Positions 1-64,000 of a DNA stretch of 64,000 bases are shown one piece after another (position 1 is the first letter of the stretch; each line of letters begins with the position of its first letter). The position numbers were made by a program, and so were the translations under genes. The stretch spans positions 124,001 to 188,000 of the forward strand of contig WFMF01000219.1 of NCBI GenBank assembly GCA_011033025.1, written 5' to 3'. The DNA comes from Beroe forskalii. Lineage: Eukaryota; Ctenophora; Nuda; Beroida; Beroidae. The notes under the pieces were generated by a model. It was given only the letters and a program-made list of their open reading frames with translations. It searched no databases and was not told the DNA's origin.

Positions 1-127
1 TGATGAACTCACACCATTTAATATATTGGAAATTTATTAATTCATTACACGCAAAGACTGTCTCAAATCTCCGGATGTTCTACCGAAATATGCCTGACGT
101 GTGTACGTAAGACATGTCTGTCTATGA

Positions 128-170
128 TGACATCATCAACGCCCCATCTTATCTCCTGATAATGACGTCA
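128..170 (-). repeat. CRE-bounded 43-bp repeat, reverse copy
   Basis: Starts with TGACATCATC and ends with GATAATGACGTCA, with CCCATCTTATCTCC between. A second reverse copy lies about 170 bp further on, at 312-339. Confidence 0.75.
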
Positions 171-311
171 TCTTATCCCGCCGAGCTGCCCGGACAGGCA
201 CGGAGCAGGGCTGCTGTAGACCTGTTATCAGTAATATATGTGACAACTAATATGTGTGTGTGTGTGACACGCCCCGTCAGTAAAAACCAGGCGGGGGAAC
301 GGCAGTAACGC

Positions 312-339
312 TCTACTTTGAGCTATGATAATGACGTCA
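312..339 (-). repeat. CRE-bounded repeat, partial reverse copy
   Basis: TACTTTGAGCTATGATAATG followed by ACGTCA. Nearly the same sequence recurs at 41912-41939, which shows that these are copies of one family and not chance CRE sites. Confidence 0.75.
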
Positions 340-1996
340 TTTTGACTAGAAATTGGTGTAAGATGTCCATATTTTTCGATAATTAAAGGGTTTTAGGGAG
401 GGTGTGTATATTAAGAATGAGTATTTTTATCTGCATACCAGTGCACAGAGACGCTGCAAGCCATGTTCTCAGTGTGTGGGGGTTTATGTTAGGGTTGGGC
501 AGCCACATTCCCCTTATAATTCGAGGTATGATGTAAATGTGAATACATCATGTAAATTGTATGATGTAAAGGTGAATGTGGATCATTTCGTTATCTGGAA
601 TATATCGTTAAGTAATGGCACACTTGGTTCTAGTTTCGACTTTCTTTGGATGCTTTCTGCTCCCCTTCCTAGTCATAAACTCAAAAGGCAGTGCTCAGGC
701 ACTCACTTAGATGCAGGAGTTTTAATTCTGTTGAAAAAACAACTTCTAAAAGCCCCAGTGTCGGCACCTCTGATAATACTCCTCCCTTCTCCAGAAGGTA
801 ATATAAAGCAGGTGTGCAAGCCGCAAGGTTTATAGAGACACATGAGGCATGGAATTGCTCGGAAGTTTCAGAGCGAGACACTAACGTCACGACTGATTGA
901 ATCGACAAACCATGACATTCTAGCACTCGTGGGAATACCCAGTTTTTAGTGTCGTAAGTACCATGATTGATATGGTAAATAGATGAGGCTATGAGTTTGA
1001 ATGGCATGTTTTCACATGCGTGTCTCTACTTGGAGACACGTTGGTATCAATACAGCTTTGCGCAGACAGGCCTCTAGACGAACTTCACTCCACTCACGTC
1101 TCAAGGTTCTGATTAATGGTGGGAAACAGTTGTGTCTTTTATGAGGAATTTAAATTTTATTCTGGGAAAATTGTTATATGTTCTGCTAAAAATAAAAAGA
1201 TAAGTAGGCTTCATTATCAAAGGTACTTGAGGGTTGGCTACTGGCTAGAAGCTGTGCTAAGACGTGACATTTCCATGTCCAATGTGTCAGACAGAATCTA
1301 AAAACCAGACATCTCTTGCGTGGTGTCTTGGTTGACCGCTGTCAATATGGACTGGGGTCAAAGTACAGATCCGCACTGCCTGTACCTGGTAATACACAAG
1401 TCGTAAAGTCCACAAACAACACGATACACAGCAAAATGCAAAATTGAAACCCATGAATCCATTCTGTTCCACGTACCCTTCGGCCAACTGTACACACAGT
1501 ACACCCCGTGTAAACACACTATACACCCTGTGTATTGTACATTTCCACTATGTATACATTTCCACTGTACATTTTCCACACGACCTGTGTGTTTGTCCTC
1601 CGGACTCCTCCTCCTCCTCCTTGGGGGCTGCTCTATATTCCCCCACACAGCGCGGGACAACCGTTTCAATTACCTTGATTGATATTTCTACAAAACCCAC
1701 CCGGCGCTTCCCATTGGTCTTCCTACCGGTCACGTGACATGCGTACTCCTCGCTGATTGGTCCGTGCTCCAGTTTACTCTGCCTCGTGATTGGCTCGTTG
1801 TTTAATTGAGTGGATGTATCGTGAGAAAATCCGCGTCATGAATGGTATGAGTGCAGCAGGAGGATACTCTGTTAAAAAGCAGCTCTCTACTGCTGTCTCG
1901 GAGTTCATTCGGTGGATATATGAGCATGAGAGGTGTTCTGTTTCAGCTGCACAGACACACATAACAGGTCACGTGATGAAAATAGGCGCGTGATTA

Positions 1997-2050
1997 TGAC
2001 GTCATATTGATGGTTTAGAGTGGTGAAAACGCCGCCTATTTTTCGTCTGT
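1997..2050 (+). repeat. CRE-bounded repeat with CGCCTATTTTTCG tail
   Basis: TGACGTCATATTGATGG, then TTTAGAGTGGTGAAAAC, followed by CCGCCTATTTTTCGTC. An inverted copy follows at 2203-2258. Confidence 0.75.
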
Positions 2051-2202
2051 GACCCGCGTTATAACAGAGGTTATTGTTGATGTTCCGTCTATGCAGGGGG
2101 CTGTTGAGATGTTTGTAACTTGTCTAACTTAAGTCAATCCAATCAGAGAAAGCTGACAGTTAACTTGAGTGTTCCTTCTGCACGTCTACAAGCTGCAATC
2201 TG

Positions 2203-2258
2203 AAAATAGGCGGTCTTACGACATCAATTTACTATTGTAAACCCTGATAATCACGTCA
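2203..2258 (-). repeat. CRE-bounded repeat with tail, reverse copy
   Basis: AAAATAGGCGG (reverse of the CGCCTATTTT tail), then ACGACATCAATTTAC, and GATAATCACGTCA. It faces the copy at 1997. Confidence 0.7.
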
Positions 2259-4948
2259 TTTTAAATCGCATATTTCTCTGGCGGAGCGAGTTCAGTGGTG
2301 TGTTTGTCAGACGTAGGGGTACTTCATCAAACACGACATGACTGATCGGAATACATAGAAAACATGAAGCACTGGTCTAATTAGTTGTTAGAGATGTGCA
2401 TTCTTATCAATATAGTGTTATCACTAACACAATATAGTAGAGCAATGTGTTATCGTTTGTATCAAAACACTAAACTGTGTCTTTAAAATAATCGTGGGGC
2501 TGTGCTTCAGGTGATCTATTCTTATCATGATTAGATATTTTTAGATCAATAGCATCGCAAATATCATGGTCGTAGGAGTAGTTACTTCTTGAGGATAATG
2601 ACCAATGAATTACAGGATAAAACGTCCATATTCCTGATTATAAAAGTCAAGGTGTTTTTGAATTTTTAGTGGATATATACGTTGCATTATACAGGGAACA
2701 TATCATGAAGTTTGAGATTAATTACTTCGTAATGGAGTGTAATTATCAGTTCCTTTCGATCACAGAATTCAATAGCATGCATACTACAGAGTCTAGATGG
2801 CGGAGAAATTTATTAATTAATTTCAAAACAACATTTCGCAGAATGATGTCTATTACTTGATTATCTTACATAAAAACAACTCCTTAGAGCCACACTTGAA
2901 GCTCACATCCTGTAGAGTGAACACATTATTATGGTTAAAATGGGTAATTGATGACGCCAAATTATCTGTTTTTCCTGTGTGATAGTTAGTAAAACTCATG
3001 GAATTCGGATAGATTATCAATTCATCCAAATGGACATGCCCCCATGAGAAATTAACAACATGGAATCACTTACATCTTTACTATCCAAACATTGACGCAT
3101 TGAATCGTCACCGGATTGATCGAATTATAACACAATGATTAGTAACTCATAACTAAACATCGTATATCTGATTGATCTGAGAACCGTTGGGAATGGTTCC
3201 AGCACCAGTAGCAGTCATTATATATAGAAGTTTCCCAAGTGAACCAAGTCACCTATATCAGCACTTTGATCATGAACATCTATCAGAACCATTGTTTATT
3301 CCCGTCACAAATTTTATAAATCATTAATATAAGTAAGTTACGCAGTAATTTAAAGTTAGAACTTAGGAACAGTGTCATGACGAATTTATCTTGTAAAACC
3401 GCTTATTCAGTAATATTTAAAGTTTTAGTTCGTGGGACTTTGACAAAACACCATGCTCAATGTCAAATAATATATCTAGCATATTACTCATGACGGTTCA
3501 AGTTGGTACCTGGTTTAAGATGGTACCTGGTGCATTGATAGCGTATTTGGCATGATAGTCTCGAGTTAACGTATATTCTTAGTGGTTTCCCTTAAAATTC
3601 AGAAAACACTACAGTTTCTCACGATAGTCAAAATACTTTGAACTGTAGTGCATCCCAACGGTGTCAGATCTAGAAATTATATGGAAAGATTTCAGGAAAT
3701 TTTAGCATTCGCAGATCGCATAAAATGCAAATTTTTAGTTCGGATTGAATTTTGCTGTTTAAATAGTTTCAAAGATCATAAACCAGTTATTTCCGAACTC
3801 CAGACTTCAGACTGAAAATATAACCATTTCAGAATCAAGATTGCAGATTTGACAACTTAAAATCAAAAACTCAAAAATTGCCTCACCCTTTTAAATGCCC
3901 ACCGCCGTTTAGCTTCTCTCTTGATTATGTTCGGGAAACTGAACGGTTAGCACTATGCTGCAAAAGATCAAAGTAGGGAACACCTTAGCTACTTTGAATT
4001 CTCTTTATTTGCATCTGCATACAATAAAATAGTGTGAAATGACGTTTTGTGCTACGATACTGCGCGCTTGGTTACAAAAACATAGAACACGCCCAATAAT
4101 GCTAATTAATTGCCAATTGCTTGATCTTGCATACAATATCCAATTAAAAGTCCCTCGTTTGGTCTACAATTGTAATTATAGCATGATCAATGCTTCAGAT
4201 GTATCCGTTGTTTGATACATGATTATTGTATCTGCCCAACATATGATACATGATGACATGATGTTTCCTTTCTTACTCTTAAATTATTGTATTGAAATAT
4301 CTAACATATATCCTTATCTTCTGCTGTTGACACTCCCTTCCTTTTCCACCACCCTAACTTTTGTGTGATTTCTCTTCCTTTCGTTGATATTATCAGTTCA
4401 CGTACTATATTGACATTTATCAGATATATCATTGGTCGAAGAAGAGCTGCTGGTCGTTGATTGTAAAGTCATCATAATAGTTTAGAATGAGAATTTGATG
4501 ACTCAGACCGGATCTATTGTTCATTCATGAACCGTATATTTCTATGATTCTAAGACTTCCTCCCATCCTTTTACCAGAAGCTGACAGGGCCCGCGCGTGT
4601 CTTAGGCAGTTTTATGGAAGAAGCCCCAGATGTCAAGTTTCCTCAATATATACCAAAGTTTTTATAGAATTTGCATTTTACACACAAGTCGCTCTCGAGG
4701 ATCTTGTCGAGCTGTGACTTCACTATTTACCATATTTGGTCAAAAAGTCATCGAAATAAAACCAAATAAGGCAGCACCCTCATGATCCCCCTCATGCTTG
4801 TGTTTATGTCACATGATAACATGCCATACGTGTAAGAAGCGTGTGTGCACACTGCACGGTTGTTTAACAGAGGTTTTGTAAAGATCACCACAAGGTTTCT
4901 ACTTGTGCCAGGATAATGTGATACCAGCAGATTCTAGGTGGTAAAGGA

Positions 4949-4978
4949 TGACGTCATTATCAGGGTTTAGGGTGGGGA
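4949..4978 (+). repeat. CRE-bounded repeat, forward copy
   Basis: TGACGTCATTATCAGGG, then TTTAGGGTGGGG. The second CRE is not preserved. Confidence 0.65.
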
Positions 4979-5682
4979 GTTGTTGGCCTTGAACGTCTAC
5001 TCCTCTCGAACAGTTCATATGTTATGTGGAGACCTTACTGTGATATGTGACGAAAATAGTAGGTTTCTTCTCGAACTGGGGTTTTAAAATGATACAGCTC
5101 TAAGTGTTTCGTGTACTTACACGCGATTGTCCTGTACAAAAAGTGGGTCAGTAAAATCATGAACTGCTGAACTGAAGTTTAGCAAATCTTTATAAAAACT
5201 GAATATTGCCCTGCAAAATGTGCTCCAATTCGGATTTATATTTGTGATAAGGATTTGATGATGTCCCTCTCTTTGATCACTGCAGAGCAGCAGCCACACC
5301 CCTTTGCTTATCTACAGATTTCCATCAACAAACTTGTACTATTATTACACGACTATCCCAGCATCCAATGTTCATAGCCACTTTCTCAACAAGTCAACAC
5401 GTCAGTTCGGTGATTGCAAAGCAAAGAGATTGCCGTGCTGGAGTCTGGAGACATAAAGCTGTTCTCCTTCACTGATAAATATATTACGTCCCACATTAAT
5501 TCGAAGATGGAATATATTCAGATAAAAGATAAGTAAGCTCCGGGGTTTTCGCCATTTTGCAGCCAGTTTACAACATTTCTCGTCAATTTTTGGCAGTTCT
5601 GACACAGTTTAGGGCCCCTTGATCAGGATTCTATGAGAAATATTACTTATCGCGCAGGACAGGAGGAGCAAAGAGCCGCATA

Positions 5683-5720
5683 TGACGTCATTATCATAGT
5701 TTAGAATATTGAATTGTCGG
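5683..5720 (+). repeat. CRE-bounded repeat, forward copy
   Basis: TGACGTCATTATCATAG, then TTTAGAATATTGAATTG. The left CRE is intact; the right one is diverged. Confidence 0.7.
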
Positions 5721-8700
5721 CATCACCCCTGTCTATTGTGAGAAAAATATATTGTTACGCGTTGAATGACTTCTCCTCGGAATTTGCCAACTGTCTGAGT
5801 CGCGCCTTTGTCGATGGAGTTAGTAGTGCCAATAGTTCAGTGAGTTTCTTTGTCTTGTTTGGGCAGCTGTCAATTCCATGGTTCTTATTCCCTTGCATTC
5901 CTTCGTGAAATTCTTTATTTGATGTTTACCAGCCCATATTCTTGTCGATTTAAATGATCTCCTACCAACGTGAGGACTCGCTTTCCTTCCTAACTCTGTG
6001 TCTTTCATTCTTTCCTAGTTCCCTACGACTATTCCCCCAAGACGCCCCTCCCTCACCCCCTCCCCCTACTCCCACTCATCCACACTCACCCTCCCTCCAC
6101 TCCCACTCGCCCCCACTCCCCCACTTTTCTCCTCCCTCCTCACTATTCACTCTGTGTTTGTTTTACACCTCCCAACTGCTGCACATCAGCTACACATGGA
6201 GGATGACAATCGTGCGAAGTCCGTTGCTTGACTCTGTTTAATGTCTTCATAAGACTCTCCCGCAGTTAGCCAGACCTGCACAATACACCGCACACCATGA
6301 GCTCATTTTCATGATTTAGAGCACGGAATTGACCGCTCCAGATTCGCATATTCTGCTCGCACGCGGGCGCGACATAGCTCCACAGTTCGCTCACTATCTC
6401 TCGAGTCTCGCTAGACGCAGTATATACTTGAGTTGTAGAATGTACTGTGTAGTGTGTGTGGGAGGGTTCATTATGTAACTCTTCTGTCTTTCTTAGAGAG
6501 AAAAGAGAGCGAGCTCCTTTGCTATTTAAATTTTATATGTATTATGTCAAATCATTATATATTTAATTTTACGTTTTGCATTATATACAGAGAAAGGTGC
6601 TTGTACTTGATTTGACGTGCTCGTTTCGGGTGCGTGAGTTGTGCGCGCTTATAAAACGGTCAATTCGTGTGACTTGTTTTATATGTCGTTTTTAGGATGT
6701 TCGTTCTCGAATCGTTTGCAATGTTTTTAAAACGCCCTTGCGGTATATCGTGAGTCTGTTTAAAATGTTTCCTTTGCTTTATTAAAACTTGCTGTGTGCT
6801 TTGATAACTTATGATATTATGTACTTGGATATTTTTAGTCAACTGAACGTGGGTAATTCGGAACGTGTAAAATTTGGACTGGTACGTTTTGGATGGACAA
6901 TCACAATACGATAATTGAAAATTCCACGGTGACAAGATTTAGATTCCACGACGGTGAAAATTTGAATTTCATGATAAGCTATTACGCCAAAGTCAATCCA
7001 CCGTCTTAGAGTTTCAATCAACTTATCAAATTAAATCATAATTATCCATAAATTTAATCCCAAAATTGGCAATGCTCATTCGTTTGAACATAATTGAACT
7101 TTAACGTCGTGCAATACTTCATTTGGTTCTAATCGTCACTGATCTAAAATCAAATGATACGAAATGAATCTTACTAGGAATTTGCCTGACACATTAATAT
7201 TTTAATCAAAACTTGATGAAAAGAAGGACATGACTTCGACTTAGCGATTCTCAATCATTTGTAATCTAAATTTTATATTGAAGATCTCTGCAGGTACAAT
7301 ATTATACCATTAGAAATTCTTCAATCTTGCTTCAATTTAAGCTATTCTCGAGTCTGACATCATTCTATCTAGGCGATGAATTAAGGATAAATTGAGTATC
7401 TATGGACTGAAATTAAAATTTGTAATCGGCATTATTCGGCAATGAATATTGAATACAGTCTCAAAAGACATTGGTTATTGATAATGTTAAATTTTGTTAA
7501 AATCGCATAATTTGAGTTTGACTATCCGTTCCGATTAACACAGAAATCTCATTAATCCATGTTAATGAACCATACAAATTTACATTATAATGAATATATC
7601 CATCTGGCGGTACATGTATGCTACTAATTGGTTATTATCGTTACTAATCGTCTTCTGATCGTACCAACAAAGAGACATTCAATTTCGAAGGTTGTACGCT
7701 TGAAAAACAAGCGGATCCGTGCAATCAACTCACCATTAAAAACCCTGATAATGACATCAATCAAACCAGATAATTTTCATGTGCAGTCCATTCAGTTCAC
7801 ACTCACTGATTAGGATTACAAGATAGCCATTAGATTATACTTCTCGTTAATGGTAAGGACGCGTTTATAGAATACGTGTCTGTGATCACTGCTAATTGTG
7901 CATTGATTGGGTGAGATATTTAATGGACCTTCAGTCACTCTGATTAGTTGTGCGTTTGGTGTTCCCAGGCTCTGTTTGTAGCTAATCAGCTCCTTCACAT
8001 AGAACCCTCGGATGTTTGCTTTGCTAACAAGGGCTCTTAGAATGTTTTGTTGGAATTTAGATCGTTTATACGCCCCGGATTAACAAGCCAAGCCCCATCT
8101 TTTCGGAACTTATTAGAACTCGTGCCACTCTCTTGACTTGTTACAGAGTGTTTCCGATACTGTGATAAGTTGCGTTTTGGGTTCCATGTCTCTATTTGCT
8201 TGATTCATCGTGCCTCCTTGGTCCTGCCTTACAGTTAGCTCACAGTTATTCTCACCTTCTCACAGTTATTCAGTATTCACAGTTCCCACGAGTCTTTACT
8301 CTCGAGTTCTGATTGTTTTTCCCTACGATCATAATTCCCACTTCCCACACCTCACCACACCTGTTATATCCCACACCTGTGTCTGTAGACTTGCAGACCA
8401 CAAACTCTCTACCTGATACCACCAAAAGTTTACATTTACCCACGCTTATCTCGATAATATTTCATAGCATTCTTCAGGTGTTTTATTGTTGTTTATTTTT
8501 CAAATCACCATCATTGTTTATTGTTGTTTTTGTAATTCTGATACGCAACTTCCATCTCAAATGTCGACCACGCCAAGGATCACATGTGAGTTTGGCATCC
8601 AATAGGGACGCGCCACGTTTAAGTCCCGTGATGGGATGGATCGGGTTACGGTGTATCAAAAACAGAGATTCTATGTAAAATAATATATATATTTGATCTA

Positions 8701-9243
8701 CGTACCACCTGCTTAGAGGATGACCGTGGGAGTTATTTCTGTCAAGGTTAATGATAATTATTTATGGTTTGATATAATATGTGTTATGTTCTTTAATTTT
8801 GGCATATTTTTGATGGGAGTTAATGTGATGCTGCTACTTCCATCTCTAATTCTTTAACGTATCACTTGAGTTCTTCGGAACTTCGTAGTAGTTGACAGGC
8901 AATTCTGTTCACGTATATCATACGATGTTTTGGATTGAAAACAGAAGATTGTAGAATTTTATTTGTGTTATTTTGGCTTTTTTTTCAGTAAATTATTGGC
9001 ATCCCAAAATACCCCTATACTTCCAATAATTGTTCAACGATCAGCGAAAGCTTCTAATCAATATCATCTGTCATTCTGTCGTATCCATAGCTGCCAAACT
9101 GCCCTGTTTTTGACAGGGCGCCCTGTCATGCCCTGTTTTTGCCCTTGCCCTGCGAAGCCCTTCTTTTGCTCTGCTTTTGGACCAATTTGCCCTGTTTTCT
9201 GGGGCAAAAAATATACTCAGATTACCATTTTTGGGTCGCCTCG

Positions 9244-9306
9244 AAAAAAAAAAAAAAAAAAAAAATAAAAAAAAAAAAAAAAATAAAAAAAAAAAAAATA
9301 AAAAAG
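9244..9306. repeat. A-rich low-complexity tract
   Basis: Runs of A interrupted by single T bases, just inside the left end of the composite element. It is prone to assembly error. Confidence 0.9.
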
Positions 9307-9436
9307 GTCGCCAATGTCCAGAAATGTACCTATTAATTTATTAGGAACTGTCTCAGATGTAATTCGGAAATATACCTATTTGTCTATTTATCACCGTCTC
9401 GGCGCGGATAAAATTTGGAAATATACCTATTAACTG

Positions 9437-9741
9437 TTTCCCAACTCAGAACCAGAATTAATGGTCATAGAGCATTATATTACAAAATAAAGAAGGACCC
9501 AAATAAAGTATTGTCAGATAATACTTACAATAATGATTTGTCATTAGCATACCATTTATATAAAGAACATAATTGCACCAACCATAATGATTTCAATAGA
9601 GTTTATAGATTCACAATTCTACAGCATTCTAATCCCGATGTCCTGGACGTTGCTGAAAATAGGTGGATCCATGGGTTGAAGACATTGGAACCTGGAGGGA
9701 TAAATGCCTCCAATCCATTCAGTATCCCTCTTATTCAGTGA
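9437..9741 (+). pseudogene. Penelope-like element endonuclease fragment
   Basis: Reads QLRTRINGHRALYYKIKK, then LAYHLYKEHNC, FTILQHSNPDVLDVAENRW and LKTLEPGGIN, ending in a stop near 9741. This pattern is the C-terminal half of the GIY-YIG endonuclease of Penelope-like retroelements. The 5' side is cut off abruptly by satellite monomers; no reverse transcriptase is present. It is a different lineage from the element at 50977-54497. The AT-rich 3' part may run to about 9900, where AATAAAG occurs. Confidence 0.75.
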
Positions 9742-10061
9742 CGTCCGGTACATTCTGTATTTTTTTAATGTTGTCCCGTTTCTGAGTTTTTATATTTTGG
9801 ATCTGTACCAGCACGGTACCCATCATTTGCTCTCAGATCACTTTTATTTATTCAATGAAATTTTGTTATTTTGAAACCGCTCATTTAATAAAGTTTTGAT
9901 AAATATTCTTCTGGGAGATATCAAGTTTTGTATGGTTACTAACCAGAATATATTCCATTTTAGAATTCTGATGATATATAGTATGAAACATGTCAATTCT
10001 TTCTAAGTGGTCTCTTACTGTGTGGAACATCGCCAGTCTCCTCTGGGTTTTAAAAAGTTTT

Positions 10062-11400
10062 CTACCTATTAACTTATTAATCACTGTCTCAGATGGAAAA
10101 AGGATATATACCTATTCAAGTATTATTCACTACATCGGATGGAATTGGGAAATATTCCTATTAAGCACTGTCTCGGATGGAATTTGTAAATATACTTTTT
10201 TTAGTATTAAGCGATAAGCACTGTCTCGGATGGAATTTGAAAAATATATCTTTTTAAGCATTAAGCACTGTCTTGGATGGAATTTGAAAATATATCTTTT
10301 TAAGCATTAAGCACCGTCTCGGATGGAATTTGAAAATATTCCCTTTAAAGTATTAAGCACTGTCTCAGATGAAATCTGAAATATACCTATTAAGCACTGA
10401 CTCGGATGGAATTTGGAAATATACCTTTTAGGTATTAAGCACTGTCTCGGATGGAATTTGAAAATATACCTATTAAATTATTAAGCACTGACTCGGATGG
10501 AATCTGGAAATATACCTTTTTAAATATTAAGCAGTGCTGTCTCGGATAGAATTTGAAAATATACCTTTTAAAATTTTAAGTATTAAGCACTGTCTCGGAT
10601 GGAACTTGGAAATATACCTATTAAATTATTATGCACTGACTCGGATGGAATTTGGAAATATACCTTTTTTAAGTATTAAGCACTGTCTCGGATGAAATTT
10701 GGAAATATACTTATTAAGTATTAAGCACTGTCTCGGATAGAATTTGAAAATATACCTTTTTAAGTATTAAGCACTGTCTCGGATGAAATTTGGAAATATA
10801 CTAAATTAAGCACTGTCTCGGATGGAATTTGGAAATGTACCTATTAAATTATTAAGCACTGACTCGGATGGAATTTGGAAATATACCTTTTTAAGTATTA
10901 ATAAGCACTGACTCGGATGGAATTTGAAAATATACCTTTTAAGTATTAAGCACTGTCTCGGATATAATTTGAAAATATACCTTCTAAGTATTAAGCACAG
11001 TCTCGGATGAAATTTGGAAATATACCTATTAAGCACTGTTTCGGATGGAACTTGGAAATATACCTTTTTAAGTATTAATAAGCACTGACTCGGATGGAAT
11101 TTGAAAATATACCTTTTAAGCACTGTTTCGGATGGAACTTGGAAATATTCCTATTAAATTCTTAAATTATCAAGCACTGTTTCGGGTAGAATTTGGAAAT
11201 ATTCCTATTCAGCACTGTCTCGGATGGATTTTGGAAATATACCTATTGAGCACTGTCTCGGATGGATTTTGGAAATATACCTAATAAAGTAAAAATATAC
11301 CTTTTTGAGCACTGTGTTCATTGTTCATGAAATATACCTGAAATTTACCTGAAATATACCTGAAAATCGAAAAATATACCCATTAAGCACTATCCCGGAT
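10062..11400. repeat. Satellite array, monomer about 45 bp
   Basis: About 25-30 head-to-tail monomers, typical unit TTAAGCACTGTCTCGGATGG then AATTTGGAAATATACC and a variable TTTTTAAGTA spacer. Monomers differ in spacer length (about 30-60 bp). About three diverged monomers also lie on the other side of the endonuclease fragment (9307-9436), so that fragment appears inserted in, or captured with, the array. Confidence 0.92.
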
Positions 11401-12184
11401 GGCCTTTTCAGGGTGGCGTCCAAAAAAGATACATAGGCATATATGCCCTGTTTTTCACTGCATTTGCCCTGCTTTTTGGGCCATTTCTATGCCCTGTCAA
11501 GGAATTTTTAAAGTTTGGCAGCTGTGGTCGTATCCGTGAAACGCTTAAATTCTACGTTCGTAAGAACTGTGTTTGATTGATTCGGTTTGCTGACGTTAAC
11601 CAGTGACGTTTCAAGGTCCTATTACCCAGTTTATCAAATTATCACGGCTTATTTGGGTCCGTCAATTTTAGAGAGAGACTCTAGATTTGTTCATTTGACG
11701 CAGTCAATATTATAGATTTCTATTTCCGTGGTCAGAAATACCCCAATCTCACCTTATTCGTGATTTACTCCATCCTTGACACCACTCGTAGACTGGTGTG
11801 ATCAAAGTCCGCATATTAGGTGAATTAACACGTTTGTTTGATCCCACTAACTAACTGATTAAAGTTTGACCTTTTACAATTTGGTGCCACATATCAAAAC
11901 TTATTTAGTTTTGTGATTATCCATTTCTGATTCGTCCCTAAAACCAACGTCCCAGAAATGATCTATAAGATTTTAATGAACTATCAAATATTTAAATTAT
12001 CGTTATTAAAATCTGTTAATTTTCCACGGTGTCCCATGATCCGTTGCATATTGGCAGACCGGTAAATCACGTGATACATTGTTTTGCTACCTCCACAGTC
12101 AATGCCTTTTGTAACAGCAATCCTTCCCATTAATCACGGATTATAATTTGATTATGCAAGGCTCAGGATTAATTGGCGGCAAAA

Positions 12185-12228
12185 TGACGTCATTATCATA
12201 GTTTAATGTGACGAATTGATGACATTGA
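12185..12228 (+). repeat. CRE-bounded repeat, forward copy
   Basis: TGACGTCATTATCATAG, then TTTAATGTGACGAATTG, and ATGACATTG at the right end. Confidence 0.7.
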
Positions 12229-13204
12229 TCACGAAATATTTCTGTGCTCGCGGCGGTGTGTCATCCTCGAGTTTCCCCGCCGCTTTTTGCCGGTTTACAT
12301 ATTGACAACGTTTATATTATATCCCGGTGTAGGTTTAAAGGTTTATATAGATCTTTTTGAAAGGTTTCATAATCGACATAATATTGTAAATTCATATATC
12401 ATTACACTTGAGTGAGATTCTATTACTTCTCTATTAATATCTCCCCCGGCCGCTGACGCCTTGACAGTGTTATATTAATTGTACAAAAAGTTACTGATAA
12501 GGAAGATCCTGTAGGCATCTTGTCCTTCTTTTGCTACGTTCCTTGTATTGTCAGAAGATTCTTGGGAACCTAAAATACCCTTAATAACCTCAATCATAGC
12601 CTTTGATTTATAATAATCTTGCTCATTCATTATCTTTTTAATTAAATATTTTGTTGCGTAAGATTAATCATGTTGCAATTAGTCGCTATATAAATTCTCT
12701 ACCCGTGTCGCATACTTCGCACACTATATATTTTGCTTTTGCTGTCCCACCACCGTCTCAAAGAATGTGCTGCTACAACGGTTGAGATAAAATAATTTAC
12801 ATATGCTATGCTGTGTTCGTTGAAACATGCGCAAGCATTCTCAAAATATGATATATGCTAATGGAAACCATTTCCGACACTGCGTTGGCGTATGTCAGAG
12901 TTACGATGTTATGTCTCCTACTGTTTGTCATGATGCTTCTTCAGCACATAATAATATTTTATACGTTACGTTTAAAATTAAAATATTCGAAAGTTCCGTT
13001 TTGTTCCATTCTCATTTTATAAATAATATACGCGAGTATTCATTAAAATATTATTATGAACCGGCAACATCTGAACGTGCGTTCTACTCACACACTGAGC
13101 TCTCTCATGAAATATTCATTGAATAACATATTCTATTATCCTTAAATTACACATTTATATATACTACATATATATCTCACTAAGATAACAAAAGTTTGAA
13201 ATAA

Positions 13205-13246
13205 TGACGTCATTATCATAGCTTAGAATAATACTCTACTGATATC
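13205..13246 (+). repeat. CRE-bounded repeat, forward copy
   Basis: TGACGTCATTATCATAG, then CTTAGAATAATACTC. The right end is diverged. Confidence 0.7.
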
Positions 13247-13994
13247 ACGCCGTCTATATTCGCCTGCACACCACATCTCAATATATATACACGCTCTCAG
13301 CCCCAACTGGCTGAACCCGACTTCTCAAGCTTTCGCTTCCCCACTAACGTCATCACAAGATTCACGTCCCCTTTGAAAGGAGCTGCCAAAGAGAGTGTAA
13401 CACACTCCTCCGTGATTTAGTTTCTTTCTTTGTTTGCTCAGCTCCTTCATTAAGTTTCTGCTTTCTCTTGAATATTTTATTTGGATCTCGTTGATTTCTT
13501 GCGCGTTGTGTTGAAGATATATTTCATTGTTAATCTATCATACGGTCATGCGAGATTTATATCTTTATTGTTACAAATTATATTTTGTATTATTTAAATT
13601 GACAGCTTTGGTAATTTTGCTTGTTACGTAAGCTTATTTGAATGGCATATCTTTTTGAATTTGTGTATGTAGGATTCTGGTGCAATTTGAATGCACTATT
13701 GTTTGAGTATACTTATACTTATTTCAAATATTCTATATTTCTATAGATTTTTTTATCCCAAATCAAATTTGAGATCAGACTAAAACCTTAATGTAAATCG
13801 GATATGAAAGAAATAGCCTTGTATTTGCTCCTTATCATGGGTAAGTTACAAGATGATGAGCATTATTGAGTCCTGAAAACATAAAAACCTTGATACATCA
13901 CTTTTTAGTTCTAAACATTTCATTCTATCAAAATAAAAACTTATTGACACGAACTTAAATATAGGTTATATCACTGGTCCAAGTCAGTTGAATA

Positions 13995-14329
13995 ACACTC
14001 CCACATCCTATCACCATGGCAGCACCCTATCACCATGAGAACAATCTATCACCATGACAACACCATATTCACACTGACAACACCTCTTCTATCTCCCACT
14101 CTTTGCAACGTACTCTGGTTCCCGGTGTGAGGTGGAGGCGAGTGACTGTGGGTGTGTCCATGGAACAGTCACCCCCTCACCCTATCACCATGACACCACC
14201 ATATCACTATGACAACCCCCAATTACCATGAAAATACTCTGACAACACGCTGACAACACCCCTTTTCTCAGCGTACTCCGGTTCCCGGTGTGAGGTGGAG
14301 GCGAGTGACTGTGGGTGTGTCCATGGAAC
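13995..14329. repeat. 163-bp duplication covering intron end and start of Notch exon 1
   Basis: The segment 14109-14166 matches 14272-14329, the first 58 bp of exon 1, with one difference. The surrounding CACCATGACAAC-rich intron sequence is duplicated too. The upstream copy is preceded by TTTGCAA instead of TCTCAG, so it lacks a usable acceptor and is probably silent. Confidence 0.88.
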
Positions 14330-14440
14330 GTGTGGGGACGACCCCCCGGGAACCTCCTGTATCTGTGATCTCGGCTGGACGGGATACCTCTGCAACGAGA
14401 AGATTACCACCTGCGATCTCAACCCCTGCCAAAACGGATC
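14272..14440 (+). CDS. Notch: Notch exon 1 (first visible): EGF tail plus one EGF
   Basis: Preceded by a TTTTCTCAG acceptor and ended by GTAAGT. It reads the end of an upstream EGF (YSGSRCE), then a compact EGF with [21 protein letters not shown], then the start of the next repeat ([10 protein letters not shown]). The first two bases complete a codon from an unseen upstream exon, so this is not the true start. Its first 58 bp are duplicated upstream at 14109-14166. Confidence 0.9.
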
Positions 14441-17400
14441 GTAAGTAAAGTGTACTTTGTTTTGCTTTCGAATTTTGAGTAATTTCAATATTCTTTGGAT
14501 ATTCTTTCCACACCACCAAGAGCATCATTTTGAATTTTGTTTGTTTGAATTTTATGACACCATGACGTCTCTTTAACAATTTAACAAGTGAAATTCCTAC
14601 TTATATCACTTAAGCCTTAGCTTTCTGTTGCATAACCTTGTCCCACGCGAAATGACCAAGCTTAATAAATATTGCCCCCTTAAATCATAACGTTACAAAA
14701 GGACTATAATATAGATGGGTCAAGTTAATCACCATTGCTGTGAGTTGGTGGCATGATGCTTAGAATTCCCAAAATCATGTGGGAAATGCTCATTTTAATC
14801 TGATGTAATTAAGAAGGAAATGGTCATCTAGCTTTGGGAGTCTGGACAATGCCTTCAATCTGGGGAATCTGACCATTTCGTCAGCTCGTTGCAACTCGCT
14901 ACATTGAATCTTAATTAAAACCTCATAAGTCTAATGTCTCCCAACTCTTACCTCTAACACCTCTCTCTAACCCCTCTCTCTAACCCCTCTCTCCAACCCC
15001 TCCCTCTCACCCCTGGCCTCTCCCAACCACTCTACTCATCCTAACCTTTAACCCCCCCCCCCTTCAGACACCAATCCCAACTCTTCCAACTCAAACACCC
15101 CTCTCCCCTTGAATCCTGATCCTAAACCCCTATTTCTAACCCCTCTCCTCAACTTAACCTCTAACCCCTCTCTCTAACCCCTCTCCTCATTCTGATCTCT
15201 AACCTCTCTCTAACCCCTCTTTCCCCTTCAGACACCCATCCCAGACGTCCATCTGTCACCAGTACACCGTGGGAAACACGCAGTCCCAACCCCGGATACA
15301 CTGTGTGTGTGGGAGGGGTCTTACTGGGGACTACTGCGAGATAGAAACAGATCCCTGTGACACCAACCCATGCCGGTTAGTTGAGACACTGTTCTGTCAA
15401 TTTTCAAACGCAAGGAAATGTCTTCATTATCCAAAACATATAAATATAACATTTGTCACCGTTCTAACCGAACTACTGTGTCAAATGTTGTTTTATTAAA
15501 ATTGTGTTCCTGAACACCAACCATCCTTCCTTTGAGAGATTTGAGAGTGTTTCCCACAATCTCAGTGGTTGTTAACAAGGATCTAATTAGATCTCTCATT
15601 ATTCTATTCACACCCTCTTGCTCCCAAGGGCCACTGACCTTAATTAAGCATACAATTAGAACTCTTGCACGCTACTAAGAAATTCACATTGTTATCTGCG
15701 AGCACCGATTGATTTGGTAATTTATATTTAATGATAGTCCAGTAATTTATGAATAGACAGTTAGTACTCGATCCTACTCTATAGGAGAATTTGTATTCAT
15801 CATCACGTCAATAATCAATCTCTTTCAGAGGTCAGGGGGTTTGTTCACCACTACAACCCATGATTATGACCCCACCCTATCTTTCAGAGGTCAGGGGGTT
15901 TGTTCACCAGCCCCAGGAGGTGCCTACACCTGTGATTGTAACAAGGGGTTCACAGCCCGCAACTGCGAAGTGGACATCGACGAGTGCACCGTGAGTTTTT
16001 TAGACTTTCTTAAGTAATTCTCGAATATGCTCGAGTTTTTAGATTTATTATCAACCTAATTTTCATCTGGTCAAAGATGAAACACGGTATTAAACCATGC
16101 TACTTGCATGTGGTTCTAAGGATTCTTTGTTCCCAAGAACCTATTACATTCCCTTGTTGTTTTAACGTAAACCATGAACTGATATACCATTTTAAACAGA
16201 CATTTGACCCTGACACATGACATCTTAGACTTGTGACACGCTCTCACTCAAGTAGGTACAAGATTTTTAAACCTTAACTTCTGACAAACATTAAAAAGAG
16301 TCGTGTGACTTCCATATGTTACCAAACTGACCTCATCCTATTGTACGCCCTTTTCTGAGAAACTGGAGGAATATTACTGCTAAATATACTGCTGGAAAAT
16401 TAAGGCCGGCAATTTCTGTAAATGTAGTATACCACTGAAGGTTACACGCTACTGAAGGTTAAAAGTTAAAACATGCCAACAGTTAATTTGCAAATGCCAA
16501 CTATAGTGACGATCGGGACGTGCTCGCACGGATAAAAATAAATCCAATTCCCATTCTAACCTGGACTTCTAGAGATAAACAGAGCCTGTTTAGCCGTTTC
16601 TTCACTTTTCCTAGAATATTTCGGCTGTTAAATTATGACCACTAACCCCTCTGAGCAACCAGTTGCACTCCACAATCCTGCAGCAGGTATTAAAATCTAG
16701 GTTTGAACAGAGCCTGTTTGAACGTATCCTCATATTTTCCAGCAAAATTTCTGTTCCCTTGGCCCACAAACTCTGCAGCCTTAATCCTGCAGCTGGCAGC
16801 AGGTGCCGTACTATTATTGTTCTCTGGAGTGATTTGTAGTAGAAGGGAGAAATAGGTGTACATATCAGGTACTTCATAGATCTGGGCTGAGCGGCCAGGG
16901 GGCGTACCGAAGTAGAGAAATGAGACGAGCTTATACTAGGCAACTTGAAATGATAGAGTTACAGCATACTGAAATGTAAACATCTGCGATAACTCTGAAG
17001 GGGGTTCCGACTATAGTGTGGATTCGGCTATCTACGAATAGGATGAACTAGACATTCAAGTATCGCCCGTGGAAAGTCCACATCACGGGAAGTGGATAAC
17101 TTGAATCCGTCTAGAATAGAGAATCTTCGTAGCTTCGTATCACCTTACACAGCATCACTGTATAAGAATCTAACCGTAACACTACGCAGCAATGAGGCTA
17201 GACTGAAATGATGTCTAGCAGGTGCCGCAGCGTCGTGACCCCAAGGGTAACGAGTCGAAAACAAAACTGATCTTAAATACCAGACTGGCCTAGATTATCA
17301 AAATAGATAACGTTTGACTGTCACGAATACGTCGCACAATCAATCATAATAATAAAATGAAAAGAATAAGAAACAGATAAGACTAGATAACACTATTCGT

Positions 17401-20400
17401 ATCACTCCTAGTTAATATTAAAAGCTGTTATCATCTTATCACAAATACCATACTGTGAAATATATTCCATTCAATCTCATGATAGAAATATACACTAAAA
17501 TGTCCTGGATTAATATTTAACTCTTCTACCCTACAACAGATTGTTAGCACTCTTTTATTGTCCTCTCCCCGTATTATATTGTCCTGCCCCACTTTCCCTC
17601 TTGTGATGGTGTTATTGTCTTTCTCCCCTGTGTGTGACGTCATTAATTCCCCATTATTCCACCTGATAATGACGTCACTACCTGTATATATACTGGTGGT
17701 GGTGTGTTAGAGGAGGGAGGAGGTGCAAGCTAAGCACGGTGCCAATAGTACTGCTGATTGTATCACACTCCTGGGATGTGGAACATGTGCGAATTTTGAT
17801 CATCTGGTGGCAGAGGTAGAGGAGATTTTCATGGCCTAGAGTGGTTTGTTGATCCAATGATCCTGGATGTAAAACTGATGTCTTTAATTTCGTATTCTCG
17901 TCCCATAGCAGTTGCTCTTTCCAGCATTTCCACGGGAATTTGCTTCGCTTTATCTGATCAAACTTAAGCTGACTTGACACTGCATAAAATGTCCGTAAAA
18001 CAGATCGGAACATCCGTACGTTTATATCTATTGTGCGTGCGGTATTAACATCTTGTGAGTAAATCTGTGTGATATTATCAAAACTAAAATGGCCTAACTA
18101 CCCCCGGAATTCCGCAGAAAGGTGTCGGTTTTGCTTGAGTAGCTTTGAACAAATTAATAGGCCGAGTGGTCAAGACAGGAGGAGACAAATAACTCTGAGT
18201 ATTTCTACATGTAATTAAAAGACAATAACAGTGTTGTGACTCATCATAGATCGAATTGTGCTGGATAAAAAATAGGCAATTGGCACTTTGAGTCATCAAT
18301 TCTCCATTCTAAATTATGATAATGACGTCATTCTCAATCGTATATTTCTCGAGCAGATTTGTAACAGTCGCACAATGGTTAATTTATTGTGCTGTCGAGA
18401 AAGCGATACTCAACTAACTTTTGTCTTGTAGATTAATACTAATTTGAATCATTTGGCTAAATCAATTCAATATGCATGCCGACAAAGTGGTATTGGTGAG
18501 CAATAATCCTAAATTCAGATTTCGTACCCAAAAGGAGATAATAATGCACACTTTTTCGGTTTCTTGATGACAGCCACTTTCCTTCCCACAGCCACTTTTT
18601 ACCGGACAACCATAAGCAGTATACACCCTCAATCTTCATTACAACTACAGCGCCACTTATCTCACATATTTAGCCACTTGTCCAGGCTGTAGCCACCAGC
18701 TACTTTCTCCAGCCACTTCTCTCGCTTCTCCAGCCACCACCAGATGCCTTCCCTGCACTTCAGTGCCATTTATCTCACATATTTAGGCACTTGCCCTGCA
18801 ACTCCATGCTCTAGCCACTTGCTCAGTTGTCTCACTCCAGCCACCACCAGCTGCTTCTCCGTGCATAGTGGTTACAGCTTTACAGGCCGCAGCCGGCGCT
18901 ATCTTACACAAATCCTCACTGTCTCTCTCCTCCTCACAATATCCGCTAGTCTGTGCACACATATATTATACTGAGCAGTTGTTCCACTTTTCACTGTTCC
19001 AGTCGGTAAGCCAACGCACCGATATATCTTTTGTCCTTCAGTTGTGTTTGAACAATTAAAATAACATCATATGATGCGAAATACCGACAGCTAATTGGTC
19101 CGTTACGGAGCACGTGACCGCGCGCACGGTTGTGATTGGCTGCGCCCCCAAACACGAAACAGGTCATGTGACCTTGTAATGAGCATCATTACGGCTGTGT
19201 TGCCTGTAAATGCTGTCATTATCGCTTACTTATAAACTAAATAACGCAGGTAGTAACTTGACGGAGAGGAAGAGGAAAGAGGAGGAGAAACGGGGGAGAA
19301 ATTGGGGAGAAATAGGGAATAATCTGGAAAAGAAATGAGGAATGAATGAGTTAGAGAGGTAATTGGGGGTGGATTGAAGGAAATTGAGGAGTGAAACAGA
19401 AGAAATCAGAAAGAAATTAGATTGGAAATGAGGAATGAATTGGAGGAAGAAAATAGAGAAGCTGATTGTTTTGTTGGGGTGTAAAGGAAGATGAAAATTA
19501 GGATATATCATCTGGATTGTGATTAGATTTTTAGAGGGAGGAATGTGTAGCCTAGCCTTGAGGTGGTATAAACTATGTCAAATACCACTCATCATGGAAT
19601 TATACCACTCGTCAGGAGATAATGCCAATCATCAACGGGTATTATATCTTGTGTGCACTGATCTCAAATCAGTCAAATGATTATCGAGTTTGAGTGTTTT
19701 GGACCTAATGTCAAGTGATTATCAAGTTTGGAGTGTCATCATGGACCACGCAGTTCTCTCAGTGGGTAAATAAAGACCTAAAACTCTAAAAGCAGAAAAA
19801 ATACTGAGTGATTTTGGTGCAATACGTCTACCGACCCTAAAGACTTCCCGCTAAATAATAAGTTCGTATAAAATGTTAAACGTATAATGAAACATGGTAA
19901 TACCATGCTCATCTCGAATGGTAACTCTTTTTAAATAGTCCATACAACGCTCAATGTCTGCTATTGGTTTACCCCAACAGATATATCAATAGTTTATAGG
20001 ACTGCAGTACTGCTGACTGTTCTATTAGTGCTACTGGTGGCTCACAAATAACAGTCTGTGTCAAATGATGTCACTGTCATGGTTTAAGATAGTGTTTTGA
20101 TGAACTTAAACCGCTTATTTTCCTTTCTTTTCTAACCATCTGGACTGCACTCCTGATGGTCCTATTACTATATTATTATGCGTTTAGGATATATTATAAG
20201 TTTATATATTATACGTTTACATATACTGATTTTGGTCACGTAGAAAATAATATCCATCATTACACATCCAAGTAATACCACCGTTATATTTGGTGGCGCA
20301 AATCATGCAAAATATATGCGCGTGCAGTTCCCGGAAAATAAACGATCCTGCTTCAACAATTCACCATTTTAAGCTATGATAATGACGGCATTATCCGTCA

Positions 20401-23400
20401 GCGTTGGTTTTTTGCACAACCAGGAGCTGTGGTTATAATAGAAGTAGGAAAAAGGAAAAACCAATTGGTATTTTGGGAGAGTGCAGCGCGTGTGTGTTTT
20501 GGGCTAATCACAAAATTGAGCTCGTAACAGGTTTCAGAGAATGCCAAATGCGAGTAAAGGCAGTTGGGAGCGGTGTCAATATCATGGTTTAGAATGGTGG
20601 TTTGATGACGGAGTATTTTCTACTTTTTCGGGCGACAGATTAAAGTTAATAACACTGGTGAGCTTGTTAATGTATGGTCTTATGGTATTAGAATAAAGTT
20701 TAGTCAGTACGTGTGTTTTTGTGTGTCGGGATATATTTAGATCGTGCAGTGCTTATGACCGAAAAAGATGCAGATGGAGGTCTTTTGTGTTGCGTAAAAC
20801 GGATTTAGTTTTTTTTTCTACCACGTTTCAAAGTCAAATGCAGTTGATTCCGTCTAATCCTGGTTACAGCTCCTGCTTCGAATGACTGCCCCTTCGTAAC
20901 CCCCTTTCGAGAAAAATATAGCACACATTTGTAATGCTTTGACTTTGAAGCGAGAGGTCTCACCGGGAATCTCGAAATGAACTCGGTTTAGAGTTGAACA
21001 GACGCGACACATTATATTGAACGCTTTGCAGTCACCGAACTTCAATTCCCAAGTTAAGTATAATCGTTCTTTATATAATATAGAGCGTGTGCAGCAGCTC
21101 GGTTCAACGAATTCGTAAAATGTAGAAACTTATATATTTAATTTACTGTCACGTGTTGATGTGGGCGACACAGGGAGAGAGTCGTGGAGGCGAGACCTGA
21201 GACTTGAGTGGGAGGGACGAGTCGACGAGACCTGAGACTCGAGTGGGATGGTCGAGGGTGAGACCCTGAGTGGTAGGGTGAGACTGGAGTTGGTAGGTTT
21301 TCTAGGCACAGATATTACCTTTTTTGGATTTGAGACTGTGTTTAAGATGTGGACCCTCAGCACTCAATGGCCCGACCAATCAGAATGAAGTCATCATCGA
21401 AACCCTGTTTGATGATTGGACAGCAGTGGGTGCAGTGTGAGTGAGTGAGCTTGAGGGACATATAAGGATTTCAATAAACGGACAGCTTTACTTCTGTAGA
21501 ATATTTTATGATGATTCATCCTTGGATATCTGGGGCATATTCAATATTATTCCTCGAAAATCGGAATGCATTTAAATGTGTCTAAGTGGAATGGCTGATG
21601 CTTACTGCTGATTTAATATAATATAATACTCTTGAATTCAGAGGTGGTGTTCAGAACTGAAGACTTGGTCAAATGGAGCTGAGATTATTGAAGTATAAAC
21701 TAGTTCAGCTATTGAGTATCACACGATGAATTGCTAAAATAGGAATTTTCTAACAAGTTCCAATTAATCAGGGATACTTCTGATCACACTTTGAATAATA
21801 TTCTATGATTCATAATGACTATTTTTGGTCCTATTTAGGTCGCTAACAACAAATCTTCTCTGATTTACGCCAAGTTAGATTGAACAGATACAAAAGGAAC
21901 AGATCAAATCGCAGCATTTCCTGAAAATACCAGTGCTCTATCTGAGAGAGCTGTAATAAACCCTGTCCTTCGCCAAAACATGTGCTCTGATACAGTCGAA
22001 ATAAAGTGATCAATCTTTAGTTACATGGTCTCCGATATTCGTAAGATATTTATATTCTTCAAGACTCATTATTGGTTAGGATCAATGTCCGACAAAGTTA
22101 GGCGGCATTTTATTCACAAAACCAACTATGGTGAACCTTGGTCACAAAACCAACTGCCATGGTGAACCATGGTGACTACTCCAGTTTCCCACTGTTTAAT
22201 AGAATGAACTTTCTGGCATGGATTTGCTGTTGATTTCAATAACAAACAAACCCCTGGGATCAATGATCTAAACACGGTGAAGCATGTATAAAGCTATTAT
22301 TTCCCAGCTGCTCCATTAATTAAATCAAATTAAATCCACTTAATTAAATATGTAAAACTGATTACCGTGACATCTGCTGGTCATCAGTCTGGCAGCTAGT
22401 AGCTGTGACAGCATTTCTGAGAAAGACGGATGAACCTTAAACAGAACCCTGGGAACTTTATGATTTATTATATTTTCAGCGGTTGATAGTTAACCGTCAC
22501 TTAGGTGATCGGAAAACACTCTCTTCTATGAAACGAATATGGAGATCACAAAAACGATAATTAAAATTCAAGGCTTATTGGATACTTGCTGAATTTGGAC
22601 ACTCATTGCTACAGCAAATACGGAAACCTTGACCGTATGCCATACTTTTCAATTAAAGTCACGTTGAAGGAGTTTTTAACAAAGATTTCCGTTCAATCAA
22701 CATGGCAATGTCCATTCCAACTCACTTAAAGAACATCGAGCCGTATATATAATCTGTCTCTGATTTATATCTCAATCAATTTGTAATCACCGTTGTCAAG
22801 GTAACACTACACGGAATCCCAAATCTGAGCTCGTTTGTTGTCATCAAATGATATAAAATTTAAGGATTTTCCTTCTTCAATATTCGGGGCATGTTCGACA
22901 GGAGTACTTCATTTCCTGCCGGGGTATGTAAGTTGTGTGTAAGGTTTGATTGACTGAGTACCTGCTTAAAACACATATCCGTGTAGTGTTTAGATTTAAA
23001 ATCTGTCGTGTGGTGAGGACATGATTTAGATCTAGAATTGAGCGCGTGTATAATCGCAGAAAAATCAGGATAGGTGGTAGATTGTGACGTTGTTTTCATA
23101 GTTTCAAATGGCAAATCGGTGACAAAAATCGCCTATTTTTCGCGCACAAATTCGCTCCACAATGATGTAAAACGCTCGATGTAGGCATCTATTCAGCTAA
23201 ACGTTGCATGTGAGGCATCAAGCATTTTTCAATGGGGTATTCATCAAAAATGTGATTTAAATGTTAAGTGATGAGAGGAGCGAATATAAATATATAAAAT
23301 GCGCTGTGATTTGCGACTTAATGAATAGATTATATTTGGAATTAAAGTATCGTCTAAACATTTCCCTGATCTAGATTTAAGTCATCGTGAGTGTACTTGT

Positions 23401-26400
23401 GTAAACCACTGAGTGAGTGAGAGAGAGTGGCATTTTGTGGCCTAAGGTGGCTGGGATGGGGCTGACGAGAGCAAATGGAATGAAGGAAGGGATTTGATTG
23501 GAGAATTGAATGTAAGGGAGGATTTAATTGACGAATTGAATGGATTTGAGTGACGTTAATCATGATCTATCTCAGACACACTGTCCTACGTGGAGTCCTA
23601 CGTGGACCAGCCTTATGATGATTTAACCACATTTCCCACCTACTGACCATCATGTCTAAGCTTCCTATAACGGTTGCCTTAGTACATGAAATTAAGAACT
23701 CCGAAAATTAAGAAGGCACATTATTAGGCAGCACCAAATTAAGCATTTTTCCTAGCTATTTTGCTTATTATTTGTCATATCAATTTTTGACGTTACACCA
23801 AATTAAGCATTTTTTGCGGCCTCAGTGCTTAATTTTCTGCTTACTTAATTTCATGTACTAAGGTAGTTAGAGAGGTGCTGGTTTGAAGTGGAAGTGATAT
23901 GACCCGGGCGATAAAACGTTAATGTTATACGCGATAAAACGTAAATGATAATGTTATATACGCGTCACGATTTAGAAAGTTTTTGGCGGTTATGAGTTAG
24001 ATTGGTGGATTGAGAACGTATAGCTCAACCGTCTGTGTTACGTGCTAGTCGGGTTATAATCAGAGTGAAGCTTCGTGTCTCGATCAACGTGCAGTGCAGA
24101 TCAAATATAGTCTAAGCGTTGCTTATCAAAATGCAGGGAGCTAAGAGTCAAAGGGTTTGTAGCTTAGAGTTCTGTTCATTCTGGATTCCATGCTAATTCC
24201 AGAGTTGAGTTCAGAGTTGGTGGATTATGGAAGTAACATACACCAGCATACACTAGTACTGATGACAACTAACTACTTATACCTTGTTACCATGACAACT
24301 AACAATTGACACCTTGTTACCATGACAACAAACGCATGGTTAAGTTGTTACATAGGCAACTAACACCTCGTTAAGTTGTTACTTTGACAACTATCACCTT
24401 GTTACTTTGACAACTAAAGTCAACTAACCATGAAAATTACTAGACCATTTCATCAGCTTGCAAACTTACGAACGAAATCCGATTACATGTTGACGTTTAT
24501 AAATCCTTGGTAAATCCTTGCTAGTTTTTACCATAGTATCGGAACATAGTAACTATGAGTGACGAGTGTTGAAGTGGTAACCATGGTAAATAACTATGGT
24601 TACTAATGTCAACACTAACCACCCCCCAATACTAGTATCCAAAGTAACCATGTTAACCAGTTAACCACCAACCCCTCCCCACTCCATTTAACCACTAAAC
24701 AATCCCCCTTTGTCCAGGACGAGCAACCTTGCAAGAACGGAGCTAAGTGCACCAACACGTTCGGTTCCTACTACTGCGAGTGCAGGCCTGGGTTCGGGGG
24801 ACCTAACTGTGAGGTGGATCTGGATGAGTGTGCGGTGGAGCCGTGTTTGAATGGGGGAGCTTGTGTGGATGGGGAGAACATGTTCACCTGCCAGTGCAAG
24901 GACGGTGAGTGCAGTTCACAGATTTCTACACCCTTTCTACCCTTTACCTTACAGAATTTTGCTTTACAGATTCAACAACTTTAATATGCATTCACAGATT
25001 TTTTACCCCTCTTTTACCAAAAGGGGTTCCTTTATTCCTTACTTCTTTTGCACTTACGAGAATTAGACCTTGTATCATGTAATGGAGGCAGCTGCCAGTC
25101 CCATGCAAGGAATTCTCTAGACATGCCCTTCTAGACCGTGTTGCATCCCACGGAGTGAGATCACTTTCAATCCAGATGTCACCTGATTTCTAACGTGGGA
25201 TTTGCAGTAATATCTGCGACTGATACGTAATAATTGTATGTTTTAAACTTTAATTTACGTGTCAGAACTTCAGAAGTAAAACCTTCCCATGGGTTTCATT
25301 AGAAAACCGGGGCATTATCCCTGAAACATATTCTGTATGTTTTCCTCCCACTATCACCCATTACGTATTTAAACCACGAGATTTCGTGCGTTATCAATTC
25401 GCCATTATAACCTCTGATAATGACGTCATTAAACGTGTTTCGTGCTTTCTGAAAGCTGTAAAGTGTGTCACCTCCACAAAGTGTGCCACCATAGTAAGGG
25501 TTTCTTTTGCTTGGTACTAAGTGCTTCGACGGAAACTCCTCGAATGTTAGCAATAGTAGGCGGATTTGATCGTGAATTCAGCATTTAACCCTATGATAAT
25601 GACGTCATAATTTACATTTCAATGTTTGTTTATGACCTCTTGGCGATGTGAGATGAAACTCCACATTGACTGCAGACTGTTTGTGGTTTCCTCCTGAAAG
25701 CAAGAATAAAACCTCACATGGATAGACCGGAAAACTGATTGAGTATAGCTTGATGTCATAACCATGTGTTAGAATGGTCTATTGATGACGTCATACCGCC
25801 TATTTCTCTGAGCTAGCCAAGTAAAGACCCTGCCAACAGACAAAGGAGACTGTCAATAACCTTGCACTCTTGGAGAGGAGTGTTGACTCATGCTGAGCTG
25901 TAATCAAAACAAAATTATAATATTAGAAAATATAGATTAGAATAACATAGGTACAGCTATATGTTGATGTGGGTGTTTTGAGCTAGAGATTCTAGAGAAT
26001 AATTGATAGGAAGGATCGTGAATGATTATAATTATGGTGAATCAGTAGACAATTTCCCTGATGCCTATAGAACTGAAATAGAAGAACCTAGTTTCATTTG
26101 CGTTTTGAGCAGCCTTTTCATTGACTTCAGATCTTCATATCCTGCATTTTGATTGTTGATGTAGCCTTGAGAATGTTCAAGAGATCTAAATGGAAATATA
26201 ATTTGTAATATATTGGCTCCAAAATGTTTTTAATCTATACTTATAATGTATTGCTTGTCGATTAACAGGCATCTTTAATAGATGTTATTATATTTTATGA
26301 TACTATCACGTGGGTGATTGAAATTATTCCCGAATCTCACGTCCTTCCCAAAGTAGCCTTTATTTATTACTCTATCAGCCTTTATTTGCCGCTTTTAGCG

Positions 26401-29400
26401 CGAAATTGGGCGATCCGAAATCAATTAACATTCTTAACCACAAAACAATTGGTGGCATTTAAATGATGGTGAATTGAAAAAGCCTTCCATTGTGTATGGC
26501 CTGTTTTGGCTTTTTGCACGTGCTCTGGTTTTGGAGCCAATGGAATGTCATCACGCCTTGATCATGACGTATTGATGTAAAATAACGTTGGAGTAGTATT
26601 TTCTCAAAGAATTTATATCATGACCACTTTACAATAATAACACACAAAGAGAGCCCGGGTGCGTGGGAACAGAGTGAGCTGACAAGTAGATTCAAAGGCT
26701 ACTTTATAGTCACCATGACAACTGATTTTAGTTACCATGACAACGAACTTTCGGAAGATTTGTTGGAAGATTTATCATTTATTCAATGATCTCATTATAC
26801 CTTTTAAACAACTAAACAATAAACATCTGTATATATTATTAGATTTTCCTTTTTAATGTAAGTAGATAAAAGAATTCTTATACCCCTCCCAAGCTTGTTT
26901 TAGCGACCGTGTAAGTTTGGTTATACGGTCTTCATTAAATTACAGTTTAAAAAAGCTTAAAATGAAATTTGATTTTATAAAGGAGCACTCAAAAATCTAC
27001 TTAAGCGTTAAATCCGGACGAGGGTCGTCAGACCCGAGTGGGAAGAAATACTGTTGTTTGGTCAGAGAATAGTCGGTCCCAGCTGTTTCCGGTCGGGGTA
27101 TAATCCGGTTCCATGATCTCAGCTGCGATCGTATACCTTCGATAATGAACTCGGCACGCCTCGTCCATTATCCAACTTACATAGTCTCGGCTGTCGCCTC
27201 GACCATGTAAGTTGCGGTATACGGCCACCACTTCGACATGTAACCGCTTATTATTTATATTTGTTAACAGGTAGATCAGTTATAGAATCAGCTACCTGTC
27301 CAAATTCCTACCACGACATACCACACTGCTCTTTTGGTGGCACACGAACAGCACACACTTGAGAATGATGTCACTAAAATGGTTCAGAATATTGAATTGA
27401 GAAAATGGAAATGGCTTATTTTCTGCATGTGTTATATGGTAAACCTGGCGGATCCAAATTAAAATTTAATGTAAGTCCAAGTTTTCGAATGTACGCACAC
27501 GCACGCGTTCCATGGCTCACAAGAATTGGGTTTGTAGTTTATTTGAAGCTCCCTCTCAGAACAGATGGAAACTATTTCAGCAGCCACGGCCTCTTCAGAG
27601 CATCTTTTACAGTATATTACCGTCTATTATTAATCTAGTGATTACCACATTAATTTATGTGATTCATCCAAATTATATGGTCGATTGAAGCTTTAAAAAG
27701 CTGATGAATGAGCTAATGATGAAGCTATGAAATTAATGAATATATGCTAATACATGAAGCTCACTTGAGCACAAGATTCACCTCCGGGGGGGGGATCATG
27801 GATTAAGTGCAAGACACGAGGGGTACTAAGTGATTTTTTGCCCAATTTTGAAATACCACCCACCACCCCTTCAGATAATCCCATGAACTAAGTGATATTT
27901 GGCACCATTTGTGACCCACCCCAAAATTAGCATAAAAACCGATCCAAGCGGCAGATTGTCCCCTGTATTTGTCACTATTTGAAGGTACCCACCCTAAATG
28001 AGCATAAAACGCTGCAGATTATAACTGAAATTTGTCATGTTTTGTAGGGACCCACCCCGAAACAGTTTGTCCCGTGTACTAACTGAAATTTAATACAATT
28101 TGGTTATGTTATTTGGACTAAGTGATTATGATTTTCCCATAGACCACCTCAGTTAGTACAGTGGACTAAGTGATTTTGCCAAGGGCCTAACACCACCCAC
28201 CCCGGCCTCGTGTCTTGCACTTAGTCCCTGATCCCCCCCCGTCACCTCGACTTCTTGGCTAAGTCTGGTGCCTCACACTCTTTCTTACTGCAAACCCATA
28301 CAACTAATTTGGTTTCCATTAAAACTGTCTAATACATGGATGATAAAGATGTGGCTGCTTGAATAAAGCACGGTTTGAAGTGGTGTCAGCATCATGGTTT
28401 TAAGTGGTAAATTGATGAGTCTCAAGCGCCTGTTTCTTGAGTGTTTGCAGTCTCCTTAGGAGCGCGTCCTTTCCTTTAATCTGTAAGTTGCTGTAGTGGT
28501 GACCTAGACTTTACTATTTACTCCAAATTAACATACTCTCTTTGAGTGGTTCTGTGGCTGAAGCCATATTTCTGCGTTCAAATATAATGTTAATGTTATG
28601 GTTCTCCAATCAAATATCTAGAGAGAGAGTTCGAGTGATTGATGGCATTATGTAAGATAGAGGGGCGTATTTTGAAGGTGTCTCCTTGGATCCTCAATGG
28701 CTTCATGCGCTCCCCCAGCCATATTAGACTAAGTGCTTCCTGGTAATCTGGATCATGGTAGACCTGGACTTGGGTCGCTTCTAGTTCTGAATGTTGTTCC
28801 AAAGAACTCATGCAGTGGACCATATATGGGACTGAACCTCTAGATCTGAGATAGGAATGTCGAGGATCACTGATCATCTTTAACTATATGTCGTGTTTGC
28901 TTATAATATTTCCTAGGATGAAATGAGGGCACCCTAAGACGAACTATATTATAGTCGTTCCCTTCCGATCACGTGTGTTAACTATAAACTGACTGCTTTT
29001 TAATCAAATCAGGATAAATGAGTTGATGTTTATTTTATATAACCGTACTACTACAACCTCTTCCTGATTGATTTAGACAATATGTGATGGGGTATCTAGA
29101 CTTCTGGTTCTGACGTTGGCACTGGTGAGTCTTAACACGTCAGAGGCTGAGAATTAGAAATATATCTAAGCAGAATTGGCGTTTCAAGCGCCGATGGTCG
29201 AGTGACTTGAGCTTCAAAACGGGACTGCTACTTCCGATGTCTGCATGGTCATTGGAGGGCAGAACAGACTCTGTTATATGCAATGAAAGACTTTGGTTCA
29301 TGAGTAGACCTTGTTTGTATTGCCGTGTCTAATATTTTGTTTGGCAGTGGTAGGGTGTTTGTATTCCTGTTAAGCTTTGGGTGTTGGAGTGTGTCGTATG

Positions 29401-32400
29401 CTTGTGAGTTGCTGAGTTGCCTGGGTATGCGTAATTTGAGTGTGTAAACTGGGTGTTTATCTGACTCCGTTGAGCTGTTGGTTTATGCATAATGTGTGTA
29501 AACGGGCGTGAGTTGGCGAGTGCGTTACTGTACCTAGGTTTTTCTGGTTAATGTGTGGTTAATTAAGCGGGTGTCTTGGCGTGTTTTTGAGGGTCTGTTT
29601 AAGTGTCTGTTGGTTATGTTGACCTACATGCGTGTGTTTATGTGTTTGAGTGCCTGTTTGAGTCATGAGTGTATGTTGGTTTGTGTTGGTGTATGTGGGT
29701 CTTGAGATGTGTTTGGTCTGTTTTAGACTTGAGTGTATGCGTGTGCCCTTGACTCTTGAGTGTCTACAGTCTGAGTCCATATCTCCTTATATCCCTCATG
29801 TGTTCTACACACTCGAGCCTGCATATTATCTAATTAAGATACTAGGGACCGTGTACAAATTATTCTATTAGATTAAGCGACGGTGTACATAGTTATGGGT
29901 CAAGCACACACAATACGCCTTGAAAAGTGACGTCATTATCAGGGGTTAACATGGTGTTTTAATGCCACCAAACTGCCTACCATCCTCATCCAACCTCCTC
30001 CTCAATTGTCATTGAAATGCAATAAAGTGAAAGGTGATACACGGGGTTCAGACATGTACTCACGGCTTGAAGCGTGTGCCGGGATTCTATACGCATGACA
30101 CTGAGCGTGTATTGAACCAGAAATAGACATCATGACGTCATCAAAACACCCATAAAATCCCTGATAATGACGTCACTATTGACAGTTTAAGATGAAATGT
30201 GGTCAATGTGTATTGAGTTAGTGGTAAAAGAGCAGACTCCGGTATGTGTGTGGCTTGGGTAGTATACCTTGTGACGGTGTTTCGAAATTGGAGGCTGCAC
30301 GTGCCATCTACAAATTAAGTGTATGTTTGCTTGTAAGTTTGTTTTTTTAGTGTATTTATTCTTGTTTGTTTTTATTTATTTTTGTCTTTTTGCACCATTT
30401 CCGTCTTTATTTCTGTCTTTTCTTCACATCCTGTCTGTCCCCATGTCTGTCCTATCTGTCTGTGATTTTGTCTCCTCTCGCTCCCTGCTTACAGGGAGCG
30501 AGCACTTGTCGCCAACATGACGTGCTGATAACACTCATTTCAAGAAGAAGAGGAACTCGAATTTCGTGAATTATCTAAATTAATTATCGAGTGTAAGTCG
30601 GCTTGTGACTGGTGTGTGTGACGGTATAATTCAGGGGTTGGCACTAGTGTAGCGCATTACAAAGGGGAGAATATATGACTCCAATATTTCGGATGGAAAT
30701 CAGTATCACATGATCAATATAATTCTAAAAACGCTTTGAAACGTGGCAGGATTTGGTTTTGTCATGTCACGAACTTACCCCTGCTTTCACTGTGAGATTA
30801 AACTCCTTTCCCCCTTATCATAAATTTGCAGATAATAATCTTATCTCAATTTTTCTCCTCAAATTGTAATCATCCCCCCGATTTGACGGGATCTCTCCAT
30901 TACAGGGTTCGCTGGGTTGCGATGTGAGGAGGATATTAACGAGTGTAACTTCAACACCTGCCCTGAGTACAGCCAGTGTGTGGATAAGATCAACCAGTAC
31001 CGCTGTATCTGCAAACCAGGTGAGACTTTCAATTTATTTTTCAATTAATTTTCAATGGACCCAATCTTTTTTATCTTTCTGATCAAACAATTGTGCTTCA
31101 ATATAATGGTTTTTTCTCAGTTTCTCGTACATTATTATCATCATTCGGCATTACCGCTGGAAAACTAGTTCTTCTCCTTCAAGTAGGAAGAAAATTCTCT
31201 CCTCTATGATTTTTGTTAATAATAAATCGTCAAGACTTTTAGTAAGGCTAAATATTAACGCATCAGTAGTTACAAAGGGCGATGAATGTCGCATTGAAGT
31301 TATAATAGAGATTAGAACCAGCATGATAAGCATTAAGCTGAGCTTTGAGCATTGTAGAAGTGGTATCTTCTGCCTGCACTTGCCTCATTATTCCTAATAT
31401 GGGCAATAAACCCATCTGTGAAGGTCTCTGAATCTTTGTTGTAATATTTGATGTCGCTCCACGCGGAATCTGTAGGCGGTTTAACGTCGTAAACCTCTAT
31501 TTCAATCAATGATATACACGTCAGTCTCAACTACCGCTGTGAGTTGTGTTAATTGGATCACGTTTCATTAAATCCACCTCTTGTTGAATTAAAATGTGCT
31601 CGAGCTAGCTAGATTTTAGAAGGAACATGGGCTCTGACACAAACTAATTTAGGGTATTTAAGGTGGTTGAGTTAATGTAGATTATTTCGAAAATGCTGCC
31701 CAAAAATGAGAGTTTTATGTGTTTTTCCAAAAAGTTATAAACGATTTAACCTTCAAATCTCTGCAATGATAAACAGTTGAGTTTAAGCCATATTGGAGTT
31801 GGATCATTTAAGCTGCATTTGCAAATCTTGCACCCAATATTAATAGAACTTTAAAACTGCCAAACTAGTAAATAGCTTGGTGAAATTTAGGCGTTTATCT
31901 CTGAAGTTACTGGGCGAGGTTTCAAAGAAGTATAACTGGTCATTTAGCGATGAGATTGATTATATTCCATCTCATAACCACTTCATGGTATTGGTGAGAA
32001 CAGCGAATTGTCAGAGCTGTAAAGTTTATCCCAGGCACCACACTCAATAGGACTCCATGCATGATTAAATCTACTCTCTCAGTCTCTCGACAGAGAGTGA
32101 CTTACGTCAATGGAGAGAGTTTCAAGTCAGAGTAGAAGTCATGTGATACCACAGAATTGCAGATAATTTGGTCTCTGCCATATCATCATACACTCAATTT
32201 AGCTACTATGTAAGGAACTTGGTACTACTATAGAATTCAAATAATACACCGCTGTCTGCTAGTATTATAACTCTATAAGGCGCTATCTTCCTTATCAGTT
32301 CTCACGCGGTAAGTTTATCAATAAGCATGCGTATTGTGTAATTTTTCCGGTCACGCGATGTTATCATAATTATCTAATAATCACGCGATGTTTTGGCATT

Positions 32401-35400
32401 ACTCGTCGCTATAACAAGGTGAGCTGTAATTATTCAAGTGAGAACACCACACGTTGGTATGATAACACCACGCGTTGCTCTGACACCATCACGCGTTACT
32501 ATGACACTAGCACGCGTTACTAACGCGTTATTCTCCCCAGGTCACGAGGGAAAGGAAGGATGTGAGGATGATGAGAACGAGTGTACTGCTAACCTTTGTA
32601 AGAACGGAGGAACCTGCGAGGATCTACCTGGAAACTTCAGGTAATTTTACAGCAATGATATGCTTTTATCATATTTTGATTTGATCTGATTTTATCATTT
32701 TTCGATCTCAAATTTAAGAATATAGTTATCTCTGTGAGAAAAATATATTCTTAGATCAAACATCTTTACTGCGAAAATGACGTTGACTAACCACTTTGTA
32801 TGATATTAAAATGAAGCTCAGCCCAATTTGTATCACAATAAATCTCATCTACATCGTTAGAAGACCATTGTTACGATGAATGCTCACGACTCATCTCATC
32901 TCGAACAGGGGTTCATCATGTCTTTTAAAAGTTGCGCCTTTTTACAAAAATGGCGTTCATAACTTTATCTATAAAACTTTGAAGGTTTTTTATGGTATTT
33001 ATTATACCCGATTTGGGTTTATTGTTGGGGTTTCATTTTACTCATGATTTGCATAAAGATTTTTTTTGAAAATGGAGCCTCATACGCTCATCTTTAAAGT
33101 CTTAATAGCTTGACAAAACTTTCATAACAATTCTCACATGAAAGGCTGAAAGTGACTACCTTATCACGAATCTTGGTAAATTCGTGACGTTAATGAAATC
33201 AACTACTTTCTTTTCTTGTGACACGTCCACCCCTCACCAGAAGTCCCACTTCCCACTATACGTTGTAATTTGCTTTTTGGAAATGGAAGAGACCTGAGCC
33301 GTGGGAATTATTATTCATCTGGAAGGGTCAAGAGCTCGCAGGCGAACAATAGGTGCTTGAGAATGACGTCATTATCAGGGTTAGAATGGTGAATTGATGA
33401 TGTAAAACTGACTTATTTTCGTGCGCGTTACATCGTTAGACCTTGTCGTTACACTGATATTAAACTATGGGATGTAAACTTTGTGTGTCTGAATTCTGGT
33501 ATGTTTTTAACACTTATGTTATAAGTGTACCCTGACCGCCCTGAATATAACATGTCACGACCCACGTCTAGACTTAACACGAACGAGGTTATTTGGTGAC
33601 GTCATTATCATGGTTCAGAATGGTGTGTTGATGAAGTGGAGCCACATATCATGTTTGTCAGTTTTTTTAAAGAATTATTGTGCTGGTTGTGACCAAGCAG
33701 CTGAGGTTCCGCGAGTCAGCACTCCGCAGAGACGATTTTGCCACAAAAAATGGAAAAGTATATCATTTTCGTGAAAACGTTCATGTGCATCAAGAAATGT
33801 TGACCAGATATTATATCCGGTCTAAAATATTATATCTCAGCGTCATATTAGAAATTATGTCATCCCTTAAACTATATACAACCATCCACAATCTCCTGTC
33901 AAACCCATCAAATAGTATGATACAGAGTAACGTTTTGTGTTGAGAGGTGGCTACGTAATGAAATTGACGGTGACATGGCGTTAACGGCAATATTATTTTA
34001 AAAATTCATAAGTATATATGACTTCTGATGCGTGAAGCACTTGAGCCAATGAAAGTAATTATTTGACATAATCGACTGTCAAAACTTCTGCCCCACTGTC
34101 ACCAATTACTGGCATTACGTTATCCATTCTTTCAAAATTGACACTACTTTCTCCCTCAGGTTCTAAGACTGCAAATTAATTTGACACCAGTGTCAAAACT
34201 ATGAATGCACTTGACACCAGTGTCACTGACACCCCTGTACACTCATTAGACACCAGTGTCACTGACACCACCGTACACTCATTTGACACCAGTGTCACTG
34301 ACACCACCGTACACTTATTTGAAACCAGTTTCACTGACACCACTTTCTCCCTTCAGATGTAACTGCCCGTACGGGTACAGCGGACAGACGTGTCAATTTG
34401 ACAACACTGCGTGTGGTGTCAAGCCCTGTGGAGAACACGGGACTTGTTACCTCAAGGATCAGTCAATAACCGAGCACTACTGCGTGTGTCAGGATGGATA
34501 TACTGGTGAGTGGGAAAGTGAAGGGCAATAGAACATATTTGAGAAATAGAGTATATAATCTGCCTTGAGAAGTAGAGCATAATATTTGAGAAAAGAGAAT
34601 TCGGGATTCGGTAGAGTTAAGATTTTAGAGTCCATCATATTTGAGGAATTTGCATTTTTGAAGTTTTAGAACAGCAAATTTTGGACTTTGCAGGGAGAAG
34701 TATGCCTGTTAACTATCCTGCAGCTTCTTGCTGCCGTGTAACATAGTTGAATTACATTATTCAAATCTACACGTCGAGAAATTAATAAATATATATCTGT
34801 ACTGCAACGTCTGTCATTAACAAACCCCGTCCAACCGGTCCAACTATGTTTTAAAGTGGTGAAACTTTCATCACTCATCAAGATCTCAACATACTTAATA
34901 TTATAACAGGAGGGAGAGCTACTAGAAAATTATTTTATTATCCAAACAGAATATTTTACAGAGTGAACTAAATCAGAATTTAGAATAAATAAACTACGTA
35001 TATTTTCTGAACATTTACAGAATTGAACTAAAAAATGCCTGGTACGGATGTATGCGGAACTTCGTGTACAAATTTCAATTGAAATTGCTTTGGAAATATT
35101 CATTTTTCGTAATTCTAATGATTCATTCCAGGAGCATTCTGTGAAGTGGACATTGACGAATGCAAATCGGAACCCTGTGAAAATGGTGCAACATGCCTCG
35201 ATAAAGTCAACGATTTCTACTGCGAATGTCCGCTAGGTACGTGACTAGTTTTTATAGATAAAATATTTAGTCGTCGACAAAAATCCTTGCTTTTTGTGCT
35301 ATAATTATCATTCCTACAAGCGTTAATTCCTTCCATATATTTAACCCTTCCAACGTAATCTTTAAACACCCTCCACCACCCATATTTTAACCATTATGTC

Positions 35401-38400
35401 ATGTATGTTATCTCTTGTCATGCTTTGTGCATGTGTATAATATGTGTGGCAAAAACCTCGTGTTGCGATTTATACAGCATAAACCCTATAAATTATTAGG
35501 TTTTTGTAGGGATTCTCCTCTTAGCCTGTTAAGTGAAACACGTGACAAAACACGCGAAACATTAAGCCTGTGTTTTTGGGTTTCTAAGTTAGGTTTCTAG
35601 GCTTCTATATAACAACCGGTGGTCTGAAGATCGTATGAACATTTTTGTAGGTTTTTGTGGGTTGTCTAGCTCTAACGTAGATTTGTTAAATAATATCATG
35701 CGATCCAAGGACTAAATAAGTCTACTGTGTTGAAAGTTGAGGATTAAATAAGTTTGTAATCGTATGAACTTATGAAGATCGTTTTTCTAGACTGCTACAA
35801 CTAAGAACTTATTAAGAAATGAAAATTGGAGGTACGTTAAATCATTCAATTACCACTGAACCTTCAATTCATATTCCATTTTCAGTTCCATGAATACGGA
35901 AGGCAGAAATAAGTTAAATCATTTCCTGCTAGTAGCACAATATTTCCAATAACTTCCTGTCAGGAAATATATAAAACTCTTGAACCAGAAACACCTTATA
36001 TATCCTAACTTTTAGATTAGGAATATGTGACTTTAGCTGAACAAGAAACACTTTATAAGTTTATAGATCCTAACTTTAGATTAGATGAACCATAGATTCC
36101 GACCCTCGACGTGTGTATAAATACCATCTCATGAATTCGATTATATATGAACCGGTTCAAGTATTCCCACGCTAGCTCAATAAACAGTGAACTGAGTAGG
36201 TGAGGCCTCCAGTATGTCTGTGGGAGCTGAGGGGGAAATAGGCGGTGTGACGTCATCAATTCAATGTTCTGATGTGTGATAGTGACGGAATTTTAAGATG
36301 ATGATTAGTCAGGTGCAGCATGTGCAGCAAAGATAGAAAGTTTATGAAATGAATCAGATGAGTTGCTTCATATAACACACAAGTTTGTTAAATATTTCTT
36401 ATCAAGTGCATCCCAAAGCCTAAAGCATTAAAGCAACCACACCAGTCAATTTCATGGTATTGAATCTTGGACGGAAATGAACGTATTCGTATAAAATCAA
36501 ACACATTGTGGGTTGTGATTCTTGAAAATGAACCAACATAATCTATGATCATAAATACACGATAGATAGGTATTATTGTCTAAATTTTCTAAATTTACTT
36601 TGAGTACCATCAATCATTTCCTTCATATTATAATCATTATCGTATTATGGATTGGAATTTACACTTCTCACTTTGGACACCTACTTTCGAGTAGAAATCC
36701 TTCATCTGTCAGAAATAATCTGTTGGTTGATCATGATCTAAGTCTTTTCCTACCCAGTAAACACTCTACACACTTACACACACATACACACACGACAACG
36801 CTGCCAATTCCTCTGAGAATTAGTCGACCAACCCAATCATATCCCTGCTAATTAAGTAATTATCATGGCAGAGCAGTGCCCTTTAATCACCTTCTCTCTA
36901 TTAGCTTTTAACCTTAATAATCCTCCTGACTTTGCTTCAAACTCCCCATGATATTCATTATACATCCTTCAAGACTCTTGAATCAAGAGCGTCCTTTTCT
37001 AGAAATAGGTGTTAAATTTTCACACAAACCTCCTTTCTTTTTTCACAAAATCTTTTTTCACTCTCCTAGACCTCTCACATAGTCACATTCTTTTAGAGTT
37101 CCCTTCCTTAATCCTTTCCCCCTCAGAGTTTACCGGTAAAACCTGTGGTCTGGACGCGCGGTACTGCAAGAACAACCCGTGTGAGCACGGAGGCACGTGT
37201 GAGAGTAGCAGCAGCGCGCCATACTACACGTGCACGTGCGCGCCTGGATACACGGGGGACCGGTGTAGGGAGGAGAAACTGTGTGATGCCGACAAGTGCA
37301 ACAACAAGGGAAAGTTTCTTTTACTATTCTTCGGCCCTGAATTTTACTTAATTCAGTCTGTAGATAATTCCATTAATTATTATTCCTGGTCTTCTGGCTG
37401 TTTAAGGTTAAACTTTTCTAGAAAGTCCAAATATTCCTCTCCAATTTCCCCTGATTCTCTCCTCTTCCTCTTGCAAACAGCTGCTATCTGCACTTGCACT
37501 CTACCACCAGCTCTCGCGTAGTTGCGCTCTTAGCACAATTACCCGAGCCTGACTGTCGACTCTCTGCACTTACTCCCATCCCCTCCACATCATCTCCACC
37601 ATCCTCCGTCACTAACACACCATTCTAACTCCTGATAATGACGTCACTCTCTGCCATCTATTGTTCAAACTCAGGCTTTATACGTTGGGATCTGTATTAT
37701 ATATGTGAGGGACAATAACATTGAAATGCTGGGCTTACAGGTATCTCTCCTCTGTGAGCGATAGAGAGAGAGGATGATTGTACCAGGTGTCACTAAGGTA
37801 GACACAAAAACACAGCCAAGTGGGGGATTAGGCTCGATATAGTAACCATATGTTCACATTATAGAGCATGGACTGTCAGGGTTGACAGCGAATTGAAAGG
37901 AAGACATCCGCTGTGGACTAGCTGGGAACATCGCAAAATTCTGATGTACCCCCCTTTAATCTGTTTCCCTTCACCATGCCGAGCCTCTGATTTAAACACT
38001 TAACCACATTCCCCATCTCCTTCCCTTACGCCTTTTCCCCGCCCAATTCTAACCCACCTCTCCCAGGAAAGTGCATCTCGCTGGACACAGATAGCTGGAG
38101 GTGTGAGTGTGAGCGGGGGTTCACCGGACCCACCTGCTCTATCGAGGTGGAGGTGTGTGGGGGTGGGTTCGAGTGCCACAACGGCGGAACATGCAGGTAA
38201 TTTGAGGAGTGGGGGCTAATGGTTTTTGGAGTAAAGCCAAGAAGTCTGGCTAATGATTTTGGAAAAAAAGTTTAGTATGTGACTTCTTTCTTGAATTCTT
38301 AATGATCATTCTACGTTCATTAGTTCTTGAAGTATTCACATCTTTGCTCAGCTTTTTAGTGCGCATTCTAGCGGATTCTACGTTCAGTTATTCCTGAATT

Positions 38401-41400
38401 ACTCACAAAACCCAGTGAATTACTCTCAATTCCTCACTTCTCTCCTCCTCAGTTCACGTGGAGTGTGTCAGTGCCCTCCTGGGTGGAGTGGCCCAGAGTG
38501 CAGGACAAAAGCTCTCAGCTGTTCGGACAGACCCTGCAGAAACGGCGGAACTTGCCTCTCCGACCAGCGCACGGTTAGACCCTTCTTTGTTGTTAAAAAC
38601 CCTTCCTTTTTGTTTATAATCTTTCTTTTCCTTCCCCTTAGTTTTTCTTTCTTTCCCTTCTTTTTCGAAGCCTCCTTACCTTTTTCAAGCTTATATAATC
38701 AAGCATAACTCATGAGACTGCTGTATGCAAGCGCTTAAAAACAGATTTAATTAGAATCCAGTAGGTATTTCTCTCTTGTGCTTAAATTCATGTAATTAGC
38801 GGAATTAAATTTAAATATTTAAATGAAATTTCGCGTATATTTTTTTTTTCGCGTTTATTTTTGGTTTACTAACTATAAAGACTTGGTGAACAGACTTCAG
38901 CAATTCTGTACTGTAGTTTGTAGATAAAAATATATTGCTTTAATTTAATGTTGTGAATAATATGGGCTCGTGTTTTACTAATTATTATACTTATAGCTGA
39001 GCTGTATGTGAAAGGTTCATAATATATCACAGTGCAAACACTGTTCACATGAAAACTATAAACTATGAAAATATTGTGGAATGTTAATAAATCAAGAAAT
39101 TAAATAATTTGTGAGCAGTGAGACAGCATTAATATACTCTATTGTGGCTCACATACAAGAGTATTATCCTGAACTAGAGGATCTCATTTCCATGTTCATT
39201 GTTCATCTCTTGTTGAACATGAATAGTCATCAATCACACTATTCGATATGATCAAATCTAAGCTCACACCATTTCTGAAATAATGAATTGTTTAGGCTTA
39301 TGCCAGATGTGTGCCTCTCAAATCAGTATTGGATTCATTCTGATCATACCAAAGTTAAAATGTCAGCTGAGATCATTGTTAAACTTAATTTAACTGTGTA
39401 TCTGTTAAACATATATTGCAATTCTTTAGTCTTTGTGTAATAAAATCTGTACTAAACGATTTATTTGTTAACTTATCTAATGTATTCTAGCGATATATTA
39501 TATTGAATTATCATTCTATGGAATATAATTATTAATACAAATTCTGGTGTTAAAGCACTTGCACATAGTGTAATTTACACTTTATTTTGCGATAATTTTA
39601 ATATCAAAGTCATCAGATTCGAAAGAAGTGCCAACTCAAAACCCTTCTCGCTAAAACTGCATCTGCACTTTCTGTCTTACCCTACCTCAATCCTCAATCC
39701 CTTCATACCTCTGATTTTTAGAAACCCCTCAACGAATAGCAGCTAACCCTTTTTCTCTGCTAAATCAACCCTTACTTATGCCCCTCACCCCCTCAGGGAT
39801 TGTTTCCTAACCCTCTCTTCCTTATTTACCAACCCCTTATCTAACCCTCACCCCTCCCTCAGGGATTGTTCGAGTGCGAGTGTAGCCCGGGCTGGGAAGG
39901 AACATTCTGTGAAACCCGCAACACCTCCCCCTGCTCCCTCAACCCGTGTCAGAACGGTGGAACCTGTACCACCAAAGCAGATCTGTCTTACTATTGCACG
40001 TGCGCTGCGGGTTACTCGGGGGTGCTGTGCGATAAACCTGACCTGTGTCTGCCGAACCCTTGCAAGGAGGGTCAGAGTTTTGCAATCATCAGCAGTAAAA
40101 TACATCGATCATAAACTAAAATTTCTATGGAGTTATGATCTTAAAATCTAGCGAAAATACTTCACAAAATATAATAATACCATCCCATCAAAATATAACG
40201 CAAATAAAAATGATTGACGTCGATTGAGGTTTTACGATAAAATTAACTGACATTCACTTAATTGGCATTTGTATTCCCTGGTGGGTTGCAGCAAATAAAA
40301 TTGATTATTAACATCAATTACATAGTTATCCATTAAATGTGAAAGATTTGAACTAAATTGAAGTTAAATTGGCATCACAGTGATAGAATCAGCAAAAGAT
40401 TCACATTTTAATCGACAGTAAAATCAGAATTGGCATTGAAATAAATTCCAAACCCTTGCAAGGAGGGTTACGTGTGCGAGGAGTTTCCCCCGCAAGCCCC
40501 CACCCAGTACATGTGTTGTGAGGAGAACAGGGCTATCTGCTACTCCGCTGATGGGTGTCCTAAGGAGTGCGAGAAGACAAAGAACGACAACATCTGCCAG
40601 GTGAGAAGAGAGCAATAGTGTGGGCAGAGAAAGAAATGAAAGATTTTTTGTTTGAAAAGGGCGACGGCGGTATTGATTGACCCTAGGTTTAATTACTTAA
40701 TTGATTTTACCTTCTTTTTAAACTTTCGGGCGGTTGTTTTTGATGTCTTGGTCTTTACTGCAAGGTCTGTAAAATTTTAAACCCCCCACACTCCTCTAAC
40801 CCCTCTTCCTGCCAGTCGGAGTGTTACAACTCTGAGTGTGACGCTGATGTGGCGGACTGTGCCCAAACCCAGGCGCCCGCAGAAAACCCGTGGGAGTTGT
40901 GTCCGCGGGCCCGGAGTGTCAGGAGGTGTTTAACAACGGGGAGTGTGATTGGAGGTGTAATAACCCCGCGTGTAACTACGATGGGCTGGACTGCATGGAC
41001 AAGGCTGACCAGTGCGAGTAAGTGGGGAAATCTGGAACAGTTTTCTCAACTGTTGAAAAGCATTGATTTTTTATCTGTGCCACTGTCCAACATTTTTTAA
41101 CAAAAGTTTTGTTCTGTCTGTGGTGAAATTTTTCAAATGTTGTCATCTGATTCATGATTTCAGAAATGTCGCCTTTGGGCTAAATAGCTACTGTGTTAAA
41201 ATTTATAGAGCTGTTAGGTCATTGTTTTGATTCTTTGTTTTGAGTAGCATCATTCCTGCCCCCATTCTATGAATTCCAACCAGTTTAATAATCCTCCTCA
41301 TTATATACCATGCCACTGTGGATGCAGTATGGAATAATAATGTCGGGTAATATGCTACTATACTTTTAGCTGCTCATATATGCGCTTCTATAATAACGTC

Positions 41401-44400
41401 ATTATCATATCTTGAAGTGTGAAATTAGCAGCATCACACCACCGTTTTATTCCTTAGGCAGCATATGCCGACTAGTTAACATGTTTCCCCGGTTATGTCT
41501 GACAAAGTTAACGCTGTTAATGTTAATATTAACATTCTAACATATATATACCGCATTGTTCTCCCATAAGCAGCTTGTAAATAAGTGTTAAACGGCAACG
41601 TTAAATCATTTTAATTCATGTGAATATATATTTACCTTCCCCCAACTTTTAATAGGCGACTCTCAGGCGTTAATTTAACCATTATAAACCATGATAAATT
41701 TCACCATTCTCCAACGCCTATTTCTCACCTGAAACCTGCATTTATTCGTGACGTACTGTACCAATTACCCAGTCTGAACATAGTTAAATATATATGTAAT
41801 TACGCCAGCGGGAAATGATAGCGAGTTAAATATTGTATGTAATACAATTAGTAAACTGTTAAATATTATATAACCAATAGTGAATTATAGACCGGGAATC
41901 GTCATCAAAGCACTACTTTGAGCTATGATAATGACGTCATTAAAACTGAGATTTAATGGTATGCCAGTATATTAATAACTCGGGATAATTCGCCGACAAA
42001 TTTATGTGTGTGCCAAGATCATCAAAATCGTAACAACGCTGTGCAATCATTGTGGAGGATCATCTGAGTAAATAATGTAAAATGTCGGCTGTTTTTCCGA
42101 ACATTCACCGCAAAAAATAATCGTCGTTATTTGAGAATGAAGTCAATAATATGATTAAAAATGGCAACCTCATGCTTTGAAATTCGCAATGAATGAAATG
42201 ACAAAAATCTGCCCTAAAGTTGGCTGCTTTTCGTGACCTCCCTCTAGAATCTAGATTCCTTTCCTCTACATGGCCTTGTGTAATCCTGTTCACACGGGCC
42301 CTGACCTAAACACCCTCCCAACCTCTTCCGCAATGGTTGCTATGGTATTTAGGGGTCGTTACCATGACAACCCGTGTACGGAGCTATCACGACATATGAC
42401 GTATCATGTGGTATTTGCGTACCCTACGTCGCACTCATTAGCATAATAGTTTTATTATTATTATTATCATACGAGAGGTGAACTCCACTTAATGATATAA
42501 GATGTCGTGAGGGTTGCATAGGGAGGTTGAGAATGACGTCATTATCATAGGATAACGTAGTGTGTTGTTGAGGTTAAACCGCCGGTTTGTGAGGCACAGC
42601 ATGTAGAATATATGGGCTCTTGAATACTGAACCGTGTCCTGGGAAATTTACCCGTCGTTAGTTCTGCCCAGGCATTGGATGCAAATCCCCTGGACTCAAG
42701 GGAATTTTATTCTTTATATAATGGGGAATTTATATTAAATAAATTGCCGGATATTTAGCCCTAATCAAAATATTATATAGAAGGTCCAGTGAATTTTCCC
42801 AGAGCTCCCATTCATAGAGGAGTTATGAATGTATCATGGATATAAGATGTGACCTTTTAAATGCCAATTCAACGTTTTGAATTAAAATTTCGTCATTCAT
42901 TCATTTTATCAAGAACCAGGGATGAATTGACGGCTCTAGAAATACTGATAGCTGTCCACTAAGAATGGATGCACTGTAATCATTTAACCTGCGATTGAAA
43001 TTATAAGAATCGATTATGATTGAATCCTATTTCAATAACCCCTCGAGAGTTGGAGTTGTCATTCAGTAGTACTAAGAATTGGTTCAGCCTGTAACATTTC
43101 ATTTTACTGCAGATTACAGAATCATACATTTAAGAGAATAATACATTGAAGCTTGGTAAATGATTCTTAAAATCCGCTTAGATTGACTGCAATTCTGCAA
43201 TCTTTGACTACTAAACCACCCCAATTTCTGCCCAATAAATGTCCAGGGAGACATTTCACATTAGCAGAGAAACGCTTGTACATAATGTAGGTAATATATA
43301 ATGTAGGTAATATTATATAATGAAGGTAATATATTCATATTCATACTAAGACATTTCTTAATGTCTATTATATATCGCATCTTATATAAAACGTATTTGC
43401 AAGATGTATATTAGATTCTCTTGCTTCATCAAATGTCTGAAAGTCTCAACTGTAAAACTACCCAATACCTCTCATCTTCTTACCCTCTTCATTGCTGTTA
43501 AACTACCAACCCCTCCCCTTCTGTAGCTACGTTTCGGTATTAAAGTATTAAGTACTGACCTCTGGAGACTAAATTTTAATTACTTCTCTGTCAAAAATGT
43601 TAAAGCAGAAATGTAAGGGTGCAATGATTGCATGGTGTATTTCAAAACCTATTCTCTATCTTGGCATGTTTAACCCCAATACCCATATTGTAACAGATCT
43701 CTACACGATTCCTCATAACCCTTACTCCTCCCACTCCTAAGTCCTAACCCCCAGCCTCACTCCTTTTAACCCACTCCTTCTAACCCCTCCCCAACTTGCG
43801 AGTATGAGAAGTACTGTAAAGCGTACTATAACAACGGACTGTGTGATCAGGGGTGTAACAACTCAGCTTGTTTCTGGGATGGAGAGGATTGCTTGCAGAC
43901 TACTCCCTACCATGTAAGTGTGGGGTTTTGTCAATCCTTTTGTAGAACTTTAAGAGGGTGTTGACCCTTCATACTTTGGAAAACACGATTTTGGATTATA
44001 TGAGATAGCCAGGATAGTTCATGACACGTTATTTTGTGTAATTTGTTTGTTTGTATCAGTCTGTTGGTTTTATCTGTCTTTACAAACATAGATCTCACGA
44101 TTATTATCACAATATGCGCCAAAACGAACACCCAGTACCAAATATTTTAGATTGTGTTCAAAGCTTCCCATGCGTCACAAAGGGAGGGCGTGGTAAAAAC
44201 GTGTTGCATCAATCAACCTGTTGCCGTCTTGACATTGTTCGGTTTATTAAACCCAAGCATTTTTCTGTGGGCTGCATGTTGCATATGGATGCCCATATTC
44301 CAGAACAGTTGTTAAGGTCAACTTTATCTCAAATTTAAAGAAAGGTCTAGTTTTTTGGTCATCATTGTTTTGTTCAAAATTGGGCGTTCCCTCCACCCAG

Positions 44401-47400
44401 TACTCACTCAGCGTTATAATTTTGAAATCCGTGCAACGCTCGACCTGTAGGAGGGCGTTGCTGGCTCTGAAAGTAAGGAGATATTACACTGTGAAACTCT
44501 CAGTGTAACACACAGTGTTACACACATGGCGTCATGGCAGACGGTATATTATACCAGGGCTCAAAAACCCGCCATTTAATTAATCATCCTGACATAATCC
44601 TTCACCAGATCCGACTCCTCGTGTACATGTTTTGTGGTTGTCGTCAAGACTCGTCATGTACATTGTGCTGGGCAACAAATACATTTACCTAGCAACATCG
44701 TACATGGTGCTGGGCAACATATACATTTACCTAGCAACATCGTACATTGTGCTGGGCAACATATACATTTACCTAGCAACATCGTACATTGTGCTAGGCA
44801 ACATATACATTTACCTAGCAACGAATACATTCACTTAGAAACATGTATAATATTTACTCAGCAACATGAACATTTACCATGACTTTGACAATTGAAAATA
44901 TACATTCACCTTTGTAAGATTGTAACAACTAACATAATGACAATAAGTAAAAGCTCATGAATTAAATATATTCTAGCACATTGAACTTGAAAGCCATGCA
45001 TTATTTATTGACTGAGTGGGGGTGCTGGGGCAAGCTTTCAATTAAGCCTTTTCACTAACTTACTCAACCTTCTATGCTGTGACACAATATGGGTTCAATA
45101 TATGAATGATTTAAAACTTGTACCGTGGGATTTGTAAAAAGAAAATATAAGTTTGGATTTTATAAAAATAGAAATGTAGAGGATATCCAAATTAGAACAA
45201 TTCATTCCATGATATCCCTATTCCCGTAGCTTAATATGGTGTCAATTGCCATTCGTTCCTCTTGTAAATGAAACATTGACTTCTGGGGTAATAATAAACC
45301 CTCACCCAAATTTAGTCGTATAACCGCTTCTGTCGATTTATATTACCATCCTCATGGCATTAATCGGCATGATTCCCATATCCCTCGCGCTATCGGCCTC
45401 TATGATCATTATTAGAACTATTCTCATGGGTAAAAGAATTCCCTGTACTTGTGGAAACTAAACTTCTAGTCCCCCAAACGTCAATTCCGTAGCGCTATCA
45501 GAAATCCCAATTCCTAACCCCTCACTCCTTTCAAGGATAATCCAAAACATCTTTGCCAAGTTTCTATCAGTCTAACCCCCCATCCTAACCCCCTCACCTA
45601 CCATAAGGAAGAAGGTGTGAAGATGACAGTTAACATGGAGTGTAGTCAGGTTGAGGAATTCAAGTCCCAACTCACCTACACCCTCGATTACTGGTCCCGG
45701 GCTGTATCCATCATCGATAACATCGCACCCAACATTGACCAAGACAGGTGGGTCTGCAGTCAAAAGTTGGTTTTGTTAACATGGCTGCCGCCTGCCGGAC
45801 TGTCCTGCTTTTGCCAGGGCGCTTTGCCATGCCCCGTTTTTATAGTCTTTGCCCTTTTTTGGGGCGTAAGTCTGCCATGCCAATTCAGTGCAGCTATGCC
45901 TATGTAGTGGGGGATATCTAAGTAGGCTGTATGCCTCAAGGCATCATAGGTGTGTTACTCTAAATAGTTCGTGTTTTATCAGGCGCACTGCATATAATAA
46001 GCCATGATAAATGTAATATCTTTACTTTTTATACTACTATTATTTTTATACTACTATATTATTTGTATGATTAATATAAGTATAAGTATACTGTATGAGT
46101 GACATGTCTTGAGGTCATGATGAGGTGTACCTTGAAAATGGATACAGAGTAGCTCTGTGCCCTTGTGATCTATACCTCAATATACTTATACCTTAATACA
46201 AGCTCACGTTATCTGGATGCAAAACCTAGCATGATTTAACGGAAATCTAAGAAATGTTTAATTGCCAACTTCCATATCCCAATTTACACTGACAAGAATG
46301 ATATGCTGTAGTTCTTGATCGGACCTTTATCATTGATTGAGAAATCTCTCGCGCCTTATTAGATATCAGATAAAAAAGGGGGGATAGTAAAACAGAAAGT
46401 GAAAATATTAGGTACAGTATTTACTTTTCAGGGCTGTTTCACATCGATAATGCCTAACCTCCTTTGACTAACCCCTTCCTCCTCCAGATGTGACCTGTAC
46501 CTGAGTTTTGATGACCGGTACTGCGGTAAGAACTGTCGTACTGGTAACGTTACCACCTTCAAGAGGTATCTGTGGGCTAATCTCCGCAGTAACGGATCCT
46601 CGCCCAGATTCCCCTTCCAAGTGCTGGCCATAGAGGACTCAGAGAGTGAGTGGAAAAGTTTAAAACTTAGATTCGGGTTGATTCAGATCGGTTTTTGGTT
46701 ATATCTTGATTTTGGAGTCAATTTAAATCAGAAATAAATCTTAACTTCCCTTGGTTTACCCTCCCTTCTTCCTATATTAACCCATGATGTTCTCCTTCAG
46801 CTCCAAAACCACAGACGAGCCCTCAAACCATTTCCACTGCCATCATCTGTACTATCGCTGTCATTGGAATTCTGCTCCTAGTCGCTGCTGTGGTGAGTGA
46901 TCAGGAAAAATCTTATAGCATTTCACGGATAAAGAGAACGAATAAAAATTAAAATAGAGCCAAAAAGGGTATGCTTGGCTCCTTTCCAAGGACTCAAGCC
47001 CATGAATTTTAATATTGACATCATTTGATCACAGCTAAATTATCTTCTCACAGATGGTTGGAAGAAACGTGATCCGAGCTCGAGCGAGGCTTTGGGAACC
47101 TGACGGTTTCAGAACCACCAGGAAACGCAACATCAAGGATATCAGCAAAATGGGCGATCCTCTCCACGTCAAGTTAGTATATAATAATCCGGCTATAGAA
47201 TATTTCCTTGCGTTTTAGAATATATACTCCTGTGTGTTTTGTCATGTGTAAATTCTTGGAAATCCATGAATTTTAAAGTATGTTAAGTCAGTGCATATTT
47301 CCAAAGTGTCAAGTATTTGTTGGGAGGTAAATGCCAATCGGAGGTAAGTATGTGATATGCTGTTAATGAGCAATTTCCGAGAAGTTTATCGGTATTGTGT

Positions 47401-50400
47401 CACCCCCATGCCTGGTTAATCCTACTGTTATTCTAAGCGAAAAGCAATGTTATTCTATCAAAATATTATCATTTTATGGAAGTAATGGCTATTCTCGTTA
47501 AAAACCATCGTCTATCACAAATCAAAAGTGGAATTGAGGCCTCCAGATGACTTGATTTAATAAGCTAAATTTACGGTGAATACATGTTTATTATGGCATC
47601 ACACTCTGCGATAAATCAACACCTTTAAGCTCAGTGCCATGATTCAAATTATAATATCTAAACAGTGAACATATACTTTACGATATGCTCTACTCTGTAG
47701 ATACAGATTCATGCAGATACTAATGTTATCTCCTTGCAAGACCATTCCAAAGCTGGCAGATCAACACAACTTCAACTACTTCATTACCGACCAGAAACAG
47801 CACCTTATGGTTAGATTACATGGGGTTTTTAAAATACGTAATCATCAACAACTTGGACCTGTTATAAAGTAACAGATTTTAAAGGTGAAAGAGCCATGTG
47901 ACATTGCCTTAGTGAGTGTAATACATGTAAGAATATAGGTTTGAAATAATCATATAGGAGGGAATAAGTTTGTAATTCATCAGAAAGTTGTAATGTATCA
48001 CATATTACAAGACGGACCCTTGTAATGATGCCTTCTCTTATCACGATTACTGTAGACTCGGGAAGTCAGTAATTTGGTGTCACATGTCTGACACATATAT
48101 ATAGGCAGCAGAGAGGTGTCAAATTAGACGTAACAAAATATTATCATCTGCAGATTGAGTACGTGCGATTTCTGCTTATTACTAGCAAAATTGCATGGCT
48201 CGAAGAGCATCCAAAATAAGTGCGCGTCACATGCGCGGCGTCCGGGGAATCGAACTTGGAACCTTGAGGGTCTGAGCCGCGCTATCTTACCACAACACCA
48301 CGGAGCCGAGCTCATCAAAAACATGTGCTATTTCTGCAAAATTCCGACGAAATCTTGGCAAATATCCAAGGAAACACCTGAAATGTTCCCCTCTCTAAAA
48401 CCACCGTTTCCCGCAGGAAATCGATCTGGAGCCGATGTACATCATGAACCGATCGCACCGCCCTGACTTCGTAGACCAGCAGCAAAAGGAAGAATCAGCT
48501 CCCATGATCACCCAGGCAGCGTACGAGTACAGACAGAGAGATGACACTGCGTCACCTACTACTCAGGCAGAGGAGCAACTGGCTATAGGGCGTCCTACGG
48601 CTGTCAGAGGGGGTCTGGGAAGGGGCGAGACTCAGCTACACGCCATATGCAGGTTAGAGAGAGGGGTCTTATTGAGATGAATGGCGGTATTTGCCATTAT
48701 AGAAGACTGCTCGAATAGTCCGTGAAACATATGTGCTTTAAATCAAAGAAGAGAGCAATTTAGAATGAATCTTCATCGCTGACTGGTACACTGTCCCCAG
48801 GAATAAGAAGGCTGATGAGCTGAAGAGAATACTGGCACAAGGGAACATTGACATAAACGCTACTGACTCTATGGGTCGTACCCCACTCTATTCTGCTGTG
48901 GGATCAGACGCTCTGGAGATTGTGGAAGTGAGTAATCTAGTGGTTTGGATGTGAATTAGTCAGAAATTGATAGAATCAGTCATGAAACTCAGGCATTTCT
49001 GCCCCACCCACAGTCCTTAAGTCCCCTATATCTAACCACCCCTTTATTCCAGATCCTGTTGGACGTGGAAGGAGTTGACATTGAGAAACCCATCACCCTG
49101 AGAGGAACCACGCCCCTCATCCTCGCCTCTAAGATGGTATTTAACGGTATCGTAGAGAAGCTCCTAGAGTCAGGCGCCCAAGTGAACGCTGCGGACGCCT
49201 CCGGGCGCACTGCGCTCCACTGGGCTGCTGCTGTCTCCAACTTACACGCCATGGAGCTGCTCATCCAGAGGGGGTCTAACAAGGACGCTGAGACGGCTAA
49301 GAAGGAAACACCCCTCTTCTTAGCCTCCAGAGAAGGGAAACTGGAGGCGGTTAAGATCCTGCTGTGGAACAACGCTCAGAGGAACCTGGCTGACAGTATG
49401 GAGGAGACGCCGCTTGATGTGGCAAGGGATCACTGCCACCAAGACATCGAGGAGGTGGGTGGATTTAAGATATTCAAACTGATTAGATAACTGCTCTGTT
49501 TTTCTTTGATTGGCTAATGACTATCCATTTGAATAGTCTTATCATTATGAATAGTTAACTAAGTCTTGCCTCGAGTATTAGCCTCTACCTCCAGTCTCTA
49601 ACCCCACCCCTCCCCAGGTTCTTCTGACCTGGAAGATGGACGGTAACACAGTTCTCAAGCCTCCTCCCCCACAACCCCACCAACTCCCTGGCTCCCTGAC
49701 CCCTCCCCAGTCTGATGATGCTGCTACTGGATCCCCCAACTCTCTCCCCACTCTCTCCCCGTGTCAGAAGGATACTCCCATTGAGGAGAAGAAGAATAAG
49801 AGGAAGAAGAAGAAGGCGGAGCAGCCCAACCACCAAACTTGCTACCAGACAGGTTATTAGAATGTGATATGATAGCTTATCTCCTCTTGCGATTGATTTA
49901 TAACCTTTTCCGAGCTTCAACGGAGACCAAAGAATACGTTATGTAGAAATTTCTGCTTATCTGGTCCCCAGTTCCGGCTATGCCTTTATTCTTCAATCCC
50001 CGACCTCAGCATCATTATGCCAATCTCTCCTCTGCTCCTCTTACCCTCGTTCCCGATCCACTAGTCCACTAACCCTCCCTCCCACACGCAGGTTACTGGG
50101 CTAAGAACCAACTCCACTCGCCACCCAACTGGATGTCCACCCAGATGCTTTCCCCCGAATCCCTGGCTGGATCTCCAACTTCCATACCCACCGTGAGTTT
50201 AAAGATGGATTATGATTTATGGGTATTTCTTGGAGTTAATTGTGATATTCCTTCAAGAGTTTGTTGTGATCAAAAACACGTGTGACTTTTGTTGGAATGT
50301 CTGACTGTTATTGTTTATTAGTAATAAGATCCGGATAATTAACTATTAGAGTCAACTTTTGACTGCCAAAACACAGCACCAAACGCTATCTTACCCCAGC

Positions 50401-53400
50401 TTATCCTCGGCATCTTTCTTTCTACTCAACCCCACCTAATCCCCTATCTCTATAACCCCTCCTAACCCCCAATCCCCCTCCCGCAGGCGGTGGACCCCAG
50501 CATCCCTACCACAGACTCGCAGCAACACGCCCCCCAGCGGCTAACCCACTACCCCATCCACCCGGGATATCCCCTGGATAATCCCCAGTCCTACATCCCC
50601 AACGAGCACCTCCTACCTCATCGACCAGCCAATAACAGGTGAGGAGCGGGTTGCGATTAGCCAATAAGAGGGACGATGGTGTTATGAACAGCCAATAAAA
50701 AGGGAGAATGGGGTTTTAATCAGCCAATCATAGGACAGTTTGGTTTCATGAACAGCCAATTGAATATAAGAATGGTACCTTTCGCAGAATACATGTGTCG
50801 TAACTTACACCTCTTAAATAGCAGTGACCTAATTGAACCTTAAACTTTGATGCTCTGTCCTGTACATTCCATGTGCCCGGTGCTTCTTCCAGAACGCAAT
50901 GAGTTTCCGGGATATTCAGAGTCATGCATACCGTAGCCTTCTAGATGGTCGAAAATCTTGTTTCTTGAATTATTACAATTGATGAGTAATTGATTTATTC
51001 TCTTTTGACTCAATGGTACAGGTACAAAACTAAACGATGTGGTTCTTTAATGACAATCAATTTCGTCGTTCTACGACATCTTCAGGTCTGTAAATACAAT
51101 AACATTAGTATAGAATAATTCATAGACTCTAAAAACTACGGAGTATATTGTAATGCTCTAACCTAAGAACTTGAAATACGGGGTTCTAGGGCTACTTAAA
51201 TTCTTACACTAACTAGTTACTAACTACCAATCAATTCATGATACTAAATACTGATTAACTAAAAATTGCCGTACTAAGACTAAAATAACTGAAATTGACT
51301 GAAAACTGATCAAAACTGTATCAAAATCAAATTCGAATTAATGATCGTCGATCGTATGTGCTGATAATCGTACGATAATCGTACTACGTGTTAAAATGAT
51401 AAATCTGTACAACATGATATTTACATAAATACAAATCTTGGTACTTACAACCGTGTCAAAAATATTATGTACAAATACATACAATATATACAGCGTCAAT
51501 TTATACAATATTCCCTTTAACTAAAAAACGTTCGAGTTCCTTACATTCCTCCTTATCATTTAATTCAGGTCCCTGGCTGTAGATGAAAAGTGCCTCATAC
51601 ACCTTACGAAGTACTGTGTTCGACTCTGTACCCAATAGTCTGAAGGAAAGATCCGGGGAAATTCCCAAATGTTCCTTGCTGTAGTGAACCGCCATTGCTT
51701 CCTCCTTGTAACTCCCAGTAGTAGGGTTCGTAGCAAACCTGGGATGTTCACTCAAACGTTCGTTGAGTGACCGTGAACTCTCCCCAACATACTGTTTTGA
51801 GCACAAGTTACAAGTGATCTCGTAGATCGGACACATAGTGGAGCAGTCACTTCCTTCCTCTAGTCTGGAGCAGATGTTGCAGGAGTTGGAAGTGCATTTC
51901 CTCCGATCATACGGTCTTGAAGAACAGAAAATGTCTCTAAGAGACAAACCTGGTAGGAAGACGACCTTAATGGGAAGGTTGCGGTTCTTGACAAATACTT
52001 GTATTTGGTCCGACACCCCCTCTGATATGTATGGAAGTTTCAACCATACAGGGTTGGAGTCTCGAGAGAGGGCATCTTGAGTGGATCTTCTTGGGTGGTA
52101 TTCCAGAAGAGCTCGAGGATCTTTGTAGCCGTTACACTTTAACAGGTTGTCGATAATAGTGTAAGACTCCTCTACAAGTTCTGAACTGGAACAACTCTTT
52201 TCCGCAGTGCGATAAAAGTTCTTGGCAGTCTCAACTTTCATTCTGTACGGATGATGAGATCTGCTGTGCAGGGTGATCGCCTTTTTCTGCGGTTTCCTGT
52301 AGTAATTGATGAGTAATTTATTAATTCTCTTTTGACTCAATGGTACAGATACAAATGTAAACGACCCTTTAATGACAATCGTTCTACGACATCTTCAGGT
52401 CTCAAATTTGATTGTATAAAGTAGTGTTGTAAAAAGTTTAACACTACTTTACAACACTACTTTATACAATCAAATTTGAGACCTGACGACGAAATTGATT
52501 GTCATTAAAGAACCACATCGTTTATTTGTATTCGTACCATTGAATTTTTCTCCTCTTATTCAACCCGTGAAATCAGTTTCCCACTTGTGGTGTAGTCGAC
52601 CTTCTCCATCTACTCTGATCTGTGTACCAAGGAACGGAGTGTATGATTCCTCAGACTGTGGAAAATCAATTTCCCATGATAGCCTGCTGTCCGGGTCCTC
52701 CACGGCTATTCTGTCAAAGAACTGCTTAGCTTGTTCCTCATCTCTGATAACAGTACCCGCATCATCCACATACCTACCGTACATGACTGGTAGGTAATGG
52801 GGATCTGTGTAAACACTTCTGCGTTCAAAAGTGTACACTCTGACGATGGCCCCAATGGGGCTGGGTTTACAACCCATGAAAAGTCCAATCATCTGTTGGT
52901 AGATTTTCCCATCGAAAACAAAGAACGAGTTACTGAATACTAGTTCTAACATCTCGTGTACATCCGTTAGATTCAGTCCATACAACTCCAAGTCATCAAT
53001 GTGTTCAGCAGCCAATGCAATGACATCCTCGACACACCCCAAGATGTTGATGTTGGTGTACAGCGATGCAACATCTGCTGTGCAGAACTTCAAACCTTTC
53101 AGCTGTTCTTGTGACAAGCTTGATAGCTGTTCCAGGTGAGTATGAGTGTCCTTCAAGTGGCTGGGAACAAATTTGAGGAGTGGGCTGAGAATCTGAGTAC
53201 ACATCCATGCTAGTTTCTCAGTGGGGGAACCACAGCACGAAACAATGGGTCTGACCTTGCACGTCTGCGTGATGTCCGTGTCCACTGAGATTGATGAGGC
53301 GTCAAACTTATGAGTCTTTAACAGAATATACATGGTGGGCAACTGGGTATTCCTGCTTGTGTACAAGTCAACCATGTTCTTGTGTAGATGCCGTGTCTCA

Positions 53401-55157
53401 CAGATCCGTTTCCAGAGGGAATTGCTCTGATCCTGGAGGTTCTTCACCATGGATTTCCTCTGGCGACTGTAGGAGACAGGTGTAGGGTTGGCAATAGGGC
53501 GAACATTACCTCTGTACTTTGTAGTAGGAGCCACGTAGCTGTAAACTCCAGTTGAGGTAAGGTGGTTGACTGTGAGCTCCTTGTGCGCTGACTTCTCCAT
53601 CACCACGAACTCACCACCTTTGTCCGACACAGACAGGTGGAGCTCGTCACGTCTGTTCTTCAGAGACTTCAGTCCGACCGCTTCGTCATGGGTGAGGTTA
53701 TATGAAACAGATTTAGCATTCTTAACTGTTCTGAGAGTGAAATTAAGAAGCTGCTTCAACGAATCCTCCATGTCGATGTCTGATGTGGGCGGCGGCTTGG
53801 CGAAGGGTCTCTGGAACGGACATCCCAATTGTTTCATATGTTGAAACAAGGTGGCACAGGATGAGGTGTTGCTGAGATGAGATTTCCATCTGAGTTTGAA
53901 CGCACAAGAAGCTATCTCAACTCGTATCCGTCGAAAGAGAGTATCATCTATCCGGGGTGTGAGAGCGAAGTCTGGTCCAAGAGCCAACACACTCTTCTCC
54001 TGATCTGACAACTCAGTCCGAATGACAGTGACTCTCTCTTCAACGGGCTGACTGGTGACTGACACTTCAGGTGCAGGGGGTACTGATTCAGTAGGCTGCA
54101 CAGTGTCGTCAACACGAGTAGAGGGGTCTCGTAAGTTGATGAGCCAATCGAACTTACGCTGCAGTCTTTCCTTCCAGTGCAACTTAACAACAGAGTTATA
54201 GGAATCAAAAATATCCATGATCTGACGAAACAAACTGTCTGAATTAAGTAATGAACGTAACTGATTTCTGGTCTGAATAATATGAAACTTAGTTTTTAGA
54301 GTCTATGAATTATTCTATACTAATGTTATTGTATTTACAGACCTGAAGATGTCGTAGAACGACGAAATTGATTGTCATTAAAGAACCACATCGTTTAGTT
54401 TTGTACCTGTACCATTGAGTCAAAAGAGAATAAATCAATTACTCATCAATTGTAATCATGCGACTCTTATTCAACGACCCGATCCGTGAAATCAGCATTG
54501 AATTATTACGTATTTTCCTTGCTAAAATGGCCGAGAATGGAATTGAACCCACTTCCTAGATCAAAAATAAAGTATTTGGATCCTCCTGGCTCGATAAATT
54601 CATAATTTGAAAATTCTCAAAAAATGGCAAAAATCTTTAAAAAACACTGATGTATAGCCTTACTACATCACTGAAAATGGCAAAAAATTTAGTTTCTCGA
54701 TATGTCGAGAAATCGGTCAATTTATGTTCTGTGCATCATTTGAAACATGTTTGCCAATTTTTAGGACATGGGGATGTGATTTCTTGCTTCCAGACTGAAA
54801 AAAGGCAACAGAACATGACATTGCGTGTAAAACCGCCCTCTAACCCCCTCCTCTTCCCCTTCCCTTCTCTCTTCCCCCCTTCTAACTCGGTCTCCTCCCC
54901 ATCAGGCAGTACCCCCACCACCACCACCACCAGACCCCTCCCCTCTGGCAGTACCCCACCTTCTAACCCCCTCCTCCCCCCTCAGGCAGTACCCCCACCA
55001 CCACCACCAGACCCCTCTCTCCCCACTGTTTTAACCCCCATTCTCTCCTCTCAGGCAGTACCCCCACCACCACCACCAGACCACGACGGACTACCTCCCC
55101 GACAGTCCGGAGGAGACGTGGCAGTCAAACTCTGACTGGTCGCACACGTCACCCTAG
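14272..55157 (+). CDS. Notch: Notch receptor, 27 visible exons, 5' end missing
   Basis: Notch is a single-pass receptor; ligand binding releases an intracellular fragment that works with CSL transcription factors. Exons in order: 14272-14440, 15232-15375, 15888-15990, 24718-24904, 30906-31019, 32541-32640, 34357-34505, 35132-35236, 37127-37309, 38067-38196, 38453-38573, 39863-40070, 40467-40600, 40816-41017, 43802-43913, 45608-45747, 46488-46645, 46801-46892, 47054-47172, 47701-47809, 48417-48652, 48801-48927, 49053-49454, 49618-49852, 50092-50192, 50487-50638, 55055-55157. Domain order (EGF, LNR, juxtamembrane, TM, RAM, ankyrin, NLS, PEST) is diagnostic; ankyrin blocks such as ALHWAAAV and ETPLFLA match animal Notch closely. 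The visible coding length is about 4.1 kb. The first exon starts inside an EGF, so 5' exons are missing. Oddities: three junctions (exons 9/10, 12/13, 14/15) do not fit GT-AG in frame, and exon 14 has a one-base frame change. Gene identity is very secure; these junctions are less so. Confidence 0.96.
14441..15231. other. Notch intron 1
   Basis: The distal half (about 14935-15225) is a degenerate repeat of TAACCCCTCTCTC units merging into the pyrimidine tract of the acceptor. No gene is seen. Confidence 0.8.
15232..15375 (+). CDS. Notch: Notch exon 2: EGF 2
   Basis: Acceptor CCCCTTCAG, donor GTTAGT. It completes the repeat opened in exon 1, with an unusually long, cysteine-poor middle loop before [12 protein letters not shown]. 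It then opens EGF 3 with DPCDTNPC. The reading frame joins exon 1 cleanly (phase 2 to exon 2). Confidence 0.88.
15376..15887. other. Notch intron 2 with duplicated acceptor
   Basis: Contains a complete copy of the exon 3 acceptor and first coding bases (15821-15850), 59 bp before the real one. Otherwise AT-rich and featureless. Confidence 0.8.
15888..15990 (+). CDS. Notch: Notch exon 3: EGF 3 and start of a calcium-binding EGF
   Basis: Encodes [16 protein letters not shown], then [12 protein letters not shown], and ends in DIDECT, the opening of a calcium-binding EGF. Donor GTGAGT. The acceptor and the first 23 coding bases also occur 59 bp upstream at 15821-15850; only the downstream copy continues into a complete EGF. 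Confidence 0.9.
17635..17677 (-). repeat. CRE-bounded repeat, both CREs intact
   Basis: TGACGTCATTAATTCCCC, then ATTATTCCACC, then TGATAATGACGTCA. Both terminal palindromes are perfect. It lies in Notch intron 3. Confidence 0.78.
18290..18330 (-). repeat. CRE-bounded repeat, reverse copy
   Basis: GAGTCATCAATTCTCC, then ATTCTAAATTATGATAA, and TGACGTCA. The upstream AATAGGC at 18271 is the reversed tail. Confidence 0.72.
20066..20105 (+). repeat. CRE-bounded repeat, forward copy
   Basis: TGATGTCACTGTCATGG, then TTTAAGATAGTG, then TTTTGATGA. It is followed by a diverged tail, CCGCTTATTTTCC. Confidence 0.65.
20573..20610 (+). repeat. CRE-bounded repeat, forward copy
   Basis: GTGTCAATATCATGG, then TTTAGAATGGTGG, then TTTGATGACG. 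A reverse copy lies about 215 bp upstream, at 20355-20390. Confidence 0.68.
23677..23863. mobile_element. MITE-like element, 187 bp
   Basis: Perfect terminal inverted repeats CCTTAGTACATGAAATTAAG at the left and its complement at the right end. Inside, AAATTAAGCATTTTT and related AATTAAG motifs recur. No coding capacity and no clear target duplication. It lies in Notch intron 3. Confidence 0.82.
24255..24440. repeat. Minisatellite, TTACCATGACAACTAAC units
   Basis: About six degenerate units of 25-30 bp with the core TTGTTACCATGACAAC, ending about 280 bp before exon 4. Confidence 0.8.
24718..24904 (+). CDS. Notch: Notch exon 4: EGF 4 and most of EGF 5
   Basis: Acceptor TTTGTCCAG, donor GTGAGT. 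It completes the DIDEC repeat ([25 protein letters not shown]) and then reads [17 protein letters not shown] and FTCQCKDG. Both are class EGF-Ca repeats with the expected six cysteines. It follows the largest intron of the gene, 8.7 kb. Confidence 0.95.
25392..25428 (-). repeat. CRE-bounded repeat, first of a cluster of three
   Basis: ATCAATTCGCCATTATAACC, then TCTGATAATGACGTCA. Two further copies follow at 25573-25607 and 25751-25793, giving a spacing of about 180 bp. Confidence 0.75.
25573..25607 (-). repeat. CRE-bounded repeat, second of a cluster of three
   Basis: TGAATTCAGCATTTAACC, then CTATGATAATGACGTCA. Same orientation as the copy 180 bp upstream. Confidence 0.75.
25751..25793 (+). 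repeat. CRE-bounded repeat, third of cluster, with tail
   Basis: TGATGTCATAACCATG, then TGTTAGAATGGTC, then TATTGATGACGTCA, followed by CCGCCTATTTCTC. It is one of the clearest copies with both ends and the tail. Confidence 0.78.
27785..28241. mobile_element. 457-bp element with G9/C8 ends and 7-bp target duplication
   Basis: TCACCTC at 27778-27784 and 28242-28248 flank the element. The ends are a run of nine G, ATCATGGATTAAGTGC and AAGACACGAGG at the left, mirrored as CCTCGTGTCTTGCAC, TTAGTCCCTGATC and eight C at the right. The interior repeats ACTAAGTGATTTT and ACCCACCCC motifs several times. No ORF. A non-autonomous DNA transposon of unknown family. Confidence 0.85.
29928..29964 (+). repeat. 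CRE-bounded repeat, forward copy
   Basis: TGACGTCATTATCAGGGG, then TTAACATGGTGTTTTAAT. It pairs with the reverse copy at 30133. Confidence 0.68.
30133..30175 (-). repeat. CRE-bounded repeat, both CREs intact
   Basis: TGACGTCATCAAAACACCC, then ATAAAATCCC, then TGATAATGACGTCA. A forward copy lies about 205 bp upstream, at 29928-29964. Confidence 0.78.
30906..31019 (+). CDS. Notch: Notch exon 5: end of EGF 5, EGF 6
   Basis: Joins exon 4 in phase 1 to give [10 protein letters not shown], then [17 protein letters not shown] and YRCICKPG. Acceptor CATTACAG, donor GTGAGA. The repeat carries the calcium-binding D-I-N-E opening. Confidence 0.94.
31020..32540. other. Notch intron 5
   Basis: No gene seen. 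The last 100 bp consist of short repeats around CACCACGCGTTG / CACGCGTTAC with GACAC spacers (32445-32535), next to the acceptor. Confidence 0.75.
32541..32640 (+). CDS. Notch: Notch exon 6: end of EGF 6, EGF 7
   Basis: Acceptor CTCCCCAG, donor GTAATT. Encodes [15 protein letters not shown], then [19 protein letters not shown]. The CKNGGTC motif fits the O-fucose consensus C-x4-S/T-C. The preceding intron ends in short ACGCGTTA repeats. Confidence 0.93.
33364..33404 (+). repeat. CRE-bounded repeat with tail
   Basis: TGACGTCATTATCAGGG, then TTAGAATGGTGAATTG, then ATGATGTAA, followed by ACTTATTTTCGTGCGC. It is close to my consensus. Another forward copy lies 233 bp on. Confidence 0.78.
33597..33636 (+). 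repeat. CRE-bounded repeat, forward copy
   Basis: TGACGTCATTATCATGG, then TTCAGAATGGTGTG, then TTGATGAAG. Same orientation as the copy at 33364. Confidence 0.76.
34178..34345. repeat. Tandem repeat on palindrome GACACCAGTGTC
   Basis: Four to five units of about 40 bp: TTTGACACCAGTGTCACTGA then CACCACCGTACACTCA. The core is a perfect 12-bp palindrome. It ends about 10 bp before the exon 7 acceptor tract. Confidence 0.88.
34357..34505 (+). CDS. Notch: Notch exon 7: end of EGF 7, EGF 8
   Basis: Acceptor CTCCCTTCAG, donor GTGAGT. Encodes [14 protein letters not shown], then [13 protein letters not shown] and [12 protein letters not shown] similar pyrimidine-plus-AG sequence occurs at 34141-34158, about 197 bp upstream, without coding continuation. 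Confidence 0.93.
34506..35131. other. Notch intron 7
   Basis: AT-rich; nothing recognised. Confidence 0.75.
35132..35236 (+). CDS. Notch: Notch exon 8: EGF 9
   Basis: Encodes [17 protein letters not shown], then [19 protein letters not shown], a calcium-binding EGF. Acceptor ATTCCAG, donor GTACGTG. Both boundaries join neighbours in phase 1. Confidence 0.94.
35237..37126. other. Notch intron 8
   Basis: One CRE-bounded repeat (36236), a short imperfect duplication around TATCCTAACTTTTAGATTAG (35998 and 36067), and a CA-rich patch at 36765-36795. No coding signal. Confidence 0.7.
36236..36290 (-). repeat. CRE-bounded repeat with reversed tail
   Basis: AAATAGGCGGTG, then TGACGTCATCAATTC, then AATGTTCTGATG and a diverged right CRE, TGACGGAA. 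Confidence 0.7.
37127..37309 (+). CDS. Notch: Notch exon 9: EGF 10, start of EGF 11
   Basis: Acceptor CCCCCTCAG. Encodes EFTGKTCG, then [28 protein letters not shown] and [12 protein letters not shown]. The 3' boundary is odd: the exon runs into GGGAAAGTTTC, and GGAAAGT recurs where exon 10 starts. No in-frame GT donor exists at the point the EGF requires. The end is therefore placed by homology only. Confidence 0.85.
37310..38066. other. Notch intron 9, non-canonical 5' boundary
   Basis: Position-by-homology intron. It starts after AACAACAAGG and ends CTCTCCCAG; GGAAAGT straddles both borders. Any placement that keeps the EGF gives GA-AG or GT-AA ends. It holds one partial CRE-bounded repeat. 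Confidence 0.65.
37618..37646 (-). repeat. CRE-bounded repeat, partial
   Basis: CACCATTCTAACTCC, then TGATAATGACGTCA, inside Notch intron 9. Confidence 0.68.
38067..38196 (+). CDS. Notch: Notch exon 10: EGF 11, start of EGF 12
   Basis: Starts after CTCTCCCAG. Encodes [23 protein letters not shown], then [15 protein letters not shown]. Donor GTAATT. It completes the CNNKGKC loop opened in exon 9, which fixes the frame even though the upstream donor is non-canonical. Confidence 0.88.
38453..38573 (+). CDS. Notch: Notch exon 11: end of EGF 12, EGF 13
   Basis: Acceptor CTCCTCAG, donor GTTAGA. Encodes [16 protein letters not shown], then [14 protein letters not shown]. The EGF 12 loop between Cys3 and Cys4 is very short. 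The frame joins exon 10 and exon 12 in canonical fashion. Confidence 0.92.
38574..39862. other. Notch intron 11
   Basis: AT-rich. Its last 70 bp carry a first copy of the exon 12 acceptor and start (CCTCAGGGATTGTT at 39792). Confidence 0.75.
39863..40070 (+). CDS. Notch: Notch exon 12: end of EGF 13, EGF 14, start of EGF 15
   Basis: Encodes [16 protein letters not shown], then [28 protein letters not shown] and [11 protein letters not shown]. The acceptor CCTCAGGGATTGTT is duplicated 66 bp upstream, at 39792. The last 16 coding bases plus GT form an 18-bp direct repeat with 40449-40468. The natural donor GTCAGA therefore has no matching in-frame AG acceptor downstream. Confidence 0.88.
40053..40468. 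repeat. 18-bp direct repeat bracketing intron 12
   Basis: AACCCTTGCAAGGAGGGT occurs at 40055-40072 and 40451-40468. The first copy is the end of exon 12 plus the donor GT; the second is the start of exon 13. The sequence between is a 378-bp AT-rich insert without ORF or inverted ends. It looks like an insertion with target duplication inside an EGF coding sequence. Confidence 0.88.
40467..40600 (+). CDS. Notch: Notch exon 13: degenerate EGF 15 and start of LNR 1
   Basis: Continues NPCKEG with [11 protein letters not shown], an extra cysteine pair ([11 protein letters not shown]), then the opening of LNR 1 ([15 protein letters not shown]). Donor GTGAGA. The start is set by frame inside the second copy of an 18-bp direct repeat, so the exact 5' boundary is uncertain. 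Confidence 0.78.
40816..41017 (+). CDS. Notch: Notch exon 14: LNR 1 and LNR 2, contains a frame change
   Basis: Acceptor CTGCCAG. LNR 1 ends [15 protein letters not shown]; it keeps the cysteines and two Asp but lacks the usual W-D-G. A linker NPWELC follows, as in other Notch proteins. LNR 2 ([14 protein letters not shown], then [13 protein letters not shown]) is in a different frame. One base appears to be missing within the GC-rich stretch around 40895-40915. The 3' end (TGCGA, donor GTAAGT) repeats at the next exon as TGCGAGTA, again off by one from GT-AG. Confidence 0.82.
41912..41939 (-). repeat. CRE-bounded repeat, partial reverse copy
   Basis: TACTTTGAGCTATGATAATG followed by ACGTCA, nearly identical to 312-339. 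Another diverged copy with CCTATTTCTC lies about 215 bp upstream. Confidence 0.74.
42534..42572 (+). repeat. CRE-bounded repeat, forward copy
   Basis: TGACGTCATTATCATAGG, then ATAACGTAGTGTGTTG, followed by AACCGCCGG. Confidence 0.68.
43802..43913 (+). CDS. Notch: Notch exon 15: LNR 3
   Basis: Encodes [15 protein letters not shown], then [15 protein letters not shown], the most canonical of the three LNR modules with its W-D-G-E-D calcium-binding core. Donor GTAAGT. The AG preceding TATGAG is one base out of register with the exon 14 donor. The upstream sequence TGCGAGTA is shared with the end of exon 14. Confidence 0.85.
43914..45607. other. Notch intron 15
   Basis: Contains a minisatellite (44655-44880) and otherwise nothing recognised. 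The acceptor region repeats the exon 15 end (CTACCAT). Confidence 0.7.
44655..44880. repeat. Minisatellite, about 42-bp unit
   Basis: Four to five units with GTGCTGGGCAACATATACAT, then TTACCTAGCAACATCGTACA. Units at the two ends are diverged. Confidence 0.92.
45608..45747 (+). CDS. Notch: Notch exon 16: heterodimerisation region, N-terminal part
   Basis: Encodes [12 protein letters not shown], then a predicted helix ([14 protein letters not shown]) and NIAPNIDQD. The position directly after LNR 3 matches the NOD/HD region of Notch, although the sequence is divergent. The acceptor is CTACCATAAG, without a pyrimidine tract; it repeats the exon 15 end (CTACCAT). Donor GTGGGT. Confidence 0.8.
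45748..46487. other. Notch intron 16 with transposon fragment
   Basis: The fragment at 45781-45880 is related to the end of the composite element at 9087. The remainder is AT-rich, with a TATACTACTATT repeat near 46030. Confidence 0.7.
45781..45880 (+). mobile_element. Diverged end of the 9087-11526 element family
   Basis: GGACTGTCCTGCTTTTGCC, AGGGCGCTTTGCCATGCCCC and TTTTTTGGGGC follow the same order as the left end of the 9087 element (CTGCCCTGTTTTTGAC, AGGGCGCCCTGTCATGCCC, TTTTCTGGGGC). It starts 33 bp after the exon 16 donor. Confidence 0.68.
46488..46645 (+). CDS. Notch: Notch exon 17: heterodimerisation region, C-terminal part
   Basis: Acceptor CTCCTCCAG, donor GTGAGT. Encodes [15 protein letters not shown], then [15 protein letters not shown] and [10 protein letters not shown]. 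It fits the juxtamembrane half of the HD domain, with the hydrophobic FQVLAI strand near the expected ADAM cleavage region. I see no RxRR or RxKR furin motif. NVT and NGS are potential N-glycosylation sites. Confidence 0.83.
46801..46892 (+). CDS. Notch: Notch exon 18: transmembrane helix
   Basis: Acceptor TCTCCTTCAG, donor GTGAGT. A short Pro/Gln-rich stalk leads into [20 protein letters not shown], a 20-residue hydrophobic helix. The helix ends at the exon border; MVGRN in exon 19 provides the stop-transfer charge. This is where gamma-secretase would cut in the family. Confidence 0.93.
47054..47172 (+). CDS. Notch: Notch exon 19: stop-transfer and RAM segment
   Basis: Encodes [19 protein letters not shown], then [22 protein letters not shown] corresponds to the family motif LWFPEGF, whose Trp docks on CSL. 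Basic residues directly after the membrane fit the stop-transfer signal. Acceptor CTTCTCACAG, donor GTTAGT. Confidence 0.94.
47173..47700. other. Notch intron 19
   Basis: AT-rich; nothing recognised. Confidence 0.7.
47701..47809 (+). CDS. Notch: Notch exon 20: RAM to ankyrin linker
   Basis: Its phase exactly bridges exon 19 (ends phase 2) and exon 21 (starts phase 0). It encodes [17 protein letters not shown], then [15 protein letters not shown]. No recognised domain; human Notch has a linker here. Acceptor CTCTGTAG, donor GTTAGA. Support comes from phase and an open frame, not from similarity. Confidence 0.75.
47810..48416. other. Notch intron 20 with tRNA-derived SINE
   Basis: Contains a SINE-like insertion at 48176-48324; the rest is unremarkable. 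Confidence 0.75.
48176..48324 (-). mobile_element. tRNA-derived SINE candidate
   Basis: On the minus strand, starting near 48310, the sequence reads CTCCGTGGTGTTGTGGTAAG (A-box-like). It continues AAGTTCGATTCCCCGG (B-box-like), the order and spacing of a tRNA gene, with poor acceptor-stem pairing. Flanks GTGCGATTTCTGC (48163-48175) and GTGCTATTTCTGC (48325-48337) look like a 13-bp target duplication with one mismatch. A roughly 60-bp tRNA-unrelated tail follows. It could instead be a decayed tRNA gene. Confidence 0.68.
48417..48652 (+). CDS. Notch: Notch exon 21: linker and first ankyrin repeat
   Basis: Acceptor TTTCCCGCAG, donor GTTAGA. A polar, glutamine-rich linker ([16 protein letters not shown]) ends in [12 protein letters not shown]. 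That matches the GETALHLAAR start of the Notch ankyrin domain. Confidence 0.92.
48801..48927 (+). CDS. Notch: Notch exon 22: ankyrin repeat 2
   Basis: Encodes [19 protein letters not shown], then [19 protein letters not shown]. This is a standard ankyrin repeat with the TPL signature. Acceptor GTCCCCAG, donor GTGAGT. Confidence 0.95.
49053..49454 (+). CDS. Notch: Notch exon 23: ankyrin repeats 3 to 6
   Basis: The longest coding exon in the window (134 codons). Consecutive repeats read [52 protein letters not shown] and [16 protein letters not shown] (with one E omitted in this shorthand). Spacing and motifs closely follow the human NOTCH1 ankyrin block. Acceptor TTTATTCCAG, donor GTGGGT. It is the strongest evidence for gene identity. 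Confidence 0.98.
49618..49852 (+). CDS. Notch: Notch exon 24: end of ankyrin domain, proline-rich segment, NLS
   Basis: Encodes [18 protein letters not shown], a Pro/Ser-rich stretch ([11 protein letters not shown]), and the basic cluster [14 protein letters not shown], a likely monopartite nuclear localisation signal. Acceptor CTCCCCAG, donor GTTATT. Confidence 0.92.
50092..50192 (+). CDS. Notch: Notch exon 25: intracellular tail
   Basis: Encodes [18 protein letters not shown], then [16 protein letters not shown], a Ser/Pro-rich tail with several SP sites. Acceptor CACACGCAG, donor GTGAGT. Phases match exons 24 and 26. Confidence 0.88.
50487..50638 (+). CDS. Notch: Notch exon 26: intracellular tail
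   Basis: Encodes [16 protein letters not shown], then [16 protein letters not shown] and [10 protein letters not shown]. The Pro/His/Gln-rich tail is typical of the low-complexity C-terminus of Notch. Acceptor CTCCCGCAG, donor GTGAGG. A retroelement sits in the following intron. Confidence 0.87.
50977..51137. repeat. Left inverted terminal repeat of the Penelope-like element
   Basis: Begins AATTGATGAGTAATTG and ends AGACTCTAAAAACT. It is a reverse-complement match to 54291-54456 with very few differences, suggesting a fairly recent insertion. Confidence 0.9.
51501..52340 (-). CDS. Penelope-like GIY-YIG endonuclease portion
   Basis: Residues from [18 protein letters not shown] onward are the RT-endonuclease connector of Penelope-like proteins. 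[19 protein letters not shown] and LNERLSEH form the GIY-YIG nuclease core with its cysteine pairs. It ends in a natural stop at 51501. The first 13 codons of the open frame are contributed by the inserted element. In the family this domain and the RT form one polyprotein; here they are separated by the 273-bp insertion. Confidence 0.9.
   Translation of the reverse strand: MSQKRINKLLINYYRKPQKKAITLHSRSHHPYRMKVETAKNFYRTAEKSCSSSELVEESYTIIDNLLKCNGYKDPRALLEYHPRRSTQDALSRDSNPVWLKLPYISEGVSDQIQVFVKNRNLPIKVVFLPGLSLRDIFCSSRPYDRRKCTSNSCNICSRLEEGSDCSTMCPIYEITCNLCSKQYVGESSRSLNERLSEHPRFATNPTTGSYKEEAMAVHYSKEHLGISPDLSFRLLGTESNTVLRKVYEALFIYSQGPELNDKEECKELERFLVKGNIV
52304..52576. mobile_element. Palindromic mini-element inserted in the Penelope-like ORF
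   Basis: The left end, AATTGATGAGTAATTTA, matches the left end of the host element. The right end, CTTATTCAACCCGTGAAATC, matches its unique right end at 54470-54496. Between them lie two inverted copies of the terminal repeat meeting at a palindrome (CAAATTTGATTGTATAAAG and its complement, centre about 52440). No coding sequence. It is a non-autonomous relative that has landed in a full-size copy. Confidence 0.85.
52560..54233 (-). CDS. Penelope-like reverse transcriptase
   Basis: A 557-codon open frame. Reverse transcriptase motifs in order: MYILLKTHK and [13 protein letters not shown] (N-terminal fingers, about residues 305-345), [13 protein letters not shown] (motif A), [14 protein letters not shown] (motif B), YGRYVDDAG (motif C with the catalytic YVDD), and [10 protein letters not shown] (near 540). 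These are typical of Penelope-like elements and telomerase-related RTs. The start at 54233 is the first Met of the open frame. The last six codons (ETDFTG) and the stop come from the inserted element, so the native sequence ends at HHKW. Role in family: target-primed reverse transcription. Confidence 0.92.
   Translation of the reverse strand: MFRQIMDIFDSYNSVVKLHWKERLQRKFDWLINLRDPSTRVDDTVQPTESVPPAPEVSVTSQPVEERVTVIRTELSDQEKSVLALGPDFALTPRIDDTLFRRIRVEIASCAFKLRWKSHLSNTSSCATLFQHMKQLGCPFQRPFAKPPPTSDIDMEDSLKQLLNFTLRTVKNAKSVSYNLTHDEAVGLKSLKNRRDELHLSVSDKGGEFVVMEKSAHKELTVNHLTSTGVYSYVAPTTKYRGNVRPIANPTPVSYSRQRKSMVKNLQDQSNSLWKRICETRHLHKNMVDLYTSRNTQLPTMYILLKTHKFDASSISVDTDITQTCKVRPIVSCCGSPTEKLAWMCTQILSPLLKFVPSHLKDTHTHLEQLSSLSQEQLKGLKFCTADVASLYTNINILGCVEDVIALAAEHIDDLELYGLNLTDVHEMLELVFSNSFFVFDGKIYQQMIGLFMGCKPSPIGAIVRVYTFERRSVYTDPHYLPVMYGRYVDDAGTVIRDEEQAKQFFDRIAVEDPDSRLSWEIDFPQSEESYTPFLGTQIRVDGEGRLHHKWETDFTG
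54291..54456. repeat. Right inverted terminal repeat of the Penelope-like element
   Basis: AGTTTTTAGAGTCTATG through ACTCATCAATTGTAAT, complement of the left repeat. It contains CTGAAGATGTCG and ACGACGAAA, arranged like the conserved parts of a hammerhead ribozyme. Confidence 0.9.
54904..55085. repeat. Repeated exon 27 acceptor and start
   Basis: CAGGCAGTACCCCCACCACC occurs after an AG at 54904-54905, 54984-54985 and 55053-55054, with a partial copy at 54946. Only the third continues into the degron. The first two are followed by AGACCCCTC. Confidence 0.88.
55055..55157 (+). CDS. Notch: Notch exon 27: terminal exon with PEST degron and stop
   Basis: Acceptor CTCTCAG joins exon 26 in phase. 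It reads [18 protein letters not shown], then [15 protein letters not shown] and TAG at 55155. The [10 protein letters not shown] block matches the SPESPDQWSS degron near the end of vertebrate Notch (Fbw7 target), and SDWS also recurs there. The acceptor plus the start of this exon are repeated upstream at 54904 and 54984; those copies lack the degron. Confidence 0.93.
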
Positions 55158-56983
55158 TAACGGCCTTACCATGGTAACCGCCGTGTTGCCATAGCAACCG
55201 CAGTGTCAGTGTCAAAGCAACGTTAAGCAACCCAATGACTCGTATCATTGCTGCACCAAGTGCTGGAGTTGGCACGCCAAGTTGCCTCGCAAGGTTTACA
55301 ACCAGGTTGTGGGAAAGTTTACAATATTTGGCTCGTTTTGGTGCCCTCTCTTTGCTCCCGTAACGTGGGCACTGTTCCCTAGCAACCGTGGGAAACCAGG
55401 CAACTGAATCCAGGCCTCTCTGAGATCTGTTCAATGTAAAGACTGTTAATTGCACGACGAACGTGCGTTGCTGCTGCCGAAATGATCGATAAACGTTAAA
55501 ACACTGTTATTTTCTTCCCGTATATTTGTGTTTTCTGAAGAAAGGGATGTTTGCTGAGCACCAGTGGGGTCATTTCACTGTGTGTAAGTTCATCGCTGTG
55601 TTAACCTGTTCAGGCAAACCATACCAGGACGCCTCAAACTTATATTATTGCTGTTACGAAGATTTGAACCCTTTTAACTCCATTTAATTAATGCGATATA
55701 GGATAAGTTCGGCAAAAATTATGTTATATCTGCAACAAATACTAGGACACTAGATATTAATAATAATATGTAATAATAATGATATATTATTTGCGTTTCA
55801 AAAAGTCGTGTTGTGAGAGAAGCTTGTTTTTATCGTTATAGAATGATTGTTTATAAATCAGTTACCTGTGCGTACGCTTTCAAATGATCGCAATTCTGAA
55901 TAATTCAGAATCGTTTCAAGTCACGACTCTTTTAAAGTACACTGGTGACTGATTTGTTTTATCTTTTACAACTTTTATAAAGCACTGGAAAGTAAAACTA
56001 TAAAACAAAGTTCTTTTAAAAGAGAAAACTTTCAAATTTGACTGCATTTACCAATATTGTTTTATACCAAAAGATACTGTAGTAATATTTCTAAAATGGC
56101 AGAAAGTTTCAGTTTCTTTTCAGTGAGCGTTCTATAGTATAGTATATGGCTCCCAAGCCCTTATTTGCTATCATGTACATAGTAGTATTGAAGGGTTACT
56201 AACCTGAACCAGGTTAATTACCCTTTATATTGAGTCCCTGAGACGGGTTATTAGTCCAGATCGACCGAATAACCCCAACGACATTAAGAGTAATTTTTTT
56301 CAATTAAACAATCTTGGCTGCAGAATCACATTCGTCGCAACAGCAATTAGAGCTTCTCAAAGTCAGAGGAGTCAAAAATTAGCTGCACTAAATCAGTCTT
56401 AACGAAATCCATGAAAGCAAACGGCGATTGAAACACATACCTACTGTACATCCGGGTTAACAATTTATTTCCGGTATCACGGTTTGACATGACTCTGTAC
56501 TCGAGAATCGAGATGAATCATGAACCACAATTAGAATGTTAAAACTTTCTGCCAAACAAATTAGCGGTAGACTCTTATAGCGTCATTATCATGCGTAGAA
56601 GTAGCGAATTAAAAGTACCGACCAAGCTGCCTTATATGTGATAGCCCAGGCTAATTCTGATGGAATTTCAAGAATTACCATGATGTTCAGGTGAAGAGGA
56701 AAAGGGTATCGCTTCATTAAGTTACCGGTTCAACACATGAAGATGAACGAATTATCTAACTATAATCCGTGGTAATTCATTTTGATTCGGCCTGTAACTG
56801 CGTAACTACGTAATTCTGTACTGCATATTTGAGTATTCAATACTTTAAAAACTAAATGTAATCAGCCCTGTGAATAAGATTACCATGATGGGTCTTGCTT
56901 CCGGGAGTCTGCAGCTCCCATCGAAAGACCATTATTATCCATGTTTTAACTACGTTTAATGAGTGGTTTCGCCATATAATATC

Positions 56984-57153
56984 ACTATTAACCTCAGTAA
57001 AGATAAGTAACATCTAGTTTTGAACTCGGCTTCGCCTCGTACAAAACACATCATTATTGAACTCGGCTTCGCCTCGTACAATAATGCATATATATGTTGC
57101 TCGCTGCGCTCGCAACATATATCATGTTACTAATCTCTACTTCGGTTAATAGT
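56984..57153. mobile_element. 170-bp hairpin element with three inner hairpins
   Basis: Outer arms ACTATTAACCTCAGTAAAG... and its imperfect complement ending CTTCGGTTAATAGT, about 30 bp each. Inside are three successive hairpins. Two carry ACTCGGCTTCGCCTCGTAC between TTTTG/CAAAA and ATTATTG/CAATAAT arms. The third has ATATGTTGC/GCAACATAT arms around TCGCTGCGCTC. No ORF. Confidence 0.78.
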
Positions 57154-57189
57154 TCTATAGTACGGGTTGTAAATGCTGCGCACCAAGGC

Positions 57190-57312
57190 TAGGCGGTTAA
57201 ATTCCCTATTCCCAACCCTTAATGACGTCATCGGGCAGCCATTCCAACCCTTGATAATGACGTCAGCAACCCTCGATCATTACGTCACTCCCAACCGCCT
57301 ATTTTTCGTGCG
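57190..57312 (-). repeat. Tandem CRE-bounded repeat with tails on both sides
   Basis: Reversed tail TAGGCGG at the left, then TGACGTCATCGGGCAGCC, CATTCCAACCC, TGATAATGACGTCA, a third site TTACGTCA, and CCGCCTATTTTTCGTGCG at the right. It looks like two overlapping copies in opposite orientation. Confidence 0.72.
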
Positions 57313-57949
57313 TATCCTGTAAAACCCCCGGAATTGAAATAGGGTATTTCTGATTCTAATTATTTGTTAATGATAATCCAGATATATATCGGATGATATC
57401 GATCGAATAAGTTTTAATTTATTTAATTATCTGCAAAATTATATTTTGATTTGAAACTTGTCATAAGTTATATAATCTTGACATTTTTATAAAAGCTTTT
57501 CAGACTGTATTAGACATTTAAGTGCTTAAAAATGGCGCAGTTTGTCTGTCTGAAAAAAACTAGCTACAGCAAGGCGTGATCTGTGCAGCTTTTGTAAGCA
57601 GTTTTTATTTTAAATTTTAATTCTGATTATCAAAGCTGGAGGCTAGGCTAAATGGAGTTGAAGTGTGTACACTGTATAATGTAAATATTAATAATTTTGT
57701 CATAAGATTCGTATATCCTTATTAATTCATTCTGCTGAATTAAGAATTAAATGTCCATGTGACAAAAGAATAACAATAGGACACACGTGCATTGTGCAAG
57801 AAATTACTCCAGAGCCCTCACATTTTATTTTAATATATTATCAAACTATGCCCTATGTTTGACATCACTCGAACTGATTGAATCGAAAAGGCACTTTCTT
57901 CAACGAAACTGTACTCGTAGATTCAGTTCGAACTGCGCTGCAGCTTTCG

Positions 57950-58216
57950 CCTTTCAAAGGTGCGCGCGCGCTTTCATAAGGTGCGTGCATGCTTTCAAAG
58001 TGTGCTTGCACGCCTTGGAGGCTGCGCGCACGCTTTGGAGGGCGTGCGCACGCCTGAGGGCGCCCCCATCTTGCCAGAACGCGCGCTCGTCTTAAGAGGG
58101 TGCGAGCACGCCTAAGATGCGAGCGCGCCTTTACAGGTGGGCACGCACGCCTTTAGAGTGTGTTCGTCTAAAGGGCGCGCATGCAAGCTTAAAGGTGCGC
58201 GCACGCCTTTAAGTTA
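57950..58216. repeat. GC-rich palindromic tandem repeat
   Basis: About ten degenerate units of roughly 24 bp, typified by AAAGGTGCGCGCACGCCTTT. Each unit is nearly self-complementary. Strong alternating purine-pyrimidine content (GCGCGC) could favour Z-DNA. Confidence 0.88.
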
Positions 58217-59198
58217 AAAAATTTAACAATTCATTTGATCAATCAAAATCTATCAGGCCCCTGATTTTCTTTTTATTTATGACCCCAACAAAAAGTTTTT
58301 TTTGAAGATTAACACCCATTGTCTATAAATTCAAGAATTGCATACCAACATGCTCCCCAAAAAATAAGGGTTTATTAAAACTGTTTTTGATCTTTACATC
58401 TATCAAGACTTTTGGGTTTCAACAAAGACACAAGTATTCCCTGAAGTGATTATTCTTTGTTAAATACAACTGACAAAATACAACAAAATAATCAACATAA
58501 TATTTGGATGAAAAAAATAAAATGTTGAACCTTAAAACGGGAAAATTTCCCCATAGAGGTCGCCCAACTTATGTTTTAAACTGACATCAAAACAGTTATT
58601 TTGTTTTATAAGAAAAATTCCCTGAAAAAAACCAAGCAAATAAATTTTTAATAAAAAATAAAAAAAAAGGTTTACAAAACAAGTAGAAAAAATTGCCCTT
58701 CATTTTTTTGATCTTGTCTGGAACCAGATGGAACTTTATATTCCCTTACACTGGATACTTCTGAGGCTTTATGAGCATCTGAAACTAAGACACTACATCT
58801 TGTAGTTGGGAGAGCATTGGGTGCCTGTAAAATGCATTTAACCCCACAACACAGTCACAAGTCTGTGTGCCACAGTGTCAACTTTCATTAAACCATATCA
58901 TTTTTGGTGTCTCATTATATTTAAATCTCAAAGTAAGCATTCTTCAAGACATCAATCTACAAGACTTAACTTGTATCTGCCTGGCTGTCTGATGAAGGCA
59001 TTTCTTTAATGGATCCTATCAAAGAGTATGGTTTGGGCTGTTGGAGAGTTCTGTGGCTTGACTTTCACAAAGATGACTGTATTTGTTCTACAATTCCACT
59101 TTTGCAAATGAAGTTGAAGCATCACAGTGGAATATTTTGTCAGTTTTGGTAAGGCTTTATCCAACACATGGTTTTAAAAACAATATAGATTGTTACTG

Positions 59199-59353
59199 AG
59201 GTGTCGCCACCTCTGAGATCGGTGTCTGAAATTTCCACAAAACCACAATTTGTACGCGTGTGATACTGATTTAACAGTATATTCACCTACGTACATGGCG
59301 CCGCGCGATCGGAAATTTCAGAAGAATTCTCATTTCTCGAGGTGGCGACACCT
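59199..59353. mobile_element. 155-bp MITE-like element
   Basis: Ends AGGTGTCGCCACCTCTGAGA and TCTCGAGGTGGCGACACCT. Inner arms GATCGGTGTCTGAAATTTCC and GATCGGAAATTTCAG also pair. No clear target duplication. Confidence 0.8.
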
Positions 59354-59779
59354 GCCTTATGTGGTTTGGGTTGTTGAGACTATTATTGAAATGAGGTTGG
59401 TTTGTTAATAGCTTTGAAATAGTATATGCTAATTGTCTTCTTTAAGGATTTCAGGCTAAGACCCCCTTTCCCTAAATTTTTGTTTTATTCCTAGTATAAG
59501 GAGGTTGAAATGTTAAATTAATGTCTGTGTTGGGGCCCAACTTTTTTACAAAAGTCACTTTTAGAAAGAACTGGGGCTACATTGGTACAATAGTAACCTC
59601 TAAAAATTATCAAGTACTGTTGATTCATATTTCCAGGCATTCCTAGCAACAGTAAGTAGTCCTGAAGTTAAGTTAAGTTATTGAAAGTTTGCCAAATGAT
59701 CAAAATTATTTCTTAAAGTATGTCATAAAAAGATATTGCTGTTAGACTGAATTCAGGAAATATATCTTAAAAACAGTTG

Positions 59780-59955
59780 ACCTTGAGGTGGTTTCATCAT
59801 TCCACATCAATTGAATGGACTGATCAAATGAAAAACGCACACAATGCACTTTTGTGATGACTTCCACACAAAACAGCAAGCATGAGCAATTGTGTGCATT
59901 TTTCATTTTATCAATTCATTCAATCGATGTTGAACAATGCAGGTGCCTCAATCAA
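59780..59955. mobile_element. Long imperfect inverted repeat, MITE-like
   Basis: The left arm around CATCAATTGAATGG, ATGAAAAACGCACACAA pairs with the right arm TTGTGTGCATTTTTCAT, CATTCAATCGATG. Arms are about 40-60 bp with scattered mismatches, separated by about 45 bp. Confidence 0.78.
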
Positions 59956-60515
59956 AGCCATTGTCAAACACCGGATAAGAAAAACAAAATCCCTTCTCGT
60001 GGACTGTACTTAATTTGAAGGGCTTCAATCAAAATGAAACATGAAAAGATCAGGGCCAGAAATTGTGATCCTTCGTTTTAGGACTTATTTTGTACGCGAA
60101 AGTGCGCGTGTTCAGAGAACATGCAGAAAAAGGCGCGCGAACAAACAGGGACACATGCAACATAGCATGTGGCAACGCCGCGCACTGCTTAACTCGAACC
60201 ACATCCATTCCACAAAATTTCAAAAAAACACGCGCCCGCGTCGTGCCATTAAATGAAAATAACCGTTACGATGGCCTGTCGAATCCAAGATCTTATCTAT
60301 GTGCGCGGCTTTTTATTTTTGAACACGCGCACTCGTGCGCATTGCGCGCGCGTTCCTAAGCCCACATAAGTGCGTATACGTGCCGCGCGCCCGCGCGTTT
60401 CCCTACGGGACACACTTATGTTCTGAGGAATTAGCGCGCCGCGCAACGCAATCAGGAATATACACCATAACGTCTGGAGCTGGAGAATGGTTGTCTGACG
60501 TTGACAGACCCCCTC

Positions 60516-60540
60516 GAGAATCAGCGCCGCGCTGATTCTC
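60516..60540. other. Perfect 12-bp-arm palindrome
   Basis: GAGAATCAGCGC, one C, then GCGCTGATTCTC. A further GAGAATCAGCG follows at 60544. It lies in a GC-rich hairpin-prone patch. Confidence 0.85.
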
Positions 60541-60763
60541 ATCGAGAATCAGCGTCGGCGGGTCATACATCCTACGACATGGATAAGAGAATGGATTCCT
60601 TAATTGGCATGTGTGTGAGTACGCGCGCTTCCCTGCGAGAAGCGCGCGAGCCACACCACACACTCACAAGTTGAAGTCACAGGGAAATAGTTTAGCAAGA
60701 GAATGGAAATGCAGATGGCCATGGGCGTTTCACACTTTCAGTCTGCAAGTGCAACATTTTCGG

Positions 60764-61017
60764 GTACGTCTCCCATATAAACGGGAGCCTTCATTATCTA
60801 TGACAATGACGTCACTCAGAAAAATATAATTAAGCGCACCTAGCGCTTTAAGGACTAGGGTTAGGGTCAGGATTAGGATCAGGATTTGTTAGGGTTAAGG
60901 TTAGGATTAAGGTTAGGGTTTTGGTTAGGGCTATGGTATTGGTTAGGTTTAGGATACAGAAAAATTGACGTTTAGATCTGTGACGTCACTCAGAGCCGTT
61001 TATATGGGAGAGATACC
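60764..61017. mobile_element. 254-bp MITE carrying TTAGGG-like sequence
   Basis: CATTTTCGG at 60755-60763 and 61018-61026 form a 9-bp target duplication. The ends are GTACGTCTCCCATATAAACGG and the complement of GGTATCTCTCCCATATAAACG. Subterminal TGACGTCACTCAGA occurs on both sides in direct orientation. The middle (60855-60950) is a degenerate telomere-like array of TTAGGG, TTAGGA and TTAAGG units. No ORF. Confidence 0.88.
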
Positions 61018-62664
61018 CATTTTCGGACGCGACCGCGACGTTGCCTGGCCCGCTGACGCAAGTCCCGAAGCAATATTCTCAATCTCACGGTCAGGGTCTG
61101 TCAACGACACAAGTTTGACTTTGACAATGACAGTTTAACTTAGTTTTACGGCGTAAAATTTGACGACTTTACAATGGAACGTGCATGGGCCATGGAATTA
61201 TTTCATTTTCATACTGTACCAATTTGCCATACGTTGTCTGGTCCATATTTTATGTAAAATAATAATATGACTCCGAAGGGGGCCAAGTAACGTCTGGCGA
61301 GTACCCGTGGAGGGCAAAATGGAAAATATAATCAATGGTTTGGAATTGTAGGAGGCGTGGCCCGCCAAAAGGAGTCTGGGGAGTCGCTCGATAACAATTC
61401 ATCGTATGCCGTATGTCATGTAACATTCTGAGCTGGTGAAATGAAAACATGAAAATGAAAGTGATCAACAAATAAAATTAAAATAGTGTTTTGGTATTAA
61501 TCAATGAGGCAATGTGAAAGGTCACACATGCACAATGGCAAACAATAATTATAATCAAAAATGCAATACACATAATAAAGTTAAAATAAACTTAAATGGG
61601 TCTGATTGAAGTCGTATAATTAATGTGATTCTACTATTGAAATTGTTTGTTACAAAAAATCGGAAACAACTTCAAAATCAATGCAAATGCAATAAATAGT
61701 AATAGTTAATACGTCACATTAAACTCGACCTTTTTGACTACTTGAAAATGAAATTTAAATTTAATGCATAAAAACAATTACCATACATGCCATTTTTGGT
61801 CTAACTATTAAATTCCAAGGAATTGTTAAATGAGTCCACAACCAGTTTCTAGCTTGCAGTTACAGCCTTCGGCTTGATTTCACACCGTTTGAATCAAAAG
61901 GCTCTGCATTTACAAATAAATAAGCAAAATAACAAATATCAAAATATTCTGAAAAGCCAGCACCAGCGTATAATGTTTTGGGAATTTTTAGTTTCGATTT
62001 CACCAGCCACAGTCATTGAGTCCATGGTTGCTTATAAAAAGCAAGAGGAACAAAGTTGCTAATAGTCATTTCCATTGCATTTGTGCTATGTACCCCGACT
62101 GAAATAAATACTATATGGACCGAATCACCCAAGACCTGATTCATCTATGACTCAACCCAAAAAAGGGGTTAGACATTTCGGTTTGAGTTAGTTAGGGATA
62201 CCTAAAATGTGTCTGTGTTCACTACCACTTGAACCCTCCTACTCCAATTCTGTAGGGCCAAGTTCCAACGCCAGACTATGCCAGAAATGAAATGGTCTCG
62301 TATGCACAAGTTCAGTGGTAGTGAATTAGTCATTATAATCAATGTCAACAAATTATCAAAGAATTAAGTTCTTCACAAAATCAAATATTTTTGCTCATAT
62401 TTGTTGTTTGTATTCGTTTCTGAAAAATACAGCGCGTCGAGTATTGAGTCTTCGACTGAATGCTATCTGTTTTCGTAAGTGAGAAGGAATCGCACGAACT
62501 TGATTTGTTCATGATCCATAAACAAAAACATCCCAGTCGAAATGAATTTGTCTTCAATCGCTCATATCTTTCACCGAGTACGCCACAAAACATCTCAGAT
62601 CAGCCACTGATCCACATAGAAAACATTTATGACAAAACAACCCCACTAGCGGGTAACCAGGGGG

Positions 62665-62928
62665 CTAAGTGAGCGGTAACAGGAACAGTAAGGGCAGCAG
62701 GACCCCTGGGAAGAGTGATCGAGCTCTGACAGCTCCATTATTGAGTCCTGATGCGCTGGAATAGTTTATTTCAATGGGAACAGTTCCCCTTTTGGTGGAC
62801 CCAGCGGAGTTGTACCCTTCACAGGAGAAGTTGCCACTGTCAGCCTTCACTGCCTCACGAATCAGGAGGTTGGAGGTGAGGCCGTCGTCAGAATTCGAGA
62901 TCAGGAGTCTGTCAGATGAGGTCAGCAC
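62665..62928 (-). CDS. Terminal exon of an Ig-domain, probably GPI-anchored, protein
   Basis: After a CTGACTCCCAG acceptor, the exon reads VLTSSDRLLISNSDDGL, then LIREAVKADSGNFSCEGYNSAG. This is the C-terminal half of an I-set immunoglobulin domain with its D-x-G-x-F-x-C signature. A short spacer (SSASGLNNGAV) leads to the hydrophobic end SLFPGVLLPLLFLLPLT and a stop at 62665. A hydrophobic tail right at the C-terminus with small residues before it fits a GPI-anchor signal. Upstream exons with the rest of the Ig domain lie at higher coordinates or outside the window. The exact acceptor could be about 25 bp further upstream. Gene identity is not resolvable. Confidence 0.78.
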   Translation of the reverse strand: MLTSSDRLLISNSDDGLTSNLLIREAVKADSGNFSCEGYNSAGSTKRGTVPIEINYSSASGLNNGAVRARSLFPGVLLPLLFLLPLT

Positions 62929-62970
62929 CTGGGAGTCAGGGGGATACACATGATGCTTTGCCATATCCAA

Positions 62971-63040
62971 TTGTCAGACGTTGTCTGACCCCTTCGCCTT
63001 CGGCGGGCGCGCAAAATAATGGTCAGACAACGTCTGACAA
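62971..63040. mobile_element. 70-bp hairpin with 20-bp perfect arms
   Basis: TTGTCAGACGTTGTCTGACC and its exact complement GGTCAGACAACGTCTGACAA surround a GC-rich loop (CCTTCGCCTTCGGCGGGCG). Each arm is itself nearly palindromic. It lies just upstream (minus-strand sense) of the Ig terminal exon. Similar motifs occur near 60490 and 61228. Confidence 0.85.
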
Positions 63041-63388
63041 CTATTTATCTGATCCCCCAACCACTCTCCCCTCGTGTCTTTCTCCCCAAGTCCCTAACCC
63101 ACCCCCCACCCCCCCATCCCCCTCGCTCCCATTCCTTTACTCCCCCCCCCCCAACTCACCTCTCCATCCCTCCTCCACACCACTCTTCCCTAAACACCCA
63201 CCATCATTTCCATGTACCCCCGTAAAAGGCCCATCAGTTCCTATTCTGTATGTGTAGACTTGACCCCCAATCTCCCCCGGCGAACCCAGGAGTTTCCAGC
63301 TTCAAAACTAAGGGGGAGCATGCCTGATCCTGCAAGGCTGATTACTTATCAGTGTGCACATGTGTCCTCTATGGTCACTGGTCAGTGG
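63041..63388. other. Intergenic or intronic spacer
   Basis: A strongly C-rich low-complexity tract (63060-63215), then sequence that may be part of the LINE. No gene is seen. Confidence 0.6.
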
Positions 63389-63968
63389 TCACCACATACG
63401 GCCATTGAATTTGGCAGACTGTTGCTGCGCGAACTGCTCTATCATAGAGGTACTCCGACGAGCTGGAGCTTCAGCAGTTCTCTGAGATCGTATCTGAGTG
63501 TTCTGGAACAAGACAGTCTGCGCTGGTGGTGCTGGCTGGGAAGAGGAAGAGGGAGGAGTCTGAACCGGTGTCGCTGTCTGAGGAATGGATGTTGAAGCAG
63601 TCTTAGCTGCTGAGGCCACATTCTGAGGAGTTGATACGTTCTCCTTGTCTCTGCTACAAACGGTACCATTACTGATGTAATGGTACTTCTCAGGCTCTTC
63701 TGATCTTTCCTTCATCTGCGTCACCAACACTTTTCTCTCTGCTCTCTTTCTTCTCTGCTCCTGTCAGGAGAGACATAAACCCGCTGTATTGTTCTGACTG
63801 TAGATTCCTCGCATTCCGCAACACCTCGGCTGCCGCATCAGTGCTGCCAAACACCACTTTCACAGGGCGCACAACCCCAGGCCTCGCATCTCCAATACGG
63901 TAGCAGTCCGGCATAAACAGTTGTCCTGAACTGCAGCAGAGCTTGATGACGTACTGCATTGAGCTCAT
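63389..63968 (-). pseudogene. LINE ORF1-like fragment
   Basis: From MSSMQYVIKL the frame gives YRIGDARPGVVRPVKVVFG and AAAEVLRNARNL, an RRM-like pattern seen in ORF1 proteins of CR1/L2-type LINEs. It then reads LVTQMKERSEEPEKYHYI, NGTVCSRDKEN and a Ser/Pro/Gln-rich tail. The first part (63690-63968) and second part (63389-63730) are in different frames, so one frameshift separates them near 63725. An in-frame stop precedes the first Met. Upstream sequence runs off the window. No reverse transcriptase is seen here. Family assignment is from pattern memory only. Confidence 0.6.
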
Positions 63969-64000
63969 CCCTAACTATTCTTCTGATTGCCTTATGACCA

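Follow-up and report, generated by a model that had tools for sequence, protein, structure and literature searches.

A dispersed family of short repeats with inverted arms at the Notch locus of Beroe forskalii, and the uneven decay of its 14-base core

The Notch locus and its repeats

The window analyzed here, a 64-kb stretch of DNA from the ctenophore Beroe forskalii, holds a Notch gene, recognized by its EGF-coding matches, an ankyrin ORF, and two LNR-like matches (the third match of the LNR search is an EGF), together with a dispersed family of short repeats, at a density of one per ∼2–3 kb. Of the 36 copies in our working list, 15 lie between Notch exon matches, and none overlaps the EGF-coding matches or, by coordinates, the ankyrin ORF or the two LNR-like matches. 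The original prediction had placed the modules always outside exons; a partial check, covering the EGF, ankyrin, and LNR-like matches, agrees with this.

The repeat family is real. The palindrome TGACGTCA, which we take to be a CREB/ATF-like bZIP motif (hereafter CRE), occurs 26 times in the window against 0.80 expected, a count reached by none of 100 shuffles, and the matches of a profile search (nhmmer) collapse to 36 nonoverlapping loci with E < 0.05, where the numbers of matches per 64 kb in third-order Markov controls, ten in all, were 0, 0, 0, 0, 0, 0, 1, 0, 1, and 0. Chance CRE sites are thereby ruled out, and the expectation of a nonrandom family of about 30 members in both orientations was well placed. 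The working list consists of the 36 profile loci without 15874 (E 0.045) and 60814 (E of only 0.046), plus 6298 and 17818, which come from the weight-matrix search only. Its copies, 21 on the plus strand and 15 on the minus strand, extend from 109 to 57310, with a gap from ∼42.6 to 56.5 kb; the occurrences of TGACGTCA at 60807 and 60981 are orphans outside the list.

Unit, arms, and copies

The copies share a conserved unit of ∼90–95 bp, running roughly from −33 to +57 relative to the left CRE. It contains the 14-mer TGACGTCATTATCA, in which the CRE is joined to TGATAA, presumably a GATA-type motif, and then, at a fixed distance, ∼28 less conserved bases. Conservation stops near −33 and +57: in 27 copies the columns between −80 and −40 and between +58 and +109 all stay at or below 0.3 bits, and the copy flanks contain no family-wide homology beyond ∼100 bp. 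The unit had been described as 43 bp long, with a perfect palindrome at each end and the tail AACCGCCTATTTTTCGTGCG. This length falls well short of the conserved stretch, which has inverted arms on both sides, only one of which had been noticed. The tail exists, mostly in degraded form. As for the palindromes, the left CRE matches the full CREB/ATF (bZIP) site in 19 of the 36 copies, the right one in 5, and both do so in only 3 (17635/17670, 30133/30168, and 57223/57258), so that a pair of perfect CREs is ruled out as the defining feature of the family.

The 14-mer is perfect in copies on both strands. On the minus strand these are 109–206 (core at 157–170; E 3.9e-14), 278–375 (core at 326–339; E 8.6e-16), 17616–17713 (both CREs perfect; E 1.9e-12), 18269–18366 (E 1.6e-15), 25367–25464 (E 4.6e-15) and 25546–25643 (E 9.6e-13), both between Notch exons, 30114–30211 (both CREs perfect, flanked by the 9-base direct repeat TCAATACAC; E 6.5e-16), 37585–37682 (E 2.4e-14), 41878–41975 (E 1.1e-14), and the longest copy, 57165–57310 (E 7.2e-12), which has both CREs perfect, a perfect left arm GAAAAATAGGCGGTT, a degraded right arm, and a 22-base tandem repeat across its core (57245–57287). 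Those on the plus strand are 4913–5010 (E 2.8e-15), 5647–5744 (E 2.0e-12), 12149–12246 (E 2.6e-14), 13169–13266 (E 4.3e-13), 29892–29989 (E 2.4e-18), 33328–33425 (adjoining one-base deletion, both arms recognizable; E 2.3e-19), 33561–33658 (E 4.7e-16), and 42498–42595 (E 3.8e-16). A single core mismatch is found in 2197–2294 (E 1.2e-18), 7698–7795 (E 1.2e-15), and 20329–20426 (E 1.0e-18), all minus, and in 41358–41455 (plus; E 4.5e-5); the weak copy 56542–56639 (plus; E 7.9e-3) has two.

Decay has gone further in the others. Three mismatches are present in 1961–2058 (left CRE intact, both arms recognizable, a 10-base internal alignment gap; E 8.5e-6), 20030–20127 (E 3.2e-11), 23049–23146 (E 1.9e-6), and 25715–25812 (E 1.2e-9), on the plus strand, and in 36229–36326 (minus; E 1.0e-4). 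Four mark the plus-strand copies 2881–2978 (E 1.7e-4), 4428–4525 (E 1.4e-3), 20535–20632 (E 7.0e-7), 27330–27427 (weak; E 0.03), and 28345–28442 (E 2.0e-4). The two weak copies known from the weight-matrix search, 6262–6359 and 17782–17879 (both plus), have decayed cores, and in the weak copy 41644–41741 (minus; E 0.013) the core is lost. The arm search adds a recognizable right arm at 278–375, recognizable arms at 18269–18366, good right arms at 2197–2294, 20030–20127, and 23049–23146, a good right arm next to a good right CRE at 25715–25812 and 36229–36326, and a good left arm at 41644–41741.

Sequences agreeing with CGAAAAATAGGCGGT in at least 12 of its 15 positions occur at nine places in the 64 kb, all of them 21–58 bp from a module, six on the right and three on the left in inverted orientation. 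With the threshold lowered to 10/15, the best match qualifies on the right side of 18 copies and on the left side of 12 (of 36 each), whereas the four control flanks yield 0–2 per 36 copies; many arms are weak, with 24 left and 18 right flanks below 10/15. A unit of ∼95 bp with arms on both sides fits the description of a short nonautonomous element with inverted terminal repeats, as in a MITE. Of the two explanations first proposed, the core of a SINE or MITE and a spread regulatory module, that of a MITE is favored because the arms are inverted on both sides and the nine strong matches all stand beside modules. The core of a SINE would also be dispersed and short; it is very improbable here, given the inverted ends, the lack of a family-wide body in the flanks, no match to Rfam at gathering score, and no tRNA found in the window by ARAGORN (which sees intact tRNAs only, so that a decayed head would be missed). 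Nematode piRNA genes have a dispersed upstream motif, and promoters of small noncoding RNA genes would likewise account for a strong core in both orientations, inside and outside a gene. With the flank columns at or below 0.3 bits in the intervals given above, and again no Rfam match, such promoters are hardly to be expected.

Other marks of mobility are less clear. Direct repeats of 8 bases flank 6 of the 36 copies where 1.06 would be expected (a level attained by 0 of 300 permutations), and shorter ones give P = 0.04 (7 bases), 0.12 (6 bases), and 0.43 (5 bases); a wider test gave P = 0.024 for 8 bases and no repeat of 10 bases. The positions in the list of these repeats disagree, one being ATATATAT and one lying inside the element at 57265, and target-site duplications are not convincing. 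No transposase was seen among the four ORFs searched. A larger parent element with the modules as its ends is ruled out by the mixed orientations, the little sharing between flanks, and clustering that is mild at most: under a uniform null, 11 neighbor gaps are below 350 bp against 6.3 expected (P = 0.02) and 14 are below 600 bp against 10.1 (P = 0.067). With matches to neighboring modules and overlapping flanks set aside, the only sequences that flanks have in common are one of 35 bases (27366/28381) and one of 30 bases (56578/57265). A hairpin or transcribed structure was also rejected, as three real copies show no significant folding relative to shuffles (z = −1.5, 0.4, and −1.0) and no paired structure emerges when 25 of the 36 copies are aligned. 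Strong folding (z = −11.7) was obtained with a typed consensus, into which perfect arms had been written.

Uneven decay of the 14-mer

The unusual feature of this family is its uneven decay, in which the 14-mer has been kept while the adjoining bases diverged. The tests of this point use 33 members, chosen with columns 0–13 masked and membership decided anew, without 41705, 56578, and 57265; because the core served as the original seed of the family, the masking may not have removed all bias. Other masked runs brought the membership to as many as 41; weak copies among them (e.g., 21393, 31523, 36852, 42138, and 56751) were not kept. The mean top-base frequency of the masked 14-mer is 0.85 (33 members), whereas the same masking elsewhere gives 0.68 for +14..27 (33 members), 0.60 for +28..41 (41 members), and 0.39–0.47 in the outer blocks, each with 41 members. 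The 14-mer is perfect in 17 of the 33 copies, with an average divergence of 0.32 over +14..41; the expected number of perfect cores is 0.55 from the distance to the consensus or 4.3 from half the nearest-neighbor distance, and not one of 200,000 simulations produced as many as 17.

Are the copies with intact cores simply younger? Their identity to the consensus over +14..41 is 0.68, against 0.71 for decayed cores, despite a selection of the 33 copies that favors this region. Outside the core the two groups do not differ (Mann–Whitney P = 0.75), and therefore the former are not simply younger: age alone is rejected as the cause of intact cores. The column-by-column contrast in conservation between the groups is only suggestive (permutation P = 0.061), and arm retention does not differ significantly (P = 0.17 right, 0.85 left). 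Within the copies with intact cores, column conservation is strongly uneven (dispersion 2.63, P = 1.1e-5).

Spacing is preserved as well. All 18 exact 14-mers are accompanied by the right half, in 17 cases at an identical distance and in the remaining one displaced by a single-base deletion (offsets from −4 to +4 were tried), and this in spite of 152 substitutions in 476 positions of that half. Among the 33 copies, the left CRE alone survives in 16, the right alone in 2, and both in 2 (P = 0.0013), a comparison weakened by the possibility that the ancestral right CRE was itself imperfect. Core mismatches number 0 in 17 copies, 1 in 4, 2 in none, 3 in 6, 4 in 5, and 5 in 1. Copy 56578, outside this set, has 2.

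It follows from the uneven decay that the 14-mer has been maintained, either because the sites are in use or because selection acted on the source copies, two causes that the present window cannot separate. Our preferred reading, to which we give a probability of about 50%, is that the copies are very short, MITE-like elements of an old family whose left 14-mer and spacing were kept, most likely through protein binding. The ancestor would have been an element of ∼90–95 bp with inverted arms GAAAAATAGGCGGTT / AACCGCCTATTTTTC, enclosing the left CRE fused to the GATA-type site (TGACGTCATTATCA), ∼20 bases (TGGTTTAGAATGGTGAATTGA), and a weaker second CRE adjoining the right arm. Copies would have spread in both orientations by means of a transposase not seen here and then decayed, with the left 14-mer and its fixed distance to the next ∼28 bases retained, most probably as the target of a protein. 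Putative binders, judged by motif, are a bZIP factor of CREB/ATF type on TGACGTCA and a GATA-type factor on TGATAA, and their binding may have been useful to the host. The early suggestion of a regulatory module is strengthened by the way in which the 14-mer has selectively survived, and this role is a candidate one.

A possible, if rather doubtful, alternative is a purely selfish history, in which several diverged masters all kept the 14-mer for transposition, as a site for the transposase or a host factor, and in which the copies are neutral and intact cores were inserted intact from different masters. It would explain the fixed spacing and the absence of close siblings with no site-by-site selection; the copies at 339 and 41939 have the derived TAGCTCAAAGTAG in common, and the variance of pairwise identity exceeds the column-shuffled expectation (P = 0.022; 35 of 36 copies). 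However, the maximum pairwise identity does not (P = 0.29), half the nearest-neighbor distance predicts the 4.3 perfect cores given above against 17 (this distance includes any divergence between masters), and diverged masters alone do not explain why the mismatches among the 33 copies are 0–1 or 3–5.

At the other extreme, the sites may never have been mobile and may be a long composite regulatory or architectural motif, each in use, with a rigid footprint of ∼40 bases, CTCF-like in size. The fixed spacing, the conserved CRE and GATA-type site, and the uneven columns of copies with intact cores would suit it. Inverted 15-base arms, found in good condition also on copies with decayed cores, are instead what is expected of a mobile element, and we consider this explanation quite unlikely.

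A bolder version of the MITE-like reading, speculative and on the whole unlikely, is that an ancient burst seeded the animal's genome with a rigid docking site, and that selection preserved about half of the 36 copies individually, as putative CRE-plus-GATA enhancers or architectural anchors while their mobile ends rotted. If the sparing of the 14-mer does reflect selection on individual copies, the locus would be a ready-made experiment, with intact and decayed cores side by side in one gene, and such pairs would permit a direct measurement of how far a binding site carried by a transposon is used. If it reflects only selection among source copies, this is an ordinary repeat, to be masked by repeat libraries.

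Relatives and known systems

Exact-pattern scans of IMG/VR and GTDB genomes returned no relatives; these are weak tests because the copies are so diverged, and the reach of the patterns, established for the GTDB pattern and one IMG/VR pattern, is 6 copies of the window. A looser GTDB pattern, with 11 matches in the window, hit 6 bacterial records against ∼11 expected by chance. Their best profile scores (19.0, 17.2, and 17.1 bits, against 63.9 for the best copy here) are comparable to those of the weakest copies in the window, and we read them as chance-level because of the count, which is below expectation, and the different organisms. In the literature, a text search for the 14-mer gave no match, the substring matches listed contain only TTTAGAATGGTG or AAAAATAGGCGG, by title mostly in surveys of bacterial resistance, and among the matches listed for topic searches no title concerns the present repeat.

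MITEs in general are short, apparently noncoding, and found in both orientations with inverted ends, and all this is true of the present family. An ordinary old MITE is expected to decay about evenly along its length, whereas here one 14-mer in the interior has escaped and preservation is poorest at the ends.

Closer parallels can be drawn by description. The CERP2 and CELE2 MITEs of Caenorhabditis, short inverted-repeat elements with a spaced motif pair as in our case, were co-opted as HIM-17-bound germline promoters, with binding and promoter activity demonstrated by ChIP-seq and reporters and a subset in use among thousands of genomic motif pairs (PMC9757741). Their motifs m1 and m2 are described as unlike any other regulatory motif of eukaryotes, in contrast to the CRE and GATA-type site of this core, and the likeness is one of description and not of sequence, the present family being known from its DNA only (PMC9757741). 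The terminal inverted repeats of placozoan Mutator elements, which are DNA transposons, sit at chromatin-loop anchors: here too a motif lies within inverted ends and has spread genome-wide, possibly with domestication, in a comparison of descriptions and not of motif letters (PMC12221973). The Mutator sites are at promoters (PMC12221973), whereas 15 of the 36 copies described here are between Notch exon matches; if the preserved copies do form a domesticated grid, it would be comparable to the placozoan loop anchors and, in the present window, denser.

The repeat family and its surroundings

The window (G+C 39.8%, CpG observed/expected 0.74) contains, on the plus strand, an animal Notch gene. 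Its EGF-coding matches span 24.7-40.0 kb, two LNR-like matches occur at 40,944 and 43,842, and an ankyrin ORF is found at 49,059-49,490 (Pfam); in the PDB this ORF best matches ankyrins along with designed repeat proteins, and the best 60 include Notch ankyrin domains. Inside the gene there is a 42-base tandem repeat (44658-44822, 3.9 copies at 96%). At 14096-14329, a 71-base stretch occurs twice, 163 bases apart and with 92% identity; it adjoins 19-base tandem repeats, looks EGF-coding when read by eye, and is possibly a duplicated Notch exon.

In and around this gene is a genuine dispersed repeat. TGACGTCA occurs 26 times, whereas dinucleotide shuffles predict 0.80 and not one shuffle in 100 attained 26; the exact 14-mer TGACGTCATTATCA occurs 18 times. 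A search profile made from 21 seed copies gave matches that merge to 36 non-overlapping loci (E<0.05), while ten 64 kb third-order Markov controls gave two in total. A profile of the right half only, for which 27 of these copies were the training set, found 31 matches at E<1 vs none in reversed sequence. The 36 copies, 21 on the plus strand and 15 on the minus strand, bear out the original prediction of a dispersed family in both orientations. None overlaps an EGF-coding match, and 15 lie within 25.4-42.6 kb, flanked on both sides by Notch exon matches. Their description as 43-bp modules with perfect CREs at both ends was an overstatement: the left CRE is perfect in 19 of 36, the right in five, and both in three.

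Other repeats are also present. At 60740-61040, two occurrences of TGACGTCA outside the list of 36 (60807 and 60981, ~170 bases apart, opposite orientations) both adjoin CCGTTTATATGGGAGA and TACCC; they resemble a pair of promoters, each combining a CRE with a TATA-type element, or else another small repeat. A minisatellite-like array at 10063-11283 has about 20 copies of ~46-base units (TAAGCACTGTCTCGGATGGAATTTGGAAATATACC...) with 38-base variants, and a 35-base inverted repeat (27787-28240, 94% complementary, arms 384 bases apart) lies between module copies 27366 and 28381. The region 50969-54459, enclosed by inverted 181-base repeats that are 97% complementary, can be read as a Penelope-like retroelement. 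Of its minus-strand ORFs, 51501-52340 has a weak GIY-YIG match under the Pfam cut-off and 52560-54233 gave no match in a Pfam search; the region holds none of the 36 modules.

Anatomy of the unit and its flanks

With columns counted from the start of the left CRE, ungapped column information from 27 copies increases weakly from about -33, reaches its maximum at 0 to +13 (TGACGTCATTATCA), is moderate up to about +40 (TGGTTTAGAATGGTGAATTGATGACGT) and is gone by about +57 (AACCGCCTATTTTT). We take the 14-mer to be a CRE fused directly to TTATCA, which in reverse gives the GATA-type TGATAA. The unit ends in weak inverted arms: the right arm, AACCGCCTATTTTTC, is matched at at least 10 of 15 positions in 18 of 36 flanks, and its inverse, the left arm GAAAAATAGGCGGTT, in 12 of 36; four sets of control flanks gave 0, 0, 2 and 0 such matches per 36. 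CGAAAAATAGGCGGT is matched at at least 12 of 15 positions in nine places of the window, all 21-58 bp from a module (six to the right, three to the left). Outside about 100 bp the flanks have no family-wide homology; such matches as occur are adjacent modules, flanks that overlap, and two pairs of short stretches. Unusual folding was absent in three real copies, and conserved pairing was not seen in an alignment of 25 of the 36.

Besides arms, a transposon is expected to leave duplicated target sites. Direct repeats of eight bases flank six of 36 copies vs 1.06 expected (0 of 300 permutations); for seven, six and five bases, P is 0.04, 0.12 and 0.43. A wider near-element test is weaker (9 vs 4.5, P=0.024), distant flanks have no excess (3 vs 4.4 expected), and offsets from the element are inconsistent. 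The neatest candidates are TCAATACAC either side of the 30,175 copy, 92 bases apart, and ATAACAG around the 1,997 copy, 93 apart. The family is most likely MITE-like, and as a repeat it is ordinary in kind.

Uneven decay and the sparing of the 14-mer

Since it was the core that first led to the family, blocks were masked in turn and membership was re-decided without them, with a threshold above the best score of reversed sequence. The mean top-base frequency of the masked core is 0.85 (33 members), vs 0.68 for +14 to +27 masked in the same way (33 members); the +28 to +41 block has 0.60, the right arm 0.47 and the left flank 0.39-0.44, each with 41 members, weaker copies included. Within the 33 of the core-masked run, identity over +14 to +41 is 0.68 with intact cores and 0.71 with decayed ones, even though those columns served to select the copies. 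Among the 33 members chosen with the core masked, 17 cores are perfect, four have one mismatch, none has two and 12 have three to five (one-base shift allowed); copy 56578, outside the 33, has two. Over +14 to +41 the copies diverge on average by 0.32 from the consensus, and by 0.285 from their nearest neighbour. The 17 perfect cores compare with 0.55 expected from the consensus distance or 4.3 from half the nearest-neighbour distance, and 17 was attained in 0 of 200,000 simulations.

The same eight bases of the right CRE provide an internal control: the left alone is intact in 16 copies and the right alone in two (P=0.0013), a comparison weakened by a possibly less perfect right CRE in the ancestor. 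The right half is present beside all 18 exact cores, in identical register in 17 and shifted by a deleted base in one, with 152 substitutions in 476 positions.

Are the copies with decayed cores simply older? Age was rejected as the cause of the split, since scores outside the core are equal (P=0.75). Across +14 to +40, copies with an intact core are conserved very unevenly, at a dispersion of 2.63 (P=1.1e-5) that averages 1.70 when these copies are thinned to 12. Conservation is near-even in decayed-core copies (1.29, P=0.15), and the contrast is no more than suggestive (permutation P=0.061). The sparing of one internal binding-type site is robust, and it is unusual.

Possible origins and known systems

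In the most likely scenario, a short non-autonomous element with a CRE+GATA-type site next to the left end would have been dispersed by an inferred transposase. Once activity stopped, its ends would have decayed, and about half of the copies would have retained the 14-mer together with its distance to the bases that follow. Why were these kept? The sites may be in use, as candidate bZIP and GATA-type binding sites in enhancers or anchors. Or selection may have acted on the source copies, all of which would then have retained the 14-mer because transposition needed it. Certain derived states are common to several copies, which makes this second explanation a possibility.

Pattern scans of IMG/VR found no copy, and those of GTDB only chance-level matches, which says little because the patterns were strict and the collections contain no animals. 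The 14-mer TGACGTCATTATCA was not found in a literature search; the family may already be listed in Dfam or Repbase. For the specialist, the point of interest is the sparing of the 14-mer. Precedents for transposon ends that turned, or perhaps turned, regulatory are provided by CERP2/CELE2 in Caenorhabditis (PMC9757741) and, at loop anchors in placozoans, by the motif of the Mutator TIRs (PMC12221973).
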